From: Paludibacteraceae bacterium
GTDB lineage: Bacteria; Bacteroidota; Bacteroidia; Bacteroidales; Paludibacteraceae
Reading direction: 5' to 3'
Length of the DNA stretch: 42,245 nucleotides
Assembly: GCA_017439235.1 (NCBI GenBank)
Contig: JAFSJN010000006.1
Coordinates: 1 to 42,245 of the forward strand
The notes beneath the pieces are model-generated. The model was not told the DNA's origin. It saw only the letters and a list, made by a program, of their open reading frames with translations, and searched no databases. This document shows, piece by piece, positions 1 to 42,245 of the stretch (within the stretch, counting starts at the first letter, position 1; each line of letters starts with the position of its first letter). The position numbers were made by a program, and so were the translations under genes.

Positions 1-1976
1 CGAGTTAGCAGCACACGATAGGCATTGAGCATATATTTCTGGTTCTCTGCGTTGTTCTCCGGAATCCATTTGTTTTTGCCGTTGAACTTATGGTACGTCC
101 ATGTATTTCCGTCACATCGCATATCAGCATCCCATAGGACACAAGCATAGTCTAACTCCAATCCTTGTACTTGTATTTCCGTTGCGGCATCTTCAAGATA
201 GTTAGACGAGCGAACGTCCGTCTTGTCTTCGAGGAACCAGTGTACGGCATTTTCGTCACCTTGCGCAAGGATGTTTACTGCAAGCGGTTTGAAACGAGCA
301 GCAACTTTCGTAACCAACACACCTATTTGTTGCGTTCCACGTGCTTGTTTTCTAAGCCATGCACGAGCCTTATCCATATTACGTGTTAACACGATAGGAT
401 ACCTGTCTTTGATGTCGTTATACAGCGAAGAAGCGTCCGGTTGGAAGGATAACAACGAATGGATAAATGCCGACATCGTTTCTGCACGGAAAGAACGTTG
501 ACTAACGGCAAGGTGTAATTGGTCAGAGAATGTTACACGGTCATTATTCTGTAGCAACTCATTTACGCGTCCTTCGGCATATTCCGGTTCTGTCAGTTTG
601 TCGGAAATATAGATATTCCAATAAGGGAATCGATTGTTGAGCGCCTTAATCCATTCCGAGATGCCCGCCTCACCGGTGTTAATCTCTTGACCACCACCAA
701 CCAAACATACAATCACCGCCCAATCTTCTCGCTGATCAAGTGACCAAATTAGAAACTCAGCCTCCGACATGGGGAAGTTAGGCACTTTCAGTTTGTTGCC
801 GTACGTACCACCTCGTTTCAGATAATCAGCGATGCGCTTATGCGTCCAACTGCGTTGTGCCTCATCGAAGATAGCCACATGCTCCACTTCTCCGTATCCG
901 GTCGCTTCTTGTTTTACAGCTTTTTCGGGATCAATTTCCACGATACCATTCTCTACCGGATTCTTAATCTTTGCGAGCATGTTATCACGGTAACGATGGA
1001 TGATTTGGATAAATTCACTCACCTCACGGCGTGAATCAGATAGATTCTTCTTCTCCCCTCTTTCTGCACACTTCTTAAGATTATCCCTTGCAAGCGCTTC
1101 GGTGAGTACAGCTACTAACGGACCATTGCCGGAAAGATAAACAGCTCCGTTTTCTTTGTCTAACTCGCCGTCTTTGTAAGTTTGCTTAATCGCCACATCC
1201 AAACCGACAAGTGTCTTGCCTGCTCCTGGAACACCGGTTATAAAACAGATACTTTTGGCATTTTGCTTTTTGCTCTGCTGAATAACTCGCAAGATATAGT
1301 TGGTGGTTGCATCAGTGAAAACTTTGTCAGCTTCGTGACGCGTAATATCTTCTACCGAGTGGTTTTCGTATAGGGAACGTGCTGCTTCTATGATGGTGGG
1401 CGTCGGAGTGTATGGGCTGATTATCCAATTGTCGTTATTTGCAGAAGGTGTGGTCGCATCTGCGTGTTCTAATACTCCGCTTATGAGGTTTTGGAGATTT
1501 TCCGCTCCGGATATTAACGGATTGTATATACTATCGTCATAAACTGATGGCCGAAATTCTGTAGTTACAGGGGTATAATTGGTTGGAACTAAAATCGGTA
1601 CGATGGTTCTATCGTGGCTATAGAGATGAAAGTTTTTCAGGTCTAAGGCATAGTCCATCACTTGCTCCACATCAGCCTGCAACGCGGATGATTGCCCAAC
1701 TTTGAACTCTAAACAGAAGATAATACCCCGTAACAGCAGAACAACATCTATACGTTTACCCAAGCGAGGAATATCATACTCAAAGATGATTTGTGAAGGC
1801 TCATCTTTCCAAAGAATAAGGACTTGCTGCAATAGAGTTATCTCGCCAATCCATGCATCGTCCGTTGTTGTCAAAGCATCGCCATGATAGTTCAAGTGTA
1901 ACGTACCTAAAATCTCTTTAGGCGCTGTGTCTATGAACTGACGAAATGTCGTATTATATAGGCAACGGTTGCTCAT
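1..1976 (-). CDS. DUF2075 / Schlafen group 3 helicase with N-terminal PD-(D/E)XK nuclease-like domain, 3' end cut by window
   Basis: Read on the minus strand from ATG at 1976-1974, the frame stays open for 658 codons to the window edge. Seen: an N-terminal region with D77 and an E90-x-K92 pair (nuclease-like ExK layout), Walker A GVPGAGKT at 248-255, Walker B DEAQ at 371-374, and NAYRVLLT at the edge, the motif near the end of DUF2075 proteins. Family knowledge: DUF2075 (PF09848) is a Schlafen-like DNA/RNA helicase, often about 650-700 aa, so only a short C-terminus is missing. Inference: it cuts or remodels nucleic acid, possibly in defence or repair. A GAAAGGA stretch lies just before the ATG, and two micro-ORFs precede it. 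Confidence 0.9.
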   Translation of the reverse strand, partial: MSNRCLYNTTFRQFIDTAPKEILGTLHLNYHGDALTTTDDAWIGEITLLQQVLILWKDEPSQIIFEYDIPRLGKRIDVVLLLRGIIFCLEFKVGQSSALQADVEQVMDYALDLKNFHLYSHDRTIVPILVPTNYTPVTTEFRPSVYDDSIYNPLISGAENLQNLISGVLEHADATTPSANNDNWIISPYTPTPTIIEAARSLYENHSVEDITRHEADKVFTDATTNYILRVIQQSKKQNAKSICFITGVPGAGKTLVGLDVAIKQTYKDGELDKENGAVYLSGNGPLVAVLTEALARDNLKKCAERGEKKNLSDSRREVSEFIQIIHRYRDNMLAKIKNPVENGIVEIDPEKAVKQEATGYGEVEHVAIFDEAQRSWTHKRIADYLKRGGTYGNKLKVPNFPMSEAEFLIWSLDQREDWAVIVCLVGGGQEINTGEAGISEWIKALNNRFPYWNIYISDKLTEPEYAEGRVNELLQNNDRVTFSDQLHLAVSQRSFRAETMSAFIHSLLSFQPDASSLYNDIKDRYPIVLTRNMDKARAWLRKQARGTQQIGVLVTKVAARFKPLAVNILAQGDENAVHWFLEDKTDVRSSNYLEDAATEIQVQGLELDYACVLWDADMRCDGNTWTYHKFNGKNKWIPENNAENQKYMLNAYRVLLT

Positions 1977-1999
1977 TTTATCCTTTCTTGATGGCAATA

Positions 2000-2080
2000 C
2001 TACTCAAGATTGTCGAGGTACTCTTGTACTGCGTCGTAGATTTGTTCTTCCAACGCGTGAATGTCTTGAATGCTTGCCAT
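2000..2080 (-). CDS. Candidate 26-aa micro-ORF upstream of the DUF2075 gene
   Basis: ATG at 2080-2078, TAG at 2002-2000. The peptide begins MASIQDIHALEEQ and ends EYLDNLE. It is acidic, strongly helical in composition and has no membrane segment. Its stop lies 23 nt before the DUF2075 start, so it would be on the same mRNA and could be translated in cis with it. No homolog is recognised. It may be a real small protein or a leader peptide. Chance cannot be excluded at this length. Confidence 0.4.
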   Translation of the reverse strand: MASIQDIHALEEQIYDAVQEYLDNLE

Positions 2081-2084
2081 AATT

Positions 2085-2116
2085 TTTGGTCTTTTATGGA
2101 TTAATATGTATATTTG
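2085..2116 (+). promoter_or_regulatory. Plus-strand promoter candidate facing the DUF2075 leader
   Basis: TTTG at 2085-2088, a 20-nt spacer, and TATATTTG at 2109-2116 match the Bacteroidetes consensus exactly. No convincing ORF lies downstream on the plus strand. The next plus-strand landmarks are the hairpin array (2582-2780) and a terminator (2801-2826), so it may drive an antisense or noncoding RNA. Confidence 0.4.
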
Positions 2117-2167
2117 TGCGACGTGTCACACATTTTCAATTTTCCAGACGTGTTAGGAATATTTACA

Positions 2168-2191
2168 ATTTGGTACACGCGTGTTCCAAAT
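2168..2191. promoter_or_regulatory. 24-bp near-perfect palindrome
   Basis: Arms ATTTGG and CCAAAT flank a central ACACGCGTGT, with one T-T mismatch on each side of the core. It abuts the stop codon of the 32-aa ORF. It could be an operator or an RNA hairpin. No U-tract follows on the minus strand, so it is not a typical terminator. Confidence 0.5.
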
Positions 2192-2290
2192 CTATTTTTC
2201 TTCCTTGTCTATTATCTCCCAATGGCCGCTATAGCCGCTGCCAACGTATTTGATATGTGGCAATTCTATGGTTTGCAGTATATCAGCCAT
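2192..2290 (-). CDS. Candidate 32-aa micro-ORF, first in the DUF2075 transcript
   Basis: ATG at 2290-2288, TAG at 2194-2192. The peptide starts MADILQTIELPHIKYVG and ends HWEIIDKEEK, a soluble-looking mixed composition unlike the AT-rich surroundings. It begins about 43 nt after the predicted start of transcription from the promoter at 2340-2371. It is followed immediately by a 24-bp palindrome. No family is recognised. The codon choice (GGC, AGC, CTG, TAC) resembles that of the window's real genes, which is the main support. Confidence 0.45.
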   Translation of the reverse strand: MADILQTIELPHIKYVGSGYSGHWEIIDKEEK

Positions 2291-2339
2291 ATTGATATTG
2301 TTTAGCGATTGTCTTTTTACCTTGCACACAAAATGCGTG

Positions 2340-2371
2340 TAAAGGTACTACTTTTTTTTGACATATGCAAA
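2340..2371 (-). promoter_or_regulatory. Promoter of the micro-ORF / DUF2075 transcript
   Basis: On the minus strand TTTG (2371-2368), a 20-nt spacer and TACCTTTA (2347-2340) match the Bacteroidetes consensus except for the last base of the -7 box. Transcription would start near 2333 and give a leader of about 350 nt before the helicase start. Confidence 0.6.
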
Positions 2372-2475
2372 TTATTTTTGAAGAAAATGAGAAAAAAGTG
2401 ATTTTTTGCTGCATATTAACAAAAACTATTCGGTATTTATGCAAAAATCCGGATATTTTTTGACGATTGGTCATG

Positions 2476-2496
2476 AAAAGAGCAGCTTACGCTGCC
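2476..2496 (-). terminator. Weak hairpin terminator candidate
   Basis: GCAGC and GCTGC (2482-2495) enclose a 4-nt loop and are followed on the minus strand by TCTTTT. It could stop transcripts arriving from the acyl-CoA ligase side before the DUF2075 promoter. Confidence 0.35.
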
Positions 2497-2581
2497 CTTG
2501 CTCAATTTCGGAAGATGTGCCCATCGATCTCGGTATAATTGCCACACTAACTGATTGATAGTCATGGAAAAATAGGATTTT

Positions 2582-2780
2582 GACTCGAGATTTTCGCGAG
2601 TTCTTATCTCACTACGTTCGAACGATTATTGCAGAAAGCAATCGTCTTATCTCACTACGTTCGAACGATTATTGCAGAAAGCAATCGTCTTATCTCACTA
2701 CGTTCGAACGATTATTGCAGAAAGCAATCGTCTTATCTCACTACGTTCGAACGATTATTGCGTTCCGCAATTTTCGAGTC
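2582..2780. repeat. Array of four 43-bp tandem units, each with a palindrome and a hairpin, bounded by inverted repeats
   Basis: Units begin at 2603, 2646, 2689 and 2732. The first three appear identical, and the fourth keeps only its first 30 bases before diverging. Each has the palindrome CGTTCGAACG. Units 1-3 then have the hairpin ATTGC-agaaa-GCAAT. The fourth replaces it with ATTGCG-ttc-CGCAAT (2757-2771), so the stem is kept while the loop changes. The array is enclosed by GACTCGA (2582-2588) and TCGAGTC (2774-2780). There are no spacers, so it is not CRISPR. On the plus strand it leads straight into the terminator at 2801-2826. Confidence 0.9.
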
Positions 2781-2793
2781 TCGTCCGCACCGC

Positions 2794-2826
2794 AAAAAAT
2801 GGAGTCACAATTGTGGCTCCTTTTTT
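2794..2826. terminator. Bidirectional rho-independent terminator
   Basis: The 20-nt stem at 2801-2820 (GGAG...CTCC, one G-T pair) is followed by TTTTTT on the plus strand. On the minus strand it is followed by ATTTTTT, encoded by 2800-2794. It ends the acyl-CoA ligase transcript on the minus strand and would also end any plus-strand RNA carrying the hairpin array. Confidence 0.85.
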
Positions 2827-2848
2827 GTCGGTATATGAGAGATTGAAC

Positions 2849-4765
2849 TTATGCCGGAGAGAGGGCTGCGAGATTCTTCTCGTTGTACAGGTCTTTACCT
2901 TCAGCAGTATAGGCATAAGTTATACGATCGGCGAAATAGGTCTCTACCTTGCCGCGTACCACTTTCATGGTAGAATTGACCAGGTGATTTTGCTCTGTCC
3001 ATTGTTCGCCCAACACGGCCAAGGCACGCGGAAGCCAAGGTTCAGGGAAGACACCTTGGTTGCGCCCTCCTGCGCGATAGGAGTCTACTTCAGCTTGTAT
3101 CTTGTCAAGCATGGCCCGCTGCCCCTGTTCTGTCGCCGGATCTAAGCCTTTGGTCTTGACCCAGTTCTGTAGCGCTTCTTTATTGGGCACGATAAGAGCA
3201 ATAGTGTAGGGGTCTTGATTGTTATGCAAGATACATTGGTCTACATACACCGAGCCGTCGGTTAACGAGTCTTCAAAGCCTTCCGGACTATATTTCTCGC
3301 CATCTGCAGAGATGAGAAGCGATTTAAAGCGCCCTACAACCCATAAATAGCCGGGGTGTTTACTCGTGATATATCCCATATCGCCGGTATGTAACCAATT
3401 GTCAATAATGGTATTGGCGGTACTTTCCGGATTCTTCCAATATCCGGCCATGACATTCTCACCTTTGATGACGATTTCGCCGCGTTGACCATCCGGAACT
3501 ATATTTCCTTCTGCATCACAGATTTTGAGTTCCAGAGGCTTGACAATCTTACCGCTGGAACCGAAGATAGCCGCACCGGGCGAGTTGGAACAGATAATAG
3601 GAGTAGCTTCGCTCAGTCCGTAACCTTGGAACATAGGTATGCCGATGGCGCAGAAATAGCGCTGCAATGCGATATCGAGTAAGGCACCTCCACCTACAAA
3701 GAACTTCATTCGTCCACCTAAGTTTTCGCGCACAGCCTTGAAGATGAGGCGATCAAAAAGTTTCATCAGCGGATAACGCCAACCCTCTTTCCATCCGCCG
3801 CGATTCCAATACTCCTTATTATACGCGATAGCATTGTTTAGGGCCCAGTTGTAAAGTTTCTCCACCTTAGGACCTTTAGCGTGCACGCCGGACTCGATAT
3901 TCTTTTTGAAGTTACGCGCCAAAGCCGGTACGGACAGCATAATATGCGGGCGCACCTCGCGAATAGCAATAGGTATATTCTTCAGGGTCGCCATGGCGGT
4001 GTTACCTACAGGCACGGTAGCTATACTGCCTCCGTAAGACATCATCGTGTAGAATCCGGCTACGTGGGCAAAGCAATGGTCTAAGGGGAGGATAATTAAC
4101 ATGACATCATCTACATCAGCTCCGATAACCGAGTGGGCTTGCTCGACATTGGCCGTGTAATTACGATGGGTTAGTAATATTCCCTTAGGGTCGGCTGTGG
4201 TGCCGGAGGTGTAAGATATATTGGCGTAATCATCCGGCTGTACACTCTCGTAACGTGCTTTGAACGATTGCAAATCTTTGGCTAATAGTTCATCACCCAA
4301 TGCAAGCAATTCGTCAATACCGATTTCTTTCTCCGCATATTCTTTCAATGGGTCCAGTACAATGACTTTCTGCACATTCGGACAGGAAGGCATAATCTTA
4401 CGAATCTTAGGCAATTGTTGCTCACTGACAACGATATATTTGGCGTCAGAATGGCAAATACGGAAGAGCAGGTCGTTAGCTTCTTCCAATTTGATGGAGA
4501 GCGGCACATTGACGCCTCCGGCATACAGGATGCCCAACTCGCCGGTTATCCACAGGTTGCGCCCTTGTGAAAGGAACGCTACTCGGTCACCTTTTTCTAA
4601 CCCCAGAGCCATAAAACCGGCTCCTAGACGATGCGCTATCGCGCGTGTTTGCCCAAAGGTGGTTTCTGTCCAAACGTTATTGATTTTTTCACGCAAGAAG
4701 ACGTGGTCTTCGTATAGATGTGTATAATGCTCGACAAAGTCGATAATCGTGGGTTTCTGTTTCAT
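2849..4765 (-). CDS. Long-chain fatty acid-CoA ligase family, AMP-forming
   Basis: A 638-aa adenylate-forming enzyme. It would activate a fatty acid with ATP and load it onto CoA at the membrane. Seen: P-loop YTSGTTADPKG at 185-195, the adenylate motif GYGLSEATP in the middle, and the hinge region GDMGYITSKHPGYLWVVGR followed by a C-terminal domain. The length is usual for FadD-like proteins of Bacteroidales. The substrate chain length cannot be read from the sequence. It follows a small membrane protein gene by 15 nt and is closed by a strong terminator. Confidence 0.88.
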   Translation of the reverse strand: MKQKPTIIDFVEHYTHLYEDHVFLREKINNVWTETTFGQTRAIAHRLGAGFMALGLEKGDRVAFLSQGRNLWITGELGILYAGGVNVPLSIKLEEANDLLFRICHSDAKYIVVSEQQLPKIRKIMPSCPNVQKVIVLDPLKEYAEKEIGIDELLALGDELLAKDLQSFKARYESVQPDDYANISYTSGTTADPKGILLTHRNYTANVEQAHSVIGADVDDVMLIILPLDHCFAHVAGFYTMMSYGGSIATVPVGNTAMATLKNIPIAIREVRPHIMLSVPALARNFKKNIESGVHAKGPKVEKLYNWALNNAIAYNKEYWNRGGWKEGWRYPLMKLFDRLIFKAVRENLGGRMKFFVGGGALLDIALQRYFCAIGIPMFQGYGLSEATPIICSNSPGAAIFGSSGKIVKPLELKICDAEGNIVPDGQRGEIVIKGENVMAGYWKNPESTANTIIDNWLHTGDMGYITSKHPGYLWVVGRFKSLLISADGEKYSPEGFEDSLTDGSVYVDQCILHNNQDPYTIALIVPNKEALQNWVKTKGLDPATEQGQRAMLDKIQAEVDSYRAGGRNQGVFPEPWLPRALAVLGEQWTEQNHLVNSTMKVVRGKVETYFADRITYAYTAEGKDLYNEKNLAALSPA

Positions 4766-4780
4766 CTTATTAATGGTTTC

Positions 4781-5077
4781 TTATATGGTTAAGGCGGCTA
4801 ATGAGATTACTCCCAATGCCAGAGCAGCAACATAGGTAATAGCGCACATAATAACCACACCGATGAATACAAGTGCGGCTCCTAAGCAACCGAAGTTCTG
4901 TTCCCCGGCGGCGCGAGGACTGATGAGTGCACAAATCAATCCCACTAAGGGAGTGAAGATGATACTAATTAAAAAGGTCCAACCAAACCCAAGACGGCGA
5001 TAGGAACCGATGATGCCGACAATGACGGCTAAAAAAGTGCCGGTACAGGCACCGAATATAAGTAATGGTAATGTCAT
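4781..5077 (-). CDS. 98-aa membrane protein
   Basis: Three hydrophobic segments (about residues 3-23, 31-52 and 65-92) with a positive loop YRRLG between the first two and SPRAAGEQ after the second. It resembles small multi-span proteins of unknown role that are common in Bacteroidetes. It sits 15 nt upstream of the acyl-CoA ligase and is probably co-transcribed with it. No enzymatic motif is visible. A GACCTTTG sequence upstream (5116-5109, minus) is only a partial -7 match. Confidence 0.7.
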   Translation of the reverse strand: MTLPLLIFGACTGTFLAVIVGIIGSYRRLGFGWTFLISIIFTPLVGLICALISPRAAGEQNFGCLGAALVFIGVVIMCAITYVAALALGVISLAALTI

Positions 5078-5166
5078 AAAAGTTAACTTTTTTCGCTAAT
5101 ACCTTCCACAAAGGTCGTGCCAAAATAGGCACAATGATATAAAAAATAAAAAAAATCATCAAAATA

Positions 5167-5198
5167 TTTGGAGGTTTCAAAAAAAAGCAGTACCTTTG
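5167..5198 (+). promoter_or_regulatory. Promoter of tRNA-Leu and rpsU
   Basis: TTTG at 5167-5170, a 20-nt spacer, and TACCTTTG at 5191-5198 match the Bacteroidetes consensus perfectly. Transcription would begin about 15 nt before the mature tRNA. Confidence 0.85.
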
Positions 5199-5218
5199 CA
5201 TGCTTTTTCGCAAGCAAG

Positions 5219-5300
5219 GCCCAGATGGCGGAATCGGTAGACGCGCTGGTCTCAAACACCAGTGGAGCAATCCGTGCCGGTTCGACCCCGGCTCTGGGTA
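5219..5300 (+). tRNA. tRNA-Leu (CAA)
   Basis: Acceptor stem GCCCAGA pairs with TCTGGGT (first pair G-T). The D arm, a 7-nt anticodon loop CTCAAAC with anticodon CAA at 5253-5255, a long class II variable arm and the T arm GGTTCGACCCC are all present. The discriminator is A at 5300, and CCA is not encoded. It reads leucine UUG codons. No terminator follows, so it is probably cut from a shared transcript with rpsU. Confidence 0.97.
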
Positions 5301-5386
5301 CTTAAGTTAAACATATAAAGGTCAGGCGGAAGACTTAAACATCCGCTATTCCTCGCAACAGGCTAATTGCCCGGAGAGAACAAGAG

Positions 5387-5393
5387 AAGGAGG
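5387..5393 (+). promoter_or_regulatory. Strong Shine-Dalgarno of rpsU
   Basis: AAGGAGG ends 8 nt before the ATG at 5402. It is the only full-length site seen in the window. It also rules out the in-frame GTG at 5393, which overlaps it, as the start. Confidence 0.9.
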
Positions 5394-5401
5394 TGTATGC
5401 A

Positions 5402-5596
5402 ATGATCGTAGTACCCGTTAAAGAAGGCGAGAATATTGAGCGCGCCATTAAGAAATTCAAACGCAAATTTGACCGCACAGGCGTCATCAAAGAGCTTCGT
5501 CGTCGTCAGCAGTTCGACAAACCTAGCGAGCTGAAGCGCATTAAGATGCAACACGCGATTTACGTTCAGCAAATGCATGCCCACGACGAGATCTAA
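5402..5596 (+). CDS. rpsU: 30S ribosomal protein bS21
   Basis: 64 aa beginning MIVVPVKEGENIERA, very basic in the middle (KKFKRKFDRTG...KELRRRQQF), the standard Bacteroidetes bS21. The start is fixed by the SD site and by the conserved MIVVPV N-terminus. Family knowledge: bS21 sits beside the 3' end of 16S rRNA. In Flavobacterium johnsoniae, bS21 with bS6 and bS18 hides the anti-Shine-Dalgarno, and rpsU itself has a strong SD. The strong SD here fits the same proposed self-regulation (inference). It is co-transcribed with tRNA-Leu and followed by a terminator. Confidence 0.97.
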   Translation: MIVVPVKEGENIERAIKKFKRKFDRTGVIKELRRRQQFDKPSELKRIKMQHAIYVQQMHAHDEI

Positions 5597-5617
5597 TCTC
5601 TATAGTGCGAGCGCTAT

Positions 5618-5650
5618 AAGGCAATCCGAAAGGGTTGCCTTATTCTTTTT
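5618..5650 (+). terminator. rpsU terminator
   Basis: A ten-pair stem, 5618-5627 with 5632-5641, closes a GAAA loop and is followed by a T-rich tail at 5641-5650. A second near-palindrome (TATAGTGC...GCTATA, 5601-5618) lies just upstream and could help end minus-strand transcripts. Confidence 0.85.
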
Positions 5651-5801
5651 CTCGGGATCGGAATGCTCCTCGAATAAGGATAACTAAGGCGCCGGATAGC
5701 AATACATAGTTGGCCCACGGCTCAATCTTGAGGTAACTCATGATAGCTCCTGCCAAGAGGATGGCCAAGCCGACAATCAAAAGAATATTGGACGTTTTCA
5801 T
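5640..5801 (-). CDS. 53-aa two-span membrane protein
   Basis: ATG at 5801-5799, TAA at 5642-5640. Two hydrophobic stretches (about residues 5-23 and 32-44) are separated by SYLKIEPWANY, and the tail IRGAFRSREKE is charged. It starts 4 nt after the stop of the GT9 glycosyltransferase, so it is the last gene of the envelope operon. Its stop codon lies inside the rpsU terminator stem. Role unknown. It resembles the short hydrophobic proteins that close many Bacteroidales operons. Confidence 0.7.
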   Translation of the reverse strand: MKTSNILLIVGLAILLAGAIMSYLKIEPWANYVLLSGALVILIRGAFRSREKE

Positions 5802-5805
5802 AGCA

Positions 5806-6792
5806 TTATTGTATTGTTTTCATGACGCGTTTTACGATGGCAGCGGGAGCAATATCCATGCACCGATAGTCGCCGAATTGACAATGTCGGTTGCCGTAAA
5901 TAGAACATGGACGGCAGGGAAGGTCACGCTGTATGCAATCGTCTATAGACTGTCCGTAACCTAAGAAACCTGCCCACGGATGCGTTGCGCCCCATATACT
6001 GATAACGCGAGTGCCGGCTAACGAGGCCAGGTGCATGTTGGACGAGTCCATAGTAACCATCACTCGCAGCGAATGCATTATCTCTATTTCTTTGTCCATC
6101 TTTTGGCGTCCAACGGTAGAGACTACGCCTTCGTGTTTTTTCGCCCAATCGTCTAATATCTGCTTCTCGTGTTCGCCGGCTCCGAATAAATATACCTGCT
6201 CACCGCGGCGATGCATCTCGGCACCTAAGAGCCGCACTACTTCTTCCATCTTTTCCAATGGATAGATTTTCCCTTTATGTGCCGCAAAGGGCGCGATACC
6301 GATGCCGTTTCCCTTATCGGATAGGATAGGCTGTGAGGCCGGCACGTGGAATCCCAACTCGTCTAATACGGTGTGATATCGCGATACGGTAGATTGCAGG
6401 GGATGCTTATAACGGTAATGATGACGGACAAGTAACCACTTTTGGAAACGCCCTTTGTGTATATGTGCCACACGCTTGCCGGCTATGAGCATGCGATGCC
6501 GGATGTAGAAGGAACGCAGCACATCGTGCATGTCAGCCACGGCATCAAACTGTTGCCAGTGGATATCATCCATCAATCGTCTTAACCCGCCTAATCCATG
6601 ATGTCGCCCTTTGAGGTCGGCTCCGAAGAATTGCACATTGGCGGGCAATCCTGCTGCCAGCGAGGCACATTGTTGTCGGGAGAGGAAGGTGATCTCCCAA
6701 TCGGGATACGCAACCGCCAGGTCACGTAGCACAGGAATAACCATGGCTACGTCACCTAAAGCCGAAAAGCGTATGACTAATAGTTTAGACAC
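5806..6792 (-). CDS. Glycosyltransferase family 9 (heptosyltransferase-like)
   Basis: 328 aa starting at GTG 6792-6790 in an overlapping TAGTG with the upstream stop. The N-terminus MSKLLVIRFSALGDVAMVIP is the GT9 signature. The C-terminal half has GIAPFAAHKGK, DSSNMHLASLAGTRVISIWG and a Cys-rich end (CRPCSIYGNRHCQFGDYRC), as usual in GT9 enzymes of Bacteroidetes. GT9 enzymes transfer heptose-type sugars from nucleotide donors to lipid A core on the cytoplasmic side. The acceptor here is unknown. The location downstream of lptB fits LPS assembly. Confidence 0.85.
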   Translation of the reverse strand: MSKLLVIRFSALGDVAMVIPVLRDLAVAYPDWEITFLSRQQCASLAAGLPANVQFFGADLKGRHHGLGGLRRLMDDIHWQQFDAVADMHDVLRSFYIRHRMLIAGKRVAHIHKGRFQKWLLVRHHYRYKHPLQSTVSRYHTVLDELGFHVPASQPILSDKGNGIGIAPFAAHKGKIYPLEKMEEVVRLLGAEMHRRGEQVYLFGAGEHEKQILDDWAKKHEGVVSTVGRQKMDKEIEIMHSLRVMVTMDSSNMHLASLAGTRVISIWGATHPWAGFLGYGQSIDDCIQRDLPCRPCSIYGNRHCQFGDYRCMDIAPAAIVKRVMKTIQ

Positions 6793-7397
6793 TATTTCTT
6801 ACCGTACAATACAGGATTAAGCGTCGGGTCGTTGTACATCTTCATCTGGCGATATACCTTCATGATACGGCGTCCGGCAGCGTAATCATCCAGCAGTTGT
6901 GTGATAGAGGTGGTCATGTCGGTGAGTTGCTCTTTCAGTACAGCCAACTTCTGAACACATTTCTCATGTTGCTCGGCGCTGACATCCTGACGATCTACCT
7001 GTTCTTGCATGTGGTAAATCTTAACATGCAGGATGCTCAATCGGTCAATAGCCCAAGCGGGCGACTCGGTGTTGATACGTGCTTCAGGCAGAGCAGGTAC
7101 GTTGTGGAACTTCTCCCAGAAATAGGAGTCGATTCGTTCTACTAAGTCGGTGCGGTCTTGATTGCTCTTGTCAATGCGACGTTTGAGCGCCAAGGCTGCT
7201 ACCGGGTCTATCTGCGGGTCGCGAATAATATCTTCCAAGTGCCATTGAACGACATCAATCCAGTTCTTGAGGTATAAGTCGTTCTCAATAGTACCTTGGG
7301 TGTACGGATTTTGAATAGGTGTATCCACATCGTTGGTCTTGTGATAGTCGACAACGGCTTGTGGAAAGATTTGATTACAAAGTTGTGCAAATGTCAT
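6792..7397 (-). CDS. DUF4254 domain protein
   Basis: 201 aa, all-helical and charged. It contains the DUF4254 pattern NPYTQGTIENDLYLKNWIDVVQWH near the N-terminus and ends VYRQMKMYNDPTLNPVLYGKK. Function unknown. In Bacteroidetes the family is found with GT9 glycosyltransferases, as here. It begins 12 nt after lptB and overlaps the GT9 gene by one base (TAGTG), which suggests translational coupling. No transmembrane segment or signal peptide is visible, so it is probably cytoplasmic. Confidence 0.85.
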   Translation of the reverse strand: MTFAQLCNQIFPQAVVDYHKTNDVDTPIQNPYTQGTIENDLYLKNWIDVVQWHLEDIIRDPQIDPVAALALKRRIDKSNQDRTDLVERIDSYFWEKFHNVPALPEARINTESPAWAIDRLSILHVKIYHMQEQVDRQDVSAEQHEKCVQKLAVLKEQLTDMTTSITQLLDDYAAGRRIMKVYRQMKMYNDPTLNPVLYGKK

Positions 7398-7409
7398 AGT
7401 ATTTGTTAT

Positions 7410-8183
7410 TTAGTTGTTTTCTGTTTGTGGTTCTTCAACCGGTGTAGGACGTGATTTCTTCTTCAACTCGAAATCGCGACCCAGGTAGTTCTTGCGGACT
7501 GTCGGATTGGCAGCCAACTCTTCTGGAGTACCGTGGAAGAGTATCTTACCTTCGAATAGCAAGTATGCGCGATCGGTAATCATAAGTGTCTCGTCTACGT
7601 TGTGGTCTGTGATGAGGATACCTATATTACGGTCTTTGAGGCGCCATACTACATCCTGAATCTCCTGTACAGCTATTGGGTCAACGCCGGCAAACGGTTC
7701 ATCAAGCATGACGAACTTAGGCTCGATAGCCAGACAGCGCGCTATCTCTGTACGCCGACGCTCGCCGCCGGATAGACGGTCTCCTAAGTTGTGACGTACA
7801 TGGTTGAGGTTGAACTCGCGGATGAGTTGTTCCAGTTTCTGCTCCTGATATTCCTTAGTGAAGTTCGTCAACTCCAGTACGGCACGAATATTATCTTCTA
7901 CCGATAGCTTGCGGAAGACGCTGGCCTCCTGGGGCAGGTAGCCGATGCCCATCTGCGCACGTTTGTACATGGGGAATTCGGTGATGTCGTCATCGTTGAG
8001 AAATATCTTACCGTTATTGGCGGTAACTAGACCTGTGGTCATGTAGAACGTGGTCGTCTTGCCGGCTCCGTTAGGGCCGAGCAGGCCAACAATCTCTCCT
8101 TGTTCAAGGTAGATACTGACGTCGTTGACAACGGTTCGTTTGCCATAGCGCTTGATGAGGTGTTCGGTTCTTAGTTTATCCAT
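7410..8183 (-). CDS. lptB: LPS export ABC transporter ATPase LptB
   Basis: 257 aa from ATG 8183-8181. Walker [15 protein letters not shown]-loop [13 protein letters not shown], signature [15 protein letters not shown], Walker [12 protein letters not shown] and switch His in ITDHNV all match LptB closely. It powers LPS extraction from the inner membrane with LptFG. Starts upstream of 8183 would add a tail lying wholly inside xth and unlike the family, so they are rejected. It overlaps the end of xth by 13 nt. Confidence 0.95.
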
Positions 8184-8935
8184 AAAGCTACGGGACAGTG
8201 GTCTGAATGCACTGCTTCTGTCATTATTTGTGCGTTTTGTAGTCGGGGGCGCAGGGATTCGCTCACCCAGAAATAGTCGATGCGCCAACCGGCGTTATTA
8301 GCTCGTGCACCGGCGCGATAACTCCACCACGAGTAGCGCTCGGCACTCTGGTCAAAGACGCGGAAAGTATCTACTAATCCGCTCTCTTGCCAACGATCCA
8401 TCCACTCACGCTCTTCGGGCAAAAATCCCGATACGCCTATCTGGCGCTCTGGATGGTTGATGTCGATAGGCTTGTGGCAGATATTAAAATCGCCGCAGAT
8501 GATGATATTTTCCCGCTCGCGGCGCAACGCATTAATCCATTTGAGGAAGACCTCCAAAAAGTCCATCTTAAACTCCTGACGGATATCGCCTGTCGTCCCG
8601 CTGGGCACATACACGCAAATAAGCGTCAGCTCGCCGAAGTCGGCACGCAAGACACGTCCTTCGCTGTCGTAACGGGGATGACCCATGCCGGCGATGACGC
8701 GGTCGGGCTCTGTACGTGAGAAGATACAAACACCCGAATAACCTTTCTTCTCGGCCGAATGAATATAACTGTGATACCCCAATTCACGCAGGGAAAGGGT
8801 ATCTATCTGTTCCGGCTGAGCCTTCGATTCTTGAATGCAAAAGACATCCGGCTCTTCGGATTGCAACCATTCGAGCAACCCTTTTGAGATAGCCGCGCGG
8901 ATGCCGTTCACGTTGTATGAGATAAGTTTCATCAT
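8171..8935 (-). CDS. xth: Exodeoxyribonuclease III / AP endonuclease
   Basis: 254 aa of the endonuclease/exonuclease/phosphatase fold. It starts [14 protein letters not shown] (N of the metal site) and contains CIQESKAQ (metal-binding E), [20 protein letters not shown] and the final [11 protein letters not shown] with catalytic D-H. It repairs abasic sites in DNA. The start overlaps the preceding stop as TAATGATG, so Met1 or Met2 is possible. A DNA repair gene inside an envelope operon is a matter of position only. Nothing else in the operon is repair-related. Confidence 0.95.
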
Positions 8936-10401
8936 TATAGTCGATAGCCTAATAGGTTATACTTGTGTCCGTTATGCAGGATGACGATGCGGCCGTTCTC
9001 CAATACCTTACCTTCGTTCCTGGTGCGTGCATCCGTCTCTTGTATATCGGTGGGTTTGCCCCCCATGAACTTAAAGGTGATGATGCCATTCGTCTCGCTG
9101 ATATCGGTGATTGGGTAATTGGCATAAGGAGTGTAATAGGTGGCTCCCGCAGGGAAACAATCGCCCGCCTTACCGACATAGCCGTCCGCACCGCGAGAGG
9201 GCTTGATACCATCGGCCTCGATGAGGTCCATACGCATGTCCGAGGCATTATTGTTAAGCGAATTCTCGGACCATACCGACGATGACCAGTTGACGTGCGT
9301 GATGATGAGTCCATGACCGGGCAGATATGCATCCCAACCGCTACGCTGACGATTTTCCAACAAGTAGAAGTCGGCGGGCGAGGGTGTCTGACCGTCCAGA
9401 TTATGCGTGCCCGTGGCAGAAATCAGATACGTGCCGCCGTTTTGGGATAAGGCACTCATCGTTACGTCGGAAGGCTCTACCAACACTTGCGGAGGCATCC
9501 AACCCATAAACCAACGCTCGTAAGCCGTGTAGCCGGCCGGTGTGTGGACATCGTTGTTATAACAGCCGTAATCCATCACGTCCCAGCAGCCGCTGGTCTT
9601 GTGAGCCGCTTTATTAGCAGGATACACATCAGGCAGTCCCAGACCGTGCCCAAACTCGTGACACGCCAGCCCGATGCCGGCCATCACCGTTGTGGTAGCG
9701 TCGCTGAAGAAACCGTCCAATTCGGCACTCACCTCGTAGGCGCGTACCGTCTTACCGTCAAACACACGTTGATTTGGAACCGAACTGCTGACGGTAGAGT
9801 AGTGAGGCCACATAAGGTCAGTGGGTTTGCTGATCCACGAACGATCTATATAGTCACCGTCACTCTCCGGAGGACCTGCATAAAGCACATAGACCAAGTC
9901 TATATCACCGTTGTTATCACTGTCATAGAGGGTGAAATCGAGCGAGTCGTCCATCAGAGCACAAGCTTCGGTAACTAATTCTCCGGGACGCGAGTCCGGA
10001 TTGCCGCCTCCGTAGTACACATAAGAGGATGCCACTGTTACCGGACCGTAGATATCAAAGATAGGCTCGTATTGACCGTACGACTGGTCGCGGAAATACT
10101 GTTTTACCGAACCTGTGGCACCGTCTTTATTGAAGTGAACCGCATTAAACATCGAATCCACATCCCCTCGCGAGATACGGTAAGACATATCCGCGTAGTT
10201 GACTATAATGACGGGAATACGCGGGATAATAACACGTTGACCTACAGCCTGACGCGGCATAATATGATGTATCGGGGCACGCAGCGCGGTCTCACCCGAA
10301 CGATTTTCGTCAACGACAACGGATGGGATATAACGCGGAGGTACAGCTCCAAGGGTGAGGCTGAGACAGGTGAGTGCGAAGAGGATAAGATGTCGAGTCA
10401 T
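8935..10401 (-). CDS. Secreted M6-family metalloprotease, short paralog
   Basis: 488 aa from ATG 10401, which gives a clean signal peptide ([19 protein letters not shown]). Zinc motif HEFGH at 248-252 followed by GLGLPDVY; Met-turn-like WDVMDYG; an acidic DSDNNGDID loop at about 161-169 that may bind calcium. It lacks the N-terminal propeptide-like segment and the extra C-terminal beta domain of its neighbour. It shares the terminal pattern [17 protein letters not shown], a tail seen in many exported Bacteroidales proteins. Probably secreted or surface-exposed; substrate unknown. 19 nt after the neighbouring paralog. Confidence 0.88.
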
Positions 10402-10420
10402 AGCGGTAGGAATCAAATGA

Positions 10421-12499
10421 TTAGCGGAGTACAGCTCCGGTGACGTCATATTCTACACCGTTGGCGCGGATAACGAGACGACCGTCACGCAAGAATTTGC
10501 GGGCTTGGTCTTTGGTCTCTATTGTCTCGTCCATAGCCGTGGTGGCGGAGTAGGTGATATTGATATTCTTGACATAGATAGCCTTGGCCGAGTTGGTGAA
10601 TACGATGCTCAGGTTACCAGTCAGTTTACCCGTGTTACTGAATACATAGTCCGTCGAAGCCGTCGTCAGCGATTTGGTCGCACCAATCTGGGTCGAACCT
10701 ATGTATACGGCTAATTTGGCATCACCACGACTACCCATGGCGGCATTGACGGTCACTTGGTTGATGAGGCATCCGGCCACTTCGTCGGTGGTGAAGGTTA
10801 CATTCTGTGCCGGCTGACTACTTGAACCGAACTGTGCACCGCGATTGTTGACATCTTTGCTTAAATAAGTGTCATTGGTGACGGTGATGTCCCATAAATA
10901 GTTGTTCAAATCAACATCATTGCCAATCTCCGGCTTGGCCGTGTATTCATACGCATAAGCTTCGCATCCTCCTCCGGGTTGAGGCGTGGGAGGCGTTTCC
11001 GAACCGCCACCGCCGTTCATCTTGAAGGTGATAATACTGTTCTGCTCTGCGATGCTGGTAATAGAATAACCGTTAATCTTGGTATAGGATGTCGCACCTG
11101 CAGGGAACAGGTCTTTGGCCTTACCGGAATAGCCGTTCTCCGGATTGGATTCGTTGTACGTAGGGGTCTTACCGTCGGCTTCGATAATGTCTACACCCAT
11201 ACTCATGGATGAGTTGTTAACAGTATTCTCCTCCCACTTGCTGGCAGAATATTGTATCTTAGTCATCAGCATGCCGTGCCCGGGAAGGTACTTGTCCCAA
11301 CCTGTTTGTTGACGGTTCTCTAACAGCCAAAAGGTGGCGGGACTGGGATTCAGTCCGTCTAAGTTGTGCGCACCCGTCGACGAGATAAGCAGGGCTTCGC
11401 GAGAGGTGTGAATGGGATTCAACGTAATATCTGCCGCTTCTTTCGAGAGGACGGCAGGTGTCATCCAGCCCATAAACCAACGCTCGTAGGCGGAGTAGAA
11501 TGGCGGTGTGTTACCGTCGTTGTTATACGGACCGTAGTCCATGATGTCCCATTGCCCCATCGTCTTGTGGGTGGCGTTATTGGTAGAGTAGAGGTCGGGT
11601 AGACCCATCACGTGTGAGAACTCGTGACAAAAAGTGCCTATACCGTCGTGCTGGTCGCTGATAGAACTCAGTTCAGCTCCACAGGCGTACAGATCCACAA
11701 TCTTGTTGTCCAAACGCAGGTTGATATTACCCGATGTCAGATGCCAACTGTGTGGCCAAATAGTATTCGTCGCACCGCCATCGGCTTCTCCGTAACCGGC
11801 ATATACAACATAAACAAAGTCCACATAGCCGTCGTTATTGTTGTCGTATTGCGCAAAGTTGATGTTATATTGCGTGTCGGCCAGTTTGCAGGCTTCCTGC
11901 ACCATCACCTCCGGACGTACGTCATCGCCGTTGCCGTCGTTGGCGCCGTAGTATTCCATCTTCTGACTGACGGTCACAGGACCTACTACGTCGAACTGAG
12001 GATTATATTGTCCCCAACTGGTCTCGTAGAAATACTGTCGTGCCGAGCCGCTACTGGTCACGCGATAGGTGTCGCCGTAGTAGGAATATGAGTAGTTACG
12101 GGTGTAGTTCATTCCCGTGTGCATCGAGTCCATCTCGGCTTTTGGGGTCTTGAAACTCAGGTCTTTGAAGTTCACTAAGATGACCAATCCTCGCGGTGCT
12201 ATATTGCGCTCACCAACGGCCAGCTTGCGCTGCAGACGAAATTTCGGGGATGCCATACGACGCGTTGTGATTTCTTGTTCGCTCAGGGCAGGAGCCGGAC
12301 GGTACATGCCATCGGCATCCATTTGTAGCCATTGTCCTTGGGCATCGGTTAAATAGTGGAAGAACTCGTCACCGTGTTGATAAACGGTAATCGTAGTGCC
12401 ATCGGCTTGCGTACGGGTAATAGGGCCGCGATAAGCAGGCTTAGCCATAACCGTCATCGCGACGGCTATTAAAGATAGAGTTAAAAAGGTGTGTTTCAT
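10421..12499 (-). CDS. Secreted M6-family metalloprotease, long paralog
   Basis: 692 aa. Signal peptide 1-19; a propeptide-like segment up to about 95; M6 catalytic domain with HEFSH at 292-296 and GLPDLYS; an acidic YDNNNDGYVD loop; a Gly/Pro/Thr linker near 500-515; a C-terminal beta-rich domain; and a final DGRLVIRANGVEYDVTGAVLR-type tail related to that of the downstream paralog. Its ATG overlaps the mlaF stop (ATGA). M6 proteases include immune inhibitor A, a secreted peptidase. The local role could be envelope maintenance or host/community protein degradation; the sequence does not decide. Confidence 0.9.
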   Translation of the reverse strand: MKHTFLTLSLIAVAMTVMAKPAYRGPITRTQADGTTITVYQHGDEFFHYLTDAQGQWLQMDADGMYRPAPALSEQEITTRRMASPKFRLQRKLAVGERNIAPRGLVILVNFKDLSFKTPKAEMDSMHTGMNYTRNYSYSYYGDTYRVTSSGSARQYFYETSWGQYNPQFDVVGPVTVSQKMEYYGANDGNGDDVRPEVMVQEACKLADTQYNINFAQYDNNNDGYVDFVYVVYAGYGEADGGATNTIWPHSWHLTSGNINLRLDNKIVDLYACGAELSSISDQHDGIGTFCHEFSHVMGLPDLYSTNNATHKTMGQWDIMDYGPYNNDGNTPPFYSAYERWFMGWMTPAVLSKEAADITLNPIHTSREALLISSTGAHNLDGLNPSPATFWLLENRQQTGWDKYLPGHGMLMTKIQYSASKWEENTVNNSSMSMGVDIIEADGKTPTYNESNPENGYSGKAKDLFPAGATSYTKINGYSITSIAEQNSIITFKMNGGGGSETPPTPQPGGGCEAYAYEYTAKPEIGNDVDLNNYLWDITVTNDTYLSKDVNNRGAQFGSSSQPAQNVTFTTDEVAGCLINQVTVNAAMGSRGDAKLAVYIGSTQIGATKSLTTASTDYVFSNTGKLTGNLSIVFTNSAKAIYVKNINITYSATTAMDETIETKDQARKFLRDGRLVIRANGVEYDVTGAVLR

Positions 12500-13260
12500 T
12501 TATTGGTTATTTTTGATTTTATTTTCTTATATAGGTTACTAGCGAATACAAAGTCATTCAGCGCTTCATTATCGGCATCGAATATTTCTTCTTTCGAGCC
12601 TTGCCATTCTTTGATGCCGTTGCGCAAGAAGATGATGTTGTCGCCTATCTCCATGATGGAGTTCATGTCGTGCGAGTTGATGACCGTACACATACCGAAC
12701 TCTTCCGTCAGGTCGTGAATGAGTTGGTCGATGACTAACGATGTCTTAGGGTCGAGACCCGAGTTAGGCTCATCGCAGAACAGGTATTTGGGATTTAGTA
12801 CGATAGCCCGGGCTATAGCTACGCGTTTCTGTTGTCCGCCGCTTATCTCTCCGGGCATCAGTTGAAAGACGTGCTCCGGCAGGTTGACGTGCTCTAAGCA
12901 GTAGCGGGCACGGGATTCTATCTCCTCGTGCGTCTTGTCGGAGAACATCTCCATAGGATACATCACATTCTCCAATACACTCATGCTGTCAAAGAGCGCT
13001 GACCCTTGGAAGAGCATACCGACCTCACGGTGCAGCGACCGTATTTCCTCTTCCTTCATCTCCGGCAGATTACGACCGTCGTATAGTATCTTGCCCGAGT
13101 CGATGGTGTGCAGACCGATGACGCTTTTCATCAACACCGTCTTGCCCGAACCCGACTGACCGATAATCATGTTCACCTTACCGTCGAACATCTGCGTACT
13201 CACATGATTGAGCACCGTATTGCCGTCAAAGGACTTAACGATATCTATTACATCTATCAT
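12496..13260 (-). CDS. mlaF: MlaF-type phospholipid transport ATPase
   Basis: 254 aa from ATG 13260, overlapping the permease stop as ATGA. Walker A GQSGSGKTVLMKSVIG, signature ISGGQQKRVAIARAI, Walker B LFCDEPNSGLDP, H-switch INSHDM. This is the MlaF/MKL subgroup that works with MlaE permeases to move phospholipid between inner and outer membranes. In-frame codons upstream to 13719 lie inside mlaE and are not part of it. No MCE-domain (MlaD) gene follows. Confidence 0.92.
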   Translation of the reverse strand: MIDVIDIVKSFDGNTVLNHVSTQMFDGKVNMIIGQSGSGKTVLMKSVIGLHTIDSGKILYDGRNLPEMKEEEIRSLHREVGMLFQGSALFDSMSVLENVMYPMEMFSDKTHEEIESRARYCLEHVNLPEHVFQLMPGEISGGQQKRVAIARAIVLNPKYLFCDEPNSGLDPKTSLVIDQLIHDLTEEFGMCTVINSHDMNSIMEIGDNIIFLRNGIKEWQGSKEEIFDADNEALNDFVFASNLYKKIKSKITNK

Positions 13261-13994
13261 AATAGCAGCTTGGTTAAGATAAGGTCTGAGAACAATATGA
13301 CTATATTCGAATTCACTACCGCATTGGTGCTGGCACGACCAACGTCCAATGCACCGCCGTGAGCAAAGTAACCATAGTAACTGCTCAGACTGGTGATGAT
13401 ATACGCAAATACCACCGACTTGATGATGCCGTACGTGACAAAATACGGATTGAAGGCATATTGTATGCCTGTCATATAATCCGCTACTGTGATGATATCG
13501 GTGAATGCGCCTACGCCCCAACCGCCTACTAAACCTACGGCTATCGACAATATCACTAAGAATGGCATCATCGTCATCATTGCCGTTATTTTGGGCAATA
13601 TAAGATAGTTGGCGGAGTTGACGCCCATTATCTCCATCGCATCTATCTGTTCCGTGATGCGCATCGTGCCTATCTCGCTGGCTATATTCGAACCTACCTT
13701 GCCGGCTAAGATAAGGCATAATATCGTCGATGAGAACTCTAATAGCAGCGTCTCACGCGTCAGCAGACCCGTCGTGTAGGTCGGTAATAACGGGTTCTCG
13801 GTGTTTATTTTGGCTTGTATAGTCAGGATTGCGCCTATGAAGATAGAGATAATCACTACTATAGGCAACGATTGCAGCCCCTGTTTCTCCAATTCGCGCG
13901 AGTATTGACGCCAGAACATACGCTGCCGGTCGGGCAACCTGAATACCCGTCCCATCAGCAGGAAATACTCGCCTATATGTTGCAATATTTTCAT
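13257..13994 (-). CDS. mlaE: MlaE-type phospholipid transport permease
   Basis: 245 aa from ATG 13994. Five to six hydrophobic segments with the MlaE hallmarks IGAILTIQ, GKVGSNIASEIGTMRITEQIDAMEIMG and TYGIIKSVVFAYIIT. The start is chosen because the promoter lies at 14014-14045, so an upstream Met near 14057 would be before the transcript. First gene of the nine-gene envelope operon that runs to 5640. Confidence 0.93.
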   Translation of the reverse strand: MKILQHIGEYFLLMGRVFRLPDRQRMFWRQYSRELEKQGLQSLPIVVIISIFIGAILTIQAKINTENPLLPTYTTGLLTRETLLLEFSSTILCLILAGKVGSNIASEIGTMRITEQIDAMEIMGVNSANYLILPKITAMMTMMPFLVILSIAVGLVGGWGVGAFTDIITVADYMTGIQYAFNPYFVTYGIIKSVVFAYIITSLSSYYGYFAHGGALDVGRASTNAVVNSNIVILFSDLILTKLLL

Positions 13995-14013
13995 GTTAAT
14001 TCTTTTGAGCCCG

Positions 14014-14045
14014 CAAAGATACACAAAATATTGCACATATGCAAA
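14014..14045 (-). promoter_or_regulatory. Promoter of the mlaEF envelope operon
   Basis: On the minus strand TTTG (14045-14042), a 20-nt spacer and TATCTTTG (14021-14014). It lies between the stop of the adaptor gene (14073) and the mlaE ATG (13994). No terminator separates it from the upstream efflux operon. Confidence 0.8.
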
Positions 14046-14060
14046 TCTTTCCGCCAATTT

Positions 14061-14088
14061 AATTCTTAATTTTTAATTTTTCATTTCT
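14061..14088. repeat. Heptamer tandem repeat, 4 units
   Basis: Units aattctt, aattttt, aattttt, catttct. The repeat supplies the stop codon and the last residues (EMKN) of the adaptor protein gene. Confidence 0.8.
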
Positions 14089-15158
14089 TTCACCCTCTCA
14101 TTCCCTCTCACGCTGTCGCCTTCTTGTAATCCGGAGCAAATCTCTATATATATCCCGTCACTCATACCCGTCGTTACTGCGCGCCGGGTGTCGTGTATGG
14201 TCACATAACTGCTGTCCCCTTCTATATGTACCGCCGCCTCGTCCAACGCCAACACCTGTTCACGACGCTGTAAGACTATCTCCGCATTGGCGCTGTAGCC
14301 GGCTCGGACATGTATGCTGTCCGGGATGCGAGCAGCACCTTTGATTTCAAACATCATGGCTCCGTTCGACTCGGTCCCCTTAGGCGAGATATATTCGAGG
14401 GTCGCATCAAAACGGCGGTCATTAATAGCACCAATGATGAGTTGCATCGGCATACCTTCGCGCAAGCGACCCACTTCCGTCTCATCCATCTTACCGACAA
14501 AAAGCATATCCGACATATCGGCTACAGTCGCTATCGTCGTACCGTCGTTGAAGTTATTGGCATTGATGACCGAGTTTCCTACTTTTACCGGTATATCCAA
14601 TATTGTGCCGGCTATGGTGGAGCGGACTATTGTATTACCTGCATCTTTTGACGAAGCAACTACACCCTCGCGTACAATAAGATACGCATCGCGTGCGGCC
14701 ACCAACTCCTCGCGGGCTTTGATGTACTCCAGATGCGACTTGTCATAGTCCTCGCGGGCGATCACCTGTTTGGCAAATAGGGTAGAGTCACGCCGGAAGA
14801 TATCTTGTATATTGTTCAGGTTGTACTCCGCCAATCGTACGCGCGATTCGGCACTGCTCAGTTGTTGCATGTCGGGCACGACTTTGATTTTGGCGATAGG
14901 CTCATTGACTTTCACTTTCTCGCCTGTCTGTTTGTACAGCTCGGCTATGATACCGCTTATCTGCGCTTTGATGGCTACCTCATCGCGTGGTTCCACTTTG
15001 CCGGTGACTACGGTGCGCTTCTCTATATCTCGACGCTTCACGGTCAGTGTCTCGTACTCTACAGGCTTTGGCTGTGCACGTTTCCATAAAAAGAAGAAGG
15101 TTGCTACAACGGCTGCTATCAATAGGCAGACCATCATCCATTTCATTACTCGTTTCAT
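14073..15158 (-). CDS. Periplasmic adaptor (HlyD/MacA-like membrane fusion protein)
   Basis: 361 aa. N-terminal membrane anchor at about 6-25, a barrel-sandwich half motif VTGKVEPRDEVAIKAQISGIIAELYKQTGEKVK, a coiled-coil hairpin (about 100-160), the second lipoyl half near 180-200, and a beta-barrel region. It would bridge the inner-membrane permeases and the TolC channel. Last gene of the efflux operon, 33 nt after the second permease, with a heptamer repeat in that gap and another at its 3' end. Substrate unknown. Confidence 0.9.
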   Translation of the reverse strand: MKRVMKWMMVCLLIAAVVATFFFLWKRAQPKPVEYETLTVKRRDIEKRTVVTGKVEPRDEVAIKAQISGIIAELYKQTGEKVKVNEPIAKIKVVPDMQQLSSAESRVRLAEYNLNNIQDIFRRDSTLFAKQVIAREDYDKSHLEYIKAREELVAARDAYLIVREGVVASSKDAGNTIVRSTIAGTILDIPVKVGNSVINANNFNDGTTIATVADMSDMLFVGKMDETEVGRLREGMPMQLIIGAINDRRFDATLEYISPKGTESNGAMMFEIKGAARIPDSIHVRAGYSANAEIVLQRREQVLALDEAAVHIEGDSSYVTIHDTRRAVTTGMSDGIYIEICSGLQEGDSVRGNERVKEMKN

Positions 15159-15166
15159 ATTATTGT

Positions 15167-15194
15167 AAATTTTGAAATCTTAAATCTAAAATTA
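15167..15194. repeat. Heptamer tandem repeat, 4 units
   Basis: Units aaatttt, gaaatct, taaatct, aaaatta fill the gap between the permease and adaptor genes and include the permease stop codon (15194-15192). Confidence 0.75.
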
Positions 15195-16427
15195 CTCTTC
15201 GCTCAGCGCCTCTATTGGTTTGATACGCAGTGCCCGCAGAGCCGGAAGCAGTCCGGCCAGGATGCCGATGACGATGATAATCACCAGCGACGTAGTAGCC
15301 GCAGAGAAACTGACATTGGGGTCTTTGATAAAAGTCTCCGCATGGGCGAGGATATTACCCATTAACGCCATGATACCGACACCCACTACGATACCTGCTA
15401 ATCCGGCTAAGGCTGTCAATACCAGACTCTCCGAAATAATCTGTCGTGCAATCACCCATGGCGACGCACCTATTGCACGACGTATGCCAATCTCTTTGGT
15501 GCGTTCGCGCACGGTCACTAACATGATATTACTTACACCTATGGCACCCGATATCAGTGTCCCCAATCCGATGAGCCAGATAAGCGCCGATAGACCTATA
15601 CCTAAGTAATGCAGTGCTTTCATCTCCTCTTCGGCGTTGAAGCCCCACATTGCCTTGTCGTCGTCTGGAGCAATCTGATGACGTTCTTTGAGTACGGTCT
15701 TGATACCTTTCTCCACCTCCGCGCATGCTATGCCCGATTGAGCGGTCGCCATCAGCATGTGTATCTCGTCGCCTATGTTGGCTACCTGTTGCACCGTCGT
15801 GATGGGTGCCAGCACCATCTTATCCGGGTCGCCGCCTATGTACATGGTGTCATTGTGTTTCTTACGTACACCGATGACCGTATACTGTATACTCCCGCAC
15901 AGGATACTCTTGCCTACAGGGTTGTTGCCGTTGGGGAAGAGAACCTGATAAATGCTGTAACCGATAACGCATACCTTGCGTTTCTGCTGCACATCGATGT
16001 CGTTGAGGAAGCGCCCGAACAGCAGGTCCACACGCTGCACGCGAGTATAATCGGGCGAGACACCGATGATCTGGTACGAGTCATGTTTATCGCCATATGA
16101 GACGGTCGCAGCCCCTTGCCATATCTGGGCGCATAGGCAATCGATACCGTCTACGCGGCGAGTGATAGCCTCCAAATCCGACATCTGTATCTTCCAAGTA
16201 CGCCCGCGCTGAAATCCTTTGTACGGCTTACTGGTTGTCGATGAACCGATGATGCATGAGTTCATGGCAAAGCCGTCCAACTTGCTGTATATACCTCCCG
16301 TCAATGCATTGCCCAATCCGATAAGCACCATCAGCATCAGCATGCCCCAGAACACACCAAAGGCCGTCAGTAACGACCGTGAACGGTTCTTGGATATCGT
16401 TGCCCATATTTCGCGTAGGAAGTCCAT
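15192..16427 (-). CDS. MacB-like ABC permease, second copy
   Basis: 411 aa with the FtsX/MacB layout: one N-terminal span (about 17-40), a long periplasmic domain, then three C-terminal spans and the terminal motif LPALRALRIKPIEALSEE. The conserved SNIMLVTVRERTKEIGIRRAIGA segment precedes the C-terminal spans. It is homologous along its whole length to the preceding gene and overlaps its stop by one base (TAATG), so the two probably form a heterodimeric transporter core with the shared ATPase. Confidence 0.92.
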   Translation of the reverse strand: MDFLREIWATISKNRSRSLLTAFGVFWGMLMLMVLIGLGNALTGGIYSKLDGFAMNSCIIGSSTTSKPYKGFQRGRTWKIQMSDLEAITRRVDGIDCLCAQIWQGAATVSYGDKHDSYQIIGVSPDYTRVQRVDLLFGRFLNDIDVQQKRKVCVIGYSIYQVLFPNGNNPVGKSILCGSIQYTVIGVRKKHNDTMYIGGDPDKMVLAPITTVQQVANIGDEIHMLMATAQSGIACAEVEKGIKTVLKERHQIAPDDDKAMWGFNAEEEMKALHYLGIGLSALIWLIGLGTLISGAIGVSNIMLVTVRERTKEIGIRRAIGASPWVIARQIISESLVLTALAGLAGIVVGVGIMALMGNILAHAETFIKDPNVSFSAATTSLVIIIVIGILAGLLPALRALRIKPIEALSEE

Positions 16428-17662
16428 TATTTCTCGTAATTAAGTGCTTCAATAGGTTTGATGCGCATCGCTCGTACTGCCGGTATGGCGCCGGCTATCA
16501 CGCCGACGATAATCAGGAATAGTGTTGCTATCGTTACCGCCCCTAAGTCTACCGTCGGATTACGGAAGGGGAAGTCACCTTCCGGCACCAGCATATTCAC
16601 CAATTCCATCACGCCGATGCCGAAGAATAAGCCTATATAGCCGAATAGGGCGGTAATAAAAATACTCTCACCCACTACGGTTGTCAATATCGTGCTGGGT
16701 GGTGCACCTATTGCCTTGCGTATGCCGAACTCTTTGGTGCGCTCGCGAACGCTGACCAGCATGATGTTGCTGACACCTACCGCACCTGATATCAGGGTGC
16801 AGATACCGATGATGAGTACGAACAATCGAATAGCGGTCATCGCCCCCTGTTGTTTGTCATACATCTCCTGCTGACTCCATACGCCGACGGCGCGGTGGTC
16901 TTTGGGATCAAACTGCATGACGGGTGCTAGCAGTTGGTGGACTTTTTGCTCAAACGGACTCATCTCCGTAGGATCGCCTGTGCGATTAAACGGAGGCAGG
17001 TCGGCCGTCAGCGATATATGGTCAAAATGATGATTGGTCGAATAAATAGCCTGGTGGGTGGATAATGGGATAAGTACCGAAGCACCTTCCCACCGGTCGC
17101 CGTTCTCGCATACACCGACTACCAGAAAGTTGATATCACCCAATTTGAGTTGCTTCCCCACCAAATCTTCTGTACCTAACTCTTCGGCGGTGCGCTTGTC
17201 TACAACGCACACCTTATTCATCTGTATCTGGTCCAACTCGTTAAGGAAACGCCCTTTGTACACCTTTTTACGGAAGATACGTTGGTAGTCCGCCTCAATG
17301 CCTTTGAGGTTGACGGACGAGAACTGACTGCCGTAGTTGGCTACAATGCCGCCGGTATTCACTTGTACGGAGAAGAGTTTTACTTCCGGCAACGCCCGTA
17401 TCATTTCGGCTTCGCGATTGGTGAAGTACAACTCGCGGTCGGCTTTCAATCCGTTATACGGCATACTGGTCATCCCTGCCCAAATATCTACCGAATTGGT
17501 CAGTCGGTCGCCGAACATCGTCTGTATGCCGTTTTGCAAACCGTTACTTGCACCTAACAATACCACTAATATGAATATACCCCACGCTACCGCAAAGCCG
17601 GTCATGGCCGTGCGGAAACGGTTGTTACTGATACTGCTCCATATTTCGGATAGGATATTCAT
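16427..17662 (-). CDS. MacB-like ABC permease, first copy
   Basis: 411 aa, with the same architecture and exactly the same length as its downstream neighbour. N-terminal span at about 17-40, periplasmic domain, SNIMLVSVRERTKEFGIRKAIGA, three C-terminal spans and the end motif IPAVRAMRIKPIEALNYEK. It overlaps the ATPase gene by 4 nt. It lacks its own ATPase domain, unlike E. coli MacB where both are fused. Split ATPase plus paired permeases is common in Bacteroidetes. Confidence 0.92.
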   Translation of the reverse strand: MNILSEIWSSISNNRFRTAMTGFAVAWGIFILVVLLGASNGLQNGIQTMFGDRLTNSVDIWAGMTSMPYNGLKADRELYFTNREAEMIRALPEVKLFSVQVNTGGIVANYGSQFSSVNLKGIEADYQRIFRKKVYKGRFLNELDQIQMNKVCVVDKRTAEELGTEDLVGKQLKLGDINFLVVGVCENGDRWEGASVLIPLSTHQAIYSTNHHFDHISLTADLPPFNRTGDPTEMSPFEQKVHQLLAPVMQFDPKDHRAVGVWSQQEMYDKQQGAMTAIRLFVLIIGICTLISGAVGVSNIMLVSVRERTKEFGIRKAIGAPPSTILTTVVGESIFITALFGYIGLFFGIGVMELVNMLVPEGDFPFRNPTVDLGAVTIATLFLIIVGVIAGAIPAVRAMRIKPIEALNYEK

Positions 17663-18321
17663 TCTATAATGCCGTCTTTGATGCGGATGATGCGGTTAGT
17701 AGCTTCTGCTACCGACTGCTCGTGGGTGACAATGATGGTGGTGATGCCTTCGCTGTTCAGTTGCTTAAATATATCCATCACCTCGATAGTCGTCTTGCTG
17801 TCCAAAGCTCCTGTCGGCTCATCGGCCAATAGTATCTGTGGTTTGGAGACGATGGCGCGGGCGATGGCTACGCGTTGACGCTGACCACCGGACATCTCGT
17901 TGGGCAGGTGCTCTGCCCAAGCAGCTAAGCCCATTCGCTCCAACTGCGCCATAGCCAAGCGATTGCGTTCACGACGCCCCACACCTTTGTAGTACAGCGG
18001 CAGAGCGACATTCTCCAAGGCCGTCTTGAAGTTCAATAGGTTAAACGATTGGAAGACAAAGCCAATCAACTCATTGCGCAGACGAGCCGCCTGTGTCTCA
18101 CTCAGGTTGGTGATGAGCCGATTAGCAAGATGGTACTCGCCTTGGTCGTAGTTGTCTAATATACCCAAGATATTGAGCAGCGTACTCTTGCCGCTACCCG
18201 AGGCACCCATTATAGTCACCAACTCGCCGTCGGCTATGTCCAGGTTGATGCCCTTGAGTACATGCAACTCGTTGGGTTGACCGATATTATACGATTTATG
18301 TAAATTGCGTAGCGTAATCAT
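17659..18321 (-). CDS. MacB/LolD-type ABC ATPase
   Basis: 220 aa. Walker A GASGSGKSTLLNILG, Q-loop FVFQSFNLL, signature MSGGQRQRVAIARAI, Walker B ILLADEPTGALD, H-loop IIVTHEQ. Typical of the MacB/LolD/FtsE group. Its ATG overlaps the TolC-like stop (ATGA), and its own stop overlaps the first permease. It energises tripartite efflux together with the two permeases, the adaptor and the outer-membrane channel of this operon. Confidence 0.93.
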   Translation of the reverse strand: MITLRNLHKSYNIGQPNELHVLKGINLDIADGELVTIMGASGSGKSTLLNILGILDNYDQGEYHLANRLITNLSETQAARLRNELIGFVFQSFNLLNFKTALENVALPLYYKGVGRRERNRLAMAQLERMGLAAWAEHLPNEMSGGQRQRVAIARAIVSKPQILLADEPTGALDSKTTIEVMDIFKQLNSEGITTIIVTHEQSVAEATNRIIRIKDGIIE

Positions 18322-19634
18322 AGGCCCATGTAATATTCCAGTATGCGCACTTTAAACAGGTAATTATAGCGAGCCTGCAGCAGTTCCGACTGCGCTTGCA
18401 GATAGGTCTGCTGGGCATCGTAGTATTCATAGGGCGTCCCGCGGCCGTTATCAAATTTCTCCGAAGCATACCGTTGTGCTTCGGAGGCCGAACGCGCTGC
18501 CTGTTGCGCCGACACCTGCTCGGCCTGAGCGGCTACGGCATTATAATAGGCCTGATCTATCTCCTTGCGTAAGTCTTTCTTCACTTGCTCTATGTTGAGT
18601 TTGGCGTTCGCTACCGCTAATTTCTGCTTGCGTACAGCCGAAGGCGTCTGCATGCGGTCGAAGATAGGTACCGATAGCGTCAGCCCTACATTGGTCGACA
18701 AGTTGTCGTGCAACTGTTTACCGAACGAGGCGTTATCTTCGCCGTATAGGTGATAATAGCCGGTGTTCACTCCACCTTGTGCTGTCAGAGTAGGGGAGTA
18801 GGCCGATTTGGCACCCTTGAGAGCACGCTCTTGGGCGTATAGTCTATATTGCGCTGCAGCCATCTCAGGGCGCTGTGCCAGAGCTGTCTGATAGACCTCC
18901 TCGCGGTCAGGCAACAGACGCTCTTCCATACTCTCTTCCGAAGGAGTGACGATATCGAAATCGGTACTGTATTCTATCTCCATCGCCTGCGCTAAGTCCA
19001 ACAGCGCCAACTGTATCTTGTTGCGATTTTGCGTGACGGCATAACGCTCTTTGGCCTGCTGTGATTGCAACGAGAATAACTCCCCTTCAGCCAGACGCCC
19101 CGACTCCACTAAGGCTTCGGCACGCTCCACTTTACGGTCAATATCCTCCAACTGGCCTTCGGCTACAGCCGTCAGTTCTTTGGCCAGCAGTACTTGCAGG
19201 AATAAGCCCGTCACATTCACGCTTATCGTGCGTTGCATAGCCTCTACATCGGCTTTGCCTGCCCGCCAAGAAGCTTTAGCTTGCTCAATGTTGAATACCA
19301 TCGCCAGACCGTCAAACAGCGTCCAACTGGCATTCACACCCATGTTTGTCGTGGCGGTGTTGCGTGCACGGGTGATGTTATCTACACCTGTCGAACGGCC
19401 GAACGACCACGACTGACTAGCCGAACCGCTTACACCCGGAGCAATCCTACCCCATGCCTGCTCATAACTCGCACGAGCCGACAAGGCTTCGTTCTCTTGT
19501 GCTTGCAATTTGACACTATTGGTCAACGCGGTATCGATACACTGTTGCAACGTATAAGCCGCCGCATCACTCACTTGGGCTGTCCAACTCACTATCAGTA
19601 GCAGGCACAGCCGCGTCCATAAAGGTCTCTCCAT
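18318..19634 (-). CDS. TolC-family outer-membrane efflux channel
   Basis: 438 aa from ATG 19634. Signal peptide MERPLWTRLCLLLIVSWTAQVSDA, then two repeated helical halves rich in Ala/Gln/Glu, starting AYTLQQCIDTALTNS and including YRLYAQERALKGAKSAYSP, as in TolC homologs. An upstream in-frame start at 19667 is rejected because the -7 promoter element (19657-19664) lies inside that extension. First gene of the efflux operon. It would form the duct across the outer membrane. Confidence 0.92.
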   Translation of the reverse strand: MERPLWTRLCLLLIVSWTAQVSDAAAYTLQQCIDTALTNSVKLQAQENEALSARASYEQAWGRIAPGVSGSASQSWSFGRSTGVDNITRARNTATTNMGVNASWTLFDGLAMVFNIEQAKASWRAGKADVEAMQRTISVNVTGLFLQVLLAKELTAVAEGQLEDIDRKVERAEALVESGRLAEGELFSLQSQQAKERYAVTQNRNKIQLALLDLAQAMEIEYSTDFDIVTPSEESMEERLLPDREEVYQTALAQRPEMAAAQYRLYAQERALKGAKSAYSPTLTAQGGVNTGYYHLYGEDNASFGKQLHDNLSTNVGLTLSVPIFDRMQTPSAVRKQKLAVANAKLNIEQVKKDLRKEIDQAYYNAVAAQAEQVSAQQAARSASEAQRYASEKFDNGRGTPYEYYDAQQTYLQAQSELLQARYNYLFKVRILEYYMGL

Positions 19635-19656
19635 CAGTTTGACTTTTTTTACGCGA

Positions 19657-19688
19657 CAAAGGTACACTTTTTTTGCGATATACGCAAA
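19657..19688 (-). promoter_or_regulatory. Promoter of the efflux operon
   Basis: On the minus strand TTTG (19688-19685), a 20-nt spacer and TACCTTTG (19664-19657), a perfect consensus. It sits 23 nt before the TolC-like start and settles that start. Confidence 0.85.
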
Positions 19689-19698
19689 TATTTTGTAC

Positions 19699-19890
19699 CT
19701 ATTTTTTTATCGAAGATACAATTAAGGCTATGCCTATCAGCAAAATCAAAACAGGACCGCTTAGATACTGGTCGACAACACCTAACATCCGATGCATCCA
19801 CTCGTGAGCTTCCGGAACCCACATACTCAGCAACTTAATCCCTGCTGCTACTACAAAAATAATTCCGATAATTAATCTTCCGTTTCTCAT
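19699..19890 (-). CDS. 63-aa two-span membrane protein
   Basis: Hydrophobic spans at about 6-23 and 44-60 with a short loop PEAHEWMHRMLGVVDQYLSG between them, and a basic end SSIKK. It follows the HTH gene after 50 nt that hold a heptamer repeat, and has no promoter of its own, so it is probably the last gene of the PH/HTH unit. Function unknown. Confidence 0.7.
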   Translation of the reverse strand: MRNGRLIIGIIFVVAAGIKLLSMWVPEAHEWMHRMLGVVDQYLSGPVLILLIGIALIVSSIKK

Positions 19891-19914
19891 AATCCCTATT
19901 AATTTTAAATTTTT

Positions 19915-19956
19915 AATCTCTAAACACTAAACACTAAACTCTAAACTCTAATTTCT
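19915..19956. repeat. Heptamer tandem repeat, 6 units
   Basis: Units aatctct, aaacact, aaacact, aaactct, aaactct, aatttct. The repeat contains the stop codon (19943-19941) and the last residues (IRV) of the HTH regulator. Confidence 0.9.
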
Positions 19957-20282
19957 TCCACCCACTTCTCGCATTCATCCGCTAAAACGCTCATTAAACT
20001 TCTATAATATCTTGTGAGCGCACTCTTGTCCATCTTGTTCAGTCCCGCCATATTGTGCTGAAGGGTCAGTAGGATGCGAATCATGCTACGTGTAAACTGC
20101 TCATCGTCAAAGTAATTGATTAATCCGATAATGTGCTTGTACGGACATAATCGATGACCGCATTCCCATGCATTATACGTGGCGTGAGACACCTCTAATG
20201 CCCATGCAACTTGTTCCTGCGTCATCTCCTTGCGCTGACGAGCCTGCAGTAAGGCTGATGAGAATTCGTATAGTATATCCAT
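19941..20282 (-). CDS. Small XRE-like helix-turn-helix protein
   Basis: 113 aa. Residues 19-45 (KEMTQEQVAWALEVSHATYNAWECG) form a Cro/C1-type HTH. The rest is helical with no sensor domain recognised. Its start overlaps the stop of the PH-domain membrane protein (TAATG), so the two are translated together. Probably a DNA-binding regulator whose target is unknown; coupling to a membrane protein gene suggests it may report on the envelope (inference). The final residues come from a heptamer repeat. Confidence 0.75.
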   Translation of the reverse strand: MDILYEFSSALLQARQRKEMTQEQVAWALEVSHATYNAWECGHRLCPYKHIIGLINYFDDEQFTRSMIRILLTLQHNMAGLNKMDKSALTRYYRSLMSVLADECEKWVEEIRV

Positions 20283-20800
20283 TATTTGCCTCCTTTCAGG
20301 TAATAGGGGATAAACTCGTCCGGCTCACTCACACTGATAGCGATAGGCTGCCCTTTCTTGCGGATGATAAGAAAGGCCTTACTGTTGTCCGTCACATAGG
20401 CTTGAAAAGTGCCAATCTTCGACTGCCGGAAGATTCCTATATTGCCCATCATACCACTTATGCCGAAGATACGGATACAATTATTCCAACGCATAAAGTC
20501 CTTATCCGTGCGCACGATATATTTAATGTCTGCGTACAAAATCTTACGGGTGTGAATGACCGTGTGAATACCTATCCCCTCGTCAGTAACTACGATATAC
20601 TGCGGATAACACACAAACACCGACACAATGCTGCTCACCAACAACAATATCACTCCCATTCCTAACCACATATTCATTCCGCGTTGAAGACACCAAATCT
20701 CCAACACGATACACCCGAACATAATCAACAGTCCAATCACCGTCAACCATTTCAGGGCCTTGCTCTGCGAACATTCATAAATCGTTTTCATAGCCTGCAT
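20282..20800 (-). CDS. Membrane protein with bacterial PH-like domain
   Basis: 172 aa from ATG 20800 (ATG 20791 is an alternative). Two spans at about 18-37 and 43-60 are followed by a beta-rich domain (VVTDEGIGIHTVI...YADIKYIVR...KAFLIIRKKGQPIAISVSEPDEFI) of the kind annotated as bacterial PH (YdbT/YokE-like). Starts further upstream, such as 20902, would cross the -7 element at 20817-20824 and are rejected. Same operon as the HTH gene. Function unknown. Confidence 0.7.
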   Translation of the reverse strand: MQAMKTIYECSQSKALKWLTVIGLLIMFGCIVLEIWCLQRGMNMWLGMGVILLLVSSIVSVFVCYPQYIVVTDEGIGIHTVIHTRKILYADIKYIVRTDKDFMRWNNCIRIFGISGMMGNIGIFRQSKIGTFQAYVTDNSKAFLIIRKKGQPIAISVSEPDEFIPYYLKGGK

Positions 20801-20816
20801 TTTTACTTTCCGACTG

Positions 20817-20824
20817 CAAAAGTA
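20817..20824 (-). promoter_or_regulatory. -7 element of the PH/HTH operon
   Basis: TACTTTTG on the minus strand fits TAnnTTTG. No TTTG is found 19-21 nt upstream, so the promoter may need an activator. It is back to back with the argS promoter. Confidence 0.45.
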
Positions 20825-20895
20825 CAAAAAATATGCCAATATCCTTATCAGTTTTGCTGACATTTTCAAAAAAATCACCTCCATCGACGCTTTTA

Positions 20896-20927
20896 TTTGC
20901 ACATATCCTCAAAAAAGTGTAATTTTG
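20896..20927 (+). promoter_or_regulatory. argS promoter
   Basis: TTTG at 20896-20899, a 20-nt spacer, and TAATTTTG at 20920-20927. Transcription should begin near 20934. Confidence 0.8.
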
Positions 20928-20933
20928 CACTCG

Positions 20934-21060
20934 CGTTCGGCAAGGATGTCTTAAATCCCGCAAAAGAACTTGTCCTGAGCGGAGAGGAAGCATCGCGGCT
21001 GCCCTACGAACACGTTCATCTTGCAGCAAGCGCATGCTGACGAGGGGTTCCATACGAACG
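20934..21060 (+). other. Long, GC-rich, possibly structured argS leader
   Basis: The stretch between the predicted transcription start and the AT-rich repeat before argS is clearly richer in GC than other leaders here. It begins with CGTTCG (20934-20939) and ends with the complementary CGAACG (21055-21060), so a closing stem is possible. Inside lie CTTGCaGCAAG and a short ORF starting ATGCTGACGAGG. No known riboswitch or T-box hallmark was recognised. Confidence 0.4.
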
Positions 21061-21066
21061 ATAGTA

Positions 21067-21102
21067 AATTTTTAATTTGTTAATTTTTAATTGTTAATTC
21101 AC
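21067..21102. repeat. Heptamer-type repeat before argS
   Basis: Units aattttt, aatttgt, aattttt, aattgtt, aattcac, with one extra base after the second. It forms the last 40 nt of the argS leader, next to a start codon without Shine-Dalgarno. Confidence 0.7.
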
Positions 21103-21107
21103 ATATA

Positions 21108-22892
21108 ATGTTGTCTCTCGAACAAACCCTCACCACCTACACCCGTCAGGCCGTCCAACAGCTCTATGCTTTCGACGCTGCCGATAACCTCATTCAGCTC
21201 CAAAAGACCCGTCCCGAATTCGAGGGACACATCACCCTCGTTGTCTTCCCCTTCGTTAAACTCGCACGCAAAGCACCTGCACAGGTCGCAGCCGAGATAG
21301 GCGAATGGCTCGTTAATAACTCTCAGGGACTCGTAGCTAAATACAACGCCGTACAGGGCTTCCTTAATCTCGTCATAGATGACGCTTTTTGGATTAACCA
21401 ACTCCAAGCCATCCATGCCGACGACAACTACGGACAGCAGCCCGATCGTCATCAGTTGATGATGGTCGAGTACTCGTCACCCAACACCAATAAGCCGCTC
21501 CACCTCGGACACGTACGCAATAACCTCCTCGGTTATTCGATTGCTAAGATCCAAGAAACTAACGGCTGGCGCGTGGTCAAGACCAATATAGTTAACGACC
21601 GCGGCATACATATCTGCAAATCCATGCTCGCGTGGCTCAAGTTCGGTAACGGAGAGACACCCGAATCGAGCGGCAAGAAAGGCGATCACCTCATCGGCGA
21701 CTACTACGTCCGCTTCGATAAGGAATACAAAGCCCAGATAGCTCAACTCATGGCTGCGGGCAAGGACGAAGAGACCGCCAAACGCGAAGCACCTCTCATG
21801 CTTGAAGCGCAGGAGATGCTCCGTAAATGGGAGGCTAACGACCCGGAGGTGCGCGCACTATGGGCTAAGATGAACAGTTGGGTATATGCCGGATTTGATG
21901 AGACGTATAAGCGCCTCGGTGTGGCGTTCGATAAGATTTATTACGAGTCGAATACCTACCTTGAAGGCAAGTCTGAAGTGGAACGCGGACTCGCTGCCGG
22001 ACTCTTCTATCGCCGCGAAGACGGTTCGGTGTGGGCTGACCTCACTAAGGACGGACTCGACGAAAAACTCCTCTTGCGCTCTGATGGTACATCTGTCTAT
22101 ATGACGCAGGATATAGGTACCGCCAAACTGCGTTTCCAAGACTATCCCATTGATAAGATGGTCTATGTCGTTGGCAATGAACAGGAATACCACTTTCAGG
22201 TGCTCTCTATCCTCCTTGACCGTCTTGGATTCCCCTTCGGCAAAGAACTGGTGCACTTCTCGTACGGTATGGTCGAACTGCCCAACGGCAAGATGAAATC
22301 CCGCGAAGGAACCGTTGTGGATGCCGACGACCTAATGGATAAAATGGTGCAGGATGCCAAAGAGATTAGCAAAGATAAGGTAAATACGTTGCAAGGTATC
22401 ACCGAGGACGAAGCGAACGAGATTGCTCGCAAGGTCGGCCTCGGCGCTCTCAAATATTTCATCCTCAAGGTTGACCCGCGTAAGAATATGCTCTTCAATC
22501 CTGCCGAGTCCATTGACTTCAACGGTAATACCGGACCCTTCATTCAGTACACCTACGCCCGCATTCAAAGCGTCCTGCGTAAAGCCGATAAAGAATCCCT
22601 AATCACTAATCGGGAATCGAAAATCGAGGCCAAGGAGTTGAACTTGATCCAACGACTGACTGAGTATCCCTCTGCCGTTCGTCAGGCGGGTACCGACTTC
22701 TCGCCGGCAGTCATCTGCAACTATGTCTATGCTCTCGCTTCTGACTTCAACTCGTTCTATCACGACTTCTCCATCCTCAACGAAGAAGACCCCGCTAAGC
22801 GAGGTCTCCGTCTCATGCTCTGCGCATCGGTGGCTAAGGTCATCCGCTCTGCTATGAGTCTGCTCGGTATAGAAGTGCCCGAACGGATGTAA
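21108..22892 (+). CDS. argS: Arginyl-tRNA synthetase
   Basis: 594 aa, full length. It charges tRNA-Arg with arginine. N-terminal additional domain 1-115; class I HIGH motif as HLGH at 132-135 within SSPNTNKPLHLGHVRNN; KMSK counterpart KMKSREG; C-terminal DALR-type anticodon domain ending MSLLGIEVPERM. Residues 496-507 (around SLITNRESKIEA), at the border between catalytic and anticodon domains, are encoded by five heptamer repeat units and look like an insertion. No SD site. It ends exactly where the convergent pepP begins. Confidence 0.97.
   Translation: MLSLEQTLTTYTRQAVQQLYAFDAADNLIQLQKTRPEFEGHITLVVFPFVKLARKAPAQVAAEIGEWLVNNSQGLVAKYNAVQGFLNLVIDDAFWINQLQAIHADDNYGQQPDRHQLMMVEYSSPNTNKPLHLGHVRNNLLGYSIAKIQETNGWRVVKTNIVNDRGIHICKSMLAWLKFGNGETPESSGKKGDHLIGDYYVRFDKEYKAQIAQLMAAGKDEETAKREAPLMLEAQEMLRKWEANDPEVRALWAKMNSWVYAGFDETYKRLGVAFDKIYYESNTYLEGKSEVERGLAAGLFYRREDGSVWADLTKDGLDEKLLLRSDGTSVYMTQDIGTAKLRFQDYPIDKMVYVVGNEQEYHFQVLSILLDRLGFPFGKELVHFSYGMVELPNGKMKSREGTVVDADDLMDKMVQDAKEISKDKVNTLQGITEDEANEIARKVGLGALKYFILKVDPRKNMLFNPAESIDFNGNTGPFIQYTYARIQSVLRKADKESLITNRESKIEAKELNLIQRLTEYPSAVRQAGTDFSPAVICNYVYALASDFNSFYHDFSILNEEDPAKRGLRLMLCASVAKVIRSAMSLLGIEVPERM
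22594..22628. repeat. Heptamer tandem repeat inside argS, 5 units
   Basis: Units aatccct, aatcact, aatcggg, aatcgaa, aatcgag, in frame within argS. The unit family is the same as that between argC and argD. Confidence 0.85.
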
Positions 22893-24710
22893 TCAGATAG
22901 CGCGGCATTTAGCTCTTAGATACGCTTTCTCGTCCTTGCTCAGCAGGGGCGAGATTTCGTTATATACCCATGCGTGATAGTTGTTCACCCAGGCTTTCTC
23001 CGTCTCGGTCATCATCGCCGTATCCATCAGTCGCGTATCATACGGGCAGAGCGTCAGCGTCTCAAACTCATAATACTGTTCTCCCGTACTGCGCTGCGGC
23101 TGACTGTCGGCAAAGGCTGTACGCGTCACCATCAGGTTCTCTGTTCGGATTCCGTATTCGTTGGTGCGGTAGATACCCGGTTCGTCGGAGAAGATATTAC
23201 CCTCTTTGATGGGATTTGTATTGTTGTCCGTGCGGATGTTTGCCGGTCCTTCGTGGCAACCCATGAAGTGACCTACACCGTGTCCTGTTCCGTGACCGTA
23301 ATGTATGCCTTCTTGCCACATATACTGACGGGCTAATATATCCAACTGATTGCCACGCGTACCTTTCGGGAAGCGTGCACAGGCTAAAGCGATGTGTCCT
23401 TTGAGTACTAAGGTAAAGTCATGCTTCACCTCTTCGGGTATAGCTTTTTCGTCGCCCACCCACACCGTGCGGGTGATATCCGTCGTGCCGTCTAAGTATT
23501 GTCCTCCGCTGTCTAATAGTAGCACTCCGTTACCTTCTATCTTGGCGCAGGCCTCCGGCGTAGCGTGGTAGTGGACGATAGCACCGTTACTTTTCCATCC
23601 GGCTATGGTGCAGAAACTCTCGTCGGTGAAGTTTTCACCCTGTGCACGGAAGGCGTGTAACTGCTCGGCTATGCTGATCTCCGTCTGCGGCGTCTTCAGC
23701 GCCTCAGTCTCGAGCCAGCGGAAGAAACGCACCAACGCAACGGCATCGCGACGCATAGCTATGCGCTCGCCCGCTATCTCGGTGGCGTTCTTGACCGACA
23801 TCATCACCTGTATGGGCGACGGCGTGGCATTCACCTTCGTGACCGTCTCCGGCAACGCCTCATATAAGGCCTCGTTGACGCGGTTTCCGTCTAATAATAC
23901 CCGCGTAGCGTGAATGCCCTGCAGGTACTCGCGTACGGCAGAATAAGGACGCAGGTCAATGTTTTGTGTCGACAACTCTTCGGCTACTTGATTCGACACC
24001 TTGTTTGCATCGATAAATAGCGTGCAGCGGTCTTTCTCTACAACGCAGTAGGCTATCACGCACGGCGTATATTCTACATCTGTTCCGCGCACATTCAGCA
24101 GCCATCCTATCTCGTCCAATTCGGCTATGATGGCAGCCTCGGCACCGCGTTCGGCTAAGGCCTCGCGTACGCGCAATAATTTATCGGTCACCGTCTCGCC
24201 GGCATAACGATCGTCGTATATATATAGCGGATTCATCGGCATCTCCGGTCGCCCTTCGATCCATATAGGTGCTATCAGGTCGGCCGAACGCAGTTTGATG
24301 CCACTCTCGCCCAATTCCTTGCGCAACGTAGCATAGTCGTTCACGCTGTACATCTCCGGATTAACTGCCACTACAGGAGAACCGGAAACTTGAAATTTGA
24401 AATTTGAAATAATCCACTGGCTGATACTCGGGCAGTCTACATCGCTCTCGCGCATCAGTTCTATCGTTGACCCTGCCAGCTCGGCTTCGGCTTGCAGGTA
24501 GTAACGCGAGTCGGTCCACAGTAAAGCCTTTTCGGCGGTCACTACTGCTGTACCTGTCTCGCCTAAGAATCCCGTCAACCACGACATTTCTGCCCAGTAA
24601 GGGGCCATATACTCCGATGCGTGCGGGTCGTTCCCCGGTACGATATACGCATCTATTCCCTGTTCCTTCATTAGCCTCCGTAAGGCTTCCAATCTCTCTC
24701 TTACTTCCAT
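22893..24710 (-). CDS. Aminopeptidase P family (Xaa-Pro aminopeptidase), long form
   Basis: 605 aa with creatinase-like N-terminal domains (two) and a C-terminal M24 pita-bread domain, like the three-domain aminopeptidase P. Metal ligands can be placed in LLLDSGGQYLDGTTDITRT (two Asp), GHGTGHGVGH (His) and the DEPGIY and RTENLM regions (two Glu). It releases an N-terminal residue that precedes proline, in the cytoplasm. Residues about 100-109 (SNFKFQVSG) come from a heptamer repeat. Convergent with argS with no intergenic base. Confidence 0.93.
   Translation of the reverse strand: MEVRERLEALRRLMKEQGIDAYIVPGNDPHASEYMAPYWAEMSWLTGFLGETGTAVVTAEKALLWTDSRYYLQAEAELAGSTIELMRESDVDCPSISQWIISNFKFQVSGSPVVAVNPEMYSVNDYATLRKELGESGIKLRSADLIAPIWIEGRPEMPMNPLYIYDDRYAGETVTDKLLRVREALAERGAEAAIIAELDEIGWLLNVRGTDVEYTPCVIAYCVVEKDRCTLFIDANKVSNQVAEELSTQNIDLRPYSAVREYLQGIHATRVLLDGNRVNEALYEALPETVTKVNATPSPIQVMMSVKNATEIAGERIAMRRDAVALVRFFRWLETEALKTPQTEISIAEQLHAFRAQGENFTDESFCTIAGWKSNGAIVHYHATPEACAKIEGNGVLLLDSGGQYLDGTTDITRTVWVGDEKAIPEEVKHDFTLVLKGHIALACARFPKGTRGNQLDILARQYMWQEGIHYGHGTGHGVGHFMGCHEGPANIRTDNNTNPIKEGNIFSDEPGIYRTNEYGIRTENLMVTRTAFADSQPQRSTGEQYYEFETLTLCPYDTRLMDTAMMTETEKAWVNNYHAWVYNEISPLLSKDEKAYLRAKCRAI
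24385..24412. repeat. Heptamer tandem repeat inside the aminopeptidase P gene, 4 units
   Basis: Units gaaactt, gaaattt, gaaattt, gaaataa on the plus strand, translated on the minus strand between two N-terminal-domain segments. Confidence 0.85.
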
Positions 24711-24738
24711 ACTCTCTAAACACTAAACTCTAACCTTT
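24711..24738. repeat. Heptamer tandem repeat between pepP and nadC, 4 units
   Basis: Units actctct, aaacact, aaactct, aaccttt. The nadC stop codon (24732-24730) and its last residues lie within it. Confidence 0.8.
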
Positions 24739-25617
24739 CACCGCCTTAAACGACATATCCAAACTCTTATAACTATGCGTCAGCGCGCCTACCGATACGA
24801 AGTCTACGCCGCATACAGCATAGTCGCGCAGCGTGTCTATGGTGATGCCGCCGCTGCTCTCTATCTCTATATGACGAGCCAGACCCGTTTCATTTTTAAT
24901 TTTTAATTCGTAATTTCTAATGATATCCACCGCCTCTTTTGTCTTCTCGGGAGTGAAGTTATCCAGCATGATGCGGTCGGGGATATTGGTGGCGAGGGCT
25001 TCGTTTATCTCGTCGAAATTACGCACTTCTATCTCTATCTTCAGGTCCTTACCTTTTGCTTTGCAGTAGTCGCGTGCTCGTGTCAGGGCGGCAGTGATGC
25101 CTCCTGCAAAGTCCACGTGGTTATCTTTCAGCAAAATCATGTCGAATAGTCCTATTCGGTGATTCATGCCTCCGCCTATCTTCACGGCCTCTTTCTCTAA
25201 GTAGCGCAGTCCGGGTGTGGTCTTACGGGTGTCGAGCACGTGGCAACCGGTGTCGGCTATCCTACTCTGATACCTATGTGCTGTCGTCGCTACGCCCGAC
25301 ATACGTTGCATAATGTTGAGCATCGTGCGTTCTATCTGCAGCAGACTCAGTTCTTTGCCGTACACTTTGAATGCCACATCGCCGGGCTTAACCTCTGCTC
25401 CGTCCTCTAAGAACTGTTCTATGCGGCATTCCGGGTCAAAGTAATGGATTATCTCTTTCGCCACTTCTACGCCGGCGAGTATGCCGGTATCTTTGATGAT
25501 GAGTTGCTGACACCCCATCTGCGTAGGCGGTATACAACTCAGCGATGTGTGATCGCCATCGCGGATATCTTCCTCAAGCCATAAGGCAATCAACTTACGT
25601 AATTCCTGCTTGTCCAT
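24730..25617 (-). CDS. nadC: Nicotinate-nucleotide pyrophosphorylase (carboxylating)
   Basis: 295 aa. Converts quinolinate and PRPP to nicotinate mononucleotide in de novo NAD synthesis. Motifs: EDIRDGDHTS near the N-terminus, the substrate loop DTRKTTPGLRYLEKEAVKIGGG, HRIGLFDMILLKDNH, EIEVRNFDE and the ESSGGI barrel end. A segment near 231-243 (IIRNYELKIKNE) between LDNFTPEKTKEAVD and HIEIESSGG is encoded by heptamer repeats. It has its own promoter. nadA and nadB are not in the window. Confidence 0.96.
   Translation of the reverse strand: MDKQELRKLIALWLEEDIRDGDHTSLSCIPPTQMGCQQLIIKDTGILAGVEVAKEIIHYFDPECRIEQFLEDGAEVKPGDVAFKVYGKELSLLQIERTMLNIMQRMSGVATTAHRYQSRIADTGCHVLDTRKTTPGLRYLEKEAVKIGGGMNHRIGLFDMILLKDNHVDFAGGITAALTRARDYCKAKGKDLKIEIEVRNFDEINEALATNIPDRIMLDNFTPEKTKEAVDIIRNYELKIKNETGLARHIEIESSGGITIDTLRDYAVCGVDFVSVGALTHSYKSLDMSFKAVKG
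24891..24925. repeat. Heptamer tandem repeat inside nadC, 5 units
   Basis: Units cattttt, aattttt, aattcgt, aatttct, aatgata, in frame within nadC just before the conserved ESSGGI strand. Confidence 0.8.
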
Positions 25618-25641
25618 AAGAGTAGAATTTTAAATTTGCCG

Positions 25642-25673
25642 CAAAGGTACAAAATATTTTGCAAATATGCAAA
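25642..25673 (-). promoter_or_regulatory. nadC promoter
   Basis: On the minus strand TTTG (25673-25670), a 20-nt spacer and TACCTTTG (25649-25642), a perfect consensus 24 nt before the ATG. Confidence 0.85.
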
Positions 25674-25716
25674 TATTTGAATTAAAAATTAAGAATCGAG
25701 AAATCAAAATCACGGG

Positions 25717-25735
25717 ATATATACAAAGTATATAT
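25717..25735. promoter_or_regulatory. Inverted repeat between nadC and carA
   Basis: ATATATAC and GTATATAT separated by AAA, eight perfect pairs. It lies upstream of both divergent promoters and may be an operator. The rest of the 25736-25883 interval holds no recognised element apart from a doubtful 37-codon ORF. Confidence 0.35.
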
Positions 25736-25883
25736 AAGGTATAGTATGATACGATGGTCTCTCGTGGTAGTTCGGGAAAGGGGTGGACTCTATTTTATGG
25801 AGGCCGATATCCAGCGCAGGACTATGGAGAAGAAGGTAAAGTGATAGGTCTGGAGGGTAAAAAATAAAAAATATACCGAAAAA

Positions 25884-25915
25884 ATTGCGTATATACGAAT
25901 AATTTTGTAACTTTG
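25884..25915 (+). promoter_or_regulatory. Promoter of the car-arg-lys operon
   Basis: ATTG at 25884-25887 (one mismatch to TTTG), a 20-nt spacer, and TAACTTTG at 25908-25915. The spacer contains the palindrome CGTATATACG (25888-25897), a possible repressor site. A further palindrome, TTGTAT-gaat-ATACAA (25937-25952), overlaps the carA start codon. No other promoter of this form was noticed between here and the window end. Confidence 0.65.
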
Positions 25916-25936
25916 TCGCGGAATAATATGTATATA

Positions 25937-25952
25937 TTGTATGAATATACAA
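25937..25952. promoter_or_regulatory. Palindrome over the carA start codon
   Basis: TTGTAT and ATACAA with a 4-nt gap. It shares the half-site GTAT/ATAC with the palindromes at 25717-25735 and 25888-25897. TATGAATATACA is loosely like an arginine-repressor box, but this is weak. Confidence 0.35.
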
Positions 25953-27056
25953 AGCGACACAGCTGTCTTGCGGTTGGCGAACGGGAGTGAGTACCGCGGC
26001 AAGGCATTTGGATATAGAGGCAATGCAGAAGGCGAGGCCGTCTTCTCCACAGCCATGGTGGGCTACCCGGAGAGTCTGACGGATCCCTCGTATGCAGGTC
26101 AGATATTATGCGTGAGTTATCCTCTGGTGGGTAACTACGGCGTACCTGCTCCCGGTGCGGATGCACAGGGTATATCGCTTCACTTCGAATCAGAACGTAT
26201 ATGGGCACGAGCACTCGTTATAGGGGATTATACCGACGAGTACAGCCATTGGGATGCGGTAGAGAGCCTGGACAGTTGGTTGAACGAACAACATATACCC
26301 GCTATTTGGGGCGTTGATACGCGTGCACTCACACAGGAGTTGCGTCAGCAGGGCAGTATGTTAGCCCGCATAGAACCGCTGACGGACGGCGCACGCGCAG
26401 ATATGCAGATCGTCGTGCATCCCGATACGGAGAACCTGATAGCTCAGGTCAGTTGCCGCGACATCATCCGCTACAGCGCTATTGCTCAGACGGGCGTCAA
26501 GAAAACGATTTGCGTAGTGGACTGCGGCGTGAAGCATAATATCTTACGATGCTTCGTGCAGCGCGGCGTAGATGTAATACGCGTGCCGTGGGACTACGAT
26601 TTCAATACGATAGCATGGGACGGTCTGTTCGTCTCCAACGGTCCCGGTAATCCCGCCATGGCAGATGTGACGGTACAGCACCTGCGTCAGGCGATGCAGG
26701 GCGATAAGCCTATCTTCGGTATCTGTATGGGCAACCAACTGATGGCACGTGCTGCCGGAGCGGAGACATACAAACTCAAATACGGTCACCGCAGTCATAA
26801 TCAGCCGGTGCGTATGATTGGCACCAACAGGTGTTATATCACCAGCCAGAATCACGGCTTTGCCGTTGACGACAGACAACTGAATAGCGACTGGGAACCG
26901 TGGTTCGTCAATATGAACGACGGCACCAACGAAGGTATACGTCACAAGAGTAAGCCTTTCTGCTCGGTGCAGTTCCACCCGGAGGCCAGTAGCGGTCCGA
27001 CAGATACAGGATTCCTGTTCGATGAGTTTTTACAAAAGGTAATGAATAAACGATGA
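25941..27056 (+). CDS. carA: Carbamoyl-phosphate synthase small subunit
   Basis: 371 aa. N-terminal CarA domain and C-terminal class I glutaminase with nucleophile Cys262 in FGICMGNQ and His346 in QFHPEA. It supplies ammonia from glutamine to CarB, making carbamoyl phosphate for arginine and pyrimidines. GNQ in place of the GHQ seen in E. coli is, from memory, normal in this phylum. First gene of the operon; it overlaps carB by 4 nt (ATGA). No SD. Confidence 0.96.
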   Translation: MNIQSDTAVLRLANGSEYRGKAFGYRGNAEGEAVFSTAMVGYPESLTDPSYAGQILCVSYPLVGNYGVPAPGADAQGISLHFESERIWARALVIGDYTDEYSHWDAVESLDSWLNEQHIPAIWGVDTRALTQELRQQGSMLARIEPLTDGARADMQIVVHPDTENLIAQVSCRDIIRYSAIAQTGVKKTICVVDCGVKHNILRCFVQRGVDVIRVPWDYDFNTIAWDGLFVSNGPGNPAMADVTVQHLRQAMQGDKPIFGICMGNQLMARAAGAETYKLKYGHRSHNQPVRMIGTNRCYITSQNHGFAVDDRQLNSDWEPWFVNMNDGTNEGIRHKSKPFCSVQFHPEASSGPTDTGFLFDEFLQKVMNKR

Positions 27057-30000
27057 GACACGACATACATACTGTTTTACTCTTGGGCTCGGGAGCCCTG
27101 AAGATAGGTCAGGCCGGCGAGTTTGACTATTCCGGTTCGCAGGCCCTCAAGGCGATGCGCGAAGAAGGCATCCGCACCGTGCTCATCAATCCCAATATCG
27201 CTACCGTGCAGACCTCGGAAGGCGTAGCCGATAAAGTCTATTTCCTGCCCGTGACGCCCGACACCGTCGAACGCGTCATCGAGCGTGAACACCCGGACGG
27301 CATACTGCTCAGTTTCGGCGGTCAGACAGCCCTGAACTGCGGCGTCGAGTTGTACCGCAAAGGCATCCTGCAGCGCTATGGCGTACGCGTGCTCGGCACA
27401 CCCGTGGAGACCATCATGGACACCGAGGACCGCGAGCTATTCGTGCGGCGATTGGATGAGATAGACGTACTGACAATCCGCTCGTATCCGGCCTCGTCAA
27501 TAGACGAAGCTAAGCAGGCCGCTGAAGACTTAGGTTATCCCCTCATTGTCCGTGCCGCCTACGCCTTGGGCGGACTCGGCTCGGGATTTGTGGACAACGA
27601 TGAAGAACTGACCGAGGTGTGCGAGAAAGCGTTTGCCTTTGCCCCACAGGTGTTGGTGGAGAAATCGCTGCGCGGATGGAAAGAGATAGAATATGAGGTC
27701 ATGCGCGACCGCTACGACAACTGTATCACGGTCTGCAACATGGAGAACTTCGACCCGCTGGGCATCCATACAGGCGAGAGTATCGTGGTAGCGCCGTCGC
27801 AGACGCTGTCGAATAGCGATTTCCATTTCCTGCGCGAGTTGGCTATCCGCATTGTGCGTCACTTGGGTATAGTGGGCGAGTGTAATGTGCAGTTTGCCTA
27901 TGACCCGGACTCCACCGATTATCGCGTTATCGAGGTCAATGCCCGTCTGAGTCGTTCATCGGCCTTAGCCAGCAAGGCTACCGGCTATCCATTAGCTTTC
28001 GTGGCCGCTAAGTTGGGATTGGGATACGGTCTGTTCGAACTCAAGAACTCGGTCACCAAAACGACACCGGCATTCTTTGAGCCCGCCTTAGACTATGTAG
28101 TATGTAAGATACCCCGCTGGGACCTGAATAAATTCCAACATGTGAGTCGTAAGATAGGCTCGAGCATGAAGTCGGTAGGCGAGGTGATGAGTATAGGCCG
28201 CACCTTTGAGGAGGCCATGCAGAAAGGTTTGCGTATGATAGGGCAGGGAGCTGTAGGCTTTGCCGGCAATAAACCGCTGCCCGTAGAGGATATACGTCAG
28301 GCACTGAGTGAACCGACCGACACGCGCATCTTTGTGGTTGCCCAGGCCTTGGAGCTGGGGATGAGTGTGGACGAGATATACAGCCTCACCCGCATCGACC
28401 GCTGGTTCCTCAATAAGTTGCGCGGCATAGTAGAGACCGACCAGGCGTTGTGCGCGTACAACAGCATCGAGTCTCTGCCCGTCGACCTGCTGCGCCTGGC
28501 TAAACGGCAAGGCTTCAGCGACGAGCGCATACAGCAAGCCCTGTACAAAGGACAAGGCGAGGCACTGGCCAATGAACTGAAAGTGCGCGCCTATCGCCAA
28601 CAAGCCGGTATAGTGCCCTACGTTAAACAGATAGATACCTTAGCCGCTGAGTTCCCTGCACAGACCAACTACCTCTACCTGACCTATAACGGTTCGAAAT
28701 CCGACCTGGACGAGATGCCCGCCGCTAAAGACCAGGGTGCCGTCATCGTCTTGGGGTCAGGTGCGTACCGCATAGGCAGTAGCGTCGAGTTCGACTGGTG
28801 TTCCGTCATGGCCATGCAGGAGATACGCGCTCACGGCTATCGTGGCGTGATGATTAACTACAACCCGGAGACCGTCTCTACCGATTATGACCAGTGCGAC
28901 CGTTTGTACTTTGACGAACTGACGTTGGAACGCGTGCTCGACATCTGCGAATTAGAGCACCCCACCGGCGTAGTAGTGAGTGTGGGTGGTCAGATACCCA
29001 ATAACCTGGCGTTGCCCTTGCATCGTTTAGGCATACGCATCCTCGGCACGTCGGCGGAGAATATCGACCGTGCCGAAGACCGGCATAAGTTCAGTTCTAT
29101 CGTCGACGCCTTGGGTATCGACCAGCCTGAATGGGCCGAGGTGACCAGTATGGCCGACTTGGATGCTTTTGTGGCGCGTGTGGGATTCCCTATCTTAGTG
29201 CGTCCTTCGTACGTGCTCTCCGGAGCCGCGATGAATGTATGCCATACGCGCGCTAACTTAGAGCGCTGTCTGAGTATGGCTGCCGAGGTGTCGCAAGAGC
29301 ATCCGGTAGTCGTAAGCCGCTTCATCACCCGCTGCAAGGAGATAGAGTTTGACGCTGTGGCGGACCATGGACAACTATTGGCCTCCGCCATCAGCGAGCA
29401 TATAGAGTTCGCCGGTGTCCACTCGGGTGATGCCACTATCGTCTTCCCTGCCCAACGACTGTATGTGGAGACCGTGCGCCGTATCAAACGTATAGCCGCG
29501 CGCATAGCGGCCGAATTAGACATCACGGGACCGTTTAATATCCAGTTCCTGGCTAAGGAGAACCAGATAAAAGTCATCGAATGCAACCTGCGTGCTTCGC
29601 GTTCGTTCCCCTTTGTGAGCAAGGTACTCAAGATAAACCTTATCCGATTGGCTACGCAAGCTATGTTGGGAATGAAGCCCGCACCGCTCCAGGAGAAAGC
29701 ATTCGACTTGGACTACGTAGGTGTCAAATCGGCGCAGTTCTCGTTCGCCCGATTGGAGAATGCTGACCCGATGTTGCGCGTCGATATGTGCTCGACAGGT
29801 GAGGTAGGTTGCTTGGGCAACAGCGTAGACGAAGCTCTGATGAAGTCCATCCTTTCTGTCGGACAAGGAATAAGCGGTAAACGTGTACTGCTGTCCACCG
29901 GTGACCCGATAGAGAAAGCCGAGATGCTGGAGGCCTGCCGATTGCTGGCTCGCAACGGATATGAGTTGTATGCTACCGGCGGAACATATAAGTACTTAGT

Positions 30001-30298
30001 GGAAAACGATATCCCCTGCCGCCGCGTGTTGTGGCCGTCGGAGTCGTCGGAAACTTGGGAACTGAAAGACCTGCCCGGTGCTCTGGAAATGATTCATCGA
30101 CGAGAAGTAGACTTAGTTATCAATATACCTAAGAACTTCTCCGAAGGCGAGCTGACCAACGGATACCGTATCCGCCGCGCCGCCATCGATTGCAATATAC
30201 CCCTTTATACCAATGCCCGCCTGGCAACAGCTTTCATCCGCGCCCTATGCGCCTTTGCCGATACACCACTGCCGCTCAAAGGATGGGACGAATATTAA
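27053..30298 (+). CDS. carB: Carbamoyl-phosphate synthase large subunit
   Basis: 1081 aa, full length. Two homologous ATP-grasp halves (first starts VLLLGSGALKIGQAGEFDYSGSQALKA; second VIVLGSGAYRIGSSVEFDWCSV near residue 563) with an oligomerisation region between, and a C-terminal MGS-like regulatory domain (LLSTGDPIEKAEM...LYATGGTYKYL). It makes carbamoyl phosphate, used by ArgF' two genes after argC. 23 nt precede the next start. Confidence 0.97.
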   Translation: MRHDIHTVLLLGSGALKIGQAGEFDYSGSQALKAMREEGIRTVLINPNIATVQTSEGVADKVYFLPVTPDTVERVIEREHPDGILLSFGGQTALNCGVELYRKGILQRYGVRVLGTPVETIMDTEDRELFVRRLDEIDVLTIRSYPASSIDEAKQAAEDLGYPLIVRAAYALGGLGSGFVDNDEELTEVCEKAFAFAPQVLVEKSLRGWKEIEYEVMRDRYDNCITVCNMENFDPLGIHTGESIVVAPSQTLSNSDFHFLRELAIRIVRHLGIVGECNVQFAYDPDSTDYRVIEVNARLSRSSALASKATGYPLAFVAAKLGLGYGLFELKNSVTKTTPAFFEPALDYVVCKIPRWDLNKFQHVSRKIGSSMKSVGEVMSIGRTFEEAMQKGLRMIGQGAVGFAGNKPLPVEDIRQALSEPTDTRIFVVAQALELGMSVDEIYSLTRIDRWFLNKLRGIVETDQALCAYNSIESLPVDLLRLAKRQGFSDERIQQALYKGQGEALANELKVRAYRQQAGIVPYVKQIDTLAAEFPAQTNYLYLTYNGSKSDLDEMPAAKDQGAVIVLGSGAYRIGSSVEFDWCSVMAMQEIRAHGYRGVMINYNPETVSTDYDQCDRLYFDELTLERVLDICELEHPTGVVVSVGGQIPNNLALPLHRLGIRILGTSAENIDRAEDRHKFSSIVDALGIDQPEWAEVTSMADLDAFVARVGFPILVRPSYVLSGAAMNVCHTRANLERCLSMAAEVSQEHPVVVSRFITRCKEIEFDAVADHGQLLASAISEHIEFAGVHSGDATIVFPAQRLYVETVRRIKRIAARIAAELDITGPFNIQFLAKENQIKVIECNLRASRSFPFVSKVLKINLIRLATQAMLGMKPAPLQEKAFDLDYVGVKSAQFSFARLENADPMLRVDMCSTGEVGCLGNSVDEALMKSILSVGQGISGKRVLLSTGDPIEKAEMLEACRLLARNGYELYATGGTYKYLVENDIPCRRVLWPSESSETWELKDLPGALEMIHRREVDLVINIPKNFSEGELTNGYRIRRAAIDCNIPLYTNARLATAFIRALCAFADTPLPLKGWDEY

Positions 30299-30321
30299 AC
30301 CGAATAATAGAACACAACAAT

Positions 30322-32046
30322 ATGGAACAATTTACTATCGAAGTAGCAAACGAGAAGCACATCCCCTATATTCCGGAGATTCTGCAGACTATCGAAGATG
30401 CCGCAAAGGTGCGCGGCACAGGTATTGCCAAGCGTAAACCCGAATATGTGGCAGAAAAAATGCGCGAAGGCAAGGCTATCATCGCCTTGTGCGGCGATAA
30501 GTTTGCCGGATTCAGTTATATCGAGAGTTGGGGCCATGAAGAGTTTGTGGCCAACTCAGGACTGATCGTCAAACCTGAGTACCGTAACAAGGGATTGGCC
30601 AAACAGATTAAGAAACATATCTTTGACCTCTCGCGCAAGCGTTTCCCCAACTCCAAGATCTTCAGCCTTACCACAGGTGCGGCCGTGATGAAGATGAATA
30701 CCGAGTTAGGGTATAAGCCCGTCACCTTTGCCGACCTGACCTCCGATCCTGCCTTCTGGAAAGGGTGCGAGTCGTGCGTCAACTTTGATGTGCTGTCCCG
30801 TAATAACTACTCCCGCTGCCTGTGCACTGGCCTGCTATATGAGCCCCGCAAGAAAAGAGTGGTAGTAGCTTTCTCGGGCGGATTGGACACCTCGTTCACC
30901 GTTATGTACTTGGCTAAGGAGAAAGGCTACGAAGTATATGCCGCGTGTGCCGATACGGGAGGGTTTAGCCCCGAACAACTCAAGCAGAACGAGGAGAATG
31001 CCTATAAACTCGGCGCCAAGAAGTATGTCACCTTGGACGTGAAACAGGAGTACTACGATAAGTCGCTGCGTTACATGATTTACGGCAACGTACTGCGCAA
31101 CGGCACGTATCCTATCTCCGTATCATCGGAGCGTATCTTCCAGGCTCTGGCTATCGCCCGCTATGCCCGCGAAGTAGAAGCCGACGCTATCGCTCACGGT
31201 TCGACAGGTGCCGGTAACGACCAGGTGCGCTTCGATATGACATTCTTAGTAGCGGCTCCCGGTATGGAGATTATCACTCTTACGCGTGATATGGCTCTCA
31301 CCCGTCAGCAGGAAGTAGACTACCTGAACGAACATGGTTTCAAGGCCGACTTCGCCAAACTCAAATACTCGTACAACGTAGGCCTATGGGGCACGAGTAT
31401 ATGTGGCGGTGAGATATTGGATTCCAAACAAGGTCTGCCCGAAGAGGCTTACCTCAAACAGGTCACCAAGACCGGCACCGAACAGATAGCCTTAGAGTTC
31501 CGTGAGGGACAACTGGTAGGCGTGAACGGCGAGAAATTCACTGACGGCGTCAAGGCTATCCAACGCGTAGAAGCTATCGCCGCACCTTACGGCGTAGGTC
31601 GCGATATGCACGTAGGTGATACCATCATCGGTATCAAAGGTCGTGTAGGCTTTGAGGCTGCCGCGCCTATGCTGATCATCGCGGCACACCGTTTCTTAGA
31701 GAAATTCACCCTCAGTAAATGGCAACAGTATTGGAAAGACCAAGTTGCCAACTGGTACGGCATGTTCCTGCACGAGAGTCAGTATATGGAGCCCGTCATG
31801 CGCGACATAGAAGCTATGCTCCTCAGTTCGCAGCAGCATGTTAATGGTATAGTAACTATGCAGTTGCGTCCGTACAGCTTCTCCACAGTAGGCGTAGATA
31901 GTCCTGATGATTTGGTGAAGACCAAACTGGGTGAGTATGGCGAGATGCAGAAAGGATGGACCAGCGAAGAGGCCAAAGGCTTCATCAAGGTGACCTCCAC
32001 ACCGCTGCGAGTATATTATGCTAACCATACAGACGAAGCATTATGA
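30322..32046 (+). CDS. argG: Fused GNAT N-acyltransferase and argininosuccinate synthase
   Basis: 574 aa from ATG 30322. Residues 1 to about 175 are a GNAT domain (VKPEYRNKGLAKQIKK acyl-CoA loop at 83-98, then TTGAAVMKMNTELGYKPV and a Cys cluster CESCVN...CLC). From about 178 the protein is ArgG: ATP site AFSGGLDTSF at 183-192, ISVSSERIFQALAI, GSTGAGNDQVRFD, GRDMHVGDTIIGIKGRVGFEAAAP. In Bacteroides these are, from memory, two adjacent genes. Here no stop or separate ATG lies at the join, though GTG in RVVVAF could be an internal start. The GNAT part probably acylates glutamate, the first arginine step (inference). Overlaps argC (ATGA). Confidence 0.93.
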   Translation: MEQFTIEVANEKHIPYIPEILQTIEDAAKVRGTGIAKRKPEYVAEKMREGKAIIALCGDKFAGFSYIESWGHEEFVANSGLIVKPEYRNKGLAKQIKKHIFDLSRKRFPNSKIFSLTTGAAVMKMNTELGYKPVTFADLTSDPAFWKGCESCVNFDVLSRNNYSRCLCTGLLYEPRKKRVVVAFSGGLDTSFTVMYLAKEKGYEVYAACADTGGFSPEQLKQNEENAYKLGAKKYVTLDVKQEYYDKSLRYMIYGNVLRNGTYPISVSSERIFQALAIARYAREVEADAIAHGSTGAGNDQVRFDMTFLVAAPGMEIITLTRDMALTRQQEVDYLNEHGFKADFAKLKYSYNVGLWGTSICGGEILDSKQGLPEEAYLKQVTKTGTEQIALEFREGQLVGVNGEKFTDGVKAIQRVEAIAAPYGVGRDMHVGDTIIGIKGRVGFEAAAPMLIIAAHRFLEKFTLSKWQQYWKDQVANWYGMFLHESQYMEPVMRDIEAMLLSSQQHVNGIVTMQLRPYSFSTVGVDSPDDLVKTKLGEYGEMQKGWTSEEAKGFIKVTSTPLRVYYANHTDEAL

Positions 32047-32984
32047 TTAAGGTCGGAATAATAGGAGCAGCAGGATACACCGCCGGCGAGTTGATACGTT
32101 TGCTGGTGCATCATCCTCAGGCGCAGATTGTCTTTGCGCAGTCGTCCAGTCAGGCCGGACAGCCGGTCGCTGCCGTGCACGAAGGGCTGACAGGCGATAC
32201 CGACTTATGCTTTGTGGCTGAAGCGGACTTGGAGGCTGTCGATGTGCTTTTCCTCTGTGCAGGGCACGGCAAGAGTAGCGCCTTTTGGGCTGCCCACACG
32301 CGTCCGGAGCACCTGCGTGTCATCGACTTGGCACAAGACTACCGCGATGAACACGATGGCTATATATACGGTCTGCCCGAATGGCAACGCGATCGCATAG
32401 CATCAGCTACCCTGATAGCCAATCCCGGCTGCTTTGCTACAGCTATCCAGTTGGCACTCCTTCCCCTCGTGGCTTCCGGCAGCCTGCACGGCGAAGCGCA
32501 TGTAACGGCTATCACCGGCTCGACAGGCGCAGGACAACAGCCGTCCGCTACTACCCATTTTTCGTGGCGTAACAACAACTTGTCGGTATATAAACCCTTC
32601 ACCCATCAGCACTTGCTGGAGATACAACGCAATCTGCAGATCCCCGTCACTTTTATACCTATCCGTGGCGACTTTGCCCGCGGCATACTGGCTACGGCGG
32701 TAGTAGAGTGGGATGGGACACAAGAGCAAGCCGAAGCGCTGTACAAGGAATACTATCGTACTGCCGCTTTCACTTACGTTAGCGACACAGCGGTAGATAT
32801 GAAAGAGGTTGTCAATACCAATAAATGCCTGCTGCACGTAGATGTGCACGAAGGACACCTGCTGATCACCTCCGTCATCGACAACTTGCTCAAAGGAGCT
32901 TCCGGACAAGCGGTGCAGAATATGAATCTGATGTTCTCGCTACCCGAGACAACAGGACTGCAACTGAAAGCCTCAGCTTTTTAA
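32043..32984 (+). CDS. argC: N-acyl-gamma-glutamyl-phosphate reductase
   Basis: 313 aa. NADP-binding start IKVGIIGAAGYTAGELIRLL and catalytic Cys130 in NPGCFATA. The C-terminal half has GASGQAVQNMNLMF. It reduces acylglutamyl phosphate, made by ArgB, to the semialdehyde. The short form (about 310-350 aa) is normal. The stop is the first triplet of a heptamer array that fills the gap before argD. Confidence 0.96.
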   Translation: MIKVGIIGAAGYTAGELIRLLVHHPQAQIVFAQSSSQAGQPVAAVHEGLTGDTDLCFVAEADLEAVDVLFLCAGHGKSSAFWAAHTRPEHLRVIDLAQDYRDEHDGYIYGLPEWQRDRIASATLIANPGCFATAIQLALLPLVASGSLHGEAHVTAITGSTGAGQQPSATTHFSWRNNNLSVYKPFTHQHLLEIQRNLQIPVTFIPIRGDFARGILATAVVEWDGTQEQAEALYKEYYRTAAFTYVSDTAVDMKEVVNTNKCLLHVDVHEGHLLITSVIDNLLKGASGQAVQNMNLMFSLPETTGLQLKASAF

Positions 32985-33023
32985 TCCCTAATCGCTAATC
33001 ACTAATCACTAATCGATAATCCA
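32982..33023. repeat. Heptamer tandem repeat between argC and argD, 6 units
   Basis: Units taatccc, taatcgc, taatcac, taatcac, taatcga, taatcca. Each contains TAA, so the array carries stops in every frame. It is the longest run of the taatc family in the window. Confidence 0.9.
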
Positions 33024-33041
33024 ACATCTAAAATTAAACAT

Positions 33042-34166
33042 ATGAACCTTTTCGACGTTTACAATCTCTACGACGTTACTCCTGTTCGCGCACAAGGTTG
33101 TCACCTCTGGGACGACAAGAACAAGGAGTACTTGGATCTCTACGGCGGACATGCTGTTATCAGCATCGGCCATTCCCATCCTAAGTACATTGCTGCCATT
33201 ACCGAACAACTAAACAAAATCGGTTTCTACAGCAACAGCGTTACCAATCCCCTGCAACAGGAATTAGCCACCAAATTAGGTGAAATGAGTGGTTATGACG
33301 ACTATTCGCTCTTCTTGGTTAACTCCGGAGCCGAAGCCAATGAGAACGCCTTAAAACTGGCCTCTTTCCACACCGGCCGCAATCGTGTAATAGCTTTCCA
33401 CAAGAGTTTTCACGGTCGCACTTCGGGTGCCGTAGCCGTAACGGATAATCCGTCTATCGGCTCGCCCTACAACCGCGGTCATAAGGTGACCTTTGTGGAT
33501 ATGGGCGACCTGGACCTGATAGAGAAAGAATTGGCTAAACGCAGTGTGGCTGCTGTCATTATAGAAGGTATTCAGGGCTGCGGAGGCGTACATATTCCTA
33601 CCGACGATTTCATGCGTTCGCTGCAACGCCTCTGCCATACATATGGTACGATGCTCATCGTGGACGAGGTGCAAAGCGGTTATGGACGTACAGGTAAGTT
33701 CTTTGCCCATCAATGGGCAGGCATCAAAGCCGACTTGGTAACGATGGGTAAGGGCATAGCTAACGGCTTCCCCTGCGCCGGCGTATTAATCTCGCCTGAG
33801 ATAGAAGCTGTAAAGGGTCGTCTGGGTACTACTTTTGGCGGTAATTACCTGGCTATGGCTGCGGCTATCAGTACGCTGGACGTGATGAAGGAAGAACGAT
33901 TGATAGATAATGCTCGTCGCGTAGGTGATTGGCTCAAAGAGCATATCCCCTCTTCGCCACGTATTAAGACGGTGCGTGGTCGCGGACTGATGATAGGTAT
34001 CGAATTCCGTGAGCCCGTTGCTCCTATCCGCAAAAAACTGCTTTACGATAAACGTATCTTCACCGGCGTGGCCGGCATGAATATCATCCGTCTGCTGCCG
34101 CCTTTGTGCCTGAGTCAGGATGAGGCAGTACACTTCGTATCTGAGTTCCGTCAAGTAATCCAATAA
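33042..34166 (+). CDS. argD: Acylornithine aminotransferase
   Basis: 374 aa, class III PLP aminotransferase. Motifs: NSGAEANENALKLA, FHKSFHGRTSGAVA, IVDEVQSGYGRTGKFFAHQ and PLP lysine K237 in VTMGKGIANGFP. It turns N-acylglutamate semialdehyde into N-acylornithine. The leader between the heptamer array and the ATG has no SD. argF' begins 4 nt after its stop. Confidence 0.95.
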   Translation: MNLFDVYNLYDVTPVRAQGCHLWDDKNKEYLDLYGGHAVISIGHSHPKYIAAITEQLNKIGFYSNSVTNPLQQELATKLGEMSGYDDYSLFLVNSGAEANENALKLASFHTGRNRVIAFHKSFHGRTSGAVAVTDNPSIGSPYNRGHKVTFVDMGDLDLIEKELAKRSVAAVIIEGIQGCGGVHIPTDDFMRSLQRLCHTYGTMLIVDEVQSGYGRTGKFFAHQWAGIKADLVTMGKGIANGFPCAGVLISPEIEAVKGRLGTTFGGNYLAMAAAISTLDVMKEERLIDNARRVGDWLKEHIPSSPRIKTVRGRGLMIGIEFREPVAPIRKKLLYDKRIFTGVAGMNIIRLLPPLCLSQDEAVHFVSEFRQVIQ

Positions 34167-34170
34167 GGCT

Positions 34171-35160
34171 ATGCGCAGTTTCTTTCACGTCTCGGACATA
34201 GGTGACCTGAATGCGGCTTTGGCTGAGGCCCGCGAGGTGAAACGTACACCCTATCAGTGGCATCACTTGGGCGAACACCGCACTATTATGCTGGTGTTCT
34301 TCAACTCGTCGTTGCGTACGCGCCTGAGTTCGCAAAAAGCAGCCCTTAACTTAGGGATGTCGCCTATTGTGCTCAACATAGGTCAGGACAGTTGGAAACT
34401 GGAGACCGAACTGGGCGTAGTTATGGATGGCGATAAGTCGGAACACCTGCGTGAGGCCATCCCGGTTATGGCTTCGTACTGCGACATCATCGGTGTGCGT
34501 TCCTTTGCCGGATTGACCGACCGCGAGTTCGATTATAGCGAGACTATCCTGCGTCAGTTTGTAGAGTATGCCGGCAAACCCGTTATATCGTTGGAGTCTG
34601 CTACGGTGCATCCTTGTCAGGCTTTTGCCGACCTCATCACTATCGATGAGTATTGGCGTGCAGACCAGGCACAAGGACTTAACATAGGGCGTCGTCCTAA
34701 GGTCGTGCTGACCTGGGCTCCCCATCCGCGTGCCCTGCCGCAGGCTGTGCCCAACTCATTTGCCGAATGGATGAATGCCGCGGATGTCGACTTGGTGATT
34801 ACGCATCCGGAGGGCTACGAACTCGACCCGCTCTTTGTCGGCAAAGCACAGGTGGAGTATGACCAGATGAAAGCCCTGCAGGATGCTGACTTTGTATATG
34901 CTAAGAACTGGTCCTGCCCGGGCGTGACTTGCCCTCAGGACTACGGTAAGATACTGAGTAAGGATACGTCATGGACTATCGATGATTGGCACATGGCGGT
35001 TACTAACAATGCCCGCTTTATGCATTGTCTGCCCGTGCGCCGTAATATGATTGTCTCGGATTCGGTAATCGATTCGCCCCGCAGTATAGTTATCCCGGAA
35101 GCCGCCAACCGCGTAGTGTCGGCACAGGTGGTGATGAAACGAATGTTGGAAAGTTTATAA
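34171..35160 (+). CDS. argF': N-succinylornithine (or N-acetylornithine) carbamoyltransferase
   Basis: 329 aa, the Bacteroides ArgF' type, not ordinary OTCase. Carbamoyl-phosphate site NSSLRTRLSSQ at 45-55, then WKLETELGVVMDGDK, HPCQAFADL, TWAPHPRALPQAVPNSFAEWMN and HCLPVRRNMIVSD. Residue 90, in DGDKSEHL, is Ser. Family knowledge: B. fragilis enzyme, specific for succinylornithine, has Pro90, and the acetyl-specific Xanthomonas enzyme has Glu at this site, where exchange to Ser, Pro or Val favours succinyl. Ser90 therefore suggests a succinyl substrate (inference). Confidence 0.94.
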   Translation: MRSFFHVSDIGDLNAALAEAREVKRTPYQWHHLGEHRTIMLVFFNSSLRTRLSSQKAALNLGMSPIVLNIGQDSWKLETELGVVMDGDKSEHLREAIPVMASYCDIIGVRSFAGLTDREFDYSETILRQFVEYAGKPVISLESATVHPCQAFADLITIDEYWRADQAQGLNIGRRPKVVLTWAPHPRALPQAVPNSFAEWMNAADVDLVITHPEGYELDPLFVGKAQVEYDQMKALQDADFVYAKNWSCPGVTCPQDYGKILSKDTSWTIDDWHMAVTNNARFMHCLPVRRNMIVSDSVIDSPRSIVIPEAANRVVSAQVVMKRMLESL

Positions 35161-35163
35161 TTT

Positions 35164-35940
35164 ATGATGACGGTAGTAAAAGTTGGAGGAGCAGTTGTAG
35201 AGAACGCCACTTCGCTGGCGCAACTCTTAGATGCTTTTATAGCCTTACCCGGACCGAAAGTGTTGGTGCACGGCGGTGGGCGTATGGCTACATCGTTAGC
35301 TGCGCGTCTGGGATTGAAGACTACGATGATAGACGGACGCCGTGTCACCGATGCTGAGATGTTGGAAGTGGTGACAATGACCTACGGAGGACTTATCAAT
35401 AAACGTATCGTAGCCGCTCTCCAGGCTCGCGACGTCAACGCCATAGGCCTGACGGGTGCTGATATGAATATCCTGCTTGCCAACCGTCGTCCGCCGCGTG
35501 ACGGCATCGACTACGGTTTTGTGGGCGACATTACGGCAACCGATGCTCGCGCCCTGCAGCAACTCTTGCAGCAAGGGTACACACCTGTCATCGCCCCTTT
35601 GACCCATGATGGTCAAGGTTCGCTCCTCAATACCAATGCCGACACGATAGCTACCGAAGTGGCTTGTGCTCTGGCGCAAGATGATAAAGCCGTGCGTCTT
35701 ATCTTCTGCTTCGAGCACGCCGGCGTACTCAGTGACCCCAATAATGAGCAGAGTGTTATTGAGCGTATCACTCCCGACAGTTACCGCCAACTCCGTGCCA
35801 ACGGTATCGTTTCCGGGGGTATGCTACCTAAGATAGATAATGCTTTTGCAGCCTTGCATAGAGGCGTCGGAGAGGTCATTATTACCTCACCCGACCATCT
35901 GAATGCAGGCACCGTCTTCTCTATTGCTGAAGCCCTATGA
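35164..35940 (+). CDS. argB: N-acylglutamate kinase
   Basis: 258 aa, amino acid kinase fold. Motifs: VVKVGGAVV, KVLVHGGGRMA, GLTGADMNILLA, LLNTNADTIATEVA and IVSGGMLPKIDNAFAAL. It phosphorylates the acylglutamate made by the GNAT domain. Met1 or Met2 may be the start (ATGATG). Its length lacks the N-terminal helix that binds arginine in feedback-sensitive kinases, so feedback may act elsewhere. Overlaps argE by 4 nt. Confidence 0.95.
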   Translation: MMTVVKVGGAVVENATSLAQLLDAFIALPGPKVLVHGGGRMATSLAARLGLKTTMIDGRRVTDAEMLEVVTMTYGGLINKRIVAALQARDVNAIGLTGADMNILLANRRPPRDGIDYGFVGDITATDARALQQLLQQGYTPVIAPLTHDGQGSLLNTNADTIATEVACALAQDDKAVRLIFCFEHAGVLSDPNNEQSVIERITPDSYRQLRANGIVSGGMLPKIDNAFAALHRGVGEVIITSPDHLNAGTVFSIAEAL

Positions 35941-36980
35941 TCGAATTGCTGTCCTCCCTCATACGTATCCCATCTTTCTCGCGCGATGAACGTGAGGCCT
36001 GCGATTGTCTGGAGCTGTGGATGCACGCTCATGGTCTGACGCCGTGGCGCAAGGGTAATAACCTATGGATAGAGAACCGTCCTGCTGAACCCGGACTACC
36101 GACTATCCTCCTCAATGCCCACATCGACACGGTGCGTCCTGCCGCCTCGTATACACGCGACCCCTTTGCTCCTGCTATCGAAGGTGACCGTCTCTATGGG
36201 CTGGGTAGCAACGATGACGGAGGTAGTCTGGTCACGTTGTTGCAGACCTATATACAGAGGTACCATCAAGTGCCTTATCGCCTTATCTTCTCTGCTACGG
36301 CCGAAGAAGAAGTGTGCGGACAGGGTGGGCTGGACTTGGTAAAAGATGATTGGGGACAAGTCGACTTAGGCATTATCGGTGAACCGACGCGACTGCAGAT
36401 AGCGGTTGCGGAACGCGGACTGCTGGTCTTAGATTGCACCGCCCACGGAGTGAGCGGCCATGCGGCACGCAACGAGGGTGTCAATGCCCTCTACAAGGCG
36501 ATAGACGATATCAACTGGTTCCGCACCTATCGTTTCCCTAAGGTATCCGAATACTTGGGCGAGGTGAAGATGTCGGTGACGATGATTGATGCCGGCACGC
36601 AACATAATGTGGTGCCCGACACCTGTCATTTTGTCGTTGACGTGCGCAGCAACGGCTGTTATACCAATGCTAAGTTGGTGGACCTCATCAGCTCGCAAGT
36701 GTCCTGTGATGTGCAGCCCCGTTCGACACGCCTGAATGCTTCGCATATCGAAGCTTCGCATCCTATCGTACAGTGGGCTAAAAAGGAAGGCATCACACTC
36801 TTTGGCTCGCCTACTACCAGCAACCAAACCTTACTCACTTTCCCCACCATCAAAGTGGGACCCGGTGACTCGGCACGTTCGCACTCCGCAGACGAATATA
36901 TCTACCTGAGTGAGATAGACGATGCCGTGCGCTTTTATACACATTTATTAGACGCATTAACAACTATTTACACCATATGA
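35937..36980 (+). CDS. argE: N-acylornithine/acylcitrulline deacylase, M20 family
   Basis: 347 aa. Metal ligands visible in NAHIDTVRP (His, Asp), GSNDDGGSL (bridging Asp), SATAEEEVCG (catalytic Glu pair), GEPT and SHSADEYIYLSE (His). Since ArgF' acts on the acylated ornithine, the substrate here is probably N-acylcitrulline (inference). The position between argB and argH, with 4-nt overlaps at both ends, ties it to this pathway rather than to general peptide breakdown. Confidence 0.9.
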   Translation: MIELLSSLIRIPSFSRDEREACDCLELWMHAHGLTPWRKGNNLWIENRPAEPGLPTILLNAHIDTVRPAASYTRDPFAPAIEGDRLYGLGSNDDGGSLVTLLQTYIQRYHQVPYRLIFSATAEEEVCGQGGLDLVKDDWGQVDLGIIGEPTRLQIAVAERGLLVLDCTAHGVSGHAARNEGVNALYKAIDDINWFRTYRFPKVSEYLGEVKMSVTMIDAGTQHNVVPDTCHFVVDVRSNGCYTNAKLVDLISSQVSCDVQPRSTRLNASHIEASHPIVQWAKKEGITLFGSPTTSNQTLLTFPTIKVGPGDSARSHSADEYIYLSEIDDAVRFYTHLLDALTTIYTI

Positions 36981-38314
36981 AACTCTGGGACAAAGGCTAT
37001 ACTATCGACCAAGCTGTAGAGACCTTTACCGTAGGTCGTGACCGCGAACTTGACTTGTTCCTGGCGCCGTACGATGTGCTGGGCACTATAGCGCATACGA
37101 TGATGCTGCAGCAGGTCGGTCTACTCTCGCGCGAAGACTTAGATGCTCTCGTGCCCGCGTTGCGCGAAATATATAAGGACTGCCTGAATGGCTCTTTTGT
37201 CATCGAAGAGGATATAGAAGATGTCCATTCTCAAGTAGAGTTGCTCCTCACGCGCCGGTTGGGTGACGTAGGTAAGAAAGTGCATACCGGCCGTTCACGT
37301 AATGACCAGGTATTGGTGGACCTCAAACTCTTCACCCGTGATGCTATCGAACGAACGGTAGGCAAGATACAGACCCTCTTTACTGCCTTGCAACGCCGTT
37401 CGGAACAGACCCGCGACATTCTTATGCCCGGTTATACGCACCTGCAAGTGGCTATGCCTTCGTCCTTCGGGTTGTGGTTCGGCGCTTATGCCGAAGCACT
37501 CACCGACGATATACGCCAGTTGGCGGCGGCTTACGACATAGCTAATCTCAATCCATTAGGTTCCGCAGCAGGTTATGGTTCATCGGCACCGCTCAATCGT
37601 ACAATGACCACGCAATTGTTGGGCTTTGCGGACCTCAACTATAATGTCGTCTATGCTCAGATGACGCGTGGCAAGTTGGAGCGCGTTGTGGCAGCCGCCT
37701 ATGCTTCCGTGGCAGAGACGCTCTCGCGCCTGGCTATGGACTGCTGTCTGTTCAACTCCCAGAACTTCGGTTTCGTACATCTTCCGGATGCACTGACGAC
37801 AGGGTCCAGTATAATGCCGCATAAGAAAAACCCGGACGTCTTTGAACTGCTCCGCGCACGGTGTAATCGCTTGACGGCCTTGCCCGATCAGATACGTCAC
37901 ATGACGACCAATCTGCCGGTAGGTTATTTCCGCGATTTGCAACTGCTCAAAGAACTCTACCTGCCGCTCTTTGCCGAGTTGGACGAGTGCGTAGATATGA
38001 TGACCTACGCTATCGAAAATATGCAAGTGGAGCACGATTTGATGGACAAGGCTATCTATCAACCGGCCTTCTCTGTGGAGCGGGTCAATGAACTGGTAGC
38101 GGACGGAGTGCCTTTCCGTGATGCCTATCGTCAGGTGGCCGATGAGATAACTAAAGGTACCTTCCGGTTCGAGGGCACACTGCATCACACCCACGAAGGC
38201 TCCATAGGTAATCTGTGTAACGAGGCGATAAAGAAGCGTATGCAGCAACTTGTAGACGCTTTTCCTTTCACCTCCGTCCATCAAGCTATCGACACACTAA
38301 TCTCTCAACACTAA
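36977..38314 (+). CDS. argH: Argininosuccinate lyase
   Basis: 445 aa, fumarase/aspartase superfamily. HSQVELLLTRRLGDVGKKVHTGRSRNDQV and the signature GSSIMPHKKNPDVFELLR are present. Splits argininosuccinate to arginine and fumarate, the last step. Its final residues ISQH and stop come from a heptamer array. Confidence 0.96.
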   Translation: MKLWDKGYTIDQAVETFTVGRDRELDLFLAPYDVLGTIAHTMMLQQVGLLSREDLDALVPALREIYKDCLNGSFVIEEDIEDVHSQVELLLTRRLGDVGKKVHTGRSRNDQVLVDLKLFTRDAIERTVGKIQTLFTALQRRSEQTRDILMPGYTHLQVAMPSSFGLWFGAYAEALTDDIRQLAAAYDIANLNPLGSAAGYGSSAPLNRTMTTQLLGFADLNYNVVYAQMTRGKLERVVAAAYASVAETLSRLAMDCCLFNSQNFGFVHLPDALTTGSSIMPHKKNPDVFELLRARCNRLTALPDQIRHMTTNLPVGYFRDLQLLKELYLPLFAELDECVDMMTYAIENMQVEHDLMDKAIYQPAFSVERVNELVADGVPFRDAYRQVADEITKGTFRFEGTLHHTHEGSIGNLCNEAIKKRMQQLVDAFPFTSVHQAIDTLISQH

Positions 38315-38333
38315 ACACTAAACTCTAAACTCT
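38299..38333. repeat. Heptamer tandem repeat between argH and lysC, 5 units
   Basis: Units aatctct, caacact, aaacact, aaactct, aaactct. Contains the argH stop (38312-38314) and fills most of the gap. Confidence 0.9.
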
Positions 38334-38339
38334 CATCGC

Positions 38340-39620
38340 ATGCTCATCATTAAATTCGGCGGCACCAGTGTAGGTTCAGCCGCTCGTATGAAAAACGTTG
38401 CTCAACTGATCAAGGCTCCCCATAAGGACGTCATCGTGGTCCTATCGGCTATGTCCGGCACGACAAATGCGCTCCTGCAGTTAGCGGATTATCTGCGCAT
38501 AGGCAATACGAAAGCGGCTAATGAATTGCTCGATACGCTGGAGCAAAAGTACCGCACCGAGTGTGCCGATTTGGGTATCGACTTTGTCGTCGAGTCGTTC
38601 TTTATGGACATGCGCCGCCGGTGTGCAGAATCCTATACGCCGCAAACGGAGAAGGATATCGTAGCTAACGGCGAACTGATGTCGACGACGATGATGAGCA
38701 TCTATATGCAGGTGCCCCTGCTACCGTCACTCGATTATATGCGTATTGATGCAGACGGCGAACCGGATATGTCGACTACATTGTCGTTGCTTAAACCTAT
38801 GATAGAGAAGATGCATACGCCCTGTATGATTACTCAAGGCTTTATTTGCCGCAATCACACCGGTGCTATTGACAACCTCAAGCGTGGCGGGTCCGACTAT
38901 TCGGCGTCTATCATAGGCGGTCTGCTGGGGGCGGAAGAGATACAGATTTGGACCGACATTGACGGAATGCACAACAACGATCCCCGTTACGTGCCCAATA
39001 CACGTCCTGTACCGCAACTCTCCTTTGCCGAGGCGGCCGAGTTAGCCTACTTTGGTGCGAAGATTCTGCACCCGACCTGTATCTTGCCGGCTAAACTGCA
39101 TAATGTCCCTGTGCGCCTGCTCAATACGATGGATCCTGCAGCTCCGGGTACCCTCATCAATAATGACTATAAGAAAGGACGCATCGAAGCTATCGCCGCA
39201 AAAGATGGTATAGCTGCTATTCGTGTGCATTCTGACAGAATGTTGCTGGCCTATGGTTTCCTCTCGCGTATATTTGCTATCTTCGAGAAATACAAGACGC
39301 CTATCGACCTGATTACCACCTCCGAGGTGGCGGTGTCGATGTCGGTGGATAATTTGACACACATAGGCGAGATACTGCCTGAACTCAAGGCTTTAGGTAC
39401 TGTCTCACTGGAGACCAATCTCAGTATTATCTCTGTGGTGGGCGATTTGCAAAGCAATAACCTCGGTTTTGAGGCCGTGGTGGTGAATGCCTTGCGTGAT
39501 ATCCCTGTTCGCATGATTAGTTATGGCGGTTCGGATCACAATATCTCCATTCTCGTTCGAACGGAAGACAAAGTGCGCGCCCTCCAATCCCTCAGCAATG
39601 CCATCTTCTCTAATCTCTAA
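38340..39620 (+). CDS. lysC: Aspartate kinase
   Basis: 426 aa, monofunctional. KFGGTSVGSAARM at the start, GELMSTTMMS, GFICRNHTGAIDNLKRGGSDYSAS and WTDIDGMHNNDPRYV are kinase motifs. Two ACT domains occupy the C-terminus from about 285, which normally give feedback control. Starts the aspartate branch toward diaminopimelate and lysine. The last two residues and stop (NL) lie in a heptamer repeat. Confidence 0.94.
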   Translation: MLIIKFGGTSVGSAARMKNVAQLIKAPHKDVIVVLSAMSGTTNALLQLADYLRIGNTKAANELLDTLEQKYRTECADLGIDFVVESFFMDMRRRCAESYTPQTEKDIVANGELMSTTMMSIYMQVPLLPSLDYMRIDADGEPDMSTTLSLLKPMIEKMHTPCMITQGFICRNHTGAIDNLKRGGSDYSASIIGGLLGAEEIQIWTDIDGMHNNDPRYVPNTRPVPQLSFAEAAELAYFGAKILHPTCILPAKLHNVPVRLLNTMDPAAPGTLINNDYKKGRIEAIAAKDGIAAIRVHSDRMLLAYGFLSRIFAIFEKYKTPIDLITTSEVAVSMSVDNLTHIGEILPELKALGTVSLETNLSIISVVGDLQSNNLGFEAVVVNALRDIPVRMISYGGSDHNISILVRTEDKVRALQSLSNAIFSNL

Positions 39621-39639
39621 ACTCTAAACTCTCAACAAT
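39612..39639. repeat. Heptamer tandem repeat between lysC and lysA, 4 units
   Basis: Units aatctct, aaactct, aaactct, caacaat, running from the last lysC codon into the lysA start codon. Confidence 0.85.
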
Positions 39640-40810
39640 GATCACCGGTTCTTTTCCTATAGAAGCTTTATCCGCGTACGAGACGCCATTTTACTATTAC
39701 GATATGTCGGTGCTCCGTTCTACGCTTCGTGAGGTGACCTCGCAGATGCAGATATTTGACAATGCCGTTGTGCATTATGCCGTTAAGGCCTGTGCCGCTC
39801 CTGAGATTCTTCGCGAGATAGCTAAGGCCGGTTTAGGGGCAGACTGCGTTTCGGGAGGAGAGATAGAAGCGGCTATTGCGGCCGGTATACCGGCTTCGCG
39901 TATCGTCTTTGCCGGGGTGGCTAAGACCGATAAGGAGATACGTTATGCCTTGCAGCAAGGTATTTTCTGCTTCAATGTAGAGTCGCAAGCCGAGGTTGAA
40001 GTGATTGACCAACTGGCTGCCGAGGCAGGTGTCGTAGCTTCGGTGTGCTTGCGTATCAATCCTGAAGTGGATGCCCATACGCATGCTAAGATTACTACGG
40101 GCATGGCGGAGAATAAGTTCGGCATCCGTATGCAGGACTTGGAAGAGGCTGTGAGAGATTGTACACGCCGCCAACACATTCGTTTCTTAGGACTACATTG
40201 CCACATTGGTTCGCAGATTACCGACATACAGGTCTTTACTGTTTTGGCCGAACGTCTCAACACCCTGGTGGCACGCGTAGAAGCTCTCGGCGTACCGGTG
40301 GAGCATATCAATGTAGGGGGAGGATTGGGTATACTCTATGAACATCCTAACCACTTCCCGATACCTGATTTCCAATCCTATTTTGCTACCTTTGCCCGTT
40401 CGCTGCAGCGTAGAGTGGGGCAGACAGTGCATTTTGAACTCGGACGCTCTATTGTAGCGCAGTGTGGTAATCTGATGACGCGCTGCCTGTATGTCAAACA
40501 GGGCACACAAAAACGCTTTGCTATCGTGGATGCCGGCATGACCGATTTGATACGCCCTGCCCTGTACGGAGCTTTTCATCGTGTGGAGAACCTCTCCTGT
40601 CCTGATGCGCCGGAACAGGTGTACGATATTGTAGGTCCTATCTGCGAGTCATCGGATGTCTTCGTCGAAGGCTATTCGATAGCGCAGGTGCATAGGGGCG
40701 ACCTGCTCGTGATGCGTTCTGCCGGAGCGTATGGCGAAGTGATGGCCAGCCGCTACAACCTCCGCCGCCTACCGGGACATATTACCTCGGATGATATCTT
40801 AACCGCCTAA
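39638..40810 (+). CDS. lysA: Diaminopimelate decarboxylase
   Basis: 390 aa, fold III PLP decarboxylase. PLP lysine K50 in HYAVKACAAPEIL, GADCVSGGEIEAAI, GLHCHIGSQI, HINVGGGLGILYE, ELGRSIVAQCG and the active-site PICESSDVF. It makes lysine from meso-diaminopimelate and belongs with lysC. dapA, dapB and the other steps are absent from the window. Its stop overlaps the next start (TAATGATG). Confidence 0.94.
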   Translation: MITGSFPIEALSAYETPFYYYDMSVLRSTLREVTSQMQIFDNAVVHYAVKACAAPEILREIAKAGLGADCVSGGEIEAAIAAGIPASRIVFAGVAKTDKEIRYALQQGIFCFNVESQAEVEVIDQLAAEAGVVASVCLRINPEVDAHTHAKITTGMAENKFGIRMQDLEEAVRDCTRRQHIRFLGLHCHIGSQITDIQVFTVLAERLNTLVARVEALGVPVEHINVGGGLGILYEHPNHFPIPDFQSYFATFARSLQRRVGQTVHFELGRSIVAQCGNLMTRCLYVKQGTQKRFAIVDAGMTDLIRPALYGAFHRVENLSCPDAPEQVYDIVGPICESSDVFVEGYSIAQVHRGDLLVMRSAGAYGEVMASRYNLRRLPGHITSDDILTA

Positions 40811-42012
40811 TGATGAGACGCGTCCTAATCATAGTAACCTTAATCTTCGCCAGCCTGTCGGCGTGGCCCTGTACGTCGGCTATTATCAGCGGGCGATGGA
40901 CGGCGGACGGCAGACCGCTGATGTTCAAGCATCGCGATACCGACTGCTTGGACAATCGTTTGCAGTATCTCCGCGGGCCTCGATTTGATATGGTGGGATT
41001 GGTTAACGCTACCGATACCGGCAGTTGTGTATGGGCGGGAGCGAATACAGCCGGCCTGTGCATCATGAATACGGCCTCCTATTGCTTGCGTACAGAGCAG
41101 GTCACCTGTGACTATGAACGCGAGGGGTGGCTGATGTATCTTGCCTTAGGGCATTGTGCTTCACTCACGGATTTCGAACACCTCTTGGACAGCCTCTTGC
41201 GGCCGGATAGCATAGGACATGTAGCGCCCTTATGTGTCGAGGCCAACTTCGGCCTTATCGATGCACAGGGTGGGGCGGCCTATTATGAGGTCAGTGACTA
41301 TAGGTGGACGAAGTTCGATGTCGCTTCTTCTCAGCCCGGATACCGTATACAAACCAACTGGTCGGAGTCCGGACGAGCCCAAGACGCGCAAGGCCTCGAA
41401 CGCCAACAGACCGCAGAGGCTATCTGGGCAGCCAATGAAGGATTGTTATGGACGCCCGCCGACTTAGTCAATCGTTTCTCTCGTTCGTATCGTCATGCAT
41501 TACTGAATGTCGACTACACGGCGGCTAATGCGCCGGAGTTTGTGCCCGACCAGGATTTTATTCCTCGCCGCATCACTTCGGCAGTCATCGTGTTCCAAGG
41601 GGTGTCGCCTGACGAGAATCCTGCTCATACGCTCTTGTGGACCACCTTGGGCTATCCGGCTTGTGCTGTGACGGTACCGGTGACGGTCAGTCCTAATATC
41701 CCCTCTTTCCTGTCCGATGCCGGCGATACGCATGCTCCAATGTGCGACAGGGCTATGCAACTCAAACGCCGTTACTGCTTCCCGTTGACTTTATCCAACG
41801 GACAACGCTACTTGCACCTATCGGCCGTCCTGCGCGGCTCGGATTCGGTGCCCGCCTTAATGCCTCAAATTATCCGCATGGATAGTGCCATCGTGCAGGA
41901 GTTTGCTCCGCTGATGGAAAACTATCGTCGCGGAGAGAGGGATACCGCCTTTTATGAACAATACCAAGTGCTGACCGCCTCATGGTGGCAGCGCTACACA
42001 AATAATACCTGA
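40810..42012 (+). CDS. Exported C45-like Ntn hydrolase
   Basis: 400 aa. Hydrophobic leader 5-18 followed by Cys21 in WPCTSAIISG, the arrangement of the C45 / acyl-CoA:6-aminopenicillanate acyltransferase-like group, where the Cys becomes the N-terminal nucleophile after cleavage. KHRDTDCLDNR, SCVWAGANTAGLCIMNTA and EANFGLIDAQGGAAYYEVS match the family pattern. Probably cleaves an amide bond in the periplasm; substrate unknown. Translationally coupled to lysA (one-base overlap) and followed 2 nt later by an M20 peptidase. Confidence 0.75.
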   Translation: MMRRVLIIVTLIFASLSAWPCTSAIISGRWTADGRPLMFKHRDTDCLDNRLQYLRGPRFDMVGLVNATDTGSCVWAGANTAGLCIMNTASYCLRTEQVTCDYEREGWLMYLALGHCASLTDFEHLLDSLLRPDSIGHVAPLCVEANFGLIDAQGGAAYYEVSDYRWTKFDVASSQPGYRIQTNWSESGRAQDAQGLERQQTAEAIWAANEGLLWTPADLVNRFSRSYRHALLNVDYTAANAPEFVPDQDFIPRRITSAVIVFQGVSPDENPAHTLLWTTLGYPACAVTVPVTVSPNIPSFLSDAGDTHAPMCDRAMQLKRRYCFPLTLSNGQRYLHLSAVLRGSDSVPALMPQIIRMDSAIVQEFAPLMENYRRGERDTAFYEQYQVLTASWWQRYTNNT

Positions 42013-42014
42013 CC

Positions 42015-42245
42015 ATGAACATCAGCGAATACATCTCTACTCATCGCAATCGTTTTATGGACGAGTGGGCGTCCCTCATTCGTATCCCGTCGGTGAGTTG
42101 TCAACCTGAGCATCACTCCGACATGTTGCGTTGTGCCGAGCGTTGGCGGCAACTCCTGCTGGAGGCCGGCTGCCAAAAGGCCGAAGTCCTTCCCTCTGCA
42201 GGCAACCCCTTCGTGTACGGAGAATTTCAAATCTCAAATCTCAAA
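42015..42245 (+). CDS. M20-family dipeptidase, 5' part only
   Basis: 77 codons open at the window end. MNISEYISTHRNRFMDEWASLIRIPSVSCQPEH is the usual start of M20 (CNDP-like) dipeptidases. The last residues GEFQISNLK come from heptamer repeat units at 42223-42245. The metal ligands lie beyond the window, so the call rests on the N-terminus. Confidence 0.75.
   Translation, partial: MNISEYISTHRNRFMDEWASLIRIPSVSCQPEHHSDMLRCAERWRQLLLEAGCQKAEVLPSAGNPFVYGEFQISNLK
42223..42245. repeat. Heptamer tandem repeat inside the M20 gene, cut by window end
   Basis: Units aatttca, aatctca, aatctca and the start of a fourth, in frame. Confidence 0.75.

Follow-up and report, generated by a model that had tools for sequence, protein, structure and literature searches.

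Heptameric arrays in the window

The window, that is, the whole 42,245-nt stretch of DNA analysed, carries short tandem arrays of 7-bp units at gene junctions and inside genes. All 22 loci found to be related to it are named Paludibacteraceae or Bacteroidales. The arrays are listed below by position and strand.

1252: weak array at the lenient threshold (see below), unit CTTTTTG
14058..14086, + strand: unit TTTAATT/TTTTTAA, spanning the 3' end of an HlyD-family gene and the gap before a MlaE permease gene (Pfam names)
15166..15192, + strand: unit TAAATCT, separating an HlyD-family gene from a permease gene (by eye FtsX/MacB-like), both on the - strand
19914..19956, + strand: units CTAAACA/CTAAACT, outside ORFs of at least 150 aa (only ORFs of that size considered)
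21067..21099, + strand: units AATTTTT/AATTTGT, ending 8 bases before the argS start codon
22594..22619, + strand: short array, unit CTAATCA, within argS
24385..24410, - strand: coding-strand unit AAATTTC, within pepP, residues 101-109
24711..24738, + strand: units CTAAACA/CTAAACT, at the junction of the nadC stop and the pepP start, both genes on the - strand
24888..24921, - strand: coding-strand unit AATTAAA, within nadC, about residue 243
32982..33021, + strand: unit TAATCAC, between argC and argD (names by eye)
38297..38333, + strand: units CTAAACA/CTAAACT, C-terminal end of ArgH, then the argH-lysC junction
39606..39636, + strand: unit CTAAACT, supplying the lysC stop codon and filling the lysC-lysA junction
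40891: further weak array at the lenient threshold
42222..42245, + strand: unit AAATCTC, running into the contig end

With a lenient criterion (at least 14 of 18 lag-7 comparisons equal) 14 period-7 places were detected, whereas order-3 Markov sequences averaged 0.22 and sequences with composition kept in 200-bp blocks 0.24 (largest 2, 50 sequences). All twelve places at which a sequence-only reading of the window had reported 7-bp periodicity are among them, and that report is thereby confirmed. A strict criterion (at least 15 equal) retained 8 places, with none in any of the 50 block-shuffled sequences, and gave zero arrays of any other period from 4 to 15 in the window. Tandem Repeats Finder (score of at least 30) returned 10 of the twelve, those at 22594 and 24711 being absent. 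The same reading had noticed no arrays in the first 14 kb, which is correct for strong arrays but overlooks the weak CTTTTTG array at 1252. Twelve uniformly placed arrays would leave those 14 kb empty with P = 0.008, so that some clustering of arrays in the window is likely.

The TAA stop codon of the HlyD-family gene (- strand) falls inside the array at 14058..14086, that of argC is the first TAA of the array at 32982..33021, the TAG stop codon of nadC is supplied by the array at 24711..24738, and the array at 38297..38333 encodes the last ArgH residues, LISQH, plus the stop codon. Within argS, the array at 22594..22619 carries TAA at 22600 (frame 1) and 22607 (frame 2) and none at 22614, where its third unit has GAA in place of the would-be in-frame TAA. 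In a structure model, the pepP array reaches from the end of helix 96-104 into the loop before strand 113-116. The site in nadC is occupied by an array in 1 of 22 NadC orthologs examined. Longer mosaics recur as well: the 27-bp AACACTAAACACTAAACTCTAAACTCT is common to the arrays at 19914 and 38302, and the sampled genome has a 24-26 bp mosaic of the array at 14058..14086 in at least four further places. The length seen for the last array is a minimum, because it runs into the contig end; its exact 24-mer had no match in 197 loci.

Abundance of period 7 in the genome and its relatives

The host is a gut bacterium, to judge from its relatives a member of the Paludibacteraceae (Bacteroidales), and its genome is a 77%-complete metagenome-assembled genome (MAG). 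A sample of this genome, consisting of 20 stretches from contig starts (353,100 bp) for which array content was not a criterion, contained 26 period-7 arrays, whereas no other period from 3 to 30 exceeded 5 (periods 5, 6, 8 and 11 gave 1, 4, 4 and 5 arrays, respectively). One shuffled copy of each stretch yielded no period-7 array. The genome-wide count against shuffled sequence that had been proposed as a check thus favours the sequence-only reading, and a lack of period-7 excess over other periods, which it had named as evidence to the contrary, was not observed in this sample. Period 7 also leads in congeners, followed by periods 8, 11 and 15, and its density per 100 kb is 7.4 in the own genome, 12.7 in congener G002 and 14.4 in congener G014; it is absent from 8 of 32 congener loci. 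That it could be an ordinary trait of the order was rejected, other families yielding 3 arrays in 272,622 bp (20 stretches), or 1.1 per 100 kb. Of 207 arrays, 106 lie outside ORFs, where non-coding bases make up about 8%. The repertoire is broad, with 125 units in 229 arrays.

Changes in array length

Duplicated loci show that array length differs in whole 7-bp units. Two contigs of the own genome, C3 and C4, have flanks 92-100% alike and two arrays differing by 7 and 70 bp, while an element duplicated at 97 and 302 kb of one congener contig has flanks 93-95% alike and arrays differing by 63 bp. For orthologous arrays of identical unit, the length difference was 0 bp in L010/L030 at 12007 and in L073/L079 at PepP residue 292, 21 bp in L013/L071 in argS, and 15 bp, which is no multiple of 7, in L010/L030 at 5316. 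Moreover, 6 of 46 contig ends have an array within their last 60 bases, as against 0.14 expected. Arrays account for some breaks in metagenome assemblies.

Whole-unit change would be expected if arrays grew in place from a chance duplicate by local replication slippage only, with the contact length of the polymerase favouring seven, a proposal reportedly made by Mrazek and others. The intergenic enrichment speaks for this account as well, as does the lead of heptamers in unrelated bacteria described in PMC4679880 and PMC4692102.

Different units at conserved sites

In the PepP loop near residue 109, a period-7 array is present in 13 of 51 orthologs, with differing units, none of which was common to two orthologs by eye. 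Units also differ in each of three sister-species pairs at shared array sites, and the three PepP arrays of G002 all have units present elsewhere on the same contig. Such arrays account for unusual stretches of housekeeping enzymes, ELRITNYELR and RSQESGV of PepP being examples. Single arrays can be conserved, one 30-bp array stretch being identical in L010 and L030, but identical arrays everywhere in diverged relatives, the other outcome named beforehand as contrary, were not found. The active generating process put forward in the sequence-only reading is supported by the whole-unit differences in duplicated loci, the unit change at sister-species sites and the contig breaks in arrays.

These sites also bear on whether the arrays are binding sites for a protein or RNA-binding factor needing 7-bp spacing, like the ribbon-helix-helix protein Omega, which according to excerpts of PMC9499535 binds 7-10 consecutive WATCACW heptads (parS of pSM19035) at partition-gene promoters. 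The AATCACT unit at 32982 of the window fits WATCACW, some arrays, such as that at 21067, lie just upstream of gene starts, and translational control was suggested by MacGregor for TAACTGA arrays (PMC4679880, in excerpt). However, the unit varies between species at one site, arrays lie within pepP, argS and nadC, and no constant motif was seen, so that we regard a binding function as very unlikely. The Omega_Repress profile matched 0 of 37 genomes, but the control likewise matched nowhere.

Sharing of units within genomes

An exact unit was common to 225 of 3532 array pairs within genomes and to 172 of 22574 between genomes, and permutation of genome labels reached the observed within-genome sharing in 0 of 2000 cases. 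Irregular mosaics of at least 21 bp were common to 84 of 6060 pairs within genomes and to 23 of 28656 between them. The within-genome excess is therefore about 8-fold for exact units and about 17-fold for irregular mosaics. Base composition does not account for it, since letter-shuffled units gave at most 66 sharing pairs among 3393 in 300 trials, as against 215 observed. Sharing in the own genome (125/1485) is inflated, because its sample has 8 stretches on contigs with TAAACTC hits; the contiguous samples of G002 and G014, chosen without regard to arrays, are free of this bias and gave 52/1128 and 38/780, respectively, against 0/1920 between both. A strong form of the idea, in which each genome has an exclusive dialect of units, was rejected: with five candidates scored in each genome, at least 25 non-pepP places in 11 congeners match the AAATTTC array of the window. 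Units being non-exclusive, "dialect" can only refer to frequency. Plain local slippage is nevertheless not enough, because units are far more shared within than between genomes, and we consider it rather unlikely as the sole process.

Arrays could also owe most of their copying to larger dispersed elements or promoter regions that carry them along. The C3/C4 duplication and the 97/302-kb element would be instances, together with a 75-bp element present four times in G014 and several AAAAATT arrays of the own genome with promoter-like flanks in common; some same-unit arrays do share flanks, having spread inside a larger duplicated stretch or beside promoter-like sequence. A flank matching that of another, non-adjoining array was found, however, for only 5 of 55 arrays in G002 and 13 of 64 in G014, and arrays inside pepP, argS and nadC are surrounded by gene flanks, which makes this an improbable main route.

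Templated or enzymatic addition in a fixed 7-nt step, whether from the 7-nt template of a reverse transcriptase or through staggered breaks filled and joined by Ku, would give a constant period with changing sequence. Ku, however, was found in 0 of 61 genomes (the control was positive in Bacillus subtilis), and Ku joining is unlikely. RVT_1 is present in 21 of 61 genomes but was not detected in the array-rich G014, G035, G004 and G034, whose completeness is 96% or more, and a single template is at odds with 125 units in 229 arrays; array formation has no need of a reverse transcriptase, and addition of either kind seems highly improbable. Slippage or templated addition, the two processes suggested from the sequence alone, are thus respectively insufficient in the plain local form and unnecessary in the reverse-transcriptase form. 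Loss of mismatch repair as a cause was likewise rejected, MutS_I being found in 56 of 61 genomes, including the array-rich G002, G014, G004, G034 and G035; its absence from the own MAG means little at 77% completeness.

Orientation of same-unit arrays

Among pairs of same-unit arrays on one contig, 89 of 108 lie on the same strand over all nine sources, a value reached in 0 of 5000 random flips. By source, the agreement is 39/52 in G002 and 36/38 in G014; in the own genome it is 4/4 in the window, 2/2 in contig C14 and 3/6 in contig C1. In a set of 110 pairs, 39 have genes on opposite strands, and of these 25 agree by chromosome and 14 by gene, so orientation set by genes alone is the worse fit. 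A general strand rule was rejected, the bias being absent in G253 of another family (16/39 pairs). In two congeners copying appears to follow one strand of the chromosome, a conditional clue that would implicate replication forks.

Relation to described repeats

The arrays belong to the heptameric long simple sequence repeats, which have been described before: their units fall within the 1-11 nt range and form runs beyond the length expected for the genome, a length of 7 is commoner than any other, and changes occur in whole units, with the 15-bp exception of L010/L030. Excerpts of PMC4679880 and PMC4692102 place such heptameric repeats in Xanthomonas, Nostoc, Beggiatoaceae and some Bacteroidetes and cite Mrazek and others (2007) for prokaryotic heptamers over-represented against chance and other lengths and sporadic across phyla, as here; the mixed repertoire and the recurrence at the same coding sites with different units set the present arrays apart. 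Beggiatoaceae, Cyanobacteria and five Bacteroidetes, Paludibacter among them, have TAACTGA direct repeats (MacGregor 2015, PMC4679880, in excerpt). These too have a 7-bp unit and are mainly intergenic in most species, with other heptamers intermixed in some and with mostly 7-nt steps between two Cyanothece strains; one unit, however, dominates in the main genome studied there. TAACTGA doublets numbered 0 in the window (up to 2 mismatches) and 0, as exact matches, in 197 loci. In Xanthomonas and Nostoc (Rehm and others 2015, PMC4692102, in excerpt), GGGAATC and GGGGA(C/T)T repeats lie between the same genes in two related species while varying in length and sequence, and are not linked to one gene-function class. 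They are G-rich and quadruplex-capable, whereas the units found here are AT-rich or mixed and many arrays are coding; the Nostoc GGGGAYT doublet was not found in the window, with up to 2 mismatches allowed. The constant-size, variable-sequence repeats of Bacillus (Subirana and Messeguer 2021, PMC8161180, in excerpt) share fixed length, changing sequence and several families per genome, but have units of 52 or 20-21 nt. The excerpts of PMC4692102 also mention three tandem heptanucleotides in Calothrix. Among the best-ranked matches in the open-access literature, none dealt with heptamers of Paludibacteraceae or with the replacement of units at conserved sites.

The likeness to cyanobacterial STRR repeats, pointed out from the window alone, holds as an analogy. 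STRR repeats are heptameric, tandem and dispersed, with several units, and the arrays of the own genome are likewise heptameric tandem repeats dispersed in the genome, enriched between genes and with related units. The likeness stops there, as the host belongs to the Bacteroidales, of another phylum, and TAACTGA and GGGGAYT doublets are absent from the window; membership is not claimed.

Proposed origin and significance

Whole-unit change and copying are suggested by the fact that unit letters vary by species at one spot and yet are often common within a genome. Whole-unit length change combined with copying of array segments within the genome is probably the best reading, and as part of it we think it likely that the arrays, as heptameric long simple sequence repeats, undergo an active, mostly neutral turnover, with no function needed. 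Slippage or unequal recombination would lengthen and shorten arrays, and multi-unit segments may be copied between arrays of one genome by short-homology template switching or gene conversion, seeding new arrays and overwriting old ones. Copying would maintain period 7, the 8- and 15-bp (7+8) arrays being possible by-products of single-base indels, and selection may act as a filter that leaves arrays enriched between genes and, within genes, in loops and in stop-free form. More tentatively, the arrays could be seen as a minimal mobile sequence: pieces of several units would spread by copying to other sites and replace older arrays of that genome, the unit thereby being tied to the genome, whereas site and period would persist through species splits. 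The nearest relatives of the own genome are about 68% identical in pepP DNA and the closest array-rich congener pairs 79-83% identical, distances too large for following single copying steps, and similar arrays may also have been born repeatedly. The prevalence of seven in unrelated phyla is unexplained by copying alone.

Three features go beyond the cited literature, namely the recurrence of arrays at the same PepP loops across species with differing units, the exact units and mosaics common to arrays of one genome, and the arrays of duplicated loci differing by 7, 63 and 70 bp. The bacterial preference for a 7-bp repeat unit has been a question since the first genome surveys. Since sister species have different units at fixed sites but keep the period, the cause of the length can be separated from the cause of the sequence, and what fixes each of them, two questions that are mixed in single genomes, is testable in this genus.

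The bias toward seven

The twelve places between 14061 and 42245 for which the sequence-only reading had claimed a 7-bp period all carry it, and ten of them are recovered by Tandem Repeats Finder. Requiring at least 14 of 18 lag-7 comparisons to be equal rendered 14 places in the window, these twelve plus 1252 and 40891, against a chance expectation of 0.22-0.24 (two kinds of shuffled sequence). At a stricter cut of 15/18, eight places remained, and for any other period between 4 and 15 the window had none. At 2602-2761, beside a gene that by eye is acyl-CoA synthetase-like, lie 3.7 copies of a 43-bp unit with zero mismatches.

The window makes up contig C23 (42,245 bp) of a genome of 1.486 Mb in 23 contigs, 77% complete (own genome hereafter), which was surveyed in 20 stretches at contig starts (353,100 bp). 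The excess of period 7 extended to this sample, with 26 arrays compared to 0 in one shuffled copy per stretch; there were also one array of period 5, four each of periods 6 and 8, and five of period 11. In congeners, 32 stretches around pepP (571,463 bp) contained 76 arrays of period 7, 27 of period 8, 21 of period 11, 16 of period 15 (several readable by eye as 7+8), one of period 5 and two of period 6. Period-7 density per 100 kb was 7.4 in the own genome, 12.7 and 14.4 in the array-rich congeners G002 and G014, and 1.1 in other families of the order (3 arrays in 272,622 bp). The bias toward seven is real and, without being absolute, is more pronounced in this genus than across the order. 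Period 11, the third commonest in congeners, appears for example at the loci L030 (7208-7306), L079 (17081-17181) and L061 (18468-18524), as well as beside the heptamer array of a duplicated G002 element, and several of the congener 11-bp arrays have the form AATCACnnnnn.

A search for three GAAATTT units, allowing two mismatches at most, gave one or more matches in 53 of 295 genomes from across the class, the own one among them; the reversed control of this search is a heptamer too and is common in some of the 53. The proposed likeness to the cyanobacterial STRR repeats holds only in the sense of working like them, and not as a membership label, since the relatives from the scanned collection of named genomes were called Paludibacteraceae or Bacteroidales at 22 of 22 loci (PepP identity 56-72%).

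Sharing of units within genomes

Among 229 arrays having an exact doublet (125 units), with the own-genome sample partly picked around TAAACTC hits, an exact unit was common to 225 of 3532 within-genome pairs compared to 172 of 22574 between-genome pairs, and the observed within-genome sharing was reached in none of 2000 permutations of genome labels. G002 and G014, which are free of such picking, shared units in 52/1128 and 38/780 pairs within themselves and in 0/1920 between them. Shuffling letters within units, so that composition was kept, gave at most 66 of 3393 pairs over 300 trials, while 215 were observed. Shared stretches of at least 21 bp containing at least one irregular unit occurred in 84/6060 within-genome and 23/28656 between-genome pairs; the window arrays at 19914 and 38302, for instance, have 27 bp in common, with the unit variants in identical order. 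The units of all three PepP arrays of G002 reappear elsewhere on the same contig. Array units are not private to one genome: outside pepP, the AAATTTC array of the window has at least 25 matching places, spread over 11 congeners, at five scored candidates per genome.

A dispersed element of ~75 bp with two small palindromes, located at ~293.7-298.6 kb of a G014 contig (C18, locus L192), contains units of GGCGAAA, one of the main array units of this contig. Arrays may have arisen from this element, or the element from arrays.

Fixed sites and changing units in PepP

In 51 PepP orthologs, 32 coding arrays were found in 16 genes, and 30 of them fall within five narrow clusters, drawn after the fact, that comprise 35 of 605 residues. 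At the loop near residue 109, where segments were sorted by eye, 13 orthologs carry a period-7 array, all with different units as judged by eye; the other 38 include one with period 8, two just below threshold, three with other or mixed repeats and 32 without repeat. The segment is 14-23 residues long in the 13 array-bearing orthologs, and in the repeat-free ones 13-16 (29 orthologs) or 17-20 (three). Both members of the sister pairs L076/L069, L072/L071 and L079/L073, taken from a tree built on other columns, have an array at this site, and the units differ in each pair, unlike at residue 292, where CAGGAGT is common to L073 and L079. In a structure model of the window PepP (mean pLDDT 78.8, 14 sequences), the residue-109 site lies at the end of helix 96-104, ahead of strand 113-116, and the clusters near 133, 191, 292 and 342 are also at or beside loops.

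Length change and assembly breaks

Arrays in duplicated loci differ in length by whole units: two arrays common to own contigs C3 and C4, where the flanks are 92-100% identical, by 7 and 70 bp, and those in two copies of one G002 element (flanks 93-95%) by 63 bp. For orthologous same-unit arrays of congener loci, the difference was 0 bp in L010/L030 at 12007 and in L073/L079 at PepP residue 292, 21 bp in the argS array of L013/L071, and 15 bp (7+8, no multiple of 7) in L010/L030 at 5316. At other L010/L030 sites the unit differs at the same position, or only one locus has the array.

An array is present in the final 60 bases of 6 of 46 own-genome contig ends, compared to 0.14 expected (P = 6e-9). 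This is the pattern that long, variable or k-mer-sharing arrays would produce. The own contig pairs C7/C8, C20/C21 and C20/C22 have identical 60 bases at their starts or ends, which indicates that the assembly is interrupted at longer dispersed repeats as well.

Arrays and genes

Outside ORFs lie 106 of 207 arrays (pooled from three long contig stretches, a stretch of own contig C1, the window and nine congener stretches), while a simple ORF call spans 92% of bases. Since a period of 7 is no multiple of 3, a run of three TAA-bearing units gives a stop in all frames. Such units at gene ends provide the stop codons of argC, argH (whose array also encodes the last residues, LISQH), lysC and nadC in the window, and by reading of the sequence that of an HlyD-family gene likewise comes from an array. 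The short array within argS shows a filter against in-frame stops, with TAA at 22600 and 22607 in both other frames and GAA at the third, in-frame position. Pfam names were verified for ten window proteins; argC, argD and the TolC- and MacB-like genes were named by eye.

ArgG (30190-32046) has ~220 extra N-terminal residues, its ArgG Pfam match beginning at 223; Pfam gives this part no name at 1e-5, and by eye it is acetyltransferase-like. AAAAATT arrays (14020-14060 and several own loci) abut a common stretch that by eye is promoter-like, GCAAAGATAC with TTTGCATATA, so that part of the flank sharing is promoter sequence. The AATCACT unit at 32982-33021 matches the WATCACW heptad, the target of Omega of pSM19035, probably by coincidence.

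Possible mechanism and relation to known repeats

Whole-unit length change in duplicates, unit sharing within genomes and differing units at fixed sites are direct observations. Length could change via slippage or unequal recombination, and arrays may spread and be replaced via short-homology copying between them, which would preserve a period once established. Ku went undetected in all 61 genomes searched, which is evidence against end joining of staggered breaks. MutS occurs in 56 of these 61, and no reverse transcriptase was detected in four array-rich genomes, each at least 96% complete. Over nine sources, both arrays of a same-unit pair share a chromosomal strand in 89 of 108 cases (reached in 0 of 5000 random flips), and 25 of 39 pairs with neighbouring genes on opposite strands agree by chromosome. 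In G253, a genome of another family, agreement was 16/39, and therefore the strand bias was not used as a basis for explanation.

Copying leaves the prevalence of seven unexplained, and heptamers lead in other phyla as well, according to published papers. These rank heptamers first among the long repeats of many bacteria, give a polymerase-contact proposal (PMC4679880, PMC4692102), and report TAACTGA repeats in some Bacteroidetes (PMC4679880), site-conserved yet variable heptamers in Xanthomonas (PMC4692102), and Bacillus repeats of constant size and variable sequence, with sizes other than here (PMC8161180). A survey of short tandem repeats over the whole tree of life gives a high repeat density for Bacteroidota, in a passage that names no heptamers (PMC12699852). 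Compared with these known repeats, and there being no report of either among the literature matches listed, what is new here is the replacement of units at conserved coding sites together with the sharing of units within genomes.
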